From a virus, in IMG/VR virus record IMGVR_UViG_3300047163_000047, positions 1 to 57,585 of that record: 57,585 bases of DNA; one strand, given 5' to 3'. Position 1 is the stretch's first letter; the number at the start of each line of letters is the position of its first letter. The position numbers were made by a program, and so were the translations under genes. The notes under the pieces were generated by a model. The model saw only the letters and a program-made list of their open reading frames with translations, had not been told where the DNA came from and did not search any database. Of the stretch, positions 1 to 57,585 are shown in pieces.

Positions 1-159
1 TGCCTTTCCAGTCTGTCAATTCCTTAATCGTCTTTTGATATGCGCAAATTCTGTTTTTTTCTGCCATTGCCACACACCTTTCTGAAGGGTCAAAGCCCAC
101 AAGATGAAGGGCTCCATTTTTCCTGAATTCATTTAATAGCCCTCCAATCGAGGAGCCAA
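1..159. repeat. terminal direct repeat, left copy
   Basis: The first 159 bases match the last 159 bases of the window (57427-57585) with a single difference (A at 127, C at 57553). The repeat lies inside a coding gene whose two halves sit at the two ends, so it marks an overlap of a circular or circularly permuted genome rather than two separate loci. Collapsing it gives about 57,426 bp. A physical short terminal repeat of the T7 type is possible but less natural, because the ends fall in mid-gene. Confidence 0.95.
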
Positions 160-460
160 TGTCGGCGATCTTCGCAGCACGATGTTGAATCACAAAGTAT
201 GGCGTTAATCTTTTCGCAATATCTTCGTAGCGGCCCTGATCGATCTTACTAATCTTTCCATGTTCGTATTTCGACATTTCGGCATAGTAGGCATCGAAAT
301 ATAATTGAGGCAGTGGAAGATCAGCGTAAATACCTCCGCATTTTTCGCAAGAGACGATATTGTAACCATCGAGCAGCGAGCCTTTATCGTATCCAGCAAA
401 TTCTTGCTTAAAAAGAAGCTTGGGCTCAATGGTAAGGCATATAGGGCAATTTCGATTCAT
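1..460 (-). CDS. sugar C-methyltransferase, N-terminal part (continues at window end)
   Basis: This is the 5' part of a gene that continues at the far end of the window (56717-57426); joined, it encodes about 389 residues. The start is the ATG at 458-460, in an ATGA overlap with the preceding gene. The N-terminus has a zinc-binding pattern (CPIC near residues 5-8, then CEKC), followed by a Rossmann motif I (ADIGSSIGG). With the C-terminal half this is the architecture of NDP-hexose C-methyltransferases (NovU/TylCIII type: zinc-binding domain, SAM domain, C-terminal Rossmann-like domain), which add a methyl group from SAM to a sugar carbon. In a phage it probably modifies a surface glycan or glycosylated component, but the substrate cannot be read here. 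The only base difference between the two terminal copies changes LLNEF to LLNEV. Confidence 0.85.
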   Translation of the reverse strand, partial: MNRNCPICLTIEPKLLFKQEFAGYDKGSLLDGYNIVSCEKCGGIYADLPLPQLYFDAYYAEMSKYEHGKISKIDQGRYEDIAKRLTPYFVIQHRAAKIADIGSSIGGLLNEFRKNGALHLVGFDPSERCVAMAEKNRICAYQKTIKELTDWKG

Positions 461-936
461 GCTTTCTCCTTGCTCTCTGTGCGCTGGAGGTCTTGCTTGC
501 ACTGAATCTTGAGCGCCTTCAAGGATGCAAGATATTTGGTTTCGTTCAAATAGGGATAGCACATCACCATACCAACAAGCGCCTCCCTCAGTTCCGTGAT
601 TTGCTTATCTTTTTCCTCAAGAAAGTGCTTGTCCATTTCAATGAGGGCGTTCAGTTCTTTGATCTCGGTGGCTAGCCGCAAAACGTGTTCATCGCCCAAA
701 TCGCAAAGAGCCTTCAACCCAGCGCATTCTTTTTTTCGATGCTCCAGGTCTATTTCGAGGCCGTTGATTTGGGCGGCTTGCTCGGCAATCAAAGTCTCCT
801 TGCAAATTGTCCTCGTCTCGTTTTCTACGGCGGCGAGGATGGCGTTGTGGTGGGATTGGCAGGCTTCGTTAGGTTGTGGGGTCATTTGATTTGCAATACA
901 ATCTTCGTTTATGCCGGGAGGATAGTTATTACTCAT
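457..936 (-). CDS. hypothetical coiled-coil protein
   Basis: This 159-residue protein is rich in Glu, Lys and Leu, with a predicted long coiled coil over roughly residues 40-125 (heptad-like stretches such as KELNALIEMDKHFLEEKDKQITELREAL). It has no signal peptide or recognised domain. It overlaps the downstream methyltransferase start by 4 bases (ATGA), so the two are translationally coupled. The function is unknown. Confidence 0.75.
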   Translation of the reverse strand: MSNNYPPGINEDCIANQMTPQPNEACQSHHNAILAAVENETRTICKETLIAEQAAQINGLEIDLEHRKKECAGLKALCDLGDEHVLRLATEIKELNALIEMDKHFLEEKDKQITELREALVGMVMCYPYLNETKYLASLKALKIQCKQDLQRTESKEKA

Positions 937-974
937 TTTCGTTCACCGTATTTTTGCGAAGCTCATCGCGAAAT

Positions 975-1103
975 CTACCTCTGTCGTGGTTCATCTGCAA
1001 AAGGATGGCCGTTCTGTCTGTAATTCATCCACCAAATTCCGCACATTACGTAAGCCGGAATGATTAGAAAACCATCCAAAAAAGCTAGTATTAGATATAT
1101 CAT
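975..1103 (-). CDS. small membrane protein, 42 aa
   Basis: The product has one hydrophobic segment at about residues 2-28 (starting MIYLILAFLDGFLIIPAYVM) followed by a short polar tail. Its ATG overlaps the stop of the upstream small gene (ATGA), the standard gene junction in this genome, which supports it despite the size. The function is unknown. Confidence 0.55.
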   Translation of the reverse strand: MIYLILAFLDGFLIIPAYVMCGIWWMNYRQNGHPFADEPRQR

Positions 1104-1228
1104 CTTTGTTCTTTCTGTTGTTTATCCAACAACTCATTCTTCGCCTTAAGCTGATCTTTCAGAATAGTGATGAGGGCTGCACGAATTTCGTTTTCTTCAT
1201 CCTTTGCTTTAGGTAAGTATCCCTTCAC
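1100..1228 (-). CDS. small hypothetical protein, 42 aa
   Basis: The reading frame opens with a GTG at 1226-1228 that lies inside 25-bp repeat copy A and ends in an ATGA overlap with the next gene. The product (starting VKGYLPKAKDEENEIRAAL) is charged and helical. No ATG is available upstream in frame before the HNH gene's stop. The first residues VKGYLP are encoded by the repeat itself. The start is uncertain. Confidence 0.45.
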   Translation of the reverse strand: MKGYLPKAKDEENEIRAALITILKDQLKAKNELLDKQQKEQR

Positions 1229-1236
1229 GCCCCGTA
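1212..1236 (-). repeat. 25-bp repeat, copy A (minus orientation)
   Basis: Copy A starts GGTAAGTATCCC and ends GCCCCGTA on the plus strand. It is an exact 25/25 inverted match to copy B at 2447-2471. The pair brackets an HNH endonuclease gene and a short plus-strand gene group. On the minus strand it overlaps the start of the small gene 1100-1228. Confidence 0.9.
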
Positions 1237-1296
1237 TGAGAGGTGAAAAGTTGGTTGATTTTGGTTCATAAAAATAGTTGAAAATAAATGTTGAAA

Positions 1297-1782
1297 TTAC
1301 TGTACATGTTTCCAGCTTTTTCGATTGAAAACCGACATAATGTTACCCTGCGATTGCCGATATTTTAACATCATGGCGCACATGCCCTCCCACGATCCAG
1401 CTACGCTCCGAATTTCTCGCACGGCTTCGTCGGTAAGGGCGGAGTTTTTGCATTTTTCTCCTCGCAGTGGGTTTCCGCGATTTCTCCTTACCCTGTCCTC
1501 GACATTTTCCGCCGTCGTTCCGGCTCGGAGGTGGTGCGGATTAACACATTTTCTGTTGTCGCAAGAATGCAGCGCATTTAATCCTTCCAAATTTTTTCCA
1601 GCCAGCATAAGGCTTAGGCGGTGTGCGCCGAATTGCCGTCCCTTGCGATCCGACGTGGCTCCCAACGTCATGACTCCGTATCCATTGGAGCCAAGGGCGC
1701 CAGCCCATGGCCAGCACTCATTTGCCGTGCCAACCTTGACTTTAGACCAGAAATTTCTCTTCTCTTTTTCGGTTATTTTCAT
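1297..1782 (-). CDS. HNH endonuclease (homing type)
   Basis: The product resembles free-standing phage HNH_3 homing endonucleases. It has an N-terminal ECWPWAGALGSNGYG element, then the His-rich core (AHRLSLMLAG, LHSCDNRKCVNPHHLRAGT, ENVEDRVRRNRG) and a C-terminal helix-turn-helix-like DNA-binding tail. I place the start at the ATG at 1780-1782 (MKITEKEK) rather than 15 bases upstream, because the longer start would sit on the promoter's -10 element. Such enzymes cut intron-less or cassette-less alleles to spread themselves. The gene lies between inverted repeat copies A and B and may mobilise that segment, which is inference. The upstream promoter leaves only 6 bases before the ATG, implying a leaderless mRNA. 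Confidence 0.85.
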   Translation of the reverse strand: MKITEKEKRNFWSKVKVGTANECWPWAGALGSNGYGVMTLGATSDRKGRQFGAHRLSLMLAGKNLEGLNALHSCDNRKCVNPHHLRAGTTAENVEDRVRRNRGNPLRGEKCKNSALTDEAVREIRSVAGSWEGMCAMMLKYRQSQGNIMSVFNRKSWKHVQ

Positions 1783-1788
1783 AAAAAT

Positions 1789-1817
1789 AAAGTACAAGAT
1801 TTTCTTGACACTGTCAA
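1789..1817 (-). promoter_or_regulatory. promoter of the HNH gene
   Basis: On the minus strand TTGACA (1817-1812) is followed by a 17-base spacer and TACTTT (1794-1789). The -35 lies within a 17-bp palindrome, so a dimeric regulator could occlude it. Confidence 0.6.
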
Positions 1818-1819
1818 GA
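1803..1819. promoter_or_regulatory. 17-bp palindrome, candidate operator between divergent genes
   Basis: The sequence TCTTGACACTGTCAAGA is a perfect odd-centred palindrome between the leftward HNH gene and the rightward pair 1883-2295. Each arm contains a TTGACA-like -35, one per strand, so a single bound dimer could control both directions. The helix-turn-helix protein encoded at 2113-2295 is the obvious candidate ligand. Confidence 0.6.
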
Positions 1820-1882
1820 GTTATGGTAAGTTTTTCTTAACAAAGAGAGGCCAAACCCCCTCTCGAAAACGAAAGAAAAAAT

Positions 1883-2116
1883 ATGAGTGAATACATGTTC
1901 GGAGTCGGTGGCGGAAGCAAACTGACGGGCAAAGAAATCAAACGCAGGAAGGCGGCAGCTGAAAAACACGATGCCACCTTCGTTTATGGCGAAGACCCCG
2001 GCAAAACGGATGGATATGGCAACCAACTCTACCGCTGGTGGTTTGCTGGTCAAAATCGCGGCGAACCTTTTGACAATCGCCTTCGCCGGGATGTAGAGGC
2101 GGAACTCGCCAAATGA
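1883..2116 (+). CDS. hypothetical protein, 77 aa (plus strand)
   Basis: This charged protein (MSEYMFGVGGGSKLTGKEIK at the start) is on the strand opposite to nearly the whole genome. It overlaps the following HTH gene by 4 bases (ATGA). It is transcribed away from the HNH gene from the shared palindromic promoter region. The composition suggests a small soluble, possibly regulator-associated protein; no domain is recognised. Confidence 0.7.
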   Translation: MSEYMFGVGGGSKLTGKEIKRRKAAAEKHDATFVYGEDPGKTDGYGNQLYRWWFAGQNRGEPFDNRLRRDVEAELAK

Positions 2117-2295
2117 CAGCCGCGGAATACAGAGCGGCTCGCGTTGATCGCGGGCCGCAGGTAGCCGTAGCGGCCAAGCTCGGCGTGGACTACCGAACGA
2201 TCCAGCGCCGCGAAGCTGGGACGATTCCCGTGACGCACGAAGCAGAGTTAGCGATTTTGTCGCTCCCCAAACTGAGGAAAAAACGTGAAATATAA
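2113..2295 (+). CDS. helix-turn-helix DNA-binding protein
   Basis: The 60-residue product contains an XRE/Cro-like helix-turn-helix: VAVAAKLGVDYRTIQRREAG at about residues 17-36, where the second helix carries the recognition pattern. It is small enough to be a minimal Cro-like protein. It is translationally coupled to the gene before it and probably binds the palindrome at 1803-1819 (inference), controlling the divergent HNH gene and its own operon. Confidence 0.75.
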   Translation: MTAAEYRAARVDRGPQVAVAAKLGVDYRTIQRREAGTIPVTHEAELAILSLPKLRKKREI

Positions 2296-2389
2296 TTTCA
2301 AATCCTTCGACAAGGAATTTCCCGATGACGCTTCCCTTTTCGCTTCGATGGTTTCGCGGGTGCCAAGCACGCTTTCGCAAGCAGCTTAA
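2285..2389 (+). CDS. possible small protein, 34 aa
   Basis: A GTG at 2285 opens a frame overlapping the end of the HTH gene and ends at TAA 2387-2389. The translation begins VKYNFKSFDKEFPDDASLFA. It would be the third gene of the plus-strand group. There is no domain and only coupling as evidence. Confidence 0.3.
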   Translation: MKYNFKSFDKEFPDDASLFASMVSRVPSTLSQAA

Positions 2390-2412
2390 AAAACCGGGAT
2401 TTATTTGTGTCC

Positions 2413-2547
2413 ATGAAATCATACTATTCAAAATCGGATTCGTTTTTACGGGGCGTGAAGGGATACTTACCTTGCTCTATCGTGACGGCGCAGGGCTTCT
2501 TTTATCGTCTCGTTCAAAGCCCACTCATGATTTGTCTGGAAGCATGA
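2413..2547 (+). CDS. doubtful ORF across repeat copy B
   Basis: This 44-residue plus-strand ORF reads through repeat B (encoding LRGVKGYLP) and overlaps the 3' end of the minus-strand gene 2467-2691. It may be the last gene of the plus-strand group or an accident. I list it because it defines the right border of the A/B segment. Confidence 0.2.
   Translation: MKSYYSKSDSFLRGVKGYLPCSIVTAQGFFYRLVQSPLMICLEA
2447..2471 (+). repeat. 25-bp repeat, copy B (plus orientation)
   Basis: This is the exact inverted partner of copy A (25/25). On the minus strand its GGTAA contains the stop codon of the gene 2467-2691, so the boundary falls at a gene end. Confidence 0.9.
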
Positions 2548-2691
2548 AACGAGATTACTTTTATGCTCAATCCAAGACGCCTTGGCTTCACCAAGCTTTT
2601 CATTATAAATTTTTCCAAGCGTTTTCTCCTCTACTGGTAAAGGGGATTTATTACTAGGCGGATACCCAATGTCTTCTGGATTAATTGTCAT
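2467..2691 (-). CDS. hypothetical protein, 74 aa
   Basis: I choose the ATG at 2689-2691 (MTINPEDIGYPPSNKSPL) because AAGGA lies 5 bases upstream. An in-frame ATG at 2859 would give 130 residues but would overlap the upstream gene by 38 bases and read through repeat copy C (encoding RVAKGYLP). The protein is polar and helical in its second half. Its stop codon is part of repeat copy B. The function is unknown. Confidence 0.6.
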   Translation of the reverse strand: MTINPEDIGYPPSNKSPLPVEEKTLGKIYNEKLGEAKASWIEHKSNLVSCFQTNHEWALNETIKEALRRHDRAR

Positions 2692-2713
2692 TGGATCCTT
2701 GGTTAAAAGAGAT

Positions 2714-2738
2714 GGTAAGTATCCCTTGGCGACACGTA
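2714..2738 (-). repeat. 25-bp repeat, copy C (minus orientation)
   Basis: It differs from copies A and B only near the centre and end (TTGGCGACACGTA). It lies 22 bases upstream of the chosen start of the gene 2467-2691. No plus-oriented partner was found to its right, so it is a solitary copy. Confidence 0.85.
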
Positions 2739-2821
2739 GTTCGCTCTTGCGAGGCAATTTTTCCGGCGCAGAACGTGAAAGCAATTTATGCAAACCATTT
2801 GGATGCGGGATGTGGATTTTT

Positions 2822-3037
2822 TCACAGAACTTGAACCTTTCTGGAGCGAATGGCCTCAAGGAATTGAGTCGCTAACTTTTCGGAATCGCCTCGGCATGGG
2901 GCATCCAAGTACATCTCTTCCAGCGTATCCAGATTGCGAAGAACAAAGGTTCCGTAACCTCTGGCATAGCGGATTGTCCATCCTGACTTTTTATGTAGTT
3001 TTGTGGGTTTCATATATCCTGTATTGGACGAAGCCAT
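2822..3037 (-). CDS. hypothetical protein, 71 aa
   Basis: The product (MASSNTGYMKPTKLHKKSGW at the start) reads like a small alpha/beta protein that could bind nucleic acid (KKSGWTIRYARGYGTFVLRN). The start overlaps the stop of the glycosyltransferase gene (TAATG). No family was recognised. Confidence 0.7.
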   Translation of the reverse strand: MASSNTGYMKPTKLHKKSGWTIRYARGYGTFVLRNLDTLEEMYLDAPCRGDSEKLATQFLEAIRSRKVQVL

Positions 3038-3801
3038 TAGGCGAAAATCTCCTGCGGATGATAGCTCTTTGTCTCGAATTTCAGAAGCTTGTGCTCGCGA
3101 GGAACGTAATCTCCCAAGTGTTTCAAGCGGTAATCAAGTGTTTGTGCTCCCATATGTAGCACCAGGTCATCAGGAGACCAGCGTGAGCCATCTGTTGCGG
3201 GCCCATGCTTCGGAATATGCGCTCCATGCATGGAATTGAAGTATTTTGCCGTCACTACCTTTATTTTGGCGTCTGTGTGATTGACGAGATCGAAAAGTTT
3301 GCTTTGCAATTCAGTCGTGCCGTAATTGAAGCCGACTGTTGCGTAAAATTCGTAGTAGCTCTCGCATGGGCTGAGTAAGACGTTGAGCGCCTCCTGCTCA
3401 TCTCGGAATCGAGTATCCGAGAATGCCTCAGTCAGCTTTTCCATCAGCTCGATGGTTCGCTCGTTCGCTTTCATCAGAAAGCTATCGCTCTGGATGACAT
3501 TGCAATCGTTGGCGAATATTCCGTCAAAGTGATTGTCGGCGTAGTGGGCTATGTCCTTCTCAGGATTGGTCAGAAGAACATCTGTTCCGGTAAACCAGAG
3601 CCAGTCATATTCCGGCATCTTCTGAAGAGCCCTGAGCCATGCGGCGGGCCTTTCCCATGCCATTTTGCGGCTCTCATTCTCGTGATGAAGAAAGAATTCG
3701 CATTCGTATCCCCATTTTTTGGCATAAGCCAGCTTGCCGGGGTAAGTGATCTGAGCCAGGGACTCGTAAGCTCGGCTCCAGCCGGTGAGCATATGGATCA
3801 T
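3037..3801 (-). CDS. glycosyltransferase-like protein (first of two paralogs)
   Basis: The 254-residue protein begins MIHMLTGWSRAYESLAQITY and contains the pattern of GT34-like galactosyl/mannosyl transferases: KWGYECEFF near residue 28, WERPAAWLRAL, then YDWLWFTGTDVLLTNP with a DxD-like nucleotide-sugar site. It closely parallels the protein encoded at 24135-24845, which starts MIHLLTGWSKEYEPLADITF. The start at 3799-3801 is supported by GAGG 5 bases upstream, an ATGA overlap and that paralog; an upstream ATG at 3855 is rejected. It probably transfers a sugar to a virion or host surface component. Confidence 0.8.
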   Translation of the reverse strand: MIHMLTGWSRAYESLAQITYPGKLAYAKKWGYECEFFLHHENESRKMAWERPAAWLRALQKMPEYDWLWFTGTDVLLTNPEKDIAHYADNHFDGIFANDCNVIQSDSFLMKANERTIELMEKLTEAFSDTRFRDEQEALNVLLSPCESYYEFYATVGFNYGTTELQSKLFDLVNHTDAKIKVVTAKYFNSMHGAHIPKHGPATDGSRWSPDDLVLHMGAQTLDYRLKHLGDYVPREHKLLKFETKSYHPQEIFA

Positions 3802-3998
3802 AATGGCCTCACTGTTGCGATTATGGAATCGCTCATGATTCCATAAATAGCCCATGCGCCATTATGTGGAATAACTTTAGCTTTTCCGCATTTTCGGAAT
3901 TTTTTAGCCAGTATACAAGCATTGCGATACCCGCTCATTCCAATCGCGAATTCATCTCGAATATGTCTGCCGAGGCTTTCGATGCTAACCATGTTCAT
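3798..3998 (-). CDS. hypothetical protein, 66 aa
   Basis: The start at 3996-3998 (MNMVSIESLGRHIRDEFAIG) has GGAG about 7 bases upstream and an ATGA overlap with one of the two candidate frames before it. It ends in an ATGA overlap with the glycosyltransferase. The sequence is basic and helical; no domain is recognised. Confidence 0.65.
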   Translation of the reverse strand: MNMVSIESLGRHIRDEFAIGMSGYRNACILAKKFRKCGKAKVIPHNGAWAIYGIMSDSIIATVRPL

Positions 3999-4230
3999 CT
4001 CGATCTCCCTTGAATGCCTTCCCCTGCCTGATGATTCGGAGCCTGAGCATTTTTCTCTGCGCAGGGCTGAGCTTGTGCAGGATTTTTGGCGTATTGCCAA
4101 CCAGACAATCCACTAGCTGCCCACGGGATAAATCCAAGTTGAAGCAGAGCAAATCGATCCGCCGCAGCGTTGTTCTCAAGGTACCGATTGAGAATACCAC
4201 TTCCCTGCTTTTTGGCCTTCCTCGCTGCAT
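3985..4230 (-). CDS. ribbon-helix-helix-like protein (frame uncertain)
   Basis: The 81-residue translation contains a ribbon-helix-helix-like stretch (TLRTTLRRIDLLCFNLDLSR, then GQLVDCLVGN), followed by LSPAQRKMLRLRIIRQ. A second frame over the same bases (3995-4234, starting MNAARKAKKQGSGILNRYLE, 79 residues) has an ATGA overlap at its end and starts just after the upstream stop, which fits local gene spacing better. I cannot decide between them; both may be translated. The 12-bp palindrome variant CTCTGCGCAGGG lies inside at 4055-4066. Confidence 0.45.
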   Translation of the reverse strand: MQRGRPKSREVVFSIGTLRTTLRRIDLLCFNLDLSRGQLVDCLVGNTPKILHKLSPAQRKMLRLRIIRQGKAFKGDRDEHG

Positions 4231-4236
4231 TCATGA

Positions 4237-4548
4237 TTATGACTTCTCTCTTGTTGGAAACCAAGTGTAAATGATCTCGTCGCCCTTTTTCCATTCCCGG
4301 AAAGTGAATGGGCCGAGGTAGCCTTCCTTGACCAGATCGGCATCCTCCACAATCTCTTGCTTGAGCTGGCTTAAGAGTCCCATGGCGTAAAAAGTTTTGG
4401 CATCGAACTGTCTTTCAGGATCAGTAATGAAACGAGAAAACGCCGACTCCTGCATGTGGATGGATTTGGCCAAAAGACTTCCAGCTCCGCGACCGATGAA
4501 GTCGCGGAATCCTGTGATGAAAACCTTAAGCATTTCAAGATCGTCCAT
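4237..4548 (-). CDS. possible helix-turn-helix protein, 103 aa
   Basis: The start is the ATG at 4546-4548 (MDDLEMLKVFITGFRDFIGR), 7 bases after the upstream stop; the longer frame upstream is out of place over the preceding gene. The middle section (SLLAKSIHMQESAFSRFITD) looks like a Cro/CI-type helix-turn-helix. It may be a small DNA-binding regulator. Confidence 0.6.
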   Translation of the reverse strand: MDDLEMLKVFITGFRDFIGRGAGSLLAKSIHMQESAFSRFITDPERQFDAKTFYAMGLLSQLKQEIVEDADLVKEGYLGPFTFREWKKGDEIIYTWFPTREKS

Positions 4549-4555
4549 GTTGATT

Positions 4556-4939
4556 TCATTCGAGCAAAACAATTGAGCGCTTGATCCGGTCGATCTGCAT
4601 GATGCGCGGGATTCGCCCCGAGGCCTGCATCTGCGCGATCCATTTCTCGGTATCGCCCACAACTTGATCCGAGGGGAGTAGTTCGCATAGCGTGCTGATT
4701 TCCTGAAGTTTTATGTTCGGGAAAGCTTTCTTAAGCATCCGAATCCTGATCTCCTGGGAAAGAATCAGCATCCGCATCGCCAGACGAATCTGCTCCTCGC
4801 GCAGAGGCTTGTGCTTGGAGAAAACGGAATTTAGCTCATCATTCAGTTTTTCGTGAGACAGAGTTTTCGCGATCTTGGAAAAGTCCTCGATACTGCGCTG
4901 CTCGTCATCGGCAAACTGCTTGAGTTCGTCGCGGTTCAT
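4556..4939 (-). CDS. hypothetical helical protein, 127 aa
   Basis: This charged all-helical protein (MNRDELKQFADDEQRSIEDF at the start) has no recognised domain. It overlaps the preceding gene by ATGA. It belongs to the leftward run of small unknown genes downstream of the promoter at 6397-6424. Confidence 0.7.
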   Translation of the reverse strand: MNRDELKQFADDEQRSIEDFSKIAKTLSHEKLNDELNSVFSKHKPLREEQIRLAMRMLILSQEIRIRMLKKAFPNIKLQEISTLCELLPSDQVVGDTEKWIAQMQASGRIPRIMQIDRIKRSIVLLE

Positions 4940-5166
4940 TTGAATGCTCCCATGTCGAATGCGTTGCCAGCTTCCTTGCGGGACAACTTTCCGCAGACAC
5001 CTTTGAACTGGCTTGAGTAATAATGCACGAACCTTTCGCGATGGCTTTTGGCCCTCTTCTGACTCTTGATATCGATTGTTGTGCCCGAACGGCCCCGCGA
5101 GCGCGGTAATTCATCTTTATCGGTGAGCTGCGTCCACTTGTCGCGAATCCATTTCGCGATGTTCAC
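4936..5166 (-). CDS. hypothetical basic protein, 76 aa
   Basis: The start is GTG at 5164-5166 in a GTGA overlap with the previous gene. The product is strongly basic (RSRGRSGTTIDIKSQKRAKS in the middle) and might bind nucleic acid. The family is unknown. Confidence 0.65.
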   Translation of the reverse strand: MNIAKWIRDKWTQLTDKDELPRSRGRSGTTIDIKSQKRAKSHRERFVHYYSSQFKGVCGKLSRKEAGNAFDMGAFK

Positions 5167-5843
5167 TTGTTGCCTCCGAAGTACCCGAAGCGACGAGCCT
5201 GACGACGCACGACATTAAGACGAGCCCCTAGGTCTTGCCGGAATTGGGGCGTGAACTTGACTTTGGGGTCTTGCTGCTCAAAGAAGCTAATGAGGTAATC
5301 GGCGTGCTCCAGGGCGTCGGCCAACGTGACGATATCGGTCTTCTCTTCCTTTGGTGCCGGAGGCGCGTCGTCTGAGCCTTCTTTCTTGGCCTTCGTCTTA
5401 CCAGCCTTCTTTTGCTTCGGGAATTTGGCCTTCTTAATTTCAGTCACCTCCTTGACCGTAAGTTCTTCCTTTTCGGCCTGATTCAGGATCGCCTCACGAT
5501 CCCCCGGCTCCAAGGCGGCCACGGCCATGTGATGATTGAAGGTGAGCTTTGCGTGACGGCGTGAGGGCGGAAACTCATTACAGACCCATGTAGCGTTGCT
5601 TACCGTTTTTTCCGTGTACTGAAGGGGCTCGATGGCTTGGGCAAACTTCTCTGCGTAGGTGCGCTCGCCGAAAATAAAGAGATCGCCCAAGGCCCAGAGA
5701 CCATCAGCAATGACGGCTCCGTAAGACCGGACGGCCTCCTGATACGATTCAAAGGGGGTCTTGGGATCGATGGAGAGGCCCTTGTTTCCCGGCAGTAATT
5801 GGATGTAGTCGGTGTAGGGGCGGACAATGGTTAGCTTGCTCAT
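5163..5843 (-). CDS. partition/replication-like hypothetical protein, 226 aa
   Basis: The N-terminal half (LGDLFIFGERTYAEKFAQAI, TVSNATWVCNEFPPSRRHAK, NHHMAVAALEP) resembles a helical domain seen in plasmid and phage proteins related to ParB-type or replication accessory proteins. A Lys/Ala-rich linker (about residues 140-175) leads to a short helical C-terminus. It may bind DNA; this is inference from the pattern. It overlaps its neighbours by ATGA and GTGA. Confidence 0.65.
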   Translation of the reverse strand: MSKLTIVRPYTDYIQLLPGNKGLSIDPKTPFESYQEAVRSYGAVIADGLWALGDLFIFGERTYAEKFAQAIEPLQYTEKTVSNATWVCNEFPPSRRHAKLTFNHHMAVAALEPGDREAILNQAEKEELTVKEVTEIKKAKFPKQKKAGKTKAKKEGSDDAPPAPKEEKTDIVTLADALEHADYLISFFEQQDPKVKFTPQFRQDLGARLNVVRRQARRFGYFGGNK

Positions 5844-6055
5844 GATTTCTTTCTCGTTTTTGCTTTGGGGTTAATTTGGTTTTTCTGTTCAAGATCGTTG
5901 GCATCCTGAAGTTCGCGGGCTTTGGCTTCCGCTGCTGCCTTGCCTTCATCGGTGTGATCGTAGACTGCTTTGAATACTCCGTTATCTCCGAATTGGTTTT
6001 TCGATCTCACTTGGTAGACGAGCTTGACGTAAAACTCACTTGCTATAGAAGGCAT
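5840..6055 (-). CDS. hypothetical protein, 71 aa
   Basis: The N-terminal half looks like a beta strand pair (EFYVKLVYQVRSKNQFGDNG), and the C-terminal half is a Lys/Ala-rich helix. It overlaps the HTH gene upstream by 20 bases and the next gene by ATGA. The function is unknown. Confidence 0.7.
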   Translation of the reverse strand: MPSIASEFYVKLVYQVRSKNQFGDNGVFKAVYDHTDEGKAAAEAKARELQDANDLEQKNQINPKAKTRKKS

Positions 6056-6335
6056 TGCGGCTCCTGGTTACTTCGGTGAGGGTCAAGAGCCATGCTCTTT
6101 TTTGCTTTGCCGTCAGGCTTATAATCCGCCTATCGAGCCATTCCCTGATCGAAAAGAAATGGGACAAGTTGGGATTGATCCGGCGATTGATCCATTCGTT
6201 GATACGGGTGTGGGCGATCCCGAGGTCTTTAGCCATGGTGAGCTGGATTGATGGCTCTCCGAGCTTCCTGAAGGCCATGGATAGGGCCTCAAGCTCGTTG
6301 AGGACTTGAATTAATTCTGGAGAATTTTTACCCAT
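6036..6335 (-). CDS. helix-turn-helix regulator, 99 aa
   Basis: The sequence LTMAKDLGIAHTRINEWINR (about residues 32-51) is a clear helix-turn-helix; the rest is helical. It is the first gene after a strong promoter (6397-6424) and its Shine-Dalgarno AGGGA is the right half of a 12-bp palindrome at 6345-6356. This suggests the palindrome could also be an operator controlling translation or transcription of this gene. It is a plausible transcription switch for the leftward run of small genes. Confidence 0.75.
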   Translation of the reverse strand: MGKNSPELIQVLNELEALSMAFRKLGEPSIQLTMAKDLGIAHTRINEWINRRINPNLSHFFSIREWLDRRIISLTAKQKRAWLLTLTEVTRSRNAFYSK

Positions 6336-6344
6336 AACTATTTT

Positions 6345-6356
6345 CCCTGCGCAGGG
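6345..6356. promoter_or_regulatory. 12-bp palindrome CCCTGCGCAGGG in a 5' UTR
   Basis: This is one of seven exact copies of the motif in the genome and one of two clearly intergenic ones. It sits between the promoter and the ATG of the HTH gene and provides its Shine-Dalgarno bases. Confidence 0.7.
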
Positions 6357-6396
6357 ATTACGCCTGCTTGTTTAGTTCCCCTATTCATTGCGACTA

Positions 6397-6424
6397 CTAT
6401 TACGCTTTGCCGTTATCCTGTCAA
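6397..6424 (-). promoter_or_regulatory. minus-strand promoter P2
   Basis: TTGACA (6424-6419), a 16-base spacer carrying GGATAACG, then TAATAG (6402-6397). The upstream block AAGATAATCG and the spacer are shared with the promoters at 51379-51406 and 15181-15208, so this is one promoter class. It starts just after the DnaB gene's stop and reads into the HTH gene 6036-6335. Confidence 0.8.
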
Positions 6425-6427
6425 CGA

Positions 6428-7765
6428 TTATCTTTCCAAATCTCGGAAGTGAGTACGCCAAGCCTGATATTCAATCTGAAAGCGGTAGTCATCCTGGCCT
6501 TCGCGTTGCTTGGCAATGTGAAGGTTGTAGGTTCGCAGCGAGCCGTCCTGACTGGCATTGTCTTGGTGCATGAGAAGGATAACGTCCGCAGATTCAGCGA
6601 TGGCCTTGGAATCCTTGAGGCTGGTTTTTGTCGGCACCTCATCTGACGGGCAATTGAGCTGGCTAAGTGCAAACACGGTGATGTCCAACTCCCCGGCCAT
6701 TTCCTTGATGTGACGGGAAACCTCGGCCACTTCTGCGGTTTTGCTTTCGTCCGCCCGCTTGCTGCGCACGAGCTGAACGAAGTCGATGACGAGAAACTTG
6801 ATTCCGTATTTTCGTTTCCAGCGGCGAGCGCGGCAGCGAATCTGCGTGATGTCGAGACCTTGCGTACAGTCGAGATAGAAGGGCCAGTCTTTGATCTCTT
6901 CCGATTTTCCACGGAGCGCAAGCCGCCTTTCTTCGCTCAAAGTTCCCTGAAAGAGATCGCGGGAGCCGATGACAGCCTCGCCCGAGAGAATGCGATAGCA
7001 GGTTTGCGTTTCACTCATCTCCAGCGAGAACATTCCCCCTGGATACCCATGATTGAGAAGATGGCGAGCGAACGTCAGGGACAGGGCGCTTTTACCAACA
7101 CCCATACTTGCGCCGATGACGATCATTTGATCGCCGCGCCAGCCTCCGAGGATGTTGTCGAGCTTCTTGAATCCTGTCGGCATTCCTCGAAGGCCTCCGC
7201 CCTGTCGTGACCATTCGATTGCCTGCGTCGTTACATCAGTCAACATTTCGCTGAAGGGTTTTTCTTTATTGAATCGGTTGGCAGAGACTCGATCAAAGAT
7301 CATCGATTCTGCCCGGTCGAGAACGGCGGGAATTGAATCTGGAAGCTCCGTTATATCTTTTTGAATATCTTCGCAGGCCCGCTGAAGTTTGCGTAGTTCA
7401 CTCTTTCCCAGAACGATCATGATGTAGGAACCGACGTTGAGATGGGTGGCAAAGCCGACGAGCAACTCGGCCAGGATTCCGGGACTACCAACGCGCTCCG
7501 CCTCTTTCGTATTTCTCAGATAATTATCGACCGTCATCACATCGATTGCGGATGAGTGCTCGTAAAGGTCGAGCAAAGCCGAAAAGATGATCTGATGAGC
7601 CGGGACAAAGAAATCGTCGGCCTGAAGCGTAAGCACGACTTCGTCGATGACCTCCGCCGGTTGCGCCATCATACAACCAAGCACCGCTTTTTCAGCCTCA
7701 GCCGAATAAAGGTGTTCGACCGGGGACTTCCACCCCTTTCCTGTCTTTGGCATGATTCCGCTCAT
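6428..7765 (-). CDS. dnaB: replicative DNA helicase, DnaB family
   Basis: The 445-residue protein has the DnaB N-terminal domain (SAEAEKAVLGCMM near residue 21) and the RecA-like C-terminal ATPase domain: Walker A GASMGVGKSAL near residue 217, SLEMSETQTCYRILS, and Walker B FLVIDFVQLV near residue 322. It unwinds DNA ahead of the host polymerase, since the phage has no polymerase of its own. I start at the ATG at 7763-7765 (MSGIMPKTGKG); the longer frame runs into the upstream methyltransferase gene. The length matches the family. Confidence 0.95.
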   Translation of the reverse strand: MSGIMPKTGKGWKSPVEHLYSAEAEKAVLGCMMAQPAEVIDEVVLTLQADDFFVPAHQIIFSALLDLYEHSSAIDVMTVDNYLRNTKEAERVGSPGILAELLVGFATHLNVGSYIMIVLGKSELRKLQRACEDIQKDITELPDSIPAVLDRAESMIFDRVSANRFNKEKPFSEMLTDVTTQAIEWSRQGGGLRGMPTGFKKLDNILGGWRGDQMIVIGASMGVGKSALSLTFARHLLNHGYPGGMFSLEMSETQTCYRILSGEAVIGSRDLFQGTLSEERRLALRGKSEEIKDWPFYLDCTQGLDITQIRCRARRWKRKYGIKFLVIDFVQLVRSKRADESKTAEVAEVSRHIKEMAGELDITVFALSQLNCPSDEVPTKTSLKDSKAIAESADVILLMHQDNASQDGSLRTYNLHIAKQREGQDDYRFQIEYQAWRTHFRDLER

Positions 7766-7766
7766 T

Positions 7767-8318
7767 TTATTTGCCCCACTGAGCCGCCATTGCAGCGGCA
7801 ATGCCTTTGTACGTCCTCGATCTGATTTTCCAGCGATCCGGCCCCGGTGGGCACATGTGCACCTTGGCCTCGCGCCCTTCGACAATGTTCGTCGGCACGA
7901 GCTTGGGTAGATTCTTCAGCCAAAGGCACGTTGCCTTGGTTTCGCCGTGGCCAAACTGCCAGGGTTGAATTATCTGATCGGGTTTTCGATAGCGAGACGA
8001 CATGATGCTGATCGGGTTTTCGATAGCGATACGAGGAATATTTATCTCGACAAGCTCCATGAAGAATCGAATGGCATCACATTGTTCTTTAATTTTTTCT
8101 TTGAACCATCTTGCGCCAAAGACAGCGAGGTGTGTGCATGGTGGATGAGCGATCATCATATCCCATTCCTGACGGAAAACGGCAGAGCGAATGTCCTGCT
8201 TGTAATGATTCCCTGGGATTTCAGTGTCGATCAAATCGCAAGACCAAGCATCGTGACCGCAGGCCTTAAAGGCGTCCCGCACCACTCCGCTAAATTCGCA
8301 GGCAACAAGGACTTTCAC
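7767..8318 (-). CDS. DNA cytosine C5-methyltransferase-like protein
   Basis: The start is the GTG at 8316-8318 in a GTGA overlap, giving 183 residues that begin MKVLVACEFSGVVRDAFKAC (motif I). Motif IV is IAHPPCTHLAVFGARWF, with the catalytic Cys in PPC, and motif VI is IAIENP. The protein is short and lacks a large target-recognition domain, as is typical of a compact phage family. It likely methylates cytosine in phage DNA against host restriction; activity is not provable here. Confidence 0.8.
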   Translation of the reverse strand: MKVLVACEFSGVVRDAFKACGHDAWSCDLIDTEIPGNHYKQDIRSAVFRQEWDMMIAHPPCTHLAVFGARWFKEKIKEQCDAIRFFMELVEINIPRIAIENPISIMSSRYRKPDQIIQPWQFGHGETKATCLWLKNLPKLVPTNIVEGREAKVHMCPPGPDRWKIRSRTYKGIAAAMAAQWGK

Positions 8319-8554
8319 AGCGGTAAATTCTCCGTGTAATTCTGAAAGTTCTTCGCATTCCGCCCATCGGCAAGGACTGGCTCTACACCGCGCTCTTGGC
8401 AGGCGTGGATAAAGCCGTGCATCCATTCCGATGAGGCTCGACTGTCGGCTGGGTAGCGGCAGTAGGCTCGCTTTTGATTTTTTGCAGTGCGTCCGGCTTC
8501 GAGGCCTTGTTCTCGTGCCTGCTTGATGGAGGTTAGCTCATTGATGGAGGTCAT
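8315..8554 (-). CDS. ribosome modulation factor-like (Rmf/CrpP) protein
   Basis: The 79-residue product has the pattern of the Rmf/CrpP family: a helix ending QGLEAGRTAKNQKRAYCRYP, then SSEWMHGFIHACQE, matching the GxxAGxxG, CPY and WxxGFxxA signature. Rmf binds ribosomes and promotes their dimerisation; CrpP has other proposed roles. What a phage copy does is unknown. It overlaps both neighbours by 4 bases. Confidence 0.65.
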   Translation of the reverse strand: MTSINELTSIKQAREQGLEAGRTAKNQKRAYCRYPADSRASSEWMHGFIHACQERGVEPVLADGRNAKNFQNYTENLPL

Positions 8555-8739
8555 GTGAATGGGAGTTCGATGGTTTTAAATTTGGAGTGTTTTTCTTTTT
8601 TCAATCCTCTTCCGGGCTTTATCGCTTTAGGCATAGGGGGGGGGCTGGTGGAATCTGTAGCGTGATCGGATTGGCGAAGCAGGGGTAATCCGACGCGATC
8701 AAGCTTGTGGCCTATTTTGCAGGGAACGAATTTGGGCAT
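8551..8739 (-). CDS. small basic protein with a C9 homopolymer, 62 aa
   Basis: The frame (MPKFVPCKIGHKLDRVGLPL at the start) overlaps the end of the replisome organiser by 41 bases, and a second ATG at 8632-8634 (MPKAIKPGRG) could be the true start. Between them is a run of nine C on the coding strand (8636-8644). A slip in that run would break the longer form but not the shorter one. The function is unknown. Confidence 0.5.
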   Translation of the reverse strand: MPKFVPCKIGHKLDRVGLPLLRQSDHATDSTSPPPMPKAIKPGRGLKKEKHSKFKTIELPFT

Positions 8740-9679
8740 ATTTCTCCGGTTCGATGTAGTTTGAAATTCCGCCAGTGATGTAGTTGATCTTGGATTCGGG
8801 TACTCGCATGGCCATGTAAGCCATGACCTTTACTCGATCCGCAGATTCAGCAATAGCTTCTTTAAGCAAACGCTGAAACCGTGGTAAATCGTCATCCCCT
8901 GATTTAACTGCCATAGCGAGATCATCGATGTGAATGCGCCAGGAATTATCCTCGACCGTTTTTCCCTGCGAAGGGATTTGTCCATTCTTTAGGAAAGACC
9001 CATTGCGAGCGATCCAAGCGGAAGCTGCCATTTTCCATTTTTTGAGTGGCTTGTTCTTTCCCTGCACCCATCCGTTAGCTTCATAGTGATACCAGAATTT
9101 CTCTGCTTCTGCTTCTGAGGCTTTTAAGGATTGAAAATGAAGCTTAACTTGAGTGAGAGAAGATGCCTTTCTGCCATCTGCATCTGCATCTGCATCTGCA
9201 TCTGCATCTGCATCTGCATCTGCATCTGCATCTGCATCTGCATCTGCATCTGCATTGGCTCTACTTTGGTCTACATTTTCTACAGGAATCGTAACACCAA
9301 GCTTTTCAGCGCGTTCCCGTTGTCTGCGGTCATTGATATAGCGTCGTTTTGATTCCAAAATGCTCTCTTCATCGCGAACAGCGCGGTACTTGGCGTAATT
9401 CAAAAGCCGCCAGCCCCCTTCAATCTCTTCAATGCGCTTTCCTTCGTGATCTTTGGTGCGACTGTGCTCATCTGGCTCCTGAAAGCGCTGGAGAGCAGCC
9501 TGACACGACGCTAGGGGTACTCGGGCCTTGTGCGCTAGACCGGGCACGGAGGCCCAGATTCGGCCATGTTTATCGGCCATGGCCAACATGCAAATCCAAA
9601 CTAGACGACAGTGATCGTCTTCTTGCCAGATGGTGGATTCCGTGATGGAGGAAAATAGCTTCGTGAATGTCATGCTCAT
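8699..9679 (-). CDS. replisome organiser / replication protein O-like
   Basis: The 326-residue protein has the N-terminal winged-helix region of phage replisome organisers (TKLFSSITESTIWQEDDHCR, LVWICMLAMADKHGRIWASV, LLNYAKYRAVRDEE). It then has an Ala-Asp repeat from a 13-unit hexamer tract (about residues 143-168), and a DnaD-like helical C-terminus (KFWYHYEANGW, KKWKMAASAWIAR). It should recruit the DnaB helicase to the origin, and the helicase gene lies just downstream. The start follows repeat copy D by 7 bases and has no obvious Shine-Dalgarno. A palindrome variant (CCCTGCGAAGGG) is at 8964-8975. Confidence 0.8.
   Translation of the reverse strand: MSMTFTKLFSSITESTIWQEDDHCRLVWICMLAMADKHGRIWASVPGLAHKARVPLASCQAALQRFQEPDEHSRTKDHEGKRIEEIEGGWRLLNYAKYRAVRDEESILESKRRYINDRRQRERAEKLGVTIPVENVDQSRANADADADADADADADADADADADADADGRKASSLTQVKLHFQSLKASEAEAEKFWYHYEANGWVQGKNKPLKKWKMAASAWIARNGSFLKNGQIPSQGKTVEDNSWRIHIDDLAMAVKSGDDDLPRFQRLLKEAIAESADRVKVMAYMAMRVPESKINYITGGISNYIEPEKYAQIRSLQNRPQA
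9175..9252 (-). repeat. hexamer microsatellite, 13 perfect copies
   Basis: CATCTG (GCAGAT on the coding strand) repeats 13 times without error and encodes an Ala-Asp linker in the replisome organiser. Because the unit is 6 bases, gain or loss of copies keeps the frame and changes only linker length. Confidence 0.97.
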
Positions 9680-9686
9680 AAATTTA

Positions 9687-9711
9687 GGTGACTATCCCTT
9701 CACGACACGTA
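9687..9711 (-). repeat. 25-bp repeat, copy D (minus orientation)
   Basis: With copy E (10219-10243) it forms an imperfect inverted repeat that extends to 34 bases (9680-9713; three mismatches). The pair brackets the methyltransferase gene. The copy supplies the last codons and stop of that gene and ends 7 bases before the ATG of the replisome organiser. Confidence 0.9.
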
Positions 9712-10231
9712 ACAGGGTTTTGGTTTCGGGTTTCCAGAAGGCGCACCAGTGCGTTTTCTGCGCTTTGCCGCTCGGATGCCCGAACAGCGGTTTGTTTATC
9801 GTGCATTTCAGGACTTCCGAAAGCGGAACGTCGCATTCGTTCCATTTGAAAATCAGGACACCGCCAGATTTCAGAACTCGGAAGCATTCACTGAATCCTC
9901 GCGAAAGATCGTCGCGCCACGTTTCCTTTTCGAGGCGTCCGTAGCTTTGGGCCATGAAGCTATTCGCTCCTAGAAACAGATGCGGCGGGTCAAACACGAC
10001 CATCTGGAAAGATTCGTCGGGGTATTCCATTTCGCGGAAGTCGTGAACACGGTCCGGCAGGCATCGGCGCGTGCGAGCATCCTTGCCACTGCCTACAATC
10101 TTGTCAGGCATTACGCGGCAGTCTGCAAACAATACATTGGGGTTTTCCTTATCGAAGCAAAATTGCCGACCGCCGCAGCAGGCGTCCAATATCGGAGGTA
10201 AGTCTATATTTTTTTCGTTACGTGTCGTCAT
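9692..10231 (-). CDS. SAM-dependent methyltransferase in an inverted-repeat cassette
   Basis: The 179-residue protein (MTTRNEKNIDLPPILDACCG) has motif I-like ILDACCGGRQF and motif IV-like VVFDPPHLF, characteristic of N6-adenine or N4-cytosine DNA methyltransferases; the C-terminal part includes FRVLKSGGVLIFKWNE. The ATG at 10229-10231 is chosen because AGGAG sits 8 bases upstream. Both that ribosome-binding site and the first codons are formed by repeat copy E, and the last codons (LLRVVKG) by copy D. The gene therefore fits exactly into the cassette. It probably modifies phage DNA. Confidence 0.8.
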   Translation of the reverse strand: MTTRNEKNIDLPPILDACCGGRQFCFDKENPNVLFADCRVMPDKIVGSGKDARTRRCLPDRVHDFREMEYPDESFQMVVFDPPHLFLGANSFMAQSYGRLEKETWRDDLSRGFSECFRVLKSGGVLIFKWNECDVPLSEVLKCTINKPLFGHPSGKAQKTHWCAFWKPETKTLLRVVKG

Positions 10232-10243
10232 GGGATAGTCTCC
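10219..10243 (+). repeat. 25-bp repeat, copy E (plus orientation)
   Basis: Inverted partner of copy D. It shares with D alone the flank AAATTTAGG and GACTATCCC, so the two are closer to each other than to the other copies. Confidence 0.9.
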
Positions 10244-10283
10244 TAAATTTAATGTAGACAATTCAATCTACGGACTCAAGAAA

Positions 10284-10502
10284 TCACTGTCCCTCTCTGA
10301 ACTGGTAAAGTTCGTCCTGACTCGCCTGAAGCAGCCCTGCGGCTACCTGAGAGGCCTTACGAGCGTGATCCCAACCTTCAAATGATTCGGAGTGAAGCAC
10401 TTTATCATCAGATTGGATAAAAAGGTAGGCCGTCGTGTTTGGTCGCACGGATTCGAGCAGGCACGAATAGAGACAGAGAGGGTTATGAGTGATTTCTTTC
10501 AT
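10284..10502 (-). CDS. hypothetical protein, 72 aa
   Basis: The start at 10500-10502 (MKEITHNPLCLYSCLLESVR) has an ATGA overlap with the gene before it. The product may be a small alpha/beta protein; no domain is recognised. It ends 40 bases before repeat copy E. Confidence 0.6.
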   Translation of the reverse strand: MKEITHNPLCLYSCLLESVRPNTTAYLFIQSDDKVLHSESFEGWDHARKASQVAAGLLQASQDELYQFREGQ

Positions 10503-10675
10503 CTCCAGGCAATGGTAAAATCGCAAACGAGGTTGTTCTTGGCCCATTGCTGGGCTTCTTGGTGAGTCCAGAATGCCCGGAGCGCTCTTGTTTTGTCTTT
10601 CGGGGCATCGGATGAGGGATCGTGAGGAAAGACGTAGTGGCGGTCATCCTGGAAGGCTTCGCTGAAGCGTGGCAT
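10499..10675 (-). CDS. hypothetical protein, 58 aa
   Basis: I use the ATG at 10673-10675 (MPRFSEAFQDDRHYVFPHDP); an upstream TTG start would overlap the J-domain gene. There is no clear Shine-Dalgarno. The C-terminal part TRALRAFWTHQEAQQWAKNN resembles a short helical, possibly protein-binding segment. The function is unknown. Confidence 0.5.
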   Translation of the reverse strand: MPRFSEAFQDDRHYVFPHDPSSDAPKDKTRALRAFWTHQEAQQWAKNNLVCDFTIAWR

Positions 10676-10707
10676 GTTGGGTGACTGGAGGAGGGCGAGA
10701 GATTGTT

Positions 10708-11322
10708 TCAATTCCAGCCCCGGATAAGCTTGGCATTTTCCCAAGCGGTATTAATTTCAGACATACCTTCGTGCGTTCCTCCAAGGTCGGGATGATTCTT
10801 TTTGGCCAGATGACGCCAGGCGCTTTCAATCGCTTCTCGCGGTGCGTTTTCTGGTACTCCAAGAACCTGCCACCAGGGCTTGAGGGTCATGGGAGCGGGA
10901 AGTGCCATATAGCCAGCAAAGGCTTGTTCTATGCGGCCTACGCCCCATCGGTCTTGTGCTCGAATAGATTCAATGTGCTTGGCGACGGCATAGACGTTAT
11001 CCTCGACGCGATTCCAGCGGTCACATGCGAGCACGATAGGCTTGCCTTTCAGGATGAAATAGATGGCCGCTCCTGGGTCGCTAGGCTGTGCTTGGTTGCT
11101 ATATGGTGTGCCGTCGAGCTTCAGCTTCACGTTTGTTGAGATCACGCATTTGGAGGCTCCTAAGCGCGTAAGCTCAGCCGTCAGGAAACTGGTAGCCTCA
11201 TACATCGATTTTTGACGGGCGTTATACCGGCATGGACGTTTGAAACGACTTTCTTGCCGGGAGCTTTGGCGAGGCCAGGAAGACGGCCATGTGAGCGGAT
11301 AGGCTTCTTGTGGTAAGTTCAT
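10708..11322 (-). CDS. J-domain protein
   Basis: The 204-residue protein ends in a J domain: PWWQVLGVPENAPREAIESA, then the invariant HPD at about residues 177-179 in KKNHPDLGG. The N-terminal 145 residues form a separate alpha/beta region (VISTNVKLKLDG, IYFILKGKPIVLACDRWNRV). J domains stimulate the ATPase of Hsp70 (DnaK); in lambda replication DnaJ/DnaK remodel the helicase loader. Lying among replication genes, this one may recruit host DnaK to the phage replisome (inference). Confidence 0.85.
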   Translation of the reverse strand: MNLPQEAYPLTWPSSWPRQSSRQESRFKRPCRYNARQKSMYEATSFLTAELTRLGASKCVISTNVKLKLDGTPYSNQAQPSDPGAAIYFILKGKPIVLACDRWNRVEDNVYAVAKHIESIRAQDRWGVGRIEQAFAGYMALPAPMTLKPWWQVLGVPENAPREAIESAWRHLAKKNHPDLGGTHEGMSEINTAWENAKLIRGWN

Positions 11323-11743
11323 TCGCGATAGATGCGTTGGTATTTTCTCTGCGGAGGGAAAGTGATGGAGACCTCAACTCGTTCGTCGCCCTTGGGACAT
11401 TCACGGCCTTTGATATGCATGTCGGGAACGATGCGCCAGTTGTCGTCAGGGATGGCTCCAGAATCAACTAGGCAGTCCATGACGGTTTCCAGCATACCGC
11501 TCAAGTCTCGGACTCGCTTGTCGGAGATGTAGAAGGTAGCTGAGACAGTTGCTCCGAGAAATCGCGGGTCATGGCTTTCATTCTGGCCTTTACTTTTGGG
11601 TCGGTGTAGACAAAGCCTGTTTTCCCCGAGTGCTTGGCGTTCTTGAATGAGGGAATGTGACCTTTGTGGATCAGCTTTATAGTATTGCCCATCGGCTGAC
11701 CGAAGATAGCCCTTACTCCTGAGAATGATTCGGATGTCTTCAC
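11319..11743 (-). pseudogene. rusA: RusA-like Holliday junction resolvase, frameshifted
   Basis: The N-terminal part (GNTIKLIHKGHIPSFKNAKH, KARMKAMTRDF) lies in one frame from GTG 11743, right after the upstream stop. The C-terminal part (ATVSATFYISDKRVRDL, CLVDSGAIPDDNWRI) continues in the -1 frame. Together they cover a RusA fold; RusA cuts four-way junctions during recombination and packaging. The shift falls near 11560-11580. No canonical slippery heptamer is visible there, so a sequencing error or real frameshift is likelier than programmed frameshifting. The usual RDLDN acidic motif reads RDLSG here, so even a repaired protein might be inactive. Confidence 0.7.
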
Positions 11744-11932
11744 TCAAGCGGCCTCCTGATCGGCGTTGCCGTAGACCGCAGAGCGCAGGATGCGATTGGC
11801 CTTTTGTAGTTGCGCGATTTCTTCGTCTCGCTTCTTGAGTAAACGCAGTAATCCGCTCTGGGCCCTTTCAAGCATGGTGATCTTTGCATTCTTATTGGCG
11901 ATGAGTTTGTTGAAGTAAGCGATGGATTTCAT
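11744..11932 (-). CDS. small coiled-coil protein, 62 aa
   Basis: The sequence (MKSIAYFNKLIANKNAKITM at the start, then LLRLLKKRDEEIAQLQKANR) predicts a single long coiled coil. It is coupled by ATGA to the exonuclease upstream and abuts the RusA start. It is probably an accessory or dimerising protein; the function is unknown. Confidence 0.7.
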   Translation of the reverse strand: MKSIAYFNKLIANKNAKITMLERAQSGLLRLLKKRDEEIAQLQKANRILRSAVYGNADQEAA

Positions 11933-12762
11933 TCAATGACTCCCATCTTGCGACCGCATTCCTCGATGACCTGGGCCTCGTTGAGATGATAGAGCACGGC
12001 AGCAACGGGATCATCGCGCCAGATGCGGTGAAAGCCCTCGCCTGAGCCTTCCTTGACGGTGACTCCGAGGATTTTACTCAGGCCGGTCAGACCTCCGATT
12101 TTCAGCTCGCGCTCCCCCATCTTATATTCTTCATCGAGATCGATGTAGAGGTTATTGTCGAAGTATCGGCCCCGGCGCAGTTTGGTCGCGATCTTGGCCC
12201 CGAGGATCATGGCTCTGCGCAAGAGGAACGGGAAATCGAATCCCGCGATGTAGTAGCCGATGAATTTGGATTTATTTTCCATTTCAATAACAAGATCGTG
12301 GAATTTATCGAGAGCCGTTTTCTCATCGAGGAAATTAAACTCAACCGCGCACGGCCAGAGCTTTACGGCTCTGATTTTAGCGATCTCTTCCTTCGTGGCA
12401 TCGCAGATCGTGCAAACCGTAAGCTTCTTTTCCAAGTTGCGGATACCGATGATCTTGACCTGGCCTCGGGGTGCGTGGAGGGCGGCAGAGCTGATGAAGT
12501 CCTGCTTGGCGCAGCCGGCCTTGAGCTGCCAATCCTCCTTGGCTTTCTCGGTCTTGGCTTCCCACTCCTTGGAGGTCTTTTCGACCCAGGCGTGCTGCTT
12601 GGCCTTATCCCCGCCGTAGACCGGACATTTGCTGAGGTCGGGAGGCTCGGGGCTGGCAATTTCCTGGGGCATGATGGGATTGCGCAGCTCTTCCGGCATC
12701 ATGGCGATGAGTTCGGATTCTGATCTCGGCACACTCTCAATATCCAGAAGGTATGCTTTCAT
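11929..12762 (-). CDS. 3'-5' exonuclease (DnaQ/PolB-like fold)
   Basis: The 277-residue protein begins with an ExoI-like motif (MKAYLLDIESVP, with D and E as metal ligands), has an ExoII-like segment FIGYYIAGFDFPFLLRRA, and ends with an ExoIII-like helix YHLNEAQVIEECGRKMGV. The polymerase domain is absent. The final acidic residue of ExoIII is not in its usual place, so metal binding there is less certain. It is next to RecT and RusA and likely processes DNA ends for annealing. Confidence 0.75.
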   Translation of the reverse strand: MKAYLLDIESVPRSESELIAMMPEELRNPIMPQEIASPEPPDLSKCPVYGGDKAKQHAWVEKTSKEWEAKTEKAKEDWQLKAGCAKQDFISSAALHAPRGQVKIIGIRNLEKKLTVCTICDATKEEIAKIRAVKLWPCAVEFNFLDEKTALDKFHDLVIEMENKSKFIGYYIAGFDFPFLLRRAMILGAKIATKLRRGRYFDNNLYIDLDEEYKMGERELKIGGLTGLSKILGVTVKEGSGEGFHRIWRDDPVAAVLYHLNEAQVIEECGRKMGVIE

Positions 12763-13136
12763 TTGTCCTCCCTCTGAACCGTCACTTGCTTGATTTCAAG
12801 AGTCGCGTCTTCATCGAGATTAATTTTCGCTTCCAGCTCGTTTAAACGATTCTTGGCTTCATGTTCATGATCGAAGTGCTCGACAAAGAGGGCTCCAAAT
12901 ACTTTCCCGGACAGCTCCCACTTTTTGACCAGCTCAGGCTTGGCTTTGATGTGGACATTGACACGACCCGAGCAATCAGCGCCACGGAACCGGATGAATT
13001 TGCCATCTGCTGTCACGATGGTTACCTCTTCCAGCTCCTTGTAGGTGTCGTAACTAACAGTGATTTGAGCGCCTGGAAGCAGGCCTTGCACCGCTTCCGT
13101 GATGTCTTTTTCGGTATTGATCTTTTCTAACTTCAT
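12759..13136 (-). CDS. hypothetical protein, 125 aa
   Basis: The ATG at 13134-13136 (MKLEKINTEKDITEAVQGLL) has GGAG 5 bases upstream; the longer upstream frame is a shadow of the recT gene. It has an N-terminal beta-rich part (ITVSYDTYKELEEVTIVTAD) and a C-terminal helix plus acidic stretch. It lies in the recombination operon, and the role is unknown. Confidence 0.65.
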   Translation of the reverse strand: MKLEKINTEKDITEAVQGLLPGAQITVSYDTYKELEEVTIVTADGKFIRFRGADCSGRVNVHIKAKPELVKKWELSGKVFGALFVEHFDHEHEAKNRLNELEAKINLDEDATLEIKQVTVQREDK

Positions 13137-13158
13137 GTCGTCTCCTGTTTGTTGGTTA

Positions 13159-14286
13159 TTATTTCGGCAGATTATCGAGTTCGTCTTCAACCAGCTTGAG
13201 CGTATCCGCCCAATTATCGAGCAGGTAAGCGGCCTCGGATTCCTGGATGTCAAAGAAGTCGTTGGCTTGGGAGCCCCCTTTTTTGGCAACAGCGAGGAGC
13301 ATTTCGATGTCAACTTTCTCAGCTTCGGCTTTGGTGACGAGTTGATCGAGCTTGGAGGTTCCTTCGCCGCCCTTTTCGGCGCAGCGCATGACGAGAGCGG
13401 CCTTGATGAGTTTGGCGTCCTTTCCGGTCGGTTCTTTGCCGTCGTAGAACTTCCAGAGATCATCGAGATAGACTTCAGAGAGATCACCGAGGCGCTTGCC
13501 GTAGAATTTGTTTTTGCCGGGGCCCGCAAAGATCACATCCTGCCAATTAGTGATAGTTGGGGCATCCGGCTCCGCATCGCCTCGTTTTGGAAGGTCAGCG
13601 GCCTTTATGGGAGGCTTTAAGCCATTGGCGCGGGATTCGGCTTCCCGGCGTTCTTCGCGCTCGCTTATGGCATCTGGTGTGGCTTCTTGAGCCGCTTCTG
13701 GGCTGTTGCCCGCCTGAGCCATCTCGTCGGACGTGTAGAGGCCGGAGAGGTCTTGCGGGAAGGCTTTACGCAGGGCTAGGGCCTCGCAGCATTTACTCAC
13801 CATCAGATCGGGCATCTTCGCCCACATGAAGGCGAGTTTTCGATCTCCGCCTTCTTCATTGGTGTACTGAGCGTAGGACTCGAAGCGGGCCACGGCTACG
13901 AGCGGCTCCTTAAATTCCTTACGATGGACGCCGATCTTGCAGGCGGCTGGTGGGGTTTTTTTAAGCCATACATCTGTCCAGTGGCCATCCTCGCCGCACC
14001 AGAGAGGCGCTGTCTGGCCCTGGTACTCGCCAGATCGCTCGGCCACTACGCGGAAACCGTCGATGCTGGACTGGATTTCCTGCTTCGATGTCCATTGACC
14101 GTTCTTTTTGCTCTTTCGGTAAGTGGCGTAGATTTGACGAGCGAAGGGGTCGAGGCCGGTGCGTTTGCAGACATTGACGAAAATCGCAAATTCATCTGCT
14201 GTTGATTGGGCGCAAAAGGTGCGCTTGCAGAGATCGAGCTGAGTCTTATCGTCGTACCAGTGAGTTTTGACTTGTTCTGTTTCCAT
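13159..14286 (-). CDS. bet: RecT/Bet-family single-strand annealing recombinase
   Basis: The 375-residue protein has the Bet/RecT core in its first 190 residues: DLCKRTFCAQSTADEFAIFV, RTGLDPFARQIYATYRKSKK, IDGFRVVAERSGEYQGQ, KCCEALALRKAFPQDLSGLY. The C-terminal half is an additional charged, helical region. It pairs complementary single strands during phage recombination, working with the exonuclease and the resolvase encoded downstream. The family assignment is confident because of the invariant order of these blocks. Confidence 0.92.
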   Translation of the reverse strand: METEQVKTHWYDDKTQLDLCKRTFCAQSTADEFAIFVNVCKRTGLDPFARQIYATYRKSKKNGQWTSKQEIQSSIDGFRVVAERSGEYQGQTAPLWCGEDGHWTDVWLKKTPPAACKIGVHRKEFKEPLVAVARFESYAQYTNEEGGDRKLAFMWAKMPDLMVSKCCEALALRKAFPQDLSGLYTSDEMAQAGNSPEAAQEATPDAISEREERREAESRANGLKPPIKAADLPKRGDAEPDAPTITNWQDVIFAGPGKNKFYGKRLGDLSEVYLDDLWKFYDGKEPTGKDAKLIKAALVMRCAEKGGEGTSKLDQLVTKAEAEKVDIEMLLAVAKKGGSQANDFFDIQESEAAYLLDNWADTLKLVEDELDNLPK

Positions 14287-14308
14287 ATGTTCCTGTTTTT
14301 GAGTTGAG

Positions 14309-14490
14309 TTAAGAAGGATCGGGGGTGTTGTGAGCGACCATGGAGGCGCGAGGCTCTTTCACTTTCAGTTTTTGGCGCAGTAAAGTCTCGGCGTTTTCTG
14401 CCCGCAGGATGAGCCCGTTGAGCTTGTCCACGATGAGTTCTAGGCCGTTCTTGGCGATCATCTCGCGGACTGATTCAATGGTGTGGTATT

Positions 14491-14494
<4 letters not shown>
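14309..14494 (-). CDS. hypothetical protein, 61 aa
   Basis: The product (MKYHTIESVREMIAKNGLEL) is helical and charged and overlaps the previous gene by ATGA. It has no recognised domain. Confidence 0.65.
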
Positions 14495-15162
<668 letters not shown>

Positions 15163-15180
15163 GTTTTCCTGTTGTTTGGA

Positions 15181-15208
15181 TCATTACGGATAGGCGTTAT
15201 TTGGTCAA
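15181..15208 (-). promoter_or_regulatory. minus-strand promoter P3
   Basis: TTGACC (15208-15203), a 16-base spacer with AAATAACG, TAATGA (15186-15181). The upstream block GAGATAGTTC matches P1 and P2. It lies in the gap before the immunity-like gene. Confidence 0.75.
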
Positions 15209-15211
15209 GAA

Positions 15212-15379
15212 CTATCTCAGCAATTTTTTGAGAGCTTCAATCAGTTCAGGGACATTCTTGTTCTGGATAAAAATCTGATCTCCACTTTGGTCGATGACGA
15301 TGCAGCCGTCTTGATCCCAGCCTTTTTCGGAATGGGATATTTCGATGTCGTCGAAGCAGTGTTCTTCGATGAGGATCAT
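15212..15379 (-). CDS. small hypothetical protein, 55 aa
   Basis: The start at 15377-15379 (MILIEEHCFDDIEISHSEKG) has an ATGA overlap; the earlier in-frame ATG would overlap the previous gene widely. The product looks like a small beta-rich protein (CIVIDQSGDQIFIQNKNVPE). The function is unknown. Confidence 0.65.
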   Translation of the reverse strand: MILIEEHCFDDIEISHSEKGWDQDGCIVIDQSGDQIFIQNKNVPELIEALKKLLR

Positions 15380-15624
15380 AAATCTCCATCGTCGAATGAT
15401 GATAAGCCCTGAGCATCCAACCATGCTTTCGATATGCGTCTGAAATTTATCGGTAGATCAGGCGCTCCTGTAATAGCCTTGTGAACCGCTCCCCAAAAAA
15501 CATCTTCGGAGCACTGCATTTCCTTTTTATTCCACTTTTTAAGATAAGCTTGGATTTTCGCCTTATCCATGCTCAACAATGCAGCGTTTCTATCCTGATG
15601 CCATGCCTCAATGTCAACGCTCAT
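15376..15624 (-). CDS. hypothetical protein, 82 aa
   Basis: The product (MSVDIEAWHQDRNAALLSMD) is helical, with acidic and aromatic residues; no domain is recognised. It is coupled on both sides by ATGA overlaps. Confidence 0.65.
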   Translation of the reverse strand: MSVDIEAWHQDRNAALLSMDKAKIQAYLKKWNKKEMQCSEDVFWGAVHKAITGAPDLPINFRRISKAWLDAQGLSSFDDGDL

Positions 15625-15953
15625 GGGTTGATTCCCTTGAATTTCTCAATCAGCGCCACGAGATCAGCCTTCCGGCGTGCCTTGGAGCGACCAGGGATTT
15701 GCATATCTGTGGCCATCTTGCGCAGGACTTTGACCGTGATGCGGATGAACTTGCCATCCATCTGAACGGCAGCACGCCAGGGCAATGCCGGAGTCCTCAA
15801 GGCTGGTGGAGGGTTGAAGAAGCATGGCCGAGAAGTTGGGATGAGTTTGCTCGGGGCTGTCATGGATTTGCAGCGGAATAAGCGGCGGCTGAATCCGGTG
15901 TGTAAATTGAAGGCGACGTAGGATTTCATTATACTGCTTATAGCCGGACTCAT
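15621..15953 (-). CDS. SAP/Rho-N-like DNA-binding protein
   Basis: The C-terminal 40 residues (VKVLRKMATDMQIPGRSKAR, RKADLVALIEKF) form a SAP or Rho-N-like helix-extended-helix, a small DNA/RNA-binding motif. The start is uncertain: ATG at 15953 (MSPAISSIMK) or 15929 (MKSYVAFNLH). A TATAAT lies directly over the second ATG, so promoter and start signals conflict. A weak relative of the P1-P3 spacer (CGTTAT) is at 15971-15976. Confidence 0.6.
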   Translation of the reverse strand: MSPAISSIMKSYVAFNLHTGFSRRLFRCKSMTAPSKLIPTSRPCFFNPPPALRTPALPWRAAVQMDGKFIRITVKVLRKMATDMQIPGRSKARRKADLVALIEKFKGINP

Positions 15954-16051
15954 GCCAAGTAACGGCTATACGTTATTCTCAGAGGTAACTTTATTTTCCC
16001 TGCACAGGGACGTGAGCAAATATCCGCACATTCTGGTCAATAATAGCCAGA

Positions 16052-16480
16052 TCAGAAGAGGGGCATACCGTTATGCGTTTCTCGCCAGAGGGCCCTTGCT
16101 TCCGCTGTGTCACACAACCAGCCGCGCTTGCGGGCCTCTTCTTTGTTTCTCTCGACCCAAGAATTGCCCTCCCAGCTCGTACCCATCCAAGTTGATTCTT
16201 CCAAGTAGTAAGGGCCCCGACGCCACGCGTGATGTATCGTGGTCGCGGCTCTGTGATGTGGTCTTAGCTCTCCATTGATGTCGGGCAACACTCCAGCAAG
16301 AGCCATAGGACAAATACTATTCTCTTGTTGTGATAAAAACCATTTCCGGCGTTGACCATAGATCAAATCCAACTTCTTACGTGATGGTTTTACCTTTCTC
16401 ACTGGCGTTCTCCGCTCGATCCTCACGCTGCTTCGCTTAAGCGGAACTTTCCTCCTGATTGGCTGGCGACGTTGGATCAT
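16052..16480 (-). CDS. HNH-nuclease-like protein
   Basis: The N-terminus is a basic tail (RRQPIRRKVPLKRSSVRIER), then LDLIYGQRRKWFLSQQ, CPMALAG and the metal-site region PHHRAATTIHHAWRRGPYYL, ending WVERNKEEARKRGWL. This is the layout of short phage HNH nucleases (basic tail, IHH, LLD-type helix, helical end), but the usual second Cys pair and CHxxIH are missing or changed. Activity is therefore uncertain; it could act in recombination like NinG. Confidence 0.55.
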   Translation of the reverse strand: MIQRRQPIRRKVPLKRSSVRIERRTPVRKVKPSRKKLDLIYGQRRKWFLSQQENSICPMALAGVLPDINGELRPHHRAATTIHHAWRRGPYYLEESTWMGTSWEGNSWVERNKEEARKRGWLCDTAEARALWRETHNGMPLF

Positions 16481-17139
16481 CCTGAGCTGTCTTTCTCCTG
16501 GTCGTTTTCCGCCACCATCTGGGTCACGAAGGGGTGCTTGTCTCGGCTGATTTTCGTAGAGCAGGTGCGCAGTAATAGCATCTGCGGCGGCTCATTCCCC
16601 GATTTGGCACAGTATGGCCGCACTCCAGTAGTTCGCGATACGTCCTCGGGAACAACGGGTCTGGATTCGGTATGACATTGAGAACCTTGCGTAAGGGCCA
16701 CTTCTGGTTTTTTGTTTTCGATAGGTGCTTCATACCTATACGTCGTGGCCGTGACAGAGCTTAAGAGTGTACTTTGCTTGACCTGAATATCTTCGGGATC
16801 AGTCAGGCTAATCTGGAGATAGCGCGTGTCCCATTCCCGACCTTCCCGCTCCGTGCCGCAGTAGCGGTCAAAATGATAGCGACCCTTTACGGCGCTCCCA
16901 CAGTCCCGAACATAATGCAGTGTCCATGGCTCACTCTTGCATTCCCTTGTCCATATTTTCTGCCCGATGTGGTAAATGCTCAGGTCAGCAGCCAAATCGC
17001 CCCGATGGAGATGATCGCCGGTACAGGAAATAGGGCCGTAATCGTCTTCCCCGTTCCAGTAGCCGGTCATTCTCGCTTGGAATGCTATCGCGCTTATACC
17101 GAACATTAACAGCAGTGAAGCAGTAAGTATCATTCTCAT
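16477..17139 (-). CDS. secreted 3D-domain (double-psi beta-barrel) protein
   Basis: A signal peptide (MRMILTASLLLMFGISAIAF) is followed by a domain with the 3D/RlpA-like pattern: ARMTGYWNGEDDYGPISCTG, RGDLAADLSIYHIGQKIWTR and VRDCGSAVKGRYHFDRYCG with the conserved aspartates. Such domains bind or cut peptidoglycan glycan strands (MltA/RlpA-type). With the lysozyme gene nearby this is probably a second cell-wall enzyme; a long low-complexity tail follows. It overlaps the next gene by 4 bases. Confidence 0.7.
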   Translation of the reverse strand: MRMILTASLLLMFGISAIAFQARMTGYWNGEDDYGPISCTGDHLHRGDLAADLSIYHIGQKIWTRECKSEPWTLHYVRDCGSAVKGRYHFDRYCGTEREGREWDTRYLQISLTDPEDIQVKQSTLLSSVTATTYRYEAPIENKKPEVALTQGSQCHTESRPVVPEDVSRTTGVRPYCAKSGNEPPQMLLLRTCSTKISRDKHPFVTQMVAENDQEKDSSG

Positions 17140-17190
17140 CTACGGGTTTTACCCCATGGCTCGCTGGCTTGGGAAGGCCTAATTTTAGGC

Positions 17191-17337
17191 ATGAGTATTT
17201 TACTTCTTGCCTTAATTCTTATTTTCGTGTTCGGCGGATTCGGGTGGAATCTTGGTGGCCCTTGGGGCGGCGGATATGGCATCGGAAGCGTGCTCTTGGT
17301 TATTCTCCTGCTCTATTTAATCGGCGCTTTGCGCTGA
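17191..17337 (+). CDS. small hydrophobic protein, DUF3309-like (plus strand)
   Basis: The 48-residue product has two hydrophobic segments separated by GGFGWNLGGPWGGGYGIG, matching DUF3309 membrane proteins known in bacteria. It is one of very few plus-strand genes and is convergent with the small lysis-region gene, overlapping it by 25 bases. A hairpin-forming sequence GCCTAATTTTAGGC (17177-17190) lies directly before the ATG and may control it. The family's function is unknown; it looks like an acquired bacterial gene. Confidence 0.7.
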   Translation: MSILLLALILIFVFGGFGWNLGGPWGGGYGIGSVLLVILLLYLIGALR

Positions 17338-17453
17338 CGCTTCTCTCTGGCCTTTCTGGGCCTTCCGAGTTTTGCCCCGATTTTCTTGAACAGAAATAAA
17401 AGCGTTTCGTCGTCGCAATACCGAATCAATCTCCAAAGTCCAATCGCGCTCAT
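17313..17453 (-). CDS. small basic protein, 46 aa
   Basis: The start at 17451-17453 (MSAIGLWRLIRYCDDETLLF) is in an ATGA overlap with the small membrane gene. The C-terminal half is strongly basic (LGRPRKAREKRQRKAPIK). No family was recognised; its position suggests a lysis accessory role. Confidence 0.55.
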   Translation of the reverse strand: MSAIGLWRLIRYCDDETLLFLFKKIGAKLGRPRKAREKRQRKAPIK

Positions 17454-17572
17454 GCGAGCATGGCACTGACCAGGATGAGGATGAAAACAATGCCGATGAA
17501 TAGGACGCCATAAGCGATGGCATCGTTTATCCAATATTTGAGGACATATTCCTTGTCGTAGTTTAGTTTCAT
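17450..17572 (-). CDS. small membrane protein, 40 aa
   Basis: A single membrane helix (AIAYGVLFIGIVFILILVSA, about residues 19-38) follows a short polar N-terminus. The ATG overlaps the lysozyme stop (ATGA). Size and position between lysis genes suggest a holin-like or anti-holin protein, not proven. Confidence 0.6.
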   Translation of the reverse strand: MKLNYDKEYVLKYWINDAIAYGVLFIGIVFILILVSAMLA

Positions 17573-18273
17573 GGAGTCTCCATCAGGGCTGCGGTTGCGT
17601 CATATCGGGCCTTAAGGCCGTTGTAGATTCCGGCGTCCGACCAAGCATCGTACATCGTTGTCGGGATGTGTCGCAGGGCATCGGCCATCCCTTCGTAATC
17701 CTTGCGCGGCACGAGAGAGCGGATCACGCGCAGATCAACTCGGCTGTCTCCTGATAAAGCACTCCCCCGGTTGTAAGTCGTGGCCACAAGCGCGGAGATG
17801 GCGTTAGATCGCAGGTTGTCGGCTCCTGGATACGTCCTGATGGTCAGGGCATATTCATTGGCCACTTCAATCTCGCGAAACTCATCTAAGGCAATCGGCC
17901 AAGTGACTTCGATGTCGCGCACGGAGCGCAGAATGGATCGGGCCTTCTGACCGGTAATGCCAGCGACTTGGGCGAGGCGATTAGCCGCTTCTGCGTCGAT
18001 CCGGCTTGACCAGTCTGAAGTGATGCGATCTGCCGTCTCGTAGCCACAATCCACGCCGCAGGCTATCGTGACGCCGCTCTGTCCCCCAGGCCATGTCGGG
18101 AAACGCTCTGTCTTGTTATAGTAGCCCTCATCACCGACCTCATAGTAAACAATGAGGTTGAATCCCGCATCGCTCAAAAGAGCGTGAGGCTCCTGGAAAA
18201 GAGGCGTTGCCTCACCCTGCTTTGATCCGCAGGCCGTGAGCAAGAGGCATGTGGCGAGCAGATACCATTTCAT
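17569..18273 (-). CDS. phage lysozyme (pesticin/T4-lysozyme-like), lipoprotein signal
   Basis: The 234-residue protein starts MKWYLLATCLLLTACGSKQG, a lipoprotein signal with the lipobox LTAC. The catalytic domain follows: FNLIVYYEVGDEGYYNK (with the likely catalytic Glu in YEVG), then PTWPGGQSGVTIACGVDCGY, the pattern of pesticin-type and T4-like muramidases. It cleaves peptidoglycan at the end of infection. The TAATG overlap with the holin-like gene supports the start at 18273; the longer upstream frame is rejected. A lipid anchor on a lysozyme is unusual. Confidence 0.8.
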   Translation of the reverse strand: MKWYLLATCLLLTACGSKQGEATPLFQEPHALLSDAGFNLIVYYEVGDEGYYNKTERFPTWPGGQSGVTIACGVDCGYETADRITSDWSSRIDAEAANRLAQVAGITGQKARSILRSVRDIEVTWPIALDEFREIEVANEYALTIRTYPGADNLRSNAISALVATTYNRGSALSGDSRVDLRVIRSLVPRKDYEGMADALRHIPTTMYDAWSDAGIYNGLKARYDATAALMETP

Positions 18274-18605
18274 TAGTGGCGCAGATAGAAATACTCGAAC
18301 ATCAGAATCACGATGAAAATCAGTATCGGCTTGGCACTGTCCATGAAGGGTCTGCCAGCCGCCAGCCATTCCTCGCGATTGAGTGAGTAGTAAAGGTGTC
18401 CGTCGAGGCTTAGAGCTCCGATAGCCGCCCAGAGAATGGGACTCTGGTTGAGGATGACTCCGAGCAGCTCGCTAACGTCGTCGGCAGGAGATCGGCCTGT
18501 GCAGAACCTTACAACTTCAGCGAGAGTGATTCCGGCAATTATGATCGCCCCCGGCCAAAGCCAAAGCTCCCGGAAGTAGGATAGCAGAGATGCTAGTTTC
18601 TTCAC
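18273..18605 (-). CDS. putative holin, 110 aa
   Basis: Three hydrophobic segments are visible: LWPGAIIIAGITLAEVVRF, ILWAAIGALSLDGHLYY and PILIFIVILMFEYFYLRH. The gene is directly upstream of the lysozyme and overlaps its start, the usual holin position. Size also fits a class I/II holin. Function is inferred from context. Confidence 0.6.
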   Translation of the reverse strand: MKKLASLLSYFRELWLWPGAIIIAGITLAEVVRFCTGRSPADDVSELLGVILNQSPILWAAIGALSLDGHLYYSLNREEWLAAGRPFMDSAKPILIFIVILMFEYFYLRH

Positions 18606-18922
18606 AGGATATGGATGATGAAGGCCGCGAAAATGAACGCGAGCGTTACAACCACGCCGATGAGGATGTAGGCGCTCTTCGGGTGTTCGTGCTGAAGCGT
18701 TTTAAACTCGGTGACGGCTTCCTGCTCGACGGCCATCACCTTCGGTGCCGTGGCTGCGGCGAATTGCTCCACATCGACCACGATATGACCCAGATCAGAT
18801 TCGATCACGGCAAACACTCCGGGGCGTGTTTTGGCCGTCGTGATGGTCGGGCCTGATTGGGGCTGCGCAGGTACTTGGGTAGCCCCTGCGGTTTCAACGG
18901 TTGGATCGAGTAGGCGCTTCAT
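18602..18922 (-). CDS. membrane-anchored protein in the lysis cassette, 106 aa
   Basis: The start at 18920-18922 (MKRLLDPTVETAGATQVPAQ) is in an ATGA overlap. A C-terminal hydrophobic helix (AYILIGVVVTLAFIFAAFII) with almost no tail marks a tail-anchored membrane protein. It may be part of a spanin or holin complex. Confidence 0.55.
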   Translation of the reverse strand: MKRLLDPTVETAGATQVPAQPQSGPTITTAKTRPGVFAVIESDLGHIVVDVEQFAAATAPKVMAVEQEAVTEFKTLQHEHPKSAYILIGVVVTLAFIFAAFIIHIL

Positions 18923-19662
18923 GATGTTTTCGTGGTTGTGGCCGGAGCCTGGGTTTGAACTGTCACAGGGTCGAGAATATTCCATGCTTCGAGGTAGGCC
19001 CATTTGAAGACATAGGCGATGTCCTTAACGCATGTCCAGAGGACGCTGAAGATGTCCGTAATAATTGTCCCGGCAATTTGAGCGGGAGGGTAGGGAATGA
19101 ATTTGGCCACAAAAGAGAAGATCAAGAGCAGACCAAGCGGGATGAGAATCACGAGCGCAATCTTCATGTTCTGCTTGATGAGGTAGGGGATTCCAAACCA
19201 AGCGTGCACTTGCTCGTAGTCGGCGTCCGCCTCGGCAGCGAGCTTCTGCATTGTCTGATCCTCTTGATCGGTCTTTGCGATGGCCTCATTGAGCTGACCC
19301 TTCAGGGAAATTACTTCCTCGTTTTTCTGGGCGAGCAAATCTTCCGCTCCCTGCGCAGAGGCGAGGGCTGCCGCCAGTTGCTTTTTCAATGTAATCACGT
19401 CGGTGCTTGGCGTAGCCAGCGTGAGAGCGTTCTGATTCAATTGCATGGCCACATTCTCAGCCTTAGTGGGCTGCGGATCGGTCTTGAGCGCCATCAAACT
19501 CTGCCATGCATCGTTTCCGAGGAATCCCACTACGGCGTCATGAAGTTGACGTTCTGTCTTGATCTGCCTTGATAACTTTTTGGCCTGGTCGAGATCGTCG
19601 GGGTTGCATCCGGCAAGGATCAAGCAGGCTGACAGAATGATAACCGCTCCCGTTTTATTCAT
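18919..19662 (-). CDS. lipoprotein with coiled coil and membrane helices, spanin-like
   Basis: The N-terminus MNKTGAVIILSACLILAGCN contains a lipobox (LAGC). It is followed by coiled-coil segments (TLKKQLAAALASAQGAEDLL, VISLKGQLNEAIAKTDQED) and two hydrophobic segments near the C-terminus (KIALVILIPLGLLLIFSFVA, IITDIFSVLWTCVKDIAYVF). Lipoprotein anchor plus coiled coil resembles spanins that fuse inner and outer membranes, though the membrane-helix layout is not a standard one. It heads the lysis cassette. Confidence 0.55.
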   Translation of the reverse strand: MNKTGAVIILSACLILAGCNPDDLDQAKKLSRQIKTERQLHDAVVGFLGNDAWQSLMALKTDPQPTKAENVAMQLNQNALTLATPSTDVITLKKQLAAALASAQGAEDLLAQKNEEVISLKGQLNEAIAKTDQEDQTMQKLAAEADADYEQVHAWFGIPYLIKQNMKIALVILIPLGLLLIFSFVAKFIPYPPAQIAGTIITDIFSVLWTCVKDIAYVFKWAYLEAWNILDPVTVQTQAPATTTKTS

Positions 19663-19681
19663 CTATTCAATGGGTAGGTGA

Positions 19682-19699
19682 ATTACGCTTTCCCGTCAA
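19682..19699 (-). promoter_or_regulatory. shortened relative of the P1-P3 promoters
   Basis: The bases TTGACGGGAAAGCGTAAT equal the P1/P2 sequence with about 8 bases (the GGATAACG part) missing, so -35 and -10 are only 8 bases apart. It lies upstream of the lysis cassette. Probably a decayed or altered promoter. Confidence 0.4.
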
Positions 19700-19708
19700 T
19701 CCTAAATT

Positions 19709-20242
19709 TCAATGGGATAGATAACTCATAAAGGGTTTGATGGCTGGCCATGCTAAAGCGCAGGCTCCCAAGAAGGAAAGTAATCCCATAATTGTCTTCC
19801 ATGTCCATCCCCATACCGCCAGCAGCCAAATGCGTTTTTTCTTTGGGATCAACCAATTTCCTTCTCGGACACCCTCCTCAAATATCTTTTTTTCTGCCTC
19901 TGATTTTTCGATGACCTGATTTTTGTATTCCAAGCCTTGGACTCTCTCGATTGTTTTTGAGATTGATCCATTCAATTCTTTGAATTTGATCTCGATCTGA
20001 TTCCCGATTCCCATGACCTCTTCATGAGCTGCCTGCGCCGTGGTTACGGCCAGAGCCGCATTATTTGCTGCCTCATCAAGTTTTTTAAAAATTATCCTAT
20101 TCGTTTCTTCTCTGGATAAATTCTGACGATTTAAGGTAAGCAAAATTTCTGCCTGAACCGGGTTTGCATATTCTACAACCTCTTTTGCTAATCCTAAAGC
20201 TCCTGATTTTCGAAGAAGTTCATCTTTTGGATCATCAGGCAT
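19709..20242 (-). CDS. coiled-coil membrane protein, 177 aa
   Basis: A long helical part with heptads (IFKKLDEAANNAALAVTTAQ, SKTIERVQGLEYKNQVIEKS) precedes a C-terminal hydrophobic helix (TIMGLLSFLGACALAWPAIK). No enzymatic motif is seen. It could be a lysis or membrane-associated virion protein. Confidence 0.6.
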   Translation of the reverse strand: MPDDPKDELLRKSGALGLAKEVVEYANPVQAEILLTLNRQNLSREETNRIIFKKLDEAANNAALAVTTAQAAHEEVMGIGNQIEIKFKELNGSISKTIERVQGLEYKNQVIEKSEAEKKIFEEGVREGNWLIPKKKRIWLLAVWGWTWKTIMGLLSFLGACALAWPAIKPFMSYLSH

Positions 20243-20261
20243 TTTTTATGAATTGGTTTTA

Positions 20262-20279
20262 TGATCTACTTCTAGATCA
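20262..20279 (-). other. hairpin with 7-bp stem between genes
   Basis: On the minus strand TGATCTA-GAAG-TAGATCA forms a perfect 7-bp stem with a 4-base loop, in the 44-bp gap between the gene 20287-20523 and the start of 19709-20242. It is followed by TAAAACC, not a T run, so a simple intrinsic terminator is unlikely. It may be an RNA-stability or translation-control element. Confidence 0.5.
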
Positions 20280-20286
20280 AGTGAAA

Positions 20287-20523
20287 TTAAGAAACCAGAC
20301 TGGCTAAAAAGGCATTAATTTCGGCCAAATCACTTCCGAGGGCAGCAGCAAGGTCTTCTGGAGAGACAGCAGCATTTTCACCCCTTGAAGGGATTCCATT
20401 TGTAAGAGTGGCCTGCAATCGAGAAGCTGGCCCTGCAAGATTTTTCTTTTGATTTTGTAAGTTCGCCACTTGATTTTTAAAATTGATGGCTGCGACTTGG
20501 GCTGGGGTGTAGAGATCAGGCAT
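20287..20523 (-). CDS. hypothetical protein, 78 aa
   Basis: The product (MPDLYTPAQVAAINFKNQVA) is Ala/Gln/Asn-rich, suggesting a helical virion-associated protein. It carries a degenerate 12-bp palindrome at 20381-20392 (encoding IPSRG). The function is unknown. Confidence 0.65.
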   Translation of the reverse strand: MPDLYTPAQVAAINFKNQVANLQNQKKNLAGPASRLQATLTNGIPSRGENAAVSPEDLAAALGSDLAEINAFLASLVS

Positions 20524-20544
20524 AATTTCCTTTTTGGTTAGAGT

Positions 20545-20871
20545 TTATTTTTCTAAATCTGAAATAATAGGCTTAAGAAGTTCAACTACGACAAAAGGGA
20601 TTTCATTTTTATCCATTTGAAGATCGGACAAGACCAATTCGCCCAAAGCAATATCTTCCGATTCAGCATCCAAAACCTTGAGCCATTCTGAGGACTGAGT
20701 TTCTTTATCCTCGGCCAGCTTTTTTTCAACCTCTCCCAAATCGGTCATGACGCCAGCCAGAAGTCTCTTGTTTTTGAATAAGACGAGAAATGTTTTGGTA
20801 TCGAATTTGGCCGCAGCAATATTATTGAGGCCGTATGAGAGTTGGATGATTTCTCGGTTTTTTAGTTTCAT
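20545..20871 (-). CDS. hypothetical protein, 108 aa
   Basis: The product is helical (MKLKNREIIQLSYGLNNIAA at the start, then GVMTDLGEVEKKLAEDKETQ). It follows the tail fibre by 3 bases. The position after the fibre suggests a tail-fibre assembly or chaperone role, which is inference only. Confidence 0.6.
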   Translation of the reverse strand: MKLKNREIIQLSYGLNNIAAAKFDTKTFLVLFKNKRLLAGVMTDLGEVEKKLAEDKETQSSEWLKVLDAESEDIALGELVLSDLQMDKNEIPFVVVELLKPIISDLEK

Positions 20872-20874
20872 AAA

Positions 20875-23832
20875 TTAATTTTGATGTACGATCATATAAG
20901 CAACCGTACTCGTGTCCAGTGCATTCATGCTTGAAATTGTGAATCCCGTTCCATTAGTACGTGCTGAAACATACAACGCACCAAGGGTACCTCCTACAGC
21001 GGCGTTTCCCAAGAATATTTGGTCGCCCGCAGCCAAACTGGAGTCGCTAACCGTAACCGTACCAGCAACAAGAACCGCAGTGTTTAAAGTGCGCCCTGCT
21101 TTAAGCTGTAAACCTTTTCCAGCTACGGTAGAGGATAAGTTGCCGACCACGGAAAGATTTCCAGAAGCGTCAATGCCGCCAACGTTGGTACTGCCAATGG
21201 CGAAACCGATTGTGCTTCCGCTTAACCAAATAGGCCCACCGGTGGCTTGTAGATAAGCACCATTTGCAACGTATATGCCTGATGTCGTCCAGCCAGTTCC
21301 CAAGGTGATCAGGCGAAGCTTGTTCGTCCCATTGCCAATATCAACTTCGCGCCCCGCACCAGTTCCGTTAGACGTGTTGTTGATATTGTCCACGATAAGG
21401 CTATTGGAGCTTTGTGTGATATTTAAGACGCCTCCCGTAAGACTGAGGCCATTGCTCCCTGTGTAGGTGCCGGTCAAATTTAAACCCGAAGACGATAGAG
21501 TTGCGTAATTGGTTCCGGTTACAGAAAGGTACAGCGAGGTATTTCCGTCCAAAATAAGGGGGCTATTTTGTCCACTAATATAACCTGCCCCCGCAACCAA
21601 ATTACCCGAAGGCGTAAAGGTGCTGGAAAGCTTCACCAGCCGAAGCTTGTCTCCGGTATCGTTTTTCAAATCCAATTCGGTGTAGGCCCCCGTTCCAGCA
21701 TTGGAATTAGTTATGGTGTGCAGATACTGACCGGCAATGGATTCTGAAGCCGCAAGCGTACTCGCCCCGCTGAGTGAGCCGACAAAGTTCGGCGCATTGA
21801 CTGTGCCTGAAAAAGTTGCAGGACACCCAGTTATAGAGCCTGAAATACTTAAAGCAATGGTCGGATTAGCAATAGTTCCACCTGTGCCAGGAGTCATTCT
21901 AAATATAAAGTCGGCTGGATTTCCAACCGAATTAGACGATTCTATGTAAAGCTTATTTGCCAAGAAGGAACTGGAGTTGCCATAACCAAATGTACCCACT
22001 TGATAAAAGTTGGAGGTCGTGGCGTCGTAGCGCTTGAGCGTCAGGCTGCTGTAGCCGCCCGCATTTGTATTGCACAGATTGAGCACATTCAAATTATTGC
22101 CGTTAAAAACCAGCCCCGGCTCAACATTGCTGTTGGAATAATCACCTACCGCGCCTGAGAAGGTGGCGTTACCCGAACCGATGTTAGTGATGTTGTGGCT
22201 CTGGACGTTAATGCCGTTGGTAGACAAGAGGCCGGTATCGTCAATCGTTAGAGCACCATTTGCGAATGAGGCAGCGCCTGTGCCGTTGTCTCCTAATTGG
22301 ATGCTACTAGCGTCTATTAATATTCGTCCTTGTAAATAACCATTGCCACTTGATCCACCCACGGTGAATTGACCACCTGCAAAATTTATTCCGCCTTGGG
22401 AGTCTATGATCGCTTGGCCGCTTGCAAAACTACAGTTACCATCGCCATCTCCGTCGCCTAGTATGATACCTGAACTATCAACAGATAAAATACCCGTTCC
22501 GGACGTCGAAATTCCGCCGTTATCAAAAATTGCTTGACCTGTTGCATTTATAATTTGCCAATCATTTCCGTTGATGTCCCCCGTAAACGTCCCTCCTGTT
22601 ATGGGCATGTCCGTTCCGAAAGTTGTGAATCCGCCCGTAGCATTAACAGCGCTCGCCAATGCTGAAGCTACGCCTGTACCGGGTGTAATTGAGGTTAATC
22701 CCGATGTTCCGTTACCAGTGAGGATGTGGCCTGCAACAAATGAGGTTTGGCCCGTTCCACCATTGACCACTCCAAGCGTGCCGGTGATGGATGCTGCGGG
22801 AAGGTTGGTGAGGAGCGAGCCGTTTAGCGCCGGGAGATAGCCGGAGCCGTTTAGTTGAACGAGACCATTGGCGGCGTTGGTTTGGATTGCCAAGGCGCTT
22901 GGAACATTGAGACCTAGTGATAGCCAAGACGGCGCTGCGCTGATGCTTCCGGTTCCAGTCTGCGCAAGAATAGCAGTGACGTTTGTTATATTCCCCGCGA
23001 GTCTTGCAGCAACTCCGCTTGCCGATCCGTAGAGCGTGTCTCCCAAGGTCAGTCCGTCGATGTCGGTGAATGGCGTGTTTGCCTGATTGCGGTAAGAGAG
23101 AAGGCTGTCGATGTTTTCGACCGGGGAAGCTGTTTGCGTGTAAACCCGGAAGCCGAAGACGTTGATTTGATTCGAGGACGGTAGAGCAATCGGAAGCGCG
23201 GACGGAATTCCTACGCCTGTCCCGGCTTGAATGTAGAGATTGAAGAGGACGCTGCTATCTCCGTTGCTGCCCTCGGCTTTCCCTAAAAGCGGCGGGATGT
23301 AGAATTGAGCTGTGTAAAGACGCCAAGCGGTGTCCATGACGGCGAAGGCTTGCTGGCCGAATGTGACCGGCGCGGATGGCGAGCCGCCTGTTCCAAAATT
23401 CTGCTGCATCGACATTCCGATTTCGATCAGGGGAACCGCGCTCTGCAACCAGAATTCGACCTTGACGGGAACCTGGTCGGTCAGTGACCTGACATCCTGA
23501 ATGTGCTGGCGCAGCGCGACAAAGCTGTTTACTCCCAAGCTTGTTCCCGGCGTGCTGTTGGCGATCTGAAGATAGTATTTCGGATTGAATGGCGGGATGA
23601 TCGGTTGAGCTGCGCCAAGCTGGAAGGGTTGGCGCGTAACGGTGATTGACGCCGATGTTCCGCCGTCTGGGTTTTGAATCAGGGCCCAATTCGTTGCTAC
23701 CGGAACTTCTGTATTATTCGGGAACGAGCTGAAGCTTGTTCCGCCAGCCCACACGGACATGTTCCCGTTGAGCAGACTATTGCGCGGCGGGACAAAGGGA
23801 TTGTTGTCGGTGAGAACGAGTTGACCGGACAT
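20875..23832 (-). CDS. tail fibre / receptor-binding protein, 985 aa
   Basis: The start at 23830-23832 (MSGQLVLTDNNPFVPPRNSL) is chosen over an upstream frame that overlaps the neighbouring gene. The N-terminal 230 residues resemble a virion-attachment domain with jelly-roll-like segments. The rest is Gly/Ser/Thr/Asn-rich beta repeats, including GVVNGGTGQTSFVAGHILTG, a hallmark of phage tail-fibre shafts, and ends in a C-terminal knob (VTVSDSSLAAGDQIFLGNAA). It should bind the host surface. Confidence 0.85.
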   Translation of the reverse strand: MSGQLVLTDNNPFVPPRNSLLNGNMSVWAGGTSFSSFPNNTEVPVATNWALIQNPDGGTSASITVTRQPFQLGAAQPIIPPFNPKYYLQIANSTPGTSLGVNSFVALRQHIQDVRSLTDQVPVKVEFWLQSAVPLIEIGMSMQQNFGTGGSPSAPVTFGQQAFAVMDTAWRLYTAQFYIPPLLGKAEGSNGDSSVLFNLYIQAGTGVGIPSALPIALPSSNQINVFGFRVYTQTASPVENIDSLLSYRNQANTPFTDIDGLTLGDTLYGSASGVAARLAGNITNVTAILAQTGTGSISAAPSWLSLGLNVPSALAIQTNAANGLVQLNGSGYLPALNGSLLTNLPAASITGTLGVVNGGTGQTSFVAGHILTGNGTSGLTSITPGTGVASALASAVNATGGFTTFGTDMPITGGTFTGDINGNDWQIINATGQAIFDNGGISTSGTGILSVDSSGIILGDGDGDGNCSFASGQAIIDSQGGINFAGGQFTVGGSSGNGYLQGRILIDASSIQLGDNGTGAASFANGALTIDDTGLLSTNGINVQSHNITNIGSGNATFSGAVGDYSNSNVEPGLVFNGNNLNVLNLCNTNAGGYSSLTLKRYDATTSNFYQVGTFGYGNSSSFLANKLYIESSNSVGNPADFIFRMTPGTGGTIANPTIALSISGSITGCPATFSGTVNAPNFVGSLSGASTLAASESIAGQYLHTITNSNAGTGAYTELDLKNDTGDKLRLVKLSSTFTPSGNLVAGAGYISGQNSPLILDGNTSLYLSVTGTNYATLSSSGLNLTGTYTGSNGLSLTGGVLNITQSSNSLIVDNINNTSNGTGAGREVDIGNGTNKLRLITLGTGWTTSGIYVANGAYLQATGGPIWLSGSTIGFAIGSTNVGGIDASGNLSVVGNLSSTVAGKGLQLKAGRTLNTAVLVAGTVTVSDSSLAAGDQIFLGNAAVGGTLGALYVSARTNGTGFTISSMNALDTSTVAYMIVHQN

Positions 23833-23834
23833 AA

Positions 23835-24131
23835 TTAATCGTAAGCGTACTGAACGTACAGGGTTGCCGAACTTCCGTCCGTGTTGAAATAGGTCGCGTT
23901 CTGAATGTTGTTGTAGCCGTAGATCAGCAGGGGCACTCCGACCGCATTTCGGATCGAGGTGTTGGCGCTCGGGGACGCTCCATCGACGTAGGTGTAATCG
24001 ACGGGATTTGTTTTCGCGCAAATCAAGGCCGCCGTTGCTCGCGCTCCGCCGACATTATCAACCAGGGAGGTCGATGATTTTTTCGGAGTCAGTCCGGTAA
24101 TCGCGATCTGCTCGGAGGCGGTAAACGTCAT
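23835..24131 (-). CDS. putative virion protein, 98 aa
   Basis: The product (MTFTASEQIAITGLTPKKSS) is Thr/Ser/Ala-rich and beta-predicted, with LLIYGYNNIQNATYFNTDGS. It precedes the tail fibre by 2 bases and is probably a small tail or fibre accessory protein. Confidence 0.6.
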   Translation of the reverse strand: MTFTASEQIAITGLTPKKSSTSLVDNVGGARATAALICAKTNPVDYTYVDGASPSANTSIRNAVGVPLLIYGYNNIQNATYFNTDGSSATLYVQYAYD

Positions 24132-24134
24132 GGC

Positions 24135-24845
24135 TTATTTATCGGCGATATACTTGGCTGCGGCAATTAAAATCTTGGGTATATTTTCGATTCTGCATTC
24201 CAGTGATCGGCAGGCCATATGAGCGATGAAGTCTCCAGGCTCCCAGAAGGTTCCGTCGTTGGTGATTTCTCCCTGCGCATAGAATTCCATGGGATAGGCG
24301 TTGATGAGCTTTTGCGGCAAGAGCTTAACGCACACGTCTTGGTTATTCAATTCGATCTCGACGTTATCTCGACCGATGCCGCGCTCTTTGAGTGAGCGAA
24401 GGTAGCGGCGATAATCGAGATGCTCGGAAAGCTCCGCTGTCATGGCTTCCTGTTCGTTGAAACAGAGTCCTTCCCATGCCAGCACTCGGCCTAGCCAGCG
24501 TCGTGTTCTTTCGCTGTTTCGGATCAGCATGGAGTCTCCTTGGAGATCGGAGTAATCGGTTGAGGCGATTAGGTCTTTACTGTCGTCGATCAGGCTTTCC
24601 AGTTTGATTCCGCTATTCGTGATTGCGGCATCACAGCCGGTGAAAAAGAGCCAGTCATTCTCTCCGATGCTTTGGAGCGCCGTCAGCCATTGCAGGGGTC
24701 GGTTCCATGGCATCGTCTTTTCGTTGGTGTGTGTGAACCATTTGATCTGATAGCCGTGCTTGCTGGCGTAGAGAACTTTTCCAGGAAAGGTGATGTCGGC
24801 CAGGGGTTCGTATTCTTTCGACCAGCCGGTGAGGAGATGGATCAT
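24135..24845 (-). CDS. glycosyltransferase-like protein (second paralog)
   Basis: The 236-residue protein (MIHLLTGWSKEYEPLADITF) parallels the protein encoded at 3037-3801: HGYQIKWFTHT, MPWNRPLQWLTALQSI, DWLFFTGCDAAITN with the nucleotide-sugar Asp. It lies between the giant polyvalent protein and the tail fibre in the virion module and may glycosylate a tail or capsid protein. It is coupled by ATGA to the large gene. Two divergent copies in one phage suggest two different acceptors. Confidence 0.8.
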   Translation of the reverse strand: MIHLLTGWSKEYEPLADITFPGKVLYASKHGYQIKWFTHTNEKTMPWNRPLQWLTALQSIGENDWLFFTGCDAAITNSGIKLESLIDDSKDLIASTDYSDLQGDSMLIRNSERTRRWLGRVLAWEGLCFNEQEAMTAELSEHLDYRRYLRSLKERGIGRDNVEIELNNQDVCVKLLPQKLINAYPMEFYAQGEITNDGTFWEPGDFIAHMACRSLECRIENIPKILIAAAKYIADK

Positions 24846-27800
24846 GCTTTTTTTAGCTTTGGCCGAAGTTTAGGAATTCTTTCGGCTTCCGGTTTTGTCA
24901 GGCGATGGGCAATAGCGTCAGTCAAATAGGTTTTCCCATCCGGCCCTTGCATGAAGTTTCCCTCGCGCAAATCAGCCACAAGCATCCAATGACCATCCCG
25001 TCCTTGAATCACGTACTGATCGTTAACTGCTTCTGGTATCATTCCAGATTCAGAATGTCCTCGACTTTTGATCTGTATAGCCTTGTTAGCAGTGAGCCAT
25101 TTGTCTATTTGCGCTTTTGTAGATTCCTTGATTTCACGCTCCAATCCCTTTTTATAGTCCGCCGACTGACCATCTCCCATCAATCTTTGCTTTGTAATCG
25201 CCCTGCCGTCATCATTGAATCCCTGAAGTTCGATAGGTGCCGTTCCCGGTACATTGTTAAAATCGTGAATGCGGCCAATCATTTCATCTGGACTGAGTCT
25301 TTTTTCTTTAATGAGAACCTGTCCCTTGGAATCAATTTCTGGCGTTATGGCCAATCCTTGGCCTTCTTCTCCCATGTGGTTTATTTTGTAGACGCTCGCT
25401 CCATCGTGAAAAACGGCGGCCTCTGATCCAAAGCCGAGCATTTTCAAGGGTCTTGCGCTTTTGGACTTTTCCCTTAAGCGCATTGCCTTTAGAACTCGTG
25501 CGGCGGTTGTCTTCCAATCGCCCGATTGATCGACATGCAATAGCCCCGCTAAAACGTGCGTCATGTATTGCGCATGACCACGCCACATATCTTGCGATTT
25601 TGCTAGCTCTAATGCCGTTCGATATGAAGGCTCGAAATTCGAGTAGCTAGCCTGAGTCCCAAGAAGGTCCGAGTTTATTCTTGGGAACGCCCCACGGGAT
25701 TCAAGGTGAGCCTTGGCCGCACGCCCTTCTTCGTTGTCATCCTGACTCAGCTCGCGGAGTTGCTCGTCCGAATAGCCGAAGAGCTGTCTTTCTTTGTCGA
25801 GCTTTCCAGCTTGCTTAAGATTTTCTCCGGCTCGTCGTTCCAACTCAATCCCTTCGGGAGATTGAAGTCCCCTTTGATTGTTTCGCCGTAAATCCCCTTC
25901 CTCTCCCTGACCTCTCTGGGCAATACCGTCGGAAGCTGGGAGTGATGTTTTGACGCCAGTGATTCGGTCGATGTCATGCTCAGAGGCTAAGTCTAACTTG
26001 GGAGCTTGTCCAGCCCTCTCATCTTGGCTAGGAATGGGTTTTCCCTGCGCAGAGTTTCTTTCCCCCACAACTTTTTCCGGGGCTTCGATGCTGATGGTCT
26101 GTCCGTCTTCCTTGCGCTCAAGCTGCTTGTTGATGACGGCGCTTAAATTGGTCTCGTCCGTTGCTACGCTTTCGATTTCCTTTCCGTCTTTGTCCCTGCG
26201 GACAACTATGGAATGAAGATTGTTCACGTCGGGCTTTTTTGAGATGCCGTAGTCGAGGATGTCACCAATGCGGTTTTCTTTGACCGCCGTTTTGATTTCG
26301 TCGGCGCTGATCTTTTCCGGGTTGTAGTGGAATACTCCTGCATCGGTATTGATTGCAGCGAAGTCCTTGGGAAGCTCCAAGGGCTTTTCTCCTGGCGTGA
26401 AGAGCATGGCGCTGCGCTTGCCATTGAGCATTTCGTCTTGCTGGGTTTTGAGCGTGCTTTCTGCTTCTGGCATCGGATTTTCTTCCGGCCTCGCATTCCC
26501 TTCAAACATCGGCTCCCGCTCCGGCTTGGATTGTGTCGGATGCTTGCCTTTTTTGATGAGCTTCTTTTCCAGGCCCGACGACATGAGATCGAATCCATTA
26601 TCCCGAAGGAATTTCAAAGCACCTTCATGAGAATCATATCGGCGAAGTGCTCCAGTACCGCTGACACTATACTGACCGTCTTTTCGGGCGATCAACGCAA
26701 CCATGCGCCCATCATCGTTCGTGAAATGAAAGCGCTTTTGACCGATGGAAAGTCCTGCATTGATGAGCTGCTTGTGCTTCACGATGGACTGAGATTTGCT
26801 GATCTTTTTTTCAAGCGTGCTCGAAGACATCTTGAATCCGTTGTCAATGAGATGGCTCACGGCCTGGTGAATGTTATTGAATTTGGAGTGCGTATCTTCC
26901 CACATGGGATTTGCGCCGGGAATGCGAACGGCTGCGGAGCCGTCGGCCCCGGTATAAATCTGGGCCATGCGACCTTTGTCGTCGCTGAAGACGAATCGGT
27001 TCTGGCCGAGTTCCTTGGCTTGCTCCATCAATCGGGCGACATGATCGAGCTGGTCCTGATGAAGCTGCTTTTGCTCTTCGGCTGAGAGCTTTCCAGCTTC
27101 TGCCGCCTCTTCTTCTTCCGGCGAAGTGCGGCCAAGAAACTTACTTTCAGGTTTATTTCTCTGGTGTTGATAGAGATGAGAATTTAGCGTCGGCTCCAAT
27201 TCGTAGTCGCGATCCTCACCCTTAACTGTATTTGGATTTTCTTCGGTCGATTCTGTTCTGGCGACCTCTCCGGGATTCTTTCCAAATTTAATCTCTTCAA
27301 TGAATCGGTCTGTCGCGGCAGCTTTGGCCTGCTCCAGCGCGGCCTGATTTTCTTTGTCATTCTCGCCTAGGGCATGATCCAAGACAGGTTCAAGGATGGC
27401 TCCAAGAATGCCCTTATTTTTCATCGTGTTCCAAAGCTTCGTTTCGATCTGCTCGACTTTCTCAACGAGCTTTGCCCCTGGAATTGAGGCAAGGGCGCTG
27501 TTGAGCGTTTTGTTGAGGTAGTCGCTCGACCTCATTTCCTCTTCCAATCTCACCAAAGCTTGCTGCCTGCTGATTTTTTCCGGTACCAGATTTTTTGCCA
27601 TCTCGAAGATGGGATTGAGCAACTGATGTGCGGCGTAGTAGATCGGATCGCGCTTGATCTGATCCTCGTTTTCCACATAGCGAGCCGCAGGGCTGATGCC
27701 GAGGCGTCTGGTTGCCTCCGGTTCCATGATCCTGTTTTTCAGGCCGTCTGCGTCCTCGGGACGCATGTTGGCTTTGGCTCCGCGCCATTGGAAGGGGATG

Positions 27801-30800
27801 TTCCCGTATTCCGGGATGGGCTCCAGCTTGTTGATTCGGTCAAGGCGGAAGCTTTTGACGGCTGAGCCTATCTTTGCCGTGCCTGCCTTGTTTTTGAGCG
27901 TGTCCAAAAGCAAGTTCACTCCGTCAATGGGTTGGCCTCCTGATTGCGGCGTAGCCCCCAAGGTTGCGTTCACGAAATCACGCTCGTTGTCACTGATGCC
28001 GGTTCCGTCCGTGCTCTTGCGGCCCTCAAAGTGCGCCTGAGCCATCTTTTCCAGCGTCGAGCGATACCACTCATCATCCGTAAAGCGAGGATCGACCGGC
28101 AACCCAGCTTTTTGCATCAGGGCGAGAACTGCATGGCGATTGTCGAAGGCCTTATCCACGTCCAGAAGGTGCGTGAGGATATTCGCCCCGCCCTTTCCAC
28201 CCTCCGGCTGGGAAATGAATAGGTCGTAAGGCACCGTGGCTCGAACCGTACGCTCGCGGGCCTCGTAGCGCCTTCCACCGCGCAAGGCTGGCTGATATGT
28301 CGTCTTAAGCACAGTGCCTTGCGTGCCGTTTACGATCTGGTTGAGTTTTATCAAGTTGTCTTTGTGAAATTCGTTGAGATGCCGCAGGCTTCCAAGAAGT
28401 TTATCGTCGAGGCCGGTGATTTGAATCTGCTTCTTGCCGTCCGCTGTCGTGATTTCACGGAAGTAGCGGGGATTCTTTTTCAAGGCCTCGAAAAGCTCGT
28501 TGGCCTGATCCTGCGCCATTTGCTCTTCCTTCTTCTTGCTGACAACTCCGAGAAAGGATCGGTTGCCTTGAGAGTCAGGAGGACTGAATCTGAGTCCCTG
28601 GTCGTTACCGTAGCGGGCGAAGGCTTCGTTCGGATTGGCCTTCATTTCGGCCATGGACATTTCCTGATTTCCGAATTCATTCTTGAATTCATGTTCTTTA
28701 TCCGCCGCTTCACCGAGATAGTCCTTTCCTTTCAGATAATCAAATGTGACTTTTTTCAATTCAGGATGCGCACTGATCCAGTCTAGAGCATTGAATTTTG
28801 AAGGCGTGCCATCCGGAGCCGTCATAAATCCCATCGGCAATGATTTCAATTTTAAGGCTGCATTCTTTCCGAAAAACTTTTCCAACATGGCGTCGGTCGC
28901 GCCGGAGCGTCGAATTCTGGCGTAGTTGAGTTCGCCGCCTTTTGTCTGCCCCGCCAGCACTGATCCCAAGGCTTCAGCATAAAACTCCTCTGCGGCCTTC
29001 TGGTCAGCCACGGATTGCTTGCCCTGGTTCGCCTGTCCGCCTCCGTTGGCCTTATCGTAATTCGCCCGGAACTGCTGAAACTCTGGCGCGTCGATGGGTG
29101 ATCCATCGGGCCCATAGCTGCGCAGGACTCCGGCCTTCCCCGTTTCGGGATCGCCCAGAAGCATGTTCATCACGGCACCGCGCTGACCTCCGTTGTTCAA
29201 ATGGTGAATTAATTCATGCCCCATGACCTGCGGTAAAAATGCCGGTGAGTTCGGATTGACATTGATGTTGCCCTGACCGTCCGTGACAAAGGCTCGATTG
29301 CCGAGAGTTGGATCAAAAGTCAAATTCGCGCTCGGGTTGCTGCGAATCATTGTCGCGAGGACTCCCATCTCGTTTCTAGCCGCCTGAGCTGCCAATGCCT
29401 GATTCTTGGGGTCGGCTGGGTTGAAATCAGGGTTGCCTTGCGCCAGTTTGTCGAGATTGACCTGGACTCGTGCCGCAGTTGCGCCGTCCCATGCTTGACC
29501 GTACTTCGCTCGCATTGCAGCAGAATCAATATCCTGTTTGGCCTGAAAATCCTCCGCGCTTAGCGGCTTGAAATTGTGCAAGAATCCGCCAGCCGCGCCA
29601 AAGCCGAGATTGGCCGCAACCATGTTCGCGGCCTGTTCGGGATCGTTGCCGGCCAACGGAAGCTGATAGGGAGCGCTCAGGACGGTTGCCTTGACTGCAT
29701 TCTTGGCCGTGCTGGCCGCTCCGGTGATGAGTTTTCCGGCTCCGCTACTGTCCATGAGCTGGTAGACCTTAGCGGCTGCGGTATTGCCCTGCGCTGTCGC
29801 TTCCTGCGCCATCCTCTCGAAGAATGGGACGGTGCCTTCACCTTCCTGAAGAACTTTACCTGCGGTTGCGGCGGCATCTCCGGCCTGCTTCAGGGCTTGC
29901 GGAGCAAAGAAGCCCGCTGCTTCGCCTAGCGGCCCCGCTCCGGCCATTTCTGCCGCTTTGGAGAGCAACGCTTCCGATCCTGAATGCCCAGCGAGTTCTG
30001 CCAGCTCTGGATTTCCGGTCAGACTCTCGACCCCGCTCTTGAGCGCCTGATTGAGGGAGTCTTTCCATCCGCTGACATTCTGAAGGCCTGCGCCGATTCC
30101 GCCCAAGGCTTTCCCCGCCAGCGTTGCGGTGAGGCCGGGAGCCGCTTCTCGCGCTGCGTCCATACCGAGGTGAGTAAGTCCACTTCGGATTAATCCTCCG
30201 GCCTCTCCGAACGGGATAAGCATCGTCGGGTCTGCCCCTGGTTCAATGGTGTTCTGCAAGTCGGGATTCACGGTCGCGGTTCCTGGAGCGCTGATGTCAG
30301 CGAGCATACGGCCAAGGCCTCCCTGCTGCTGGAGTTGCTGGGTGATCGCGGGATTGGCTCCGAGCTGTTGAATGTTCCCGCGTTCTTTCTGCCAAGCTTG
30401 TTCTTGATCGTAATCTTGACCTAGCTGTTCTGGCGTTTCCTGTTGGCCGGTGAACATGTGCAGAAAACGAGGAGCCTGCGTATTCCACATATCCGCCGTG
30501 TCTCCAGCGTTAAGCAGCACGGCGTTCTCAATGTTCTGTCGGGCGTTTGTTCCGGCCTGATTGGGAACAAGCGCCTGCGCTGCGGTTGGGATTCCCTGCC
30601 ATGCGGCCTTTCCAAGTGAGGTTGCCGCAGTTCCTATAGCTCCCGGCAATGCTTCAGCGAAAGCTCCGGCCTTTTGAAGGAATGGTTGCTGCTGAAGCTT
30701 CTGCTGCTTCGCAATGTAGTCCTGTCTGCCTTGATCGACGGGGATGGCTCCGAGGCTCGTGGGATCAAAACTAGGAACTGCCCCCAATTGAGTCGGATCG

Positions 30801-30859
30801 AAGGGCTGATTTTGCGCATCAGTCGGCACTGCGCCTAGAGCTGTAGGATCGAAAGCCAC
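24842..30859 (-). CDS. giant polyvalent internal virion protein with protease-like and kinase-like domains
   Basis: At 2005 residues this is the largest gene. It begins with three imperfect repeats (FDPTALGAVP, FDPTQLGAVP, FDPTSLGAIP at residues 3-40). A zinc metallopeptidase signature HELIHHLN occurs near residues 546-553. Two tandem copies of a 70-residue domain (AKELGQNRFVFSDDKGRMAQ; GLSIGQKRFHFTNDDGRMVA) lie near residues 1276-1430. The last 200 residues (LKMLGFGSEAAVFHDGASVY, VADLREGNFMQGPDGKTYL) look like a polyvalent-protein kinase-like domain. Polyvalent phage proteins carry several effector domains and are thought to be injected with the DNA. Activities are predicted by motif only. 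Confidence 0.75.
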   Translation of the reverse strand: MAFDPTALGAVPTDAQNQPFDPTQLGAVPSFDPTSLGAIPVDQGRQDYIAKQQKLQQQPFLQKAGAFAEALPGAIGTAATSLGKAAWQGIPTAAQALVPNQAGTNARQNIENAVLLNAGDTADMWNTQAPRFLHMFTGQQETPEQLGQDYDQEQAWQKERGNIQQLGANPAITQQLQQQGGLGRMLADISAPGTATVNPDLQNTIEPGADPTMLIPFGEAGGLIRSGLTHLGMDAAREAAPGLTATLAGKALGGIGAGLQNVSGWKDSLNQALKSGVESLTGNPELAELAGHSGSEALLSKAAEMAGAGPLGEAAGFFAPQALKQAGDAAATAGKVLQEGEGTVPFFERMAQEATAQGNTAAAKVYQLMDSSGAGKLITGAASTAKNAVKATVLSAPYQLPLAGNDPEQAANMVAANLGFGAAGGFLHNFKPLSAEDFQAKQDIDSAAMRAKYGQAWDGATAARVQVNLDKLAQGNPDFNPADPKNQALAAQAARNEMGVLATMIRSNPSANLTFDPTLGNRAFVTDGQGNINVNPNSPAFLPQVMGHELIHHLNNGGQRGAVMNMLLGDPETGKAGVLRSYGPDGSPIDAPEFQQFRANYDKANGGGQANQGKQSVADQKAAEEFYAEALGSVLAGQTKGGELNYARIRRSGATDAMLEKFFGKNAALKLKSLPMGFMTAPDGTPSKFNALDWISAHPELKKVTFDYLKGKDYLGEAADKEHEFKNEFGNQEMSMAEMKANPNEAFARYGNDQGLRFSPPDSQGNRSFLGVVSKKKEEQMAQDQANELFEALKKNPRYFREITTADGKKQIQITGLDDKLLGSLRHLNEFHKDNLIKLNQIVNGTQGTVLKTTYQPALRGGRRYEARERTVRATVPYDLFISQPEGGKGGANILTHLLDVDKAFDNRHAVLALMQKAGLPVDPRFTDDEWYRSTLEKMAQAHFEGRKSTDGTGISDNERDFVNATLGATPQSGGQPIDGVNLLLDTLKNKAGTAKIGSAVKSFRLDRINKLEPIPEYGNIPFQWRGAKANMRPEDADGLKNRIMEPEATRRLGISPAARYVENEDQIKRDPIYYAAHQLLNPIFEMAKNLVPEKISRQQALVRLEEEMRSSDYLNKTLNSALASIPGAKLVEKVEQIETKLWNTMKNKGILGAILEPVLDHALGENDKENQAALEQAKAAATDRFIEEIKFGKNPGEVARTESTEENPNTVKGEDRDYELEPTLNSHLYQHQRNKPESKFLGRTSPEEEEAAEAGKLSAEEQKQLHQDQLDHVARLMEQAKELGQNRFVFSDDKGRMAQIYTGADGSAAVRIPGANPMWEDTHSKFNNIHQAVSHLIDNGFKMSSSTLEKKISKSQSIVKHKQLINAGLSIGQKRFHFTNDDGRMVALIARKDGQYSVSGTGALRRYDSHEGALKFLRDNGFDLMSSGLEKKLIKKGKHPTQSKPEREPMFEGNARPEENPMPEAESTLKTQQDEMLNGKRSAMLFTPGEKPLELPKDFAAINTDAGVFHYNPEKISADEIKTAVKENRIGDILDYGISKKPDVNNLHSIVVRRDKDGKEIESVATDETNLSAVINKQLERKEDGQTISIEAPEKVVGERNSAQGKPIPSQDERAGQAPKLDLASEHDIDRITGVKTSLPASDGIAQRGQGEEGDLRRNNQRGLQSPEGIELERRAGENLKQAGKLDKERQLFGYSDEQLRELSQDDNEEGRAAKAHLESRGAFPRINSDLLGTQASYSNFEPSYRTALELAKSQDMWRGHAQYMTHVLAGLLHVDQSGDWKTTAARVLKAMRLREKSKSARPLKMLGFGSEAAVFHDGASVYKINHMGEEGQGLAITPEIDSKGQVLIKEKRLSPDEMIGRIHDFNNVPGTAPIELQGFNDDGRAITKQRLMGDGQSADYKKGLEREIKESTKAQIDKWLTANKAIQIKSRGHSESGMIPEAVNDQYVIQGRDGHWMLVADLREGNFMQGPDGKTYLTDAIAHRLTKPEAERIPKLRPKLKKA

Positions 30860-30875
30860 GTCCTAGATTCTCCGA

Positions 30876-32636
30876 TTACTGCGGTTTTGTATAGGTCTTT
30901 CCGTTGGTCGTGAATTGTGATCCTGGAGGTAATTTGTTGTAGTCATCGGGATTACTGACTTCGGGAAGATTGGTTGCGGGAGCTTCATTTCCCTGCGCAG
31001 AGGACTGGCCCTCATCCCCCGGTGATGGTGGGAACATAAGTTTTTCGAGCTGCTTAGGATCAATTCCGGTTCGGATATTCGCCTGCATTAAAACGGGACG
31101 CTTCGCGAGATCGACTTGCTGCTTATAGCCGTTGTAACTGTCGCGAGCTGAGGACTCGATTTGAGTCAAATCTTTCGGGGAAAGAACACCTTGGCCTTTC
31201 ACGAATGCCTCCCAATTACGCGCAACTTCATTCGGCAGGCCGGAGCCTTCCAGATCGGTCGCAATGGTGGAGTCCTTAACAACGGCGCCGGGGCGGGTAA
31301 TTCCTGCGTAGGAATTCAGAACATCCATGGATCGGAAATTGTTGTAGTCTCCGGTCTTCTTAGCTTCTCCGAGAAGATTGACGATGCTCTGATATTTCGG
31401 AGCGATTTGACCGTAAAATGTCTTCGGTAATTCTTGAGATGCAAACTTATCTCCAAGATCGGTAATAGACTGGAGCGCTCCTTGCGGAAGTCCTGAAACT
31501 GTATTGCGAGCATCGGCGGGAATGTCCACCTGCTTCATTTCCATCGAGCCTGTCATAGGATTCCAGATCGGCATGATCTTGGCGTAGGGAATTCCCTGGG
31601 AATCCGTTAACGTGTTGACCATTCCTCCGCCGCCTGCTCCGCCACCATAAAACCCCTTCATGCGCTCGTTGAGCGCTTGCGCGGCCTGTCCCATGTTGAT
31701 CGTGCTTCCCGTTCCTGCTGGGAGAATACCTCGGCTTGCGAGCTGCATCATTGCGTCCGGGGTTGCTGGAGCGACTGACGGGCCTGCCTTTGCCATGACT
31801 GCTTGGTTGTAGAGTTCTGGCACATTCGGCTGATCCGGCATTTGCTGGAGAAGCTGAGCTTTGCGCCAGTCGGGAAGATCATTCCAAAGTTGCGGGGCCG
31901 GTGACTGCGCGACCTGCGAAGGTGGCTGGATCAGTGAGGCGGCGATGGATTGAGGATTTATCGCCGGAGGTTGCGCGGGGGGCTGCATTTGCGGAGCCTG
32001 CTGCGCTGGTATAGTCGCAGCGCTCTGATTTGGCGGAGGAGTAATAGAAGGAGAGGCTGGATTTGGCGGAGGAGTAATAGAAGGAGAGGCTGGATGTGGC
32101 GATGGCGACTGTCCAGGTGGTGGCTGAACCATGGAGGCGATAATGGATTGGGGTATTTCTCCAGCGCTTGGATTCGCCGATGGCGTCGTATTTCCCATGA
32201 GATATTGGGCACCCTTTCTGACATCATCCACCGACTGACTGACGGGCTGAGTCAGCATTTCCGCCGCTCCTTGAACCGCCGTTTTCGGCAGGAATGCAGA
32301 ATTTCGGATCATGTCACTAATGAAGGATGCGCCCAAGCCTACGGGGCCTGATCCTGTTTGGTAGGCCTCTTTCGTATTCTGGAATGGAGATGCGCTGATC
32401 GGCGGCTTGTTCGCATCGGTCAGCAGAACTTCTCTTCCCGGAGGCATTGAGGGCGATGATTGTGCTGTTGCACCAGATGGTGGCGTATTAGCTGAGCTGC
32501 CGCTATTGGCCGCGCTTTCATCACGAGGCAATGGGCCCGGAGGAGGCGTTGCTGGGGCAGGAGCTTCGAACCATCCCGCGCTTTTCAGCTCATCAGGATC
32601 AGGCGCAATCGAAGGATCGATAGTTGCGGCATCCAT
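30876..32636 (-). CDS. internal virion protein, Pro/Ser-rich, 586 aa
   Basis: The N-terminal half is Pro/Ala/Ser/Gln-rich and disordered, with an 11-residue unit (PASPSITPPPN) in tandem. The C-terminal half is a more ordered helical region (YGQIAPKYQSIVNLLGEAKK, LLEK-like segments) and ends with PPGSQFTTNGKTYTKPQ, a motif shared with the next gene upstream. It is one of several internal virion or tail proteins in this stretch. Confidence 0.65.
   Translation of the reverse strand: MDAATIDPSIAPDPDELKSAGWFEAPAPATPPPGPLPRDESAANSGSSANTPPSGATAQSSPSMPPGREVLLTDANKPPISASPFQNTKEAYQTGSGPVGLGASFISDMIRNSAFLPKTAVQGAAEMLTQPVSQSVDDVRKGAQYLMGNTTPSANPSAGEIPQSIIASMVQPPPGQSPSPHPASPSITPPPNPASPSITPPPNQSAATIPAQQAPQMQPPAQPPAINPQSIAASLIQPPSQVAQSPAPQLWNDLPDWRKAQLLQQMPDQPNVPELYNQAVMAKAGPSVAPATPDAMMQLASRGILPAGTGSTINMGQAAQALNERMKGFYGGGAGGGGMVNTLTDSQGIPYAKIMPIWNPMTGSMEMKQVDIPADARNTVSGLPQGALQSITDLGDKFASQELPKTFYGQIAPKYQSIVNLLGEAKKTGDYNNFRSMDVLNSYAGITRPGAVVKDSTIATDLEGSGLPNEVARNWEAFVKGQGVLSPKDLTQIESSARDSYNGYKQQVDLAKRPVLMQANIRTGIDPKQLEKLMFPPSPGDEGQSSAQGNEAPATNLPEVSNPDDYNKLPPGSQFTTNGKTYTKPQ
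32027..32092 (-). repeat. two perfect 33-bp tandem copies
   Basis: A 33-base unit is duplicated exactly and partly again after it, encoding PASPSITPPPN twice in the proline-rich part of the virion protein 30876-32636. Being in frame, it points to recent expansion. Confidence 0.95.
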
Positions 32637-32639
32637 GGC

Positions 32640-33407
32640 TTAGGGTTTGTAGTATGTTTTCCCATCCGCACCAGTGATGCGCGAGCCGGAAGGCATCGTG
32701 GCCCACGACGAAGTAGCCTTAGAAGGAGTTGAAGGAAAAGGGGAGCCGAGCACCTCACCTCCCGGGGCGGTGTTTAGGCCTTGGCCTGGGACGCTGTTGT
32801 TGCGGGTTGTTCCTGGATTCTGATTCGGTATCGAAAGAGGATTGGGATTGGTTGCGCCGGTTGTCTGCGGATTGAGGACGAGATCATGCGCTCCCCCTAA
32901 AGTCTTCGGGACATCGGCCATGCGTCCGATGCTCGTCATATTTTCAAACGATGAATCTGCCGGATTAGGATCAGTCGTTTGCGGCGAAGGCTGATAAGTT
33001 CCGGGGCCACCAAGCGGAGGCGCAACATCGGACTTGAACGGCGCTGATCCGGCGCGAGTCGTTCCGATTCCGTCGTCAGGGTATTTGTCCGCCGCTGATC
33101 CCATCGTCTCGCCGCTCGGCTCAACGCTCTGGTCGATCTTCTGCGTCGGATTCTGAGGGGGCTGATAAAGTGAGTTGAGTGCGGCGACTACGGGGGACTG
33201 CCAAGTATTCTGCGTATGCTGAAATTCTTTTCCAGCAATCCCCATTTGCTGCTGTGTTTGCTGATTCGCCAATTGCGCGGCTTGAAGTCTGGCCTTGAGA
33301 GTTGCCGGAAGAGTCTGCAATGCAAGACCGCCTGTAATCGCATCGACAAGATTTCCCGATGGGCGATTAAACCCCTGCTCCGGGCGAGTTACTACGGTAA
33401 TGGCCAT
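32640..33407 (-). CDS. virion-associated protein, 255 aa
   Basis: The sequence begins MAITVVTRPEQGFNRPSGNL with a Gln-rich helix (RLQAAQLANQQTQQQMGIAG), then a Pro/Thr/Asn-rich disordered region. It ends MPSGSRITGADGKTYYKP, closely like the C-terminus of the protein encoded by the following gene, so the two share a tail peptide, perhaps for incorporation into the virion. Confidence 0.6.
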   Translation of the reverse strand: MAITVVTRPEQGFNRPSGNLVDAITGGLALQTLPATLKARLQAAQLANQQTQQQMGIAGKEFQHTQNTWQSPVVAALNSLYQPPQNPTQKIDQSVEPSGETMGSAADKYPDDGIGTTRAGSAPFKSDVAPPLGGPGTYQPSPQTTDPNPADSSFENMTSIGRMADVPKTLGGAHDLVLNPQTTGATNPNPLSIPNQNPGTTRNNSVPGQGLNTAPGGEVLGSPFPSTPSKATSSWATMPSGSRITGADGKTYYKP

Positions 33408-33408
33408 T

Positions 33409-33621
33409 TTAGCTGATGGTTTCTCTGACCTCGGGGACTTCGGGCTTCATGGATTCCATCGTTCGGCCTTGGCGCGTCGTCTGGCACTTGCTGTTCTGGC
33501 CCCGGCGCTCAGGAAGAAGCTTGTTCGTGATCTGGACGAGGCCAGCTTTATCGCCCTGCTTGTTGGCATCACGAATTTGCTGCGGCTGTGGGCTCGGGAT
33601 ATTTCCTTCGTCGAATCTCAT
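33409..33621 (-). CDS. hypothetical protein, 70 aa
   Basis: The product is short, basic and Gln-rich (MRFDEGNIPSPQPQQIRDAN). It has no recognised domain. It lies among virion protein genes. Confidence 0.6.
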   Translation of the reverse strand: MRFDEGNIPSPQPQQIRDANKQGDKAGLVQITNKLLPERRGQNSKCQTTRQGRTMESMKPEVPEVRETIS

Positions 33622-33634
33622 AATTTCCTTTTAG

Positions 33635-33931
33635 TTAAATTGCCCCCATCATACTCAAAAGTCCAAGGATTCCTTTACCGCCTTGGCCTTGACTCATTGG
33701 GCTTGCGGGCTGTTGAATTGGGCTTCCTGGATCAGCTTGTTGTGGGGCTTGTTTTTGATCAACTTGTGGCATTGGAATCGCGGGTTGTGTCCCCGGAGGT
33801 GGCTGACTCATTGGAACCTGTGTCTGCTGTTGCGGTTGAGGCAAAAATCCCTGCGCAGGGTTGAAACCATAACCCATGATGCCGCCTTGCTGCCCAATGG
33901 CTGGCATTGAGGAATAATCGTAGGGGTACAT
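33635..33931 (-). CDS. Gln/Pro-rich virion protein, 98 aa
   Basis: The product (MYPYDYSSMPAIGQQGGIMG) is disordered, with many PQ repeats, and ends LGLLSMMGAI. An exact 12-bp palindrome at 33849-33860 encodes NPAQG. Probably a structural linker protein. Confidence 0.6.
   Translation of the reverse strand: MYPYDYSSMPAIGQQGGIMGYGFNPAQGFLPQPQQQTQVPMSQPPPGTQPAIPMPQVDQKQAPQQADPGSPIQQPASPMSQGQGGKGILGLLSMMGAI
33849..33860. repeat. 12-bp palindrome CCCTGCGCAGGG
   Basis: Exact copy inside the virion gene 33635-33931. Confidence 0.85.
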
Positions 33932-34633
33932 TTAGTACGGCTGGCCTCCGACCAGTGAGGCGAAAAGAGGATGTTGGGAAAAAAGCCTGCCGAGGAGATA
34001 GTTGTCAACTCCGGGGCCAGATGACGGCGTGCTGATCGGCTTTTGGCTTGTTGGGAAATTGTTCATCTGAGCGACATTCTGCGCCGGAGCTTGCTGAGGC
34101 GCAAGCGCAAATCCCGGCATCATTGGCATTGCTCCGGGCTCTGTGGCTGGAGTTGTTGCGGGGGCTGCGGATGGTTGCTGCTGCGTCTGCATTTCAGGTT
34201 GAGCCGCAGGCGTCGATGGCGTGAGAAACTTTTGCACGTTTGCCTCACCGGTGGTCGAGAGCTGCTGTCCTCGAAGCGTCGGACTTCCACCGCCGAGATT
34301 GATGACTTGCTGCTTATCGGGAATCGATTTGTCGAATCCCTGCGGCTGATAAAGATCAACGCGAGGATCAGGCTCGGGCGCTCTGTCGCCGTAATAAGCC
34401 AACCGCTTGTTTCCGTTCGGATCAACTATTTCGATGACATCGCCGGGATTCGCGTGAACCTGTTGTGCCATGGAGTCGGTGAGTGCGGCAGCGTGCGGAG
34501 TGAGGGTGTTGTCGCGCATTCCTAATTTCTTGAGCGTGAGTTTATCCATTTGCGGATCGTTGGCGTATCCGTACTGAGTGATGTTGCCTATGATCCCTCC
34601 AGATGGAGATATGGCTGGCATGGATGTACTCAT
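33932..34633 (-). CDS. virion protein, 233 aa
   Basis: The N-terminal 100 residues contain a compact domain (GDVIEIVDPNGNKRLAYYGD), and the rest is Pro/Gln/Ala-rich. It starts MSTSMPAISPSGGIIGNITQ, echoing the SMPAIGQQGGIMG at the start of the neighbouring protein, which suggests shared ancestry of the N-termini. Probably a head or tail internal component. Confidence 0.6.
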   Translation of the reverse strand: MSTSMPAISPSGGIIGNITQYGYANDPQMDKLTLKKLGMRDNTLTPHAAALTDSMAQQVHANPGDVIEIVDPNGNKRLAYYGDRAPEPDPRVDLYQPQGFDKSIPDKQQVINLGGGSPTLRGQQLSTTGEANVQKFLTPSTPAAQPEMQTQQQPSAAPATTPATEPGAMPMMPGFALAPQQAPAQNVAQMNNFPTSQKPISTPSSGPGVDNYLLGRLFSQHPLFASLVGGQPY

Positions 34634-34638
34634 GGAGT

Positions 34639-35178
34639 TTAGGCCGCGATCTGGCGGCGATATTCTCCGAAGTATTTTTCCGCTGCTTTTTTGTAAGCCT
34701 CGTAAGCTTCTTCTGGAGAATCGAAAGTTCCGAGATAAATCAATTCGCTATCGACTCGTATTTGCCCCATCCATCGCATACCATTTGATGTAACATAAAC
34801 GCCTTTTAGGCCGCTCTTGCTATTCGCGTAGTGCTTTTTATTTTTCTCGTTTTGATGCAGCGTCACTATTCTTAAATTCGTTCTGCGATTATCCAGGCTA
34901 TTACCGTTTCTGTGATCCACTTGCATTCCATTTTCTGGATTGGCTATCAGCCAATGAAGGTTAAGTCTTTGGCCGTTCCTGTATCCTCTCACATAATATC
35001 CCTTAGTGTGCGGATCGTAGTGCGCATTCCAATTTTTCCCAGCTACTTTTACCAAGTCTACAATGTCAATGATCGCTTCTTGGTTCTGAGTTAGAGGAAC
35101 GATAGCTATGGAAGGGCCGATGGGGATGTAGGGAGGGCGCTTGATTTTAGTTCGGTATTCTTTCCTCTTCATTTTCAT
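34639..35178 (-). CDS. HNH-AP2 homing endonuclease
   Basis: An HNH core (LHWLIANPENGMQVDHRNGN, LRIVTLHQNEKNKK) is followed by an AP2 DNA-binding domain (SGLKGVYVTSNGMRWMGQIR, GTFDSPEEAYEAYKKAAEKY). This is a standard free-standing phage homing endonuclease inserted between virion genes. The start at 35176-35178 avoids overlap with the upstream stop. Confidence 0.88.
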   Translation of the reverse strand: MKMKRKEYRTKIKRPPYIPIGPSIAIVPLTQNQEAIIDIVDLVKVAGKNWNAHYDPHTKGYYVRGYRNGQRLNLHWLIANPENGMQVDHRNGNSLDNRRTNLRIVTLHQNEKNKKHYANSKSGLKGVYVTSNGMRWMGQIRVDSELIYLGTFDSPEEAYEAYKKAAEKYFGEYRRQIAA

Positions 35179-35188
35179 GATCGGTAGA

Positions 35189-35872
35189 TTACACCATTCC
35201 AAGTATCTGACTCATATAATCAAGAGGTCCCGGCTGTTGAATCAAGGCCGTGTTGGGCGTCGCGATTTGGCCGCCCGTCCACAATCCGGTGTTTAGATTT
35301 CCCTCGGCAGATAGCGGCGAGTAGAGTGCAGAAATTCCCGATTGCGCCATGTTGAGCTGATTGGCCATATTCTGATTGAGAGCCTGCGGAGCTTGCTGCT
35401 GAATCTGTCGCTCGTTCTGGTAGTTCTGGTTGATGGCTCCGGCGTTCGTCTGCATCGCGTTTGCGTTCTGCTGGGCTTGGGCGTTCTGCTGGGCTTGCTG
35501 GTCGGCGGTGCTGAAAGCCATGCCTGCGCGTTCATCGGAGGATTTGATTTGCTGGCTTTGATCTCCCGCAGCGCGGTTGGCCGCATTCTGGCTGGCTGCG
35601 AGTTGTCCAGTGAGCGCTGGATTGCCGTTGAGATATTGACCTGCGATTTCATTCCCGAAAAGAGTATTGGCTTTCCCGTAATTCGGATTATTCGCGTCGG
35701 TCGCGGCCTGTCCTGCAGTCTTTGCGGCGATCTGCTGGGCTTGCGCGAAGGCTGGCTGACTGGCGGCTGAAACTGCCGTTGCCGTATTCTGGCCGGTCTG
35801 ACTTGCGCCATTACCGTAAGGGCCGAAATATTCGGGATTCTGAGTTACTTGTTGCGCCCCTGGAGAACTCAT
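35189..35872 (-). CDS. Ala/Gln/Asn-rich internal virion protein
   Basis: The sequence consists of long Gln/Ala/Asn-rich helical segments (AAASQ-type repeats, QQAQQNAQAQQNANAMQTNA) ending GPLDYMSQILGMV. It resembles internal head or injection proteins of podoviruses. It overlaps the next gene upstream by ATGA. Confidence 0.6.
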   Translation of the reverse strand: MSSPGAQQVTQNPEYFGPYGNGASQTGQNTATAVSAASQPAFAQAQQIAAKTAGQAATDANNPNYGKANTLFGNEIAGQYLNGNPALTGQLAASQNAANRAAGDQSQQIKSSDERAGMAFSTADQQAQQNAQAQQNANAMQTNAGAINQNYQNERQIQQQAPQALNQNMANQLNMAQSGISALYSPLSAEGNLNTGLWTGGQIATPNTALIQQPGPLDYMSQILGMV

Positions 35873-36228
35873 AGATTTTTGGACATCATGTTTGTTGGCA
35901 TGATATTTTTGTATCCCATTTTTTCGAGTAACGGATAAAACGGACTCTCCGTTTCACAGAGAAGAGTGTAGTTTTTGTGTCCGAGTGCTCGCATGAAGTT
36001 TTCACCTATTTCGATGGCTTTGATTGTATCCTTCGCGCTGCATTTTTGGCGATCAAAATGCGCGAGGATGACAGGGTTTGCTCCGATGGAAAAAAACCCG
36101 ATTACCTCCCCGTCTTTTTCGATGATGTGGGTCGGGTAATAAACGAATGCCTTGTCTTCAGCCGCTCGCGCCAGAAGCTCATCGAACTTCTCTTTTTCCC
36201 TCGGAGGCCTGATGATCGTCTTACTCAT
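35869..36228 (-). CDS. GNAT-fold-like virion protein, 119 aa
   Basis: The pattern (FVYYPTHIIEKDGEVIGFFS, then FYPLLEKMGYKNI) is that of a GNAT acetyltransferase-like fold; several podoviruses encode such proteins in the virion module (T7 gp13-like). The acetyl-CoA binding RxxGxG/A motif is not clear, so it may be structural rather than enzymatic. Confidence 0.6.
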   Translation of the reverse strand: MSKTIIRPPREKEKFDELLARAAEDKAFVYYPTHIIEKDGEVIGFFSIGANPVILAHFDRQKCSAKDTIKAIEIGENFMRALGHKNYTLLCETESPFYPLLEKMGYKNIMPTNMMSKNL

Positions 36229-36422
36229 TTTTGAAGCCCCTGGAGTTCCCTCGTCGCCTGCTCAAGCTTTTGTAGTCCTGCCTGAACCTGAAGCGTCCAT
36301 GCCTGCATTTGATTGTGGTAGTCCTTCATCGCTGGTGAAGCCGCATTAAGCTCCGATGGGCTTACTTTCGGAGGAATCTTGATCTTAAGATTTTCGTTGA
36401 GAGCGTATTTGATCGTGGCCAT
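36225..36422 (-). CDS. small helical protein, 65 aa
   Basis: Starts MATIKYALNENLKIKIPPKV, then a helix (MQAWTLQVQAGLQKLEQATR). It may be a small tail or head completion protein; the family is unknown. Confidence 0.6.
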   Translation of the reverse strand: MATIKYALNENLKIKIPPKVSPSELNAASPAMKDYHNQMQAWTLQVQAGLQKLEQATRELQGLQK

Positions 36423-36425
36423 GGC

Positions 36426-38762
36426 TTAGTAGGTGTTTCCAATTCTTCCTGAGATCGAATAAGTCGTCACTCTCCATTGAGTATCCGCCTGATCGGTGTA
36501 AAAGCGAATCCGAATAAATCGGCCTGCCACTTTTATGTTCAGTTTTGTCACGTAGTTGGCATTCCCGGCGCAATCGACCCATTGAGGAGTTGACCATGAA
36601 ATGGTTCCATCCAAATTCTCCTGAGTTCCTGCCTGAACAAATAGTCTGAACGGTCGAGGCGTCAGGACTTGCTTGACCTGAAGTGAGAACTGGACGAGAT
36701 CGAGGTATTTGTAGGCCTGCTCATCTCCGCAATCGTGCGCCACGGTTTCAAAGATCGACTGATAGGCCGCTCCCGCCCGGTCATAAACTTGGCCGTGCGA
36801 ATAAATTCCAGGCACTCCGCTGGGATAGAGTGCCATCAAGGTAAGATTGGCTTTTGAGGCGAGTAAGTCGCCCCAGGATTGAATCTGGTCGATCCATCGG
36901 CCTGCCCAATTCGCCCAAGTGAGTGCCGTAGCATAATCCTGCCTTCCGATGGCCGTGATCGGAGCGTTGCTGTCTTCGTAGTCGTCGAGCGTGCAGGTAT
37001 TTTGCTCGTAGTTGTAGATGAAGACGCGCTGCGGTGGAAAGTTCGCTCCCTGCGCAGGGTAGACAAACCAGACCTCGCGCCGATCCTCTTTGTGGTACAT
37101 GAAAGCTTCCTGAACCTTGCTCAAATCGATCTCGGTGAGCACCTGAAGGAATTGCTTCATCCCAATCTCTTGCGGAACCCCTGTCGTGTAAGTGTAAAAG
37201 GCGCGGTGTCCGAAAAAGTAAATCGTTGTGTCGTTGATCTTGCACCAGGTGTTCCGCCCCAACAATCCTTCATCCGCAAAGTCTGGCCATATCGTGAAAA
37301 TTGACGGAGCGCCGACATATTGCATGAGCTGAAAGGAGCGTTCTTTCATGATGAGGCCATACAACCCGATTGTGCTCATGGCCCAGATGGGGCCATTGAC
37401 ACGATCTCCGGCATTCACGAGCTGGCCTGCTTCATTGGCATTGAGTGACAGGATTTGCGAGCCTCCGATAATTGCGCTTCCCGGTGGAACGATCCCGGTC
37501 AAGTCCTGAAGCTGAAGTTGAAGCGCGTAGGCTTCGATCAGGTTCGATGATGGCGGAATAGGCGCTGCGGTCACTCCGCTGTTGCTGACTTGGACATAAG
37601 GCTGCGTGATGGCATTTGTTCCGGCTGGATAGGCGAACTGCTGGTTGGTTCCGATGCCTTGGCGCTGAATCGTGATCGTAGGATTCGAGGAATAGTAAGC
37701 CAGACTGTCCGAGAGCGTCACATCCGCATTTCCCGATAGCGTGATCGTGTAGGCTCCCGAGGTTCCGGCGATGGTCACGACTGACTGGCCGAGCATGATG
37801 CTACCCACAACGAGGGATGCCGGAAGCGACGCCGCAGTTGATGTCACGCTCGTGCTACTGGTTGAGCTGGTCGCGTTTGTGATGTAGCTCGAAACTCCCG
37901 CCACGGCTCCGGTCACGAGATAAATATCCAAGCCTAGCGAGGCGTCATCGTTACTGCCGTCTCCACCGATGGAGAGATAGTCACCGACTGCCCAGCCCGG
38001 ATTAGCGATCAGCGATAAACTCACGCTTTGCCCAACTGCCGGTGCCGTGAATCCTGTCGTCAGCGTTCCCGCGAATGAATTTTGGGCGGACTGCCCGACA
38101 ATCTGGAGCGCCTGATCTGAGTTTTGAACCCGCAGAAATCCCACCGTTGTTGATGTCGCTGGAAGAATGACGCTCGGAGTTGTGGTTGCGCTGGCCCATG
38201 ATCCTGCCGCGCCTTGCGCCAATAGATTAGTGAAGATGATCCCCGTGCGCCCCGGCAATATCTGCTGAAAAAATCCGCAGGTTTCTGCCGTCGTTCCGTT
38301 GATTAGCGAGACGGCCATCACTTCGTAGAAATTATAGTAAGGCTCGTAATCAATCCGAACAAACATGTCCGGCACCATACCCGAGGTCGATTCGTTGACG
38401 AAAACCCATCCCGTCGTCACTCCTGGCTCTGGCTGCGTCAGTGTATCAACCAAAGTAAGTGCTATGTCCGCTATCGTGCTTGCGACCGGGATGAAGTTTG
38501 TGAAATCGTTGATGTCGCTCCAAGTCATTGTGCTGCCCTGCCAGCCCATGAGGTGACCCTGAAAGGATATGACGCCATCCCAGCGTGTTGTCGTCGGGAG
38601 CCCTGGAACATCCCGGCACTGGCTGAATCCCGGCCAGTATTGAGGCCTCACAGCTCCTTGGGCGAATATTTCCTTGTCCAGAAAGTCGCAGCGATTCCAG
38701 CGATTCGTGCAGGACGCCTGCCCGTTACTGTAAATCTGGTCGAGATCGAGAACGATGCTCAT
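36426..38762 (-). CDS. tail protein, P22 gp10 / T7 gp12-like, 778 aa
   Basis: The long beta-rich protein (GDRVNGPIWAMSTIGLYGLI, WFVYPAQGANFPPQRVFIYN, DDYEDSNAPITAIGRQDYAT) matches the tail nozzle/stabilisation proteins of short-tailed phages. It closes the tail after packaging and passes DNA during ejection. An exact palindrome at 37048-37059 encodes PAQG inside this gene. The upstream neighbours are also tail genes. Confidence 0.7.
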   Translation of the reverse strand: MSIVLDLDQIYSNGQASCTNRWNRCDFLDKEIFAQGAVRPQYWPGFSQCRDVPGLPTTTRWDGVISFQGHLMGWQGSTMTWSDINDFTNFIPVASTIADIALTLVDTLTQPEPGVTTGWVFVNESTSGMVPDMFVRIDYEPYYNFYEVMAVSLINGTTAETCGFFQQILPGRTGIIFTNLLAQGAAGSWASATTTPSVILPATSTTVGFLRVQNSDQALQIVGQSAQNSFAGTLTTGFTAPAVGQSVSLSLIANPGWAVGDYLSIGGDGSNDDASLGLDIYLVTGAVAGVSSYITNATSSTSSTSVTSTAASLPASLVVGSIMLGQSVVTIAGTSGAYTITLSGNADVTLSDSLAYYSSNPTITIQRQGIGTNQQFAYPAGTNAITQPYVQVSNSGVTAAPIPPSSNLIEAYALQLQLQDLTGIVPPGSAIIGGSQILSLNANEAGQLVNAGDRVNGPIWAMSTIGLYGLIMKERSFQLMQYVGAPSIFTIWPDFADEGLLGRNTWCKINDTTIYFFGHRAFYTYTTGVPQEIGMKQFLQVLTEIDLSKVQEAFMYHKEDRREVWFVYPAQGANFPPQRVFIYNYEQNTCTLDDYEDSNAPITAIGRQDYATALTWANWAGRWIDQIQSWGDLLASKANLTLMALYPSGVPGIYSHGQVYDRAGAAYQSIFETVAHDCGDEQAYKYLDLVQFSLQVKQVLTPRPFRLFVQAGTQENLDGTISWSTPQWVDCAGNANYVTKLNIKVAGRFIRIRFYTDQADTQWRVTTYSISGRIGNTY
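37048..37059. repeat. 12-bp palindrome CCCTGCGCAGGG
   Basis: Exact copy inside the tail gene 36426-38762. Confidence 0.85.
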
Positions 38763-40309
38763 GGAGCGTTGAAAAAGATGATATTGGTTGAGCTGGTCGG
38801 TATATAAAAACTGTTGGTGAGGCTATTATACGCCCACTGATATGCAGCCGCGAAAGCAAGGGATATGGAGGCACCTATTTCAAGCGGAGGATCGAAAACC
38901 CCGCTAACTGGATTCAATCCAATGATTACCCCATTGTGCCAATCCAGAAAATAGACCCTCTGATGATAGGGGTCATAAAGAGGCGCTTTGCTGGCTTGGG
39001 TAATTGAGGACGCGATGGCTGTGGATGATGTGGCGTTTAAACTTCCAATTCCGCCGCTTCCCTGAAAATATACCGTGGAATTTGCTGAGCAAAAGCAAAG
39101 AGTTATATTGCCGCTTGATGCGAGGGCTTCATAATTGTAAACCGCGAGGCTCTGTGGGTTAAATGTGTAAATCTGCCTCGTTCCATTGCTTTGGCTTGTC
39201 GAGTAAACAAGTATTCCATCGAACACCGATGATTCGCTTGTGTAACGCCCGCTTGGTGCTCCAGTGGCTGTCGCACTCGTTTGTGTCATGGATGGCAAAT
39301 CGATAATTAGCCAGTATGAATTGTGGGTCGCGCAAACGGCTGTTGTTCCTGAAATGAGGCAGATTGATTCTGGGGAAAGGCCTGTCGTAGGTATGAGAGT
39401 ATTTATGATTGTGTTCGTGCTTGGATCGATTTTGCAGATGCACCCTGTTTGGCCTACCGCAACATTCCCTATCGTGGCATAGATGTAGCCATCTCCAGCA
39501 TTATAGACCATGCCGGTAACCGATCCGGCTCCTGAAAACATTGGGGGCGATATGGTTCCCGCAATGGTATTGGTGTAGGGATCGTAAATCGTAATCGTAT
39601 TTCCGCTGTCAATACCCGAATTAAAATAAACAAATCCGTTCGTTGGACAGACCATACACGATTCGTTTTGGAAAGAGATATTTGCTGGCGAATAAGCAGT
39701 AACGTAATAAACCAAAACCTTGACCATTGCTGTCGTATTTGTGCCTGAATCCGACGCCTTCACCTGAAACGTGTAGCTTCCTGGTGCCATTCCGGTAAGT
39801 GTCGTCGAGGCGGCTGTCGGGCTCGTGATTGTGCAGACCGGTCCCGATAGCTGAGTCCAGAGAAAGGCGGGTACATTTGATCCGGTTCCAAACGTGTCGA
39901 GATAGGTGGCTGTGATGGTCGCTGTCGATGCGTTGATGATGATCTGGTCTGATCCCGCAAAAACTCGGAGATAGCCGCTGTTGATGTTCATCGCATAGAG
40001 GCTTTTCGTTGTTCCGAAAAGTGGAGAAGTGTTTGCAATTGGCGCGAGCTGACTGACGAGATTTGCTTGAGAGATCAAATTTACGGCTCCATCGAGCGTA
40101 GGCGAGAAATCAACTGCCTCAAATCCAGGGGCATTGCAGGCTACTCCGTCCTCGAAGCGCATGTTGCTGGCCAAGCTGGAATCGCGTAGGCCGCTTCCGG
40201 TGTAGGCTGTGACCGGCTTGTCGATCAGGTTCGGCGGCAGGCGCGTATTAAGGCCGGTTGCCGGAGCAATCACCTTAACGAGGAATGGTTGCCGCTGTTT
40301 GCTGCGCAT
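38759..40309 (-). CDS. tail protein with PKD-like domain and beta-propeller
   Basis: An Ig/PKD-like domain (LWTQLSGPVCTITSPTAAST, SYTFQVKASDSGTNTTAMVK) near residues 145-200 is followed by YVTN-like beta-propeller repeats (NTITIYDPYTNTIAGTISPP, TGCICKIDPSTNTIINTLIP). This combination suggests a tail or appendage protein that contacts host polysaccharide. No enzymatic residue set is apparent. Confidence 0.65.
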   Translation of the reverse strand: MRSKQRQPFLVKVIAPATGLNTRLPPNLIDKPVTAYTGSGLRDSSLASNMRFEDGVACNAPGFEAVDFSPTLDGAVNLISQANLVSQLAPIANTSPLFGTTKSLYAMNINSGYLRVFAGSDQIIINASTATITATYLDTFGTGSNVPAFLWTQLSGPVCTITSPTAASTTLTGMAPGSYTFQVKASDSGTNTTAMVKVLVYYVTAYSPANISFQNESCMVCPTNGFVYFNSGIDSGNTITIYDPYTNTIAGTISPPMFSGAGSVTGMVYNAGDGYIYATIGNVAVGQTGCICKIDPSTNTIINTLIPTTGLSPESICLISGTTAVCATHNSYWLIIDLPSMTQTSATATGAPSGRYTSESSVFDGILVYSTSQSNGTRQIYTFNPQSLAVYNYEALASSGNITLCFCSANSTVYFQGSGGIGSLNATSSTAIASSITQASKAPLYDPYHQRVYFLDWHNGVIIGLNPVSGVFDPPLEIGASISLAFAAAYQWAYNSLTNSFYIPTSSTNIIFFNAP

Positions 40310-40317
40310 GTTCGATC

Positions 40318-41151
40318 TTAGCGCACTCGACGGGCGTGGAGCGAGCCGAATCCGGTCATTGTTCCGGCGCTGAAGTTGGACTTCCCGACGAGATAGATCG
40401 TTGTAGTCGTGCTGAGCGAGAAACGCTTTTTCGTGAGCGTGATGGAATCAATTGCCGTTGTCGTTGTCGTCTGCTCACCTGAGTAGACCTCCGTCCCGTC
40501 AGTGGGAAGGGTGGCCGAGGTACTTCCTATTCCGGCCTCCTTTTGTGTGACCGTGGCGGAAGTTCCCGAGAAGTTAGCATTCGCCCAAACATCCCAATCT
40601 CCTGCCGTCAGGGAAATGCTCGTGATGTTCGAGGCGGTATTGTTGGTCAGTGAGACTGCCGATCCCGATGCAATGGCCGAGAAGACAACCTCTCCGACGT
40701 TCCCGGCTGAAGCGCTGTCGTTTGTGGTTGTGCCAAGCTGCTGACCGGTGGCGTAGGCCGTCCGTAATCCAGTCGCGTAAGGTGCGAGGTAGTCCGTCTG
40801 CGCCGTGGCTATAACCGGGACGCCAGTGCTCGTGATGTTCTTCAGGAGTCCGGTTGCGAGCGAAGCCAGGGATTGGCCATTGATGCGAGCTACGGTCGTG
40901 ACAATCGCGCTGGTGCTGCTTGACGGTGCTGGGGTTGTGCAATCGCCCGTAAACCTCGGAATGGATGTCGGCGGCAGGACTGTCGTGTTTAGAAATTGCC
41001 CCGTTGTGCAGTCGAACCAGATTTGAAGGAATGATACAACGTAATCCTTGAGCGCTTGGAATTCCGCGTAACCCTGACCGGCATTAGCCGTATTCGTCGG
41101 ATCAGTAATGTCCGGGGGAACGAATGGAGGAGTAAGATTTCCGTAGGGCAT
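40318..41151 (-). CDS. tail-fibre-like protein, 277 aa
   Basis: The C-terminal half (LTAGDWDVWANANFSGTSAT, SLSTTTTIYLVGKSNFSAGT) is like phage tail-fibre C-terminal domains with a beta fold. The N-terminus includes the QALKDYVVSFLQIWFDCTTG segment. A second receptor-binding or appendage protein in the tail module. Confidence 0.65.
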   Translation of the reverse strand: MPYGNLTPPFVPPDITDPTNTANAGQGYAEFQALKDYVVSFLQIWFDCTTGQFLNTTVLPPTSIPRFTGDCTTPAPSSSTSAIVTTVARINGQSLASLATGLLKNITSTGVPVIATAQTDYLAPYATGLRTAYATGQQLGTTTNDSASAGNVGEVVFSAIASGSAVSLTNNTASNITSISLTAGDWDVWANANFSGTSATVTQKEAGIGSTSATLPTDGTEVYSGEQTTTTTAIDSITLTKKRFSLSTTTTIYLVGKSNFSAGTMTGFGSLHARRVR

Positions 41152-41152
41152 A

Positions 41153-41824
41153 TTACATTCTCATTTGCACACCGCGCGTCTGCCTGCGCTGATCGTCGGC
41201 TGCGCATTCTTTGAATTCCCTATTAAAGATCGCCGCAGCCTCTTCTGCAATCTCATCGTTGACTCCCTGCCAACAAATTTCCTTTGCCTTTGCCATGCAC
41301 ATTTCCTCGTAGTTACTCAGGAAGAAATTCGTGTCGTCTGGCGCGATGGGATTGGGCAGGAATCCGTAGTAATCGACCAAAAAGTTCATGTCTTCGCACG
41401 CCTGGTAGATGATGTTCACCGTCCAGACGTCGCCGCTCTGGTCGAGGAATACCGGGATGCGAAAAAGCTGATAGCGGTAGTAGGCGCTGTAAATGCCATA
41501 GGCGAACTTCGAGTATTCGCGTTCGCATTCGCGTTTCGTGAGCACCCAGCAAGGGATTGGTCGCGTCGGAGCGTCCGGCTGCATTCGGACAACGCGGATC
41601 GGAGCGTCCCCGGCCTGTAACTCTTTGAAGTTGTTCGGCAGATTCAGGAACGTGGTTCCCGCTGCCATGGTCAGTTCAGGCGAGGACTGCTTCATGCACG
41701 TCCATGACCGGCGTTGTTGGATTTTTTTTAAAGCCCGCTGGCAATAATCGACGTACTCATCGTTGCCTATATCGGTTCGCGAAATTTGGCGCTGAACTCT
41801 GGCTAAGAATTCCCCAAAGATCAA
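41153..41824 (-). CDS. tail adaptor protein, P22 gp4-like
   Basis: The 223-residue protein matches gp4-like head-tail adaptors (VDYCQRALKKIQQRRSWTCM, AKEICWQGVNDEIAEEAAAI). The start is TTG at 41822-41824 in a TTGA overlap with the homing endonuclease stop, with a near-perfect Shine-Dalgarno AAGGAGG 3-4 bases before it. This start lies inside the last codons of the endonuclease gene, showing how tightly that element sits. Confidence 0.75.
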   Translation of the reverse strand: MIFGEFLARVQRQISRTDIGNDEYVDYCQRALKKIQQRRSWTCMKQSSPELTMAAGTTFLNLPNNFKELQAGDAPIRVVRMQPDAPTRPIPCWVLTKRECEREYSKFAYGIYSAYYRYQLFRIPVFLDQSGDVWTVNIIYQACEDMNFLVDYYGFLPNPIAPDDTNFFLSNYEEMCMAKAKEICWQGVNDEIAEEAAAIFNREFKECAADDQRRQTRGVQMRM

Positions 41825-42324
41825 GCGACCTCCTTCCATCGTCGATAATTAACCGTCGAGTGGATGGTTGCTACTTTCACTCCCATAATTTTAGCTATTA
41901 ATTTTTGACGAAGCCCAAGCTTCCATAACTTTCTAGCAATCACAACATCGTGAACCGTCATAATCGACCCTCCTTGCCCTCCATCTAATCTCTTTCCAAA
42001 CTTTCGGCCAAGGACGGTCTGGGCATGGCGCATGTTTTGACTTGCCGTAACATATTCCAAATTGCCTATATGATTATCCGATTTAATCCCGTTCTTGTGA
42101 TTGACGTAATGCCCTTCTGGTAATTGTCCTTTAAAAGCCGCCATTACTAAACGGTGTGTTTGGTAAAAAACTCTTATCCCATTCCTGAATAGCCCAGCCC
42201 TCAAATATCCATGACTCTCTTTTAGGGCTAAGATCGTATTTCTTCGGACATTTTTTACACGCCCGAAGCTAGATATTTCGTACAACCCTTCGTATCCTAA
42301 GATCGTCCTGAATTCCTCTTTCAT
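41821..42324 (-). CDS. NUMOD4-HNH homing endonuclease
   Basis: NUMOD4-like N-terminus (GYEGLYEISSFGRVKNVRRN) precedes an HNH domain (THRLVMAAFKGQLPEGHYVN, HKNGIKSDNHIGNLEYVTAS) and a C-terminal helix-turn-helix (KLIAKIMGVKVATIHSTVNY). It resembles SPO1-type homing endonucleases. TACAAT lies 6 bases before the ATG with no good -35. It is inserted between the capsid terminator and the tail adaptor gene. Confidence 0.88.
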   Translation of the reverse strand: MKEEFRTILGYEGLYEISSFGRVKNVRRNTILALKESHGYLRAGLFRNGIRVFYQTHRLVMAAFKGQLPEGHYVNHKNGIKSDNHIGNLEYVTASQNMRHAQTVLGRKFGKRLDGGQGGSIMTVHDVVIARKLWKLGLRQKLIAKIMGVKVATIHSTVNYRRWKEVA

Positions 42325-42360
42325 AGGATGATTGTAGTATCGCTCGTGCCGGATTACATT

Positions 42361-42391
42361 AAAAAAGCGCCCCCCGTTTCCAGAAAGCGCT
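42361..42391 (-). terminator. probable rho-independent terminator after the head module
   Basis: On the minus strand AGCGC pairs with GCGCT (with two extra G-T pairs), a loop of about 15 bases, followed by six T. It lies 74 bases after the stop of the gene 42465-42686 and before the homing endonuclease, a natural end for the capsid operon. The stem is short, so efficiency is unsure. Confidence 0.45.
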
Positions 42392-42464
42392 CCTTTAAAT
42401 TAACACCCCAGAACAGGAGGAGAGGAAACTGCGGCGTTAACCCAAATTACTTTAGGTATGTGAA

Positions 42465-42686
42465 TTATACTCTCACACTGCCCGGAGCGCGTTTGCGTCC
42501 GCTGGGCTGGTTGATCTTGTCCACTTCCTTCACGTCCTTCATGGCGGGCATGCCCCCGAGGACTTTGGTAAATCCAGGACGCATGTTCGGCGAGGTGATA
42601 TCGCTCTTGGCCTTATCGGTGTCGGTGGTGGGCACTTTCTTTTTGCCCTCGAATTCTTTTTCGTTGGATGCAGCTTCGTCTTTCAT
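42465..42686 (-). CDS. hypothetical charged protein, 73 aa
   Basis: Starts MKDEAASNEKEFEGKKKVPT; Lys/Asp-rich and likely disordered, ending PSGRKRAPGSVRV. It follows the capsid-adjacent gene by 11 bases; perhaps a head decoration or minor protein. Confidence 0.6.
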   Translation of the reverse strand: MKDEAASNEKEFEGKKKVPTTDTDKAKSDITSPNMRPGFTKVLGGMPAMKDVKEVDKINQPSGRKRAPGSVRV

Positions 42687-42697
42687 AGTTTTCCTTT

Positions 42698-43090
42698 TTA
42701 TTTCAAGCAGATATTGAATGTTTCCGAAACCGCCTGAAGCTTTTCGGCCAGCTCCTTATCCTTGGTCACGAAGAGCGTGTCAGGGAATTGGAACTTGCTT
42801 CCGTCTTTGAATGTGATCTGTTCTTTCACGTTTTGATTTTTGACGAAAGCCCAAGTGCCATTCTTGCCATTGGTTTCTGAGGCAATGGCCGACTGGCGGC
42901 GGCGGCGAGCATCATCTTCGATTTGTTTTTGGCGAGCGCTGGCTGAGACTTTCGTGCAAGTCGGCGAGGCCGTTTGCATCAGACTGCTCAGCATGGGATC
43001 GCTTTTTAGAATTTGGTCGGTTTGTTCGGGTCGAAGCGCTTCGCTCGGTTGAACGACTCGCTTGGGTTTTCTTGGGGTTTCAACTGCCAT
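42698..43090 (-). CDS. hypothetical protein near capsid, 130 aa
   Basis: The product (MAVETPRKPKRVVQPSEALR) is basic, with a helical region (SARQKQIEDDARRRRQSAIA) and a C-terminal alpha/beta part (QITFKDGSKFQFPDTLFVTK). Its place directly after the major capsid gene suggests a head-associated function. Confidence 0.6.
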   Translation of the reverse strand: MAVETPRKPKRVVQPSEALRPEQTDQILKSDPMLSSLMQTASPTCTKVSASARQKQIEDDARRRRQSAIASETNGKNGTWAFVKNQNVKEQITFKDGSKFQFPDTLFVTKDKELAEKLQAVSETFNICLK

Positions 43091-43111
43091 GGTTTCTCCT
43101 GTTTTTATTTA

Positions 43112-44326
43112 TTAGCCGGGAATGATCTTGCTCAGATTATAGGCATAACCGAAGGCGGTCGGGAACTTCAATTTCAGCCCGAGCTTAGCGCGGAACTGCT
43201 CCTTGTAGCTGTCCTGTCCGGGAAGCTGGATGTTCGGCTCCAGGAAGAGAGGTTCCATGACCTTCTGCTTGATGAGCTGGAGATCAACCACGAAGGCCCA
43301 GCTCTGAAGCGCAACGGAGTCGCGAAACAGAGGATGGAAGGCGAGGCTGATTTCTCCGAAGGGAGTCAAGATGACCGTGATGTTCATACCGAACACGGTT
43401 TCCTGATTCATGATGCGGAAGCCCGCAGTGTTGTTCAGCGCATACTGAGTGATGGCCGCATAGCTCAGAGGCCCGCAGAACATCAGCTTGGTATCGCTTC
43501 CAACCGTCATGAAGGATTGGAACCAGGTGTAGAGCGCGGAGAGCACCACTCCGGTGCCGCCCTGACCATTCAGCGCGTTAGTGGCATCGATACCGAAATT
43601 GTCGATGGCCGACTTGATTCCGCCGGTGTAGTAGATCGTGCCATTGGTTCCGACTGCCGTTCCTTGAATGCCGAGGAAGTAGGACAGCTCAATGCGCTTG
43701 GTGATGCGTTCGAGAGCCTGAAGGCGATTTTCCGGCAGCGGGCCCATGACATCCGTGCGGAGGACGCCGTTCTTATAGGCGTTCGACAGGAAGAGGGATT
43801 CGTTGTAGGTCTGAATGTAATTCAGATAGCTCGTCGGCTGCTCGTAGGCCGCGCGGCGGGGATTGGCACCTTCATCCTGTGCCGAGGTGATGAGCGTCCA
43901 GAGATCGCCGTTGACGATAGCCGCCGCCGTAGTGCCGAAGGCTCCGCGCTGAACGGAGACATTCGCTGTGGTGGGATCGGCGGTGACGATGATGTATTCC
44001 TGCGTGCGATTGTTGGACATGACGCAATTGATGGAGAGGAGATCGAAAACAGTTTGATCGCCCGCGCCGTTATCGAATACCAAAGTCGTCGCACTGGAAT
44101 AGGCCGCGCCCACGGAATAGAAATTGAGGCGAACGGGATCGCGCTCCCACCAATTGAAGGTGATGTTGTCGGCGGGTTCGTTCTGAAGCTGCGCCATCAA
44201 ACCGAAAAGGGTCGAGCCGACGTTATAGCCTTTGGAATTGCGGACGAGGATTTCTTCCTGCCATTCACCGACGAGATCGGTGTTCTGTGCATTCAGAGTG
44301 GTGAGGAGGCCGTAAACATTACCCAT
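43112..44326 (-). CDS. major capsid protein, SU10-like
   Basis: The 404-residue protein has features of SU10/DUF5309-type HK97-fold capsid proteins: N-terminal VGEWQEEILVRNSKGYNVGS, middle YLNYIQTYNESLFLSNAYKN and TKRIELSYFLGIQGTAVGTN, and C-terminal LALHPLF-like region with LQSWAFVVDLQLIKQKVMEP. It follows the scaffold and precedes tail genes, the usual order. It forms the icosahedral shell. The 111-base gap upstream of it is AT-rich without a confident promoter. Confidence 0.85.
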   Translation of the reverse strand: MGNVYGLLTTLNAQNTDLVGEWQEEILVRNSKGYNVGSTLFGLMAQLQNEPADNITFNWWERDPVRLNFYSVGAAYSSATTLVFDNGAGDQTVFDLLSINCVMSNNRTQEYIIVTADPTTANVSVQRGAFGTTAAAIVNGDLWTLITSAQDEGANPRRAAYEQPTSYLNYIQTYNESLFLSNAYKNGVLRTDVMGPLPENRLQALERITKRIELSYFLGIQGTAVGTNGTIYYTGGIKSAIDNFGIDATNALNGQGGTGVVLSALYTWFQSFMTVGSDTKLMFCGPLSYAAITQYALNNTAGFRIMNQETVFGMNITVILTPFGEISLAFHPLFRDSVALQSWAFVVDLQLIKQKVMEPLFLEPNIQLPGQDSYKEQFRAKLGLKLKFPTAFGYAYNLSKIIPG

Positions 44327-44437
44327 AGTATTCTTTCAGTTGATTGCTTTGCTATGGATATAGCTATCTTCTATTTCTTGATTTTCTTCAAATAGATTTC
44401 ATCTCCTCATAATAAATGATATTGGAAATTCGAGTGT

Positions 44438-44668
44438 TTACCTCTGAGTTTCGCTCTCCTTGATTTTCCTCTTGAGTCCGAAGGTGTAATTGCTCCGAAG
44501 CCTCACTTCGATAGTCTGATAATGCTTTATAGAACCGTCTGCATCAAGAGCCACCGTCCAGACTGCATTGAGACCTGGGCCGTAGTCGGTATAGAAAATC
44601 GCCCAGCCATTGCCATGATCGACGATTACCTCAATGGGCGGATCGAGCTGGATTGAATGAGAGGTCAT
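44438..44668 (-). CDS. hypothetical protein, 76 aa
   Basis: Starts MTSHSIQLDPPIEVIVDHGN; a small beta-rich protein (WTVALDADGSIKHYQTIEVR) with a basic tail. It sits between scaffold and capsid genes. The gap 44327-44437 after it holds no gene; only an AT-rich leader was seen. Confidence 0.6.
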   Translation of the reverse strand: MTSHSIQLDPPIEVIVDHGNGWAIFYTDYGPGLNAVWTVALDADGSIKHYQTIEVRLRSNYTFGLKRKIKESETQR

Positions 44669-44671
44669 GCC

Positions 44672-44824
44672 TCATTTGATGGCGATGATCTTGCTCAGCG
44701 GCTTTTTGGTCATGATCGCAATGGTTGCATCATCCTTGCCTCTCGCCCGCCAGCGTCTCACGTCACGCTCAAAGGCTGTCTCCAGCCCGCTGCGCAATCT
44801 ATCGCGACTTTCCTTTTCGAGCAT
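44672..44824 (-). CDS. small basic protein, 50 aa
   Basis: Helical and basic (MLEKESRDRLRSGLETAFER, then MTKKPLSKIIAIK). It begins 10 bases after the scaffold stop. The family is unknown. Confidence 0.55.
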   Translation of the reverse strand: MLEKESRDRLRSGLETAFERDVRRWRARGKDDATIAIMTKKPLSKIIAIK

Positions 44825-44833
44825 CTCGAATCC

Positions 44834-46159
44834 TTAGCGAAGGTGCTGAACCGAATCGACCGCCACCCTCTGGAAGCCTTCCCGAGTCTGGACGGGCTTC
44901 GAGACTGCCGCTGCCTTATTAGGAGCCTGCCCGGTGATAGGCTTCGGAGCTGCTGCCTTGGCTGGCACAGGTGTTCCATTAGACGTAGGCACCTTCTGCG
45001 TGGCTGCTGGTGCGGCTTGGCCTACGGGTTTAACCGTGACACCGAAGCGCTGAAGCACGGCGGGGGTCTGCTCGGCCACGACCTTGATGAATTCCTGCCG
45101 GGAAACGGTGCGGGCCCAATCCGGGAACTGACGCACGAGTTCGTGTCCAACGATCCGCGCCGTGTCGATGTGAGGGGCGAGGTCGGGGTAGGACTTCGAG
45201 AATTCCTGTTCTGTCTCCCAAGCGGCCACGGATCGCTCGCGTTCAAGTATTGGCGCGATAGTGGCATTCTGCTGTTGGATGATCTGCTCGGCCTTTTGCA
45301 GGATAGGGTTGATCTCCGATGCGATGGTTTTCCGGGCAAGGAGCGTGGCGTAGCTGATATTGCGCTGCTGGATTTCGTTGTGAAGTTTTACGGCTTCCGG
45401 CCCTCCCGCTGCCAAGATATCGGCTTGCTCAGGAGTGATCTGAGTCCCTGCAAGCGATAGGTCGATGTGAGGGGCCGTCTCTGCCACGAATCCAGCTTCT
45501 CGCTGGCGAATGTAGTCCTTCTGCTGCTGCGGCGTCATTTGCTGAGTAGGCTGAATCGGCGCCGCGGGGGCCTGCGGTGCTGGCTGATGGCGCATGGCGA
45601 GCTGCTGCCCTTCCAAATATGCCGCCATTTGCTCCGGCGTGTATTCTTTGTCGCCGACTTTGTACTTCTGAACTTGCCCAGGGGCGTTCACTGGAGGTTG
45701 CGCTGGCGTGGGCTGCGCCGGAGCCGCAGGGGTAGCTGCTGATGCTTGAGGTGCTGGCGTGGTGGCAATTGGCTTCGCAGGAGTCGCGGACGGAAGAACG
45801 CCTTTGCCACGCTCAAATACCGGGCTTCGGTTGATCTTGAGCGCTTCTTTCTCAATCAATGCCTTCACGGATGAGCTGGGCGTGTCCTTGAGTCCGAGAG
45901 CCTGCATGGGGCGAACTTCGATGGGGCGAGCGCCTCCCGTGGTGATACCGAGCTTTTCCGCTATGTCCGGCGCGATGGCGCGGGTGGAGGGAATCTCAGC
46001 GGCAGGAGACGCGGCAGGCGTTGGGGTCGGTTCGGATTCGGGAGTCGGGGATGAGGCAGGCGCAGCCGGGGTCGGCTCGGGTGCTGTAGCCGTCGTTGTG
46101 CCGCCCCCATCGCCATCAGGGATAAGAAGCTTCATCCAATTATTCCATGCGTTTTTCAT
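44834..46159 (-). CDS. scaffolding protein, 441 aa
   Basis: A Pro/Ala/Thr/Gln-rich, disordered N-terminal half is followed by a helical Gln/Glu-rich half (QQQKDYIRQREAGFVAETAP, EINPILQKAEQIIQQQNATI, FSKSYPDLAPHIDTARIVGH). This low-complexity, helical composition directly before the capsid gene fits a phage scaffold, which guides capsid assembly and then leaves. Confidence 0.7.
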   Translation of the reverse strand: MKNAWNNWMKLLIPDGDGGGTTTATAPEPTPAAPASSPTPESEPTPTPAASPAAEIPSTRAIAPDIAEKLGITTGGARPIEVRPMQALGLKDTPSSSVKALIEKEALKINRSPVFERGKGVLPSATPAKPIATTPAPQASAATPAAPAQPTPAQPPVNAPGQVQKYKVGDKEYTPEQMAAYLEGQQLAMRHQPAPQAPAAPIQPTQQMTPQQQKDYIRQREAGFVAETAPHIDLSLAGTQITPEQADILAAGGPEAVKLHNEIQQRNISYATLLARKTIASEINPILQKAEQIIQQQNATIAPILERERSVAAWETEQEFSKSYPDLAPHIDTARIVGHELVRQFPDWARTVSRQEFIKVVAEQTPAVLQRFGVTVKPVGQAAPAATQKVPTSNGTPVPAKAAAPKPITGQAPNKAAAVSKPVQTREGFQRVAVDSVQHLR

Positions 46160-46755
46160 ATGTTTTTCTTTCTGAAGTGATCTTTGTCTCCAACGACTTC
46201 GCAGAGATTATTTTTTACAGCTTCTTTGAGCTTTTTTACATTCTCTGATGAACGGTGATAGTCATCGTCGGCGGTAAGGCATTGATACGTACCATCTGCA
46301 TTGACTCCCTTGGCCTCCTTTTGAGCCTCTCGAATGCGCTCAAGCGAGCTTTTGGGCATCTCACGATCCGCAAATGGAACCGGCAATGGCGATGCCTGTA
46401 GTGGGTCGCTTGGAAGTAGTCGCGGCATGTGCTTCTCGACTCCAGGTTTAAAACTAGGGTCTTGATGTGCGTATTTTAGCTCCTCAAAAACTTCCTGGCT
46501 GATCTCAGCGGAGCGCTGCATGGAAATCACCCGAGGCGATCCGTCCTCGTTGTAGAATGTGGAACCGATGAGCGCTCGCTGTTGCTGTTTCCATTCCTTC
46601 GTGAATCGAACTGGAGCGATGGATTTGTCTTTGATCGGTTCCGGCTCTGCGATTCCCTGCGCAGAGTTTTCAGACTTCTTCTGACCGAATGCGATGCCGA
46701 GTTTCGCGCAGATCGCCATCAAAGCGAAGATGGCCCATGTTTTCAGTTTTTTCAC
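46156..46755 (-). CDS. membrane-anchored hypothetical protein, 199 aa
   Basis: An N-terminal hydrophobic segment (WAIFALMAICAKLGIAFG) may anchor or export the protein; the rest is polar. The palindrome variant at 46655-46666 encodes NSAQG just after it. It lies in the head module but has no recognised domain. Confidence 0.55.
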   Translation of the reverse strand: MKKLKTWAIFALMAICAKLGIAFGQKKSENSAQGIAEPEPIKDKSIAPVRFTKEWKQQQRALIGSTFYNEDGSPRVISMQRSAEISQEVFEELKYAHQDPSFKPGVEKHMPRLLPSDPLQASPLPVPFADREMPKSSLERIREAQKEAKGVNADGTYQCLTADDDYHRSSENVKKLKEAVKNNLCEVVGDKDHFRKKNI

Positions 46756-47015
46756 TTTTCCTCCTTGTTTTTTGGTGCTCCGAAATTAATTGCATTGGAT
46801 GCCATGCGTAAGCCTGCAATGACTCCCTGAAGTGTAGTCAGCTCCTCGGCCTTGCAATGCTCCAACTTGGTTCGTGCTGATTCCACCTTGAGGTCTATAA
46901 GGGCTCGTGCGATGCGCTTTGATTTCTGACCGTGCCATGAAGTCATCGTTGACTTGATGGCGTCCGGCGAGTCCCCGGTGATCTCTTCGATCTGCTTTAT
47001 CGTGTGCTCATCCAT
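46752..47015 (-). CDS. hypothetical helical protein, 87 aa
   Basis: MDEHTIKQIEEITGDSPDAI at the start, then KRIARALIDLKVESARTKLE; a helical, acidic and basic mix. It overlaps both neighbours. A head-module accessory protein of unknown role. Confidence 0.6.
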   Translation of the reverse strand: MDEHTIKQIEEITGDSPDAIKSTMTSWHGQKSKRIARALIDLKVESARTKLEHCKAEELTTLQGVIAGLRMASNAINFGAPKNKEEK

Positions 47016-47118
47016 TGGTATCGGTCAGTGTTTTGAGGTTGCAGAGGATGAGCATCATCCCAATAAAAGGGTTGGTTATGAAGATGAGTGATAAAACGAC
47101 TGCGGTTGTTTTTGTCAT
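47008..47118 (-). CDS. small membrane protein, 36 aa
   Basis: A single hydrophobic segment (AVVLSLIFITNPFIGMMLIL), with ATGA overlap to the portal stop and an 8-base overlap with the next gene. Too short for a family call; the junctions support it. Confidence 0.5.
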   Translation of the reverse strand: MTKTTAVVLSLIFITNPFIGMMLILCNLKTLTDTNG

Positions 47119-49358
47119 GAATTTTCCGGCCTTATTTGTGGAGGCGAGGCCGTTGGAATTGAGGAAGGCGTTGCGTTTGGCAAACTCAACCCGCCTCCAA
47201 CCTGCGTCCTGTCTCCTGATAAGCTGATGTTAGGCGCAGGCGGTTGCGGTTGTCCAGCAGGAACCGGCGGCTGCCCTGCGACTGCCTGATTGCCTTGGTT
47301 CTGCATGGCTCCCTCTTGCGAGATGATAAAGTTGTCCACTGGCATTCCACTTTGACGGGCAATCCAGAGCACGAGCGCTTTGGCGTCGAGATTTCCGGGG
47401 ACTCCAGGCGCAAACAAGGCCTGCACCATTGGCGAGGTTCCTGCAGCCTCAAGCAGTCGCGTTCCTGCGGCGACTGCCTTTGCGTTCACTCCGGGCATCG
47501 TGCCGTCATGCGGAGCAACATCGAATTGTAATTGAATCATGTCACGATTCAGGGTGACTGATTTCTTGTCTTTGAATTCCGGGCGATATTCGGCGTCATC
47601 ACCGCGAATACGGATGACGGTTCCGTCCGTCATAAATTGCTGGAAATCTTTTGTCACGCGAACGGTCTGCGGCCCGATGGCCTGCATGTAGATCATGCGA
47701 GCAATAGAAGTGAGCCGTCCCGCTGCCATTTGCTGAGCGCTGGCTGAGGTTGAGGCAGGGGATTTGTCATCCGGTTCGCCCTGCATGGCGCTGTTTGCCG
47801 CAGTAGTCGTTTCTGCGATTTCAAACATTTGCACCATCTCATTGTAAAAGTTCTTAGTAAAGTCCTGAAGAGGGACTTGCATGATCGCATTGCGGATGTC
47901 CTGGACTTCATCGGCTGATTCCGGCTTGAGGGAGATGCCGAGGCCGATCTTGTTCGGATCCATGAAATCCTCGAAATCGACGAGGCGGGGATTGTAGATG
48001 AACATGTTCCCCGTCGTGCGGGCGAGCGCTTCCTGATGCTTGTCGTTGAGATAATCGCCCAAGTCTTGCAGACCGCGAATAATCGTCGGCCAGCCAGGGC
48101 TGAACTGGTAATGGGCTGATGGCCTTCCTTCGCCTACGGCATAAGGGAACTGATCGTGCTTGTAGGGGCCCTGATTAATCGCGAGAACTTCCTTCCCATT
48201 TCCAACGAGGATATTGTAGAACTCGACATCACTGGAATCGTCGAATCCGTATTGCTCGGGGATCAGCTTAATCCAAAGGTTCATGACATCTACGACGCCA
48301 CCGTCTTTGTTGTCGGCCACAATGGCGTTTCCAGGTACGACTGAACGGGTGCGTTCGTACCGAGTGCGAGACATGAATCCTGCTGCGCTGAAGCCTGCCT
48401 GCGTCATTTCTGATGGTATGACAGCATTGTTGCGGGCCTTCTTCTTCAGGCGCTCGATGGCCGTTGGGCTGACGTAGCGCATGTCATCGACGGGTAAGCG
48501 CGAACGCTCGTAAAGCTCCATCCATGGAATCATCGTGCGATGGCCCATGTAGCGCATCTCGTCTTGCCGATAAAGCGGCATCATAGGATCGCATATGAAG
48601 TCGTAGGGGCTGACGATGTAAAACTTGACGAAACCACCCGTTTCCTTTTTCTGCTTCTTGAATTTCTTGTAGGTCGGTTGCCGACTCGTCATCCGGGCGA
48701 TGGCATTGACCTTTGGTTCACCAGTGGTTGGGTCGCTATCCTGGAATCCTGCGGCATTAAGCGCGGGCTCGTAATCGAAAGTAGGTTGCTGCTCGCCTGT
48801 CGGCTCTCCTGTTTGCTCATCCAAGATGTCTTCCATCTCAGGTTCCTCGATAGGGTCTGCGGTTGTGTCCTCTGCCTCAACTTCAACAAAGTCCATTTCC
48901 TCAATTGGTTGCCACTCCTCATACATGACTCCTCGGTTATAGGTTATGATGTCCTGAATCCACAAAAATCCGATGAGGTAGGTTGGCTGCTGGGTCGCAT
49001 TCCAGATAAGAAGCTGATTGACGAGATCGGCAATTTGCTCGTCCGCTTCATGCCTCGCATCGACTGAATGCGGCGACTGGCTGCCGTAGAGTACCTGTGC
49101 GATGAACGTCGCCATCGTCGTGATCTGCGTTGCTGTCATCGGCATGATAAAGCGCCGTGGATGGCCTCGATCCAACTTCTCCAAGTCTTCTCGCGTCAGG
49201 CGAGCATAGCAGTTAAAGACATCGTGAGCCGAATCAAACTCGTCGATGTAGTAGTTGAGTGTTTTGGTTCCGGCGTCGATGTAGCTGCTAACGAGCTTCG
49301 CCAGCTTGCGCTGAAAGTTTACATCGTGCTCAAGTTTATCAGCGAGAATGCGATCCAT
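47115..49358 (-). CDS. portal protein, 747 aa
   Basis: The long protein has a portal-like core (FDSAHDVFNCYARLTREDLE, FIAQVLYGSQSPHSVDARHE, YDFICDPMMPLYRQDEMRYM, ADEVQDIRNAIMQVPLQDFT) with the helical stem and wing regions expected, and a Pro/Gln-rich C-terminus. It forms the ring through which DNA is packaged and ejected. It follows the terminase and small accessory genes and precedes the scaffold, the usual order. Confidence 0.85.
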   Translation of the reverse strand: MDRILADKLEHDVNFQRKLAKLVSSYIDAGTKTLNYYIDEFDSAHDVFNCYARLTREDLEKLDRGHPRRFIMPMTATQITTMATFIAQVLYGSQSPHSVDARHEADEQIADLVNQLLIWNATQQPTYLIGFLWIQDIITYNRGVMYEEWQPIEEMDFVEVEAEDTTADPIEEPEMEDILDEQTGEPTGEQQPTFDYEPALNAAGFQDSDPTTGEPKVNAIARMTSRQPTYKKFKKQKKETGGFVKFYIVSPYDFICDPMMPLYRQDEMRYMGHRTMIPWMELYERSRLPVDDMRYVSPTAIERLKKKARNNAVIPSEMTQAGFSAAGFMSRTRYERTRSVVPGNAIVADNKDGGVVDVMNLWIKLIPEQYGFDDSSDVEFYNILVGNGKEVLAINQGPYKHDQFPYAVGEGRPSAHYQFSPGWPTIIRGLQDLGDYLNDKHQEALARTTGNMFIYNPRLVDFEDFMDPNKIGLGISLKPESADEVQDIRNAIMQVPLQDFTKNFYNEMVQMFEIAETTTAANSAMQGEPDDKSPASTSASAQQMAAGRLTSIARMIYMQAIGPQTVRVTKDFQQFMTDGTVIRIRGDDAEYRPEFKDKKSVTLNRDMIQLQFDVAPHDGTMPGVNAKAVAAGTRLLEAAGTSPMVQALFAPGVPGNLDAKALVLWIARQSGMPVDNFIISQEGAMQNQGNQAVAGQPPVPAGQPQPPAPNISLSGDRTQVGGGLSLPNATPSSIPTASPPQIRPENS

Positions 49359-49481
49359 TTACCTGATCCAAGGTTGGATGTTATACTTCTGACAGAAATT
49401 GAATAGCCAGTCGTTTTTGAGAACCCTGTCGATGAACCACTGCTTCATCCAATCGCTGCGCTGAAAGTAAAATTGCATCAT
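49359..49481 (-). CDS. small basic-aromatic protein, 40 aa
   Basis: MMQFYFQRSDWMKQWFIDRV at the start; positively charged and rich in aromatic residues. Coupled by ATGA to the Lar-like gene and ending just before the portal start. The function is unknown. Confidence 0.5.
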   Translation of the reverse strand: MMQFYFQRSDWMKQWFIDRVLKNDWLFNFCQKYNIQPWIR

Positions 49482-49663
49482 CGAACCTCGCCTACAGGTT
49501 GATTCCATTTCTCAATCGCGTCAATCATATTACCGGCCTTGTCGCCGTGTTCTCCGCAGTAGATGCAGACGACGCGCCATGTGAGTTTCCCGACTTGCTG
49601 ACATTCGACATGATCGAATCCGCATGAAGCGCAGCCGTCGATCTTAGGCAGTTCTCCATCCAT
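49478..49663 (-). CDS. Lar-like zinc-ribbon protein
   Basis: The 61-residue product has two Cys pairs, CASC near residues 11-14 and CIYC near 33-36, and ends AIEKWNQ, the layout of Lar-type restriction-alleviation proteins (CPFCG, C.xCG, EAIxxWN). Lar modulates type I restriction in some prophages. Its Shine-Dalgarno overlaps the palindrome at 49671-49682. The role here is inferred. Confidence 0.6.
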   Translation of the reverse strand: MDGELPKIDGCASCGFDHVECQQVGKLTWRVVCIYCGEHGDKAGNMIDAIEKWNQPVGEVR

Positions 49664-49670
49664 TTTTCCT

Positions 49671-49682
49671 CCCTGCGCAGGG
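49671..49682. promoter_or_regulatory. 12-bp palindrome CCCTGCGCAGGG between genes
   Basis: Exact copy in the gap between the Lar-like gene and the structural gene 49685-50041. On the minus strand its AGGG merges with GGAGG to form the ribosome-binding site of the Lar-like gene, as at 6345-6356. Confidence 0.75.
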
Positions 49683-49684
49683 CC

Positions 49685-50041
49685 TTACTGTTGCGTCCCA
49701 ACTCCGCCGCCTTGCATGGACACGGCTGGTGCGGGTGCTTGACCTTGAGGCGCTCCTGAGCCGGGGCCCTTTGGGGATGGCATGACCTTCCAAACAGGAC
49801 CGATGCTTCCGTTGGGGTTGGTGAAGTGCAGCGCGATGGTTCCATTGCCCTGATCGACGCCGATCATGGCCGGGGGCTTGTTCCCAGGTTGAGCCATCTG
49901 CGGAAGCCCTGGTGGCGGTGGCATACCTCCAGGCATTGGAGTTGGAGCCATGGGTCGAGCGTTGGGAATGGGCTGAAGCGGTGATGGGGCTTGCGCTGGA
50001 TTCATTCCGACCAAGCTCTGAGGCATCGTTGGGGCCAGCAT
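49685..50041 (-). CDS. Pro/Gly-rich structural protein, 118 aa
   Basis: Low-complexity Pro/Met/Gly composition (PTPMPGGMPPPPGLPQMAQP) with a central ordered patch (GTIALHFTNPNGSIGPVWKV). Probably a small head or packaging-linked protein. Confidence 0.55.
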   Translation of the reverse strand: MLAPTMPQSLVGMNPAQAPSPLQPIPNARPMAPTPMPGGMPPPPGLPQMAQPGNKPPAMIGVDQGNGTIALHFTNPNGSIGPVWKVMPSPKGPGSGAPQGQAPAPAVSMQGGGVGTQQ

Positions 50042-50042
50042 A

Positions 50043-50504
50043 TTACCTCTTCAGCGCAACGCCTGCGCTTTTGGGGCTGATGGAGCCGCGACCTTTGCTC
50101 ATTCCCTTGCTGTCGAAGCCGATCTTGGAATCGAGGTCTTTCTTTTCATCACTGTCTTCGCCTTCCTCGGGCTCCACCATTGTCACATCACTGATGTCCT
50201 GGACTTCGAGTTCGCATCGATTGCTATCGTAGCGCGGGGCTCCTGCGCCTTTCTTGACCACGCTTTGCACACGAGCGCGGACGGTGAACTCGTAGACCTC
50301 ATCGGGCTGCGCATCTTTCAGTCCTGCGGCTTCGATATGCTTGTTCGTCAGCGTGAAGCTGGGGTAATGAATCTTTTCTTGCTCGGCCTTGTCGCGATCC
50401 TCGGGGTCGGTCGCCATTACTGCAATTCCCAATCCGCCGTCGAGGTCTTTCTTTTTGATTCCAAGATTGCCCGTTGCCATGACTGAGCTTTGAGCATCAG
50501 CCAT
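50043..50504 (-). CDS. hypothetical head-module protein, 153 aa
   Basis: Acidic protein with a beta-rich middle (YEFTVRARVQSVVKKGAGAP) and an Asp/Glu/Lys tail. It overlaps the upstream gene by 8 bases. Its position between terminase and portal suggests a role in head completion or DNA retention; no family recognised. Confidence 0.55.
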   Translation of the reverse strand: MADAQSSVMATGNLGIKKKDLDGGLGIAVMATDPEDRDKAEQEKIHYPSFTLTNKHIEAAGLKDAQPDEVYEFTVRARVQSVVKKGAGAPRYDSNRCELEVQDISDVTMVEPEEGEDSDEKKDLDSKIGFDSKGMSKGRGSISPKSAGVALKR

Positions 50505-50727
50505 TTTTCGTCAAGCCCATAATCTCCGCGAAAGTGGCCTGTCCCATCTCGACCATCAGAAACCATTGGCCCTGACGCTGCTCATAAACTCCAATGCGCT
50601 GCGAGTCAATGTCACTTAAAGCTCGCATCGGATTTGTTGATTTCGGCTTGGGATGAGCAAGGGCATAGGTCAGGAATCGATCTATGTCCCTGCGCAGGGT
50701 TGCTGAGTTGTCGAGATTGACTGGCAT
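50497..50727 (-). CDS. hypothetical protein downstream of the GDG repeat, 76 aa
   Basis: The start at 50725-50727 (MPVNLDNSATLRRDIDRFLT) is the first sensible ATG after the repeat-rich gene. The upstream in-frame ORF of Met/Ala repeats is a shadow of the repeat tract. An exact palindrome at 50688-50699 encodes TLRRD. The family is unknown. Confidence 0.6.
   Translation of the reverse strand: MPVNLDNSATLRRDIDRFLTYALAHPKPKSTNPMRALSDIDSQRIGVYEQRQGQWFLMVEMGQATFAEIMGLTKNG
50688..50699. repeat. 12-bp palindrome CCCTGCGCAGGG
   Basis: Exact copy inside the gene 50497-50727, in a different reading frame from the virion-gene copies. Confidence 0.85.
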
Positions 50728-50731
50728 AAAA

Positions 50732-51028
50732 TCAAGCGCCAGCGCCAGCGCCATCGCCAGCGCCATCGCCATAGCCATAGCCATCGCCATCGCCATAATA
50801 GCCATAGCCAGCGCCATCGCCATAATAGCCATAGCCATAATAGCCATAGCCATAGCCAGCGCCATCGCCATCGCCAGCGCCATCGCCAGCGCCAGCGCCA
50901 GCGCCATAGCCATCGCCATCGCCATAGCCATCGCCAGCGCCATTGCCATAGCCATAGCCAGCGCCATCGCCAGCGCCATCGCCATAGCCAGCGTGATTAT
51001 GATGCCTAGTCTTCAATAAATTTGACAT
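50732..51028 (-). CDS. Gly/Tyr/Asp/Ala repeat protein, 98 aa
   Basis: Starts MSNLLKTRHHNHAGYGDGAG with GGAGG 6 bases upstream, overlapping the previous gene by 23 bases. The rest is GDG/GYG/GAG repeats from a 43-unit hexamer tract. The alternating Gly with variable D/Y/A (one N) looks like a flexible or beta-sheet repeat, perhaps a structural decoration. The N-terminal HxxH-like start may be a second domain. Confidence 0.6.
   Translation of the reverse strand: MSNLLKTRHHNHAGYGDGAGDGAGYGYGNGAGDGYGDGDGYGAGAGAGDGAGDGDGAGYGYGYYGYGYYGDGAGYGYYGDGDGYGYGDGAGDGAGAGA
50735..50992 (-). repeat. hexamer microsatellite, about 43 units
   Basis: Units GGC-NAT or GGC-GCT on the coding strand; the second codon varies among GAT, TAT, GCT and once AAT. 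The frame is kept by every unit. The tract is almost pure across 258 bases. Confidence 0.95.
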
Positions 51029-51371
51029 AGGTAGCCTCCGCTTCACTTGTTGTAGGGATAAATTCGATGGCGTTGGTCAGGTAGACCTCGCCCGTTTTAT
51101 TCAAGCGCCCTCTCTTGATGCCATTGTTTGCCACGGCAGAGAGCGATAGTCCGCCTCCTGTCCATTTCCACAGGCGCAATGCGTTCTTGAGCTTCACTTC
51201 CATGCCGTTGACGCTCTCTACGTCTCCAATGTGGACTCCGGCGCTGTATGTGCGGATCAGGCAGCGTCGTCCGAGCATGGGGTGCGGAGGGTTGATCTGG
51301 GTTGATTGGTTCCCACCGAATAAGACAGCGAGTTGTTTGGCTTCCTTGATTGTGAGGTCGTCGATGTTCAT
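51006..51371 (-). CDS. DUF6948-like protein, 121 aa
   Basis: The middle and C-terminal parts (HPMLGRRCLIRTYSAGVHIG, GGGLSLSAVANNGIKRGRLN, TGEVYLTNAIEFIPTTSEA) match a domain family repeatedly seen in phages (DUF6948), beta-rich with a conserved AN.GI motif; the function is unknown. It is the first gene after promoter P1 and its ATG is only 7 bases from the -10 element, so the mRNA would start at or next to the start codon, a leaderless arrangement. Confidence 0.75.
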   Translation of the reverse strand: MNIDDLTIKEAKQLAVLFGGNQSTQINPPHPMLGRRCLIRTYSAGVHIGDVESVNGMEVKLKNALRLWKWTGGGLSLSAVANNGIKRGRLNKTGEVYLTNAIEFIPTTSEAEATYVKFIED

Positions 51372-51378
51372 GTCTAAA

Positions 51379-51406
51379 CTATTACGTTTTCCCGTTATCC
51401 AGTCAA
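51379..51406 (-). promoter_or_regulatory. minus-strand promoter P1
   Basis: TTGACT (51406-51401), a 16-base spacer with GGATAACG, TAATAG (51384-51379). It stands directly after the large terminase stop and starts the 51.4-42.4 kb run. Block GAGATAGCTC upstream is shared with P3. Confidence 0.8.
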
Positions 51407-51409
51407 GAG

Positions 51410-53071
51410 CTATCTCACTACCGAGTAATTCGTCGGCTTGGGCCGCTTCCCGTACATATCGTTTTTCTTAATGCTCGCGCTGACGGATTTCTGAACGAGT
51501 CTGCCAACTGGCGGATTGCTCTTGGCATCGCCGATCTTGTGCATTTTGAAGACGTTGTGGATCGAGTAGCGGAATACGTCCGCGATGTGATCGATGTTGT
51601 CAGCGAGCGATCCCTTGACCGGCTCTGCATTGTCGAGGCCAAATCCCGCTTCCCCTCGCGCCGGGTATCTGTACTTTCCTGAGCACGCCGCAACGATAAG
51701 CGGACAGCACTCCTCATCAATCTTTATCATCGGGTTGCCATCAGGATCAAATTCTCCCAGCGCTCGGTTAACTAGGGCGATGCTGGGCTGGTTCTGAATG
51801 ATGCGGTATCCAGGCGCGATGCCGTGGCTTTGGAGCACTTGGAAGTAGCTGCGCTTATTCTTTTCGATTCCCATACCAGTGACGTTGCGGCCTGATGGAT
51901 CAGCATAGTCTTTGATACCGGAACAAATCGCCCGATCATTCCAGAACGGAAACATATCGCTTGTGAGTTTAATGGCCGCTTCGCATTGCCGCTCTACGTC
52001 GCTACCTTCGATGTATTGTTCGGCCATGAAGTGCAGGTATTCAAAATTATAGGGCCCTCGATCTCCGTAAAAAGTCTTTGAGAAATAAGCCGCCCAACAT
52101 GTCGCATTGAACACGCCGAAGTCCCAAGTGCGGATGAGATAGGCTCCGGTCGGCCAAGGCATATCCGGCTCTTTGTGCTTTGCGAGATTGAATCGGTAGA
52201 AGACGGGATTGCCGGGGTGGGCCTCACTGTATTGGCCTTCGACCATTCGGGCGTACATCGCTGGATTATTCTCATAGCTGCGCTTGAGAGCTTCAAGGTA
52301 GCTAAGTCGTGGCGGGTTGGCTGTGGGATCACCTGGATCAAGGTTCTGCGCATTATCTGCCGTCTTGAGATGCCAGAACTCGTAGTCGGGGTATTTGCCT
52401 TCCTTGATCTTCTCTGTTTCAATTTCCGCAATCCAATGCGTCGGCCCTGGGGGATTAGTTTCAACAATGCAGTTTCGGTCAGCGACATGCTGATCGAAAG
52501 CATCCTTGGCTCGCAAACATTGCAAGGCCATGTCGAAATCCGCCCGCAGGAGCATGTCCGCTTCGATGAGGATGAGCATGGTACATTCCAAGCCTCGAAG
52601 CGTGTTCTCGGAAATCTTTTCATCCTTGATGCCGGTGAACTCAATCTTGGAGCAAAACCGATCTCCCGTTGTCCTGATCCATTGCTGGATTTCGCTTTTA
52701 CGTGGCCCGCGCTTCAGGAACTCCTGCATTTTCTGCCATGCGTAGTAGCTTGGGATTCGCACCTTTGTTCCGCCATCCCATTTCTTAAACAGGCTCGTGT
52801 CATCCATAGCCTCTTCGTAACCGTGCTTAATGTAGGTATCGTTGAATGTCCTGATTGAGGTACTGGCCTGACTCTCTTTTGTTTTGCGGAGTACAATGAT
52901 CCGCGCTCCTGGTATCCAGTGGCCGTGCTTGATGGCGTCTGTCGCTGCGCTCGTGGTCTTGGAACTTCCCCGGCCCCCGATGAGGAACCTAACGTAAGCG
53001 TGGGATTGGTGGAACTGCTTGATGCTTTCCGGGGGCTTGTACCAACTATCCAGTCCTTCCTCTGGTTCCAT
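51410..53071 (-). CDS. terL: terminase large subunit, 553 aa
   Basis: The N-terminal ATPase domain has Walker A GGRGSSKTT (residues 32-40) and a Walker B-like strand TMLILIEADM (about 164-173, with Glu169 and Asp172). The C-terminal nuclease domain carries RTWDFG with Asp317 and later acidic residues (EFDPDGNPM, SLADNIDHIADVF). It translocates and cuts DNA during packaging. The small subunit is the gene 54620-55213. Confidence 0.92.
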   Translation of the reverse strand: MEPEEGLDSWYKPPESIKQFHQSHAYVRFLIGGRGSSKTTSAATDAIKHGHWIPGARIIVLRKTKESQASTSIRTFNDTYIKHGYEEAMDDTSLFKKWDGGTKVRIPSYYAWQKMQEFLKRGPRKSEIQQWIRTTGDRFCSKIEFTGIKDEKISENTLRGLECTMLILIEADMLLRADFDMALQCLRAKDAFDQHVADRNCIVETNPPGPTHWIAEIETEKIKEGKYPDYEFWHLKTADNAQNLDPGDPTANPPRLSYLEALKRSYENNPAMYARMVEGQYSEAHPGNPVFYRFNLAKHKEPDMPWPTGAYLIRTWDFGVFNATCWAAYFSKTFYGDRGPYNFEYLHFMAEQYIEGSDVERQCEAAIKLTSDMFPFWNDRAICSGIKDYADPSGRNVTGMGIEKNKRSYFQVLQSHGIAPGYRIIQNQPSIALVNRALGEFDPDGNPMIKIDEECCPLIVAACSGKYRYPARGEAGFGLDNAEPVKGSLADNIDHIADVFRYSIHNVFKMHKIGDAKSNPPVGRLVQKSVSASIKKNDMYGKRPKPTNYSVVR

Positions 53072-53077
53072 GATTTG

Positions 53078-53251
53078 TCAGCATAGCGATTCTTGAGTTG
53101 AATAGCCAGTCCCCATCTGCTTACTCAGAACCTCTGCAAGCTTCTTGGGCAGCTTTGAGATCACGATGCGCTGGCCGTAGGTTATGTCGTAGAAGCCTGC
53201 TTCCGGCTCCCTTACGATATTCTTGATGAAATCTACCGCAGGTATGTTCAT
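53078..53251 (-). CDS. small hypothetical protein, 57 aa
   Basis: I choose the ATG at 53249-53251 (MNIPAVDFIKNIVREPEAGF) because it has an ATGA overlap with the gene upstream, although two ATGs further upstream are possible. A small alpha/beta protein. The function is unknown. Confidence 0.6.
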   Translation of the reverse strand: MNIPAVDFIKNIVREPEAGFYDITYGQRIVISKLPKKLAEVLSKQMGTGYSTQESLC

Positions 53252-53421
53252 GCAGTTTGTGGCGCTGGCCATTTGAATTTCTTGGCTGTTTCGCAATTCA
53301 CTCGGAATTCTCTCAGTCGCTTCTCTGCCCTGCGCAGGGAAAACTCCTTACCGTCTTCACTTTTCATGCAGAGCGCCTGCCGCTCCCTGATTCCGATGTA
53401 GATGGTTTCTGGGCGGTTCAT
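53248..53421 (-). CDS. small basic protein, 57 aa
   Basis: Starts MNRPETIYIGIRERQALCMK and overlaps both neighbours by 4 bases. It contains an exact palindrome at 53328-53339 (encoding SLRRA). Lys/Arg-rich and helical; possibly nucleic-acid binding. Confidence 0.6.
   Translation of the reverse strand: MNRPETIYIGIRERQALCMKSEDGKEFSLRRAEKRLREFRVNCETAKKFKWPAPQTA
53328..53339. repeat. 12-bp palindrome CCCTGCGCAGGG
   Basis: Exact copy inside the small gene 53248-53421. Confidence 0.85.
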
Positions 53422-53657
53422 GCTAGCTCTGCTTTCTCGATTGCCTGGATGAGATCATCGATAGTTTTAATTTCACCGATCTGAGCGGGCTCCAGTTCGA
53501 TTGAGAAGGCGTCCTCGATGTCGATGGCGAGCGCGGCCATGTCCAAGCTATCGAAGCCGAGCTTCTCCAAGCGGTAGTCTCGCCCTAGCTCATGCGGGCG
53601 CAGGCCGATAAAGTCCCCGACGATGCGCTTGACCTTGATTTCGATGTCCTCCGGCAT
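53418..53657 (-). CDS. acpP: acyl carrier protein
   Basis: The 79-residue acidic protein has the ACP four-helix pattern: KVKRIVGDFIGLRPHEL, then the phosphopantetheine site GFDSLDMAAL with Ser37, then the helix ALAIDIEDAF and the tail IKTIDDLIQAIEKAEL. ACPs carry growing acyl chains, and host AcpS would load the cofactor. Next to the packaging genes, a phage ACP is unusual; it may donate acyl groups to a phage or host enzyme. Repeat copy F ends 7 bases before its ATG. Confidence 0.88.
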   Translation of the reverse strand: MPEDIEIKVKRIVGDFIGLRPHELGRDYRLEKLGFDSLDMAALAIDIEDAFSIELEPAQIGEIKTIDDLIQAIEKAELA

Positions 53658-53664
53658 TTACTTT

Positions 53665-53689
53665 GGTAAGTATCCCCTCACGACACGTA
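53665..53689 (-). repeat. 25-bp repeat, copy F (minus orientation)
   Basis: One mismatch from the consensus (TATCCCCTCACG). Together with copy G it brackets the gene 53678-54199, overlapping its last codons. Confidence 0.9.
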
Positions 53690-54199
53690 AGAGGCTTCTG
53701 GTTTAAGGTTTCGTTCTATCTCGTAGCGATGGGTGATGTGCCAGCCGCGATAGCCATTCTGCGGGCAGAATTTCTCCGTGAGATATTTGGAGTAATCCTC
53801 GAAGTCGAGCCAGCCAAAGCACCCACAGGCCGTACAGAAGACGAGGCTGTTAAAGCAGGCGATCCAGTGCGTGTGGCGATAAGAGACGACCTTAGGTACA
53901 CCAGGGTCAAGCCAGCGGCCTTCCCACTGAACGCGAGCGAGGCCGTCTTTGGGGGTTCCGGTTCGTGTATTCAACCCACGCTCGCGAGACCATTTCATCC
54001 GGAGCAAGTTCAACCCGTTTTCCATCATCGACGGATTCGTGTACCGCTTGAGATCGAAGCCGATGAGGACTTTGGGCATTTCGTCCAGAGGCTTCCAAGA
54101 AACCACGGCCAAGGCATTCGGCCCGCAGTTGGCTCCCCAAAGCTCGTAAGCTTTCTGTTGTGTCTCGGACGTGAAGTGGATAAATGGAGGTCGCGTCAT
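53678..54199 (-). CDS. cysteine-peptidase-like phage protein, 173 aa
   Basis: The sequence WGANCGPNALAVVS (Cys25) and YRHTHWIACF (His109/His111) looks like a papain-like or C39-type cysteine peptidase pair, with KRYTNPSMMENGLNLL between. The C-terminus is Cys/Trp-rich (CFGWLDFEDYSKYLTEKFCP, GYRGWHITHRYEIERN). The same pattern appears in other phages' uncharacterised proteins I recall. The third catalytic residue cannot be fixed by eye. The gene sits alone between repeat copies F and G, 3 bases from G, and ends in copy F. Confidence 0.6.
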   Translation of the reverse strand: MTRPPFIHFTSETQQKAYELWGANCGPNALAVVSWKPLDEMPKVLIGFDLKRYTNPSMMENGLNLLRMKWSRERGLNTRTGTPKDGLARVQWEGRWLDPGVPKVVSYRHTHWIACFNSLVFCTACGCFGWLDFEDYSKYLTEKFCPQNGYRGWHITHRYEIERNLKPEASYVS

Positions 54200-54201
54200 A
54201 G

Positions 54202-54226
54202 TACGTGTTCAAAAGGGATAGTTACC
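54202..54226 (+). repeat. 25-bp repeat, copy G (plus orientation)
   Basis: The most diverged copy (six mismatches against F). On the minus strand its first bases adjoin the stop codon of the gene 54228-54623. Confidence 0.85.
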
Positions 54227-54227
54227 T

Positions 54228-54623
54228 TTACTTTTTCCTCTCGTTGTAGTTTTGAACTGCTAATTCAAATCTGTGCTTAGCCATGTCGTGAGTCAAGGCG
54301 ATTGAAGGCGAGATGCCGAAGAGCATGGCCGCATCCGGCTCGATGGCTTTGGCTCCGTTACAAAAGTCCACCATGGAGTTGCCCGTGGGCTTCTTCCTTC
54401 CTTTGTTGCAGACGACCTTCGCATTGTCGTAGTCCTCTTTGCGCACGATGAAGAAGATTTCAGGGTCTTCGCCTTCCGGGATGACGACACCGAGGTTGCA
54501 GAGCATCATTCGCATCTTCTCCTTGTTGACCTGGTAGTACTTCCAGTATCGGCCTAAGAGATCGAACCATTTGATGGAGTTGATGCGATATTTGCAGAGG
54601 TCGATTTCATATTCGTTGTTCAC
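54228..54623 (-). CDS. hypothetical protein, 131 aa
   Basis: Starts MNNEYEIDLCKYRINSIKWF; alpha/beta with a basic tail (LAVQNYNERKK). No domain recognised. It is coupled to the terminase small subunit by ATGA and ends at repeat copy G. Confidence 0.65.
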   Translation of the reverse strand: MNNEYEIDLCKYRINSIKWFDLLGRYWKYYQVNKEKMRMMLCNLGVVIPEGEDPEIFFIVRKEDYDNAKVVCNKGRKKPTGNSMVDFCNGAKAIEPDAAMLFGISPSIALTHDMAKHRFELAVQNYNERKK

Positions 54624-55213
54624 GCTGCCTCCGTTTTTACTTCCAAGGTCTTTGGAAGTGGTTGTGGTATTCTGGGTTGACTGGATTCCTTGGGAAAGAC
54701 AATTTTATAGAAGTTCTGCTGAGTTGGCATTCCGGCTGTATCTGGCGCTGTAGAGGCTCCGCTATCGCAGGTGGCGTGACCTGCGATCTCCTGCGTTGTC
54801 CTAGCCATGCGCATGAGGTTACTGATCTCTTTGCCATGCTCTGAGGCTAATATCGGATTCTCATTTTCAACAGCCTTCTTGAATTGGCTGGTATGGTAAT
54901 CCATCAGCTCGTGCCATCGCTCCCGAGCTTTGCGTGCCATGGCCAAGAACTCCTTACGCTCATGGTCGATGACTTCCATTGCTGTTGTGCTTGTCGGAAT
55001 CAACGCCAGAAGGCAGGGCATAAGAATGCTCAGCTTCTTCTCCCACCCCTCTCTATTTGCCCTTACATTTAAGGTTCCAGGCTTCATCCCGCATTCCTCG
55101 CTGATGAGCAGGTACGCCTCCTTCTGCGTCATCTTGTCGGCTACTCTGCATTTGGCGTAGAGGTAGGCAGCATGGACTACATCAAAGTAGATTTTTTTTC
55201 CTCTCTTTGGCAT
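54620..55213 (-). CDS. terS: putative terminase small subunit, 197 aa
   Basis: The N-terminal part (KIYFDVVHAAYLYAKCRVAD, KMTQKEAYLLISEECGMKPG, TLNVRANREGWEKK) resembles a helix-turn-helix DNA-binding domain, followed by a helical oligomerisation region (ERKEFLAMARKARERWHELM). It precedes the large subunit within the packaging module. The family match is by general architecture. Confidence 0.6.
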   Translation of the reverse strand: MPKRGKKIYFDVVHAAYLYAKCRVADKMTQKEAYLLISEECGMKPGTLNVRANREGWEKKLSILMPCLLALIPTSTTAMEVIDHERKEFLAMARKARERWHELMDYHTSQFKKAVENENPILASEHGKEISNLMRMARTTQEIAGHATCDSGASTAPDTAGMPTQQNFYKIVFPKESSQPRIPQPLPKTLEVKTEAA

Positions 55214-55226
55214 TTATTTACTCGTA

Positions 55227-55454
55227 TTAGGATTCCTGAAGATGTATTCGCACTTGCGCCCGAGCTTGGTTAGCCGTCATTTTGGAGTGCGGCAAGGAAC
55301 GCAATCGCTGCATCCTCTCTCTTAACTTCTTTGGCGCTCCTATCACCGACATTGAGTGGAGATAGGCAGCCTCCCCTTTTTCGTCGCTCATGTCGTCGCA
55401 CTGAGTACGAAGCTTTGCTGCCATTTTTGTAGCACGGGAAGTTTTCATCTTCAA
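55227..55454 (-). CDS. hypothetical basic protein, 75 aa
   Basis: Starts MKMKTSRATKMAAKLRTQCD; basic and helical, with APKKLRERMQRLRSL. It overlaps the SSB gene by 4 bases. Perhaps nucleic-acid binding. Confidence 0.6.
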   Translation of the reverse strand: MKMKTSRATKMAAKLRTQCDDMSDEKGEAAYLHSMSVIGAPKKLRERMQRLRSLPHSKMTANQARAQVRIHLQES

Positions 55455-55744
55455 AAAGGAATGTCGTCATCCTTCGATTCCGGTGGCGCGTCTTCTTGGT
55501 ACCGAGGATTATTCGATGGCTTAGGCCTTGATTCTATCACCCTGCCGTTACCAAGGATAGGGCCTTGTCTGCCCCTGTCTCGTTCTGCCTTGCAAAGACC
55601 CTGGGTGACGACGAAATCGTTCCCGTATTGGTCTCTGCCGTTCTTTCTGTCCAGAATGAGAACGTCGAGGTACTTGGCTCCGTTCTTGCCTGAGATGAGA
55701 TATTGCTTGTCGATTTTGGTTACGTCGATGCTGATTGAGATCAT
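55451..55744 (-). CDS. ssb: single-stranded DNA-binding protein (SSB-like)
   Basis: The start at 55742-55744 (MISISIDVTKIDKQYLISGK) has an ATGA overlap; the longer frame overlaps the zinc-ribbon gene. The 97-residue protein is a short OB-fold and ends in the acidic tip DDDIPF, which in SSB proteins recruits partner enzymes. It binds single strands in replication and recombination; the shorter length is common in phages. Confidence 0.8.
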   Translation of the reverse strand: MISISIDVTKIDKQYLISGKNGAKYLDVLILDRKNGRDQYGNDFVVTQGLCKAERDRGRQGPILGNGRVIESRPKPSNNPRYQEDAPPESKDDDIPF

Positions 55745-55983
55745 TGTTCCTCTCCTTGGTTTTTTTGGATTTGCTTCTGAATCCGGTTGAGCAGCGACCC
55801 CGTAGGGCCGTCCTGTCTGCGCATCCCGCCTCGGATAAGGTCTGATGGCTTGGGTGAGCGAATGCCTCCGCACTCTTGGCAGTAGTAAGTCTGATGGATT
55901 TCTGATGAAGCTCCGGGATCGCGATGCTGCACTGTGGCTGTTTGGCAGGTTGGGCAATGGGCCCAGATGTAGGAGGCGTTCAT
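55741..55983 (-). CDS. zinc-ribbon protein, 80 aa
   Basis: Two Cys pairs, CPTC near residues 10-13 and CQEC near 35-38, form a zinc ribbon, followed by a basic tail. Possibly DNA- or protein-binding. Coupled to the SSB and its other neighbour by ATGA overlaps. Confidence 0.65.
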   Translation of the reverse strand: MNASYIWAHCPTCQTATVQHRDPGASSEIHQTYYCQECGGIRSPKPSDLIRGGMRRQDGPTGSLLNRIQKQIQKNQGEEQ

Positions 55984-56297
55984 GAATGCTCCTCTTCAAA
56001 TCGGATCGAGATTGCCCGCGAAGGTATCAATGAATGTTTTCTGTGATATTCTATTTTTCTCGGTCTATCGGAATTATTCTCAAATCTGCGCAAGCCCCAA
56101 CGCAAAAGAAGTCGCCTTCCCCGAAGCAAACCTCGGCTTGGCTTTTTTACAAATGGCATATCAAAAACAGGATGGCAGCAGCTTAGATAGTTCAATGTCC
56201 TGCCTCGAATACTGTGCATCCTCCATGAGTGGTCTGCGGTCAATCGTTCTTCTCGGTAACCCTTGATTACCCATGGGATATTGATAAGAGGATTCAT
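55980..56297 (-). CDS. hypothetical protein, 105 aa
   Basis: The ATG at 56295-56297 (MNPLINIPWVIKGYREERLT) has GGAGG about 8 bases upstream; it ends in an ATGA overlap with the zinc-ribbon gene. The C-terminal half is strongly basic (RGLLRGRRLLLRWGLRRFEN). No domain recognised. Confidence 0.5.
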   Translation of the reverse strand: MNPLINIPWVIKGYREERLTADHSWRMHSIRGRTLNYLSCCHPVFDMPFVKKPSRGLLRGRRLLLRWGLRRFENNSDRPRKIEYHRKHSLIPSRAISIRFEEEHS

Positions 56298-56298
56298 T

Positions 56299-56493
56299 TC
56301 AATTTCCTCCGTAATCGATTGCGCCATTGTCGTTTATGATGAAGCCTGTGCGCGGACGGTGAATGCCAAGTCGTGAAAGGGAAGTGCCTTTTATTGATCG
56401 AATAATCCAACCGGAGGCTAGTTCCGTTTCTTCCTGCATGTCCCCATAGCCAATGCGACCAAGGGCGCCATAACTTTGAATACTAGGGTTCAT
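56299..56493 (-). CDS. small hypothetical protein, 64 aa
   Basis: Starts MNPSIQSYGALGRIGYGDMQ; ends at 56299, one base before the Shine-Dalgarno of the next gene. A small beta-rich protein by composition. Confidence 0.55.
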   Translation of the reverse strand: MNPSIQSYGALGRIGYGDMQEETELASGWIIRSIKGTSLSRLGIHRPRTGFIINDNGAIDYGGN

Positions 56494-56720
56494 GATTCAA
56501 TAAATTCGATTAGGACTTTTACTCTCTTACGCCTGTTGGTTAATAGGACTTCGTGAGGGCCTGTTCTAGCTTTCATGAAGTCTGTGTAAATTTCTGGATG
56601 AATTTTCTTGAGCGCCTCAAATCGAGGAGCCTGAGTATCTCGTATTATTCGCAATTGAAGATGAGCAATCTCATCAGCGAAGCAGTCTTGTAAAAGATCA
56701 AGAGCTTTTTCTTTTGTCAT
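56490..56720 (-). CDS. hypothetical helical protein, 76 aa
   Basis: Starts MTKEKALDLLQDCFADEIAH; helical with a basic end (RRKRVKVLIEFIES). Coupled to the methyltransferase by ATGA. Function unknown. Confidence 0.6.
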   Translation of the reverse strand: MTKEKALDLLQDCFADEIAHLQLRIIRDTQAPRFEALKKIHPEIYTDFMKARTGPHEVLLTNRRKRVKVLIEFIES

Positions 56721-57585
56721 GCCATAACTCCATCTGGATAAAGTTTGATAATGTCGTACCAGCGCATGTCGAGTAACTGACTCTCAATAGCTTTCTGGCT
56801 GATCTGGGAAGAGATCAGAACTGAGACCATTCCCAGCCAACTCTTCAGATCATTCGGTGACATGATCGTGAGTCCATGAAGCTTCTTGCCTTGGTAGCGA
56901 GGATTGCTGTCAACGATGCCGACGATGTTGCATTTCGCTAAAGGCGACGTGGCCAGTAATCGAAGCGTGTGCGTTCCTGCGCCCCATACGATGATGGCCT
57001 CCCTGCTTATGGCGAGCGCTTCCAATTTCTCATGCACTTCTCTTTCCCTGCGCAGGGATTGCTCGATGTAAATCACTGTCGCTTTCTCCGCCTCCTCGTC
57101 CCGTTTCATTTCCGTTGTCATGCAAATAATGCTCAGGGTTGGCTCGATGTTCGTCTCGCTGAGCTGGCGGTCGATCTGCTCACATTTATCGATCCTGAAT
57201 CCATTACGGATCATCATAGCCTCAAATGACTTCGGACTCCAGTAATTGATGTGCTCCATGCTAAATAAACTGAAGCCTGCGCCGGAACAATCTTTGTAGC
57301 GCGTGATGTCAGGGACTTCGATGTAAAGCCTCGCTCCTGGCTCCATGAGGTTCCTAATGATCTTGAGCGCTCCATCGACATCCATGACATGCTCCAGTAC
57401 GCTTGTCATGACGATGAGATCGTATTTGCCTTTCCAGTCTGTCAATTCCTTAATCGTCTTTTGATATGCGCAAATTCTGTTTTTTTCTGCCATTGCCACA
57501 CACCTTTCTGAAGGGTCAAAGCCCACAAGATGAAGGGCTCCATTTTTCCTGACTTCATTTAATAGCCCTCCAATCGAGGAGCCAA
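56717..57585 (-). CDS. sugar C-methyltransferase, C-terminal part (joins 1-460)
   Basis: This is the remainder of the gene that begins at 460: the SAM domain (YDLIVMTSVLEHVMDVDGAL) and the C-terminal Rossmann-like domain of C-methyltransferases (IIVWGAGTHTLRLLATSP, IVGIVDSNPRYQGKKLHGLT, ISSQISQKAIESQLLDMRWY). An exact palindrome at 57046-57057 encodes SLRRE. The stretch 57427-57585 duplicates window bases 1-159 with one mismatch. The ORF is open to the window edge, so the apparent start at 57526 is false. Confidence 0.85.
   Translation of the reverse strand, partial: GSSIGGLLNEVRKNGALHLVGFDPSERCVAMAEKNRICAYQKTIKELTDWKGKYDLIVMTSVLEHVMDVDGALKIIRNLMEPGARLYIEVPDITRYKDCSGAGFSLFSMEHINYWSPKSFEAMMIRNGFRIDKCEQIDRQLSETNIEPTLSIICMTTEMKRDEEAEKATVIYIEQSLRREREVHEKLEALAISREAIIVWGAGTHTLRLLATSPLAKCNIVGIVDSNPRYQGKKLHGLTIMSPNDLKSWLGMVSVLISSQISQKAIESQLLDMRWYDIIKLYPDGVMA
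57046..57057. repeat. 12-bp palindrome CCCTGCGCAGGG
   Basis: Exact copy inside the C-methyltransferase gene. Confidence 0.85.
57427..57585. repeat. terminal direct repeat, right copy
   Basis: Matches bases 1-159 with one difference (57553). See the left copy. Confidence 0.95.

What the first reader, a model, noticed from the sequence alone, without database searches (positions are those of the whole stretch)
1212..54226. Family of 25-bp repeats that bracket small genes in inverted pairs
Seven copies of one 25-bp sequence (GGTAAGTATCCC at one end, CACGTA at the other in most) occur at 1212, 2447, 2714, 9687, 10219, 53665 and 54202. Minus-oriented copies are at 1212, 2714, 9687 and 53665, plus-oriented at 2447, 10219 and 54202. 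Three minus/plus pairs enclose 1.26, 0.56 and 0.56 kb. Two of the pairs are closer within pair than between pairs (A/B 25/25; D/E share a 34-base extension). The left border of a pair ends just before the start codon of the downstream gene, and the right border sits at or near the stop of the upstream gene. This looks like a cassette system moving single genes (methyltransferase, peptidase-like, HNH group) within phage intergenic sites. The sites are not tied to one reading frame, so selection acts on DNA. An alternative is that they are regulatory or replication-protein sites that happen to flank genes. I do not recall a described element of this kind.
Basis: partly seen in the sequence, partly recalled or inferred. 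Interest (0 to 1): 0.78.

Follow-up and report, generated by a model that had tools for sequence, protein, structure and literature searches.

The report
Transposase-less jumping gene cassettes in phage
The repeats are the two ends of small jumping DNA units, relatives of a known bacterial transposon family that lack their own transposase and carry single genes, such as a DNA methyltransferase, into a phage genome.

Summary
The seven 25-bp copies are real: 33-41 bits on their own weight matrix, next window site 6.2. Six form three inward-facing pairs, each flanked by an 8-bp direct repeat: TAAATTTA and TTTACTTT exact, TTGCTTTA/TTGCTCTA 7 of 8. These are terminal inverted repeats (TIRs) with target-site duplications (TSDs). 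The same class of ends bounds elements with a full IS1595-family transposase in an Acidobacteria MAG and in viral contigs. Unit A/B keeps the first 33 residues of such a transposase and splits a reading frame that joins when the unit is left out. The window has no IS1595 DDE domain. D/E (methyltransferase) and F/G (unknown protein) are one-gene cassettes with 0 and 2 bp of interior outside the frame; a related phage (terminase 41%) carries another with a different gene. Best reading: non-autonomous IS1595-type transposons (mobile insertion cassettes, MICs), moved in trans by a transposase not in the window. Shown: TIRs, TSDs, family link, interrupted frame. Inferred: movement in trans, source of the transposase, present activity. 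Copy C is an orphan end. A new variant of a known kind.

The parts
1212..2471 (.). Unit A/B: 1260 bp, ends A (1212-1236) and B (2447-2471) identical 25/25, TSD 1204-1211 / 2472-2479 (7 of 8)
   Evidence: ends 95% over 84 bp and 85% over 106 bp to L006
2285..2380 (+). Remnant of an IS1595-type transposase: first 33 residues
   Evidence: tblastn of the L006 zinc-ribbon ORF, 60.6% identity, E 2.3e-7
2113..2295 (+). Helix-turn-helix gene of unit A/B
   Evidence: 75% identical over 60 aa to the L006 gene, which matches HTH_3
1297..1797 (-). HNH-type endonuclease gene of unit A/B (an ATG lies at 1782)
   Evidence: Pfam zf-His_Me_endon 6.4e-7; PHROG HNH endonuclease families
1100..2691 (-). Reading frame interrupted by unit A/B; 107 codons from an ATG when the unit and one TSD copy are left out
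   Evidence: joined flanks; start codon assigned by eye
2714..2738 (+). Copy C, orphan end
   Evidence: no partner in the weight-matrix scan; 31 bp at 93.5% to the left end of the L036 cassette
9687..10243 (.). Unit D/E: 557 bp, ends D (9687-9711) and E (10219-10243), TSD TAAATTTA at 9679-9686 and 10244-10251
9692..10228 (-). DNA methyltransferase, only gene of D/E; start and stop lie inside the two ends
   Evidence: phrog_954 E 6.9e-63
53665..54226 (.). Unit F/G: 562 bp, ends F (53665-53689) and G (54202-54226), TSD TTTACTTT at 53657-53664 and 54227-54234
53678..54199 (-). 173-aa protein of unknown function, only gene of F/G; its stop lies inside end F
   Evidence: no family hit; one viral relative, L019, 65%

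Best explanation
The 25-mers are the terminal inverted repeats of IS1595-family transposon derivatives. An IS1595-type DDE transposase recognises the ends (GGTRASTATCCC...CGTA), moves the unit and inserts it at an 8-bp, mostly AT-rich target that is duplicated. In this phage three such units have no working transposase: A/B is a deletion derivative that keeps the first 33 residues of the transposase and carries an HNH gene and a helix-turn-helix gene; D/E and F/G are end-to-end single-gene cassettes. They are most likely mobilised in trans by a related transposase from the host chromosome, a prophage or a co-infecting phage. Shown: ends, pairing, TSDs, family link, an interrupted reading frame, absence of the DDE domain from the window. 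Inferred: movement in trans, source of the enzyme, whether the units are still mobile, how the cargo was captured.
For: TSDs of 8, 8 and 7 of 8 bp at the three pairs; at random window places with these spacings 7 or more matches occur at 0.0006. Of 15 end pairs chosen by their ends, 10 have 7 or more, against 4 of 210 mismatched combinations. Same class of ends around full transposases with Zn-ribbon and DDE_Tnp_IS1595 domains: L008, L033 and L040, L031+L037. With TSDs ignored, 44 of 80 viral transposase loci have TATCCC-core ends around the transposase, and 28 of the 44 have a TSD of 7 or more, against 20 of 1892 mismatched combinations. 39 TSD-flanked pairs in 35 loci, 0 in reversed sequence. 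Transposase remnant and shared ends in A/B. A/B splits a frame. Homology of the D/E protein to relatives without such ends stops at residues 166-171 in 10 of 11 loci, the end sequence starting at about residue 172.
Against: No transposase with these ends was found for this phage or its host, so movement is not shown. Clean empty sites for the window's own units were not found; D/E is absent next to the homologue of gene 8699-9679 in 6 of 6 loci, but these are distant (46-62% identity) and synteny upstream was not established. 5 of the 15 end pairs have no TSD (L006, L010, L013, L032, L038), and a sixth, weak pair (L009) was left out of that count. The empty site for L040 matches well on one side only. 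In L029 the D/E homology runs to residue 178.
Confidence: 0.92

Rival explanations
1. The 25-mers are regulatory or replication-protein sites (promoters, operators, stoperators) that sit at gene borders by function.
For: D/E and F/G lie at gene borders; the first codons or stop codons of their genes lie in or next to the ends; many related ends contain TTGACA, which resembles a -35 box (recalled).
Against: TSDs at all three pairs, full transposases between the same ends in relatives, and an interrupted reading frame.
Confidence: 0.02
2. The units spread by homing (HNH nuclease) or by homologous/RecT recombination between short repeats rather than by transposition.
For: A/B carries an HNH endonuclease; L032 has an HNH-like gene (label recalled, no Pfam hit) beside a truncated transposase; the phage has RecT.
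Against: These routes do not make 8-bp target duplications (established knowledge), and no nuclease was recognised in D/E or F/G.
Confidence: 0.04
3. The units are real transposon derivatives but immobile relics, carried only by vertical descent and phage recombination.
For: No transposase in the window; TIRs of F/G match at only 19 of 25; A/B TSD has one mismatch.
Against: Perfect TSDs of D/E and F/G and perfect TIRs of A/B suggest recent insertion; cassettes with different cargo in a related phage (L036).
Confidence: 0.35

Closest known systems
IS1595 family insertion sequences and passenger-gene-bearing ('transporter') ISs (Siguier, Gagnevin, Chandler 2009: not held; seen only as cited in passages of PMC3129680, and PMC12561309)
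   Same: 8-bp TSDs and AT-rich targets as in ISApl4 (passages of PMC12561309); transposase domains in the parent elements; passenger genes
   Different: The window units lack the transposase; their 25-bp ends differ from the 14-bp ISApl4 ends
Mobile insertion cassettes (MIC231 of Bacillus cereus; mic-qnrD; passages of PMC3913671)
   Same: Two inverted repeats, no transposase gene, TSD, cargo gene instead of transposase
   Different: IS1595-type ends rather than IS231-type; in a phage; two of the units are trimmed to one gene from end to end; movement in trans not tested
Integron gene cassettes
   Same: Compact one-gene mobile units; relatives of the D/E methyltransferase on L028 lie near attC-like repeats (attC label recalled)
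   Different: Integron cassettes use attC sites and a tyrosine integrase and make no TSD (recalled)
MITEs
   Same: Non-autonomous, TIRs and TSDs
   Different: The window units are 557-1260 bp and carry genes

Membership tests
IS1595 family (autonomous element) | Transposase with Zn_ribbon_IS1595 and DDE_Tnp_IS1595 domains | tested here: not met
   No DDE match in the window; a 33-residue remnant in A/B. Met in relatives L008, L033, L040
IS1595 family (ends and target) | TIRs of the family and 8-bp TSD | tested here: met
   Same class of ends as transposase-bearing relatives; TSDs 8, 8 and 7 of 8
Mobile insertion cassette | Two inverted repeats, no transposase gene, TSD | tested here: met
   definition from passages of PMC3913671
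Mobile insertion cassette | Cargo gene in place of the transposase | tested here: met
   methyltransferase, 173-aa protein, HNH
Mobile insertion cassette | Mobilised in trans by a cognate transposase | not testable with these tools
   needs a transposition assay; no cognate enzyme found in the window
Regulatory or replication-site family | Sites not organised as inverted pairs flanked by direct repeats | tested here: not met
   6 of 7 copies are in TSD-flanked inverted pairs

The most novel reading that the evidence does not exclude
IS1595-type ends form an open, trans-mobilised gene-cassette system in phages: a transposase supplied by host, prophage or co-infecting phage moves stripped-down one-gene units (methyltransferases, a small membrane protein, TnpB, unknown proteins) between phage genomes, so that phages can gain accessory genes one at a time, much as bacteria do with integron cassettes.
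Probability: 0.4. Interest if true: 0.78.

Novelty: new variant of a known kind. Interest (0 to 1): 0.56.

Why it matters
How phages pick up single accessory genes is mostly explained by homologous or illegitimate recombination (established view, recalled). Here one phage holds three TSD-flanked units with different cargo, two of them trimmed to one gene from end to end, and a related phage holds another. The parent transposons in viral contigs carry, among other things, restriction-modification, methyltransferase and toxin-type genes. If the cassettes are mobilised in trans, this is a direct and testable route by which such genes reach phages without a resident transposase.

Tried and rejected
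Close relatives of the phage: terminase alone (none), terminase profile with L036 (1 locus, the L036 contig itself), megablast of 24 kb against phage records (none). Function of the F/G protein: no Pfam or PHROG hit, no match in phage records, and a single-sequence fold with mean pLDDT 37.6, so no fold search was made; a cysteine-peptidase guess from NCGPNALA and THW motifs is by eye and untested. Partner for copy C: none by weight matrix. The L040 element DNA was not found in named phage records; an 84-bp end query gave 9 Escherichia phage records over query bases 1-46, which lie outside the TIR, taken as chance. 'Closer within pair than between pairs' rejected except for A/B. Genome scan: 11 loci; L008 and L017 have TSD pairs, L009, L010 and L013 short pairs without TSD (L009's second end is weak), six are single ends, some perhaps chance. 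Viral scan: singles L007, L034, L035, L039, L042, L043. In the 15-pair TSD count, L009 was left out (with it 10 of 16), and the L033 second unit was included although one of its ends scored low (12.3). In the transposase survey I dropped L054 and L109 (weak inverted repeats) and five duplicate loci (L051, L052, L066, L082, L085), and added L008, L033, L040 and L118, before counting 41 elements. Cargo tally: 61 of the 75 ORFs listed were scanned, plus 11 from cassettes, remnants and the window. Not seen: 87 of 167 transposase relatives, 21 of 46 Pfam families, 307 of 332 PADLOC families, 69 of 94 PHROG families. That no paper was found on such cassettes in phages rests on ten searches of one open-access library, mostly read as listings; passages were read in PMC12561309, PMC3913671, PMC9229222, PMC3129680, PMC3004938 and PMC2784084. 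The last reports earlier sightings of IS transposase genes in phages. The key IS1595 paper is not held.
Full report
The window is a virus record of 57,585 bases with matches to terminase and, weakly, portal families and to an SU10-type capsid protein, DnaB and RecT, so it is a tailed phage.

Just outside each pair lies the same 8-mer on both sides: TAAATTTA (D/E), TTTACTTT (F/G), and TTGCTTTA/TTGCTCTA with one mismatch (A/B). At random places in the window with the same spacings, 8 of 8 matches occur at 0.000015 and 7 or more at 0.0006. Among 15 end pairs from the window, viral and bacterial contigs, picked by their ends, 10 have 7 or more matching bases; 4 of 210 mismatched combinations do. 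One further weak pair without TSD (L009) was left out. These are target-site duplications (85% A+T over the ten left copies), and the 25-mers are terminal inverted repeats.

The family was found by following the ends. Scans with end patterns gave 2 and then 15 stretches in viral contigs (the 15 include the first two) and 11 in bacterial and archaeal genomes. An Acidobacteria MAG contig (L008) has the same class of ends, a perfect TSD, a 309-aa transposase with both IS1595 domains and a second ORF. Viral contigs L033 and L040 have full transposases between such ends with perfect TSDs, as does the contig of L031+L037. A profile of three transposases found 167 viral relatives, of which the best 80 were fetched. 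With TSDs ignored, 44 of 80 have TATCCC-core inverted ends around the transposase, and 28 of these 44 have a TSD of 7 or more, against 20 of 1892 mismatched combinations (some contigs occur twice). A scan of all loci held for TSD-flanked pairs gave 39 pairs in 35 loci and none in the reversed control; the three window pairs are among them (some contigs counted twice).

Unit A/B is a deletion derivative of such an element. Its ends match L006 at 95% over 84 bp and 85% over 106 bp, its helix-turn-helix gene is 75% identical to that of L006, and 2285-2380 still encodes the first 33 residues of the transposase. It also has an HNH gene. Leaving the unit and one TSD copy out joins the flanks into one open frame, 107 codons from an ATG: A/B landed inside a reading frame.

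D/E and F/G are one-gene cassettes. The methyltransferase frame begins and ends inside the two ends; F/G leaves 2 bp of interior outside the frame. Homology of the D/E protein to viral relatives without such ends (11 loci, 45-91% identity) stops at residues 166-171 in 10 of 11 loci, and the end sequence begins at about residue 172; L029 aligns to residue 178. F/G homology to L019 stops at residue 167, the end sequence beginning at about 171. Other cassettes have the same build: the second L033 unit (N6_N4 methyltransferase, TSD TTTTTTTA, 11 bp outside the frame) and L036 (101 aa, TSD TAATTTAT, 2 bp). A unit on L143/L144 has TSD TTCCCGAT and a TnpB-like gene (named by likeness to L038, which matches OrfB_IS605; no family search was run on L143). 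L017, from a Chloroflexi MAG, has a perfect TSD and two ORFs with no Pfam hit. L036 belongs to a related phage: terminase 41% and portal 41% to the window. Its left end matches orphan copy C over 31 bp at 93.5%.

A probable empty site was seen once, in relatives: L031+L037 has a single ACCTATTA followed by the sequence that follows the second ACCTATTA in L040, whose 1672-bp transposase element lies between two copies. The left side matches only partly, because L040 has extra end sequences there. For the window's own units the evidence is weak: the D/E gene is absent next to the homologue of gene 8699-9679 in 6 of 6 distant loci, one of which (L044) has a methyltransferase relative some 6 kb away.

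The window has no IS1595 DDE domain; 3 of 12 records searched do. So if the units move, they move in trans. That step is inferred. The published precedent is MIC231A1, mobilised by the IS231A transposase (passages of PMC3913671). ISsaga (passages of PMC3129680) describes MICs activated by a cognate transposase elsewhere in the genome, and passenger-bearing 'transporter ISs', citing the IS1595 paper.

Parent elements nearly always carry more than the transposase: 40 of 41 non-redundant TSD-flanked elements (40 viral, and L008) have another ORF of at least 70 aa (mechanical ORFs). Of 72 proteins scanned, Pfam matches include Trypsin_2 4, N6_Mtase 3, N6_N4_Mtase 2, MethyltransfD12 2, HSDR_N 2, DUF3800 2 and one each of MmeI domains, C-5 methylase, NgoFVII and PemK toxin (25 of 46 families shown). 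Of the 25 PADLOC families shown (of 332), 23 are restriction-modification types. A family name is not a tested function.

Verdict: IS1595-derived mobile insertion cassettes in a phage. The kind (passenger-bearing IS1595 elements, MICs) is known; end-to-end one-gene units, several in one phage, are a new variant as far as ten searches of one open-access library can tell.

Noticed in passing
L143 1097-2437, L144 1087-2427, L038 255-1599 (same in L041): TnpB-type genes as the main ORF between IS1595-type ends, two such units per contig; the L143/L144 unit has an 8-bp TSD TTCCCGAT, the L038 unit none.
   Followed up: partly
L028 4562-5998 and 12240-12305; by eye also L020, L023, L024: Relatives of the D/E methyltransferase on viral contigs lie near attC-like repeats, as if carried as integron-type gene cassettes (attC label recalled).
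   Followed up: partly
window 53418-53657 (-): An acyl-carrier-protein-like gene (PP-binding, E 3.4e-11) in a phage, just downstream of unit F/G.
   Followed up: no
window 7767-8426 (-) and 56717-57526 (-): Two further methyltransferase genes: phrog_757 DNA methyltransferase and a Methyltransf_23 protein.
   Followed up: no
L032 9242-11267: End pair without TSD holding a truncated transposase (Zn ribbon only) that overlaps an HNH-like ORF (label recalled; no Pfam hit).
   Followed up: partly
L007 367-424: Solo end with inner sequence like end A of the window, at a junction of two phage ORFs near the contig start; the partner may lie off the contig.
   Followed up: no
L040 1-123: Three end-like sequences within 123 bp (3-27, 66-90, 99-123): an autonomous element inserted next to ends of other units.
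   Followed up: partly
L053-L130 elements: Viral-contig IS1595-type transposons carry restriction-modification, methyltransferase and toxin-type cargo.
   Followed up: partly
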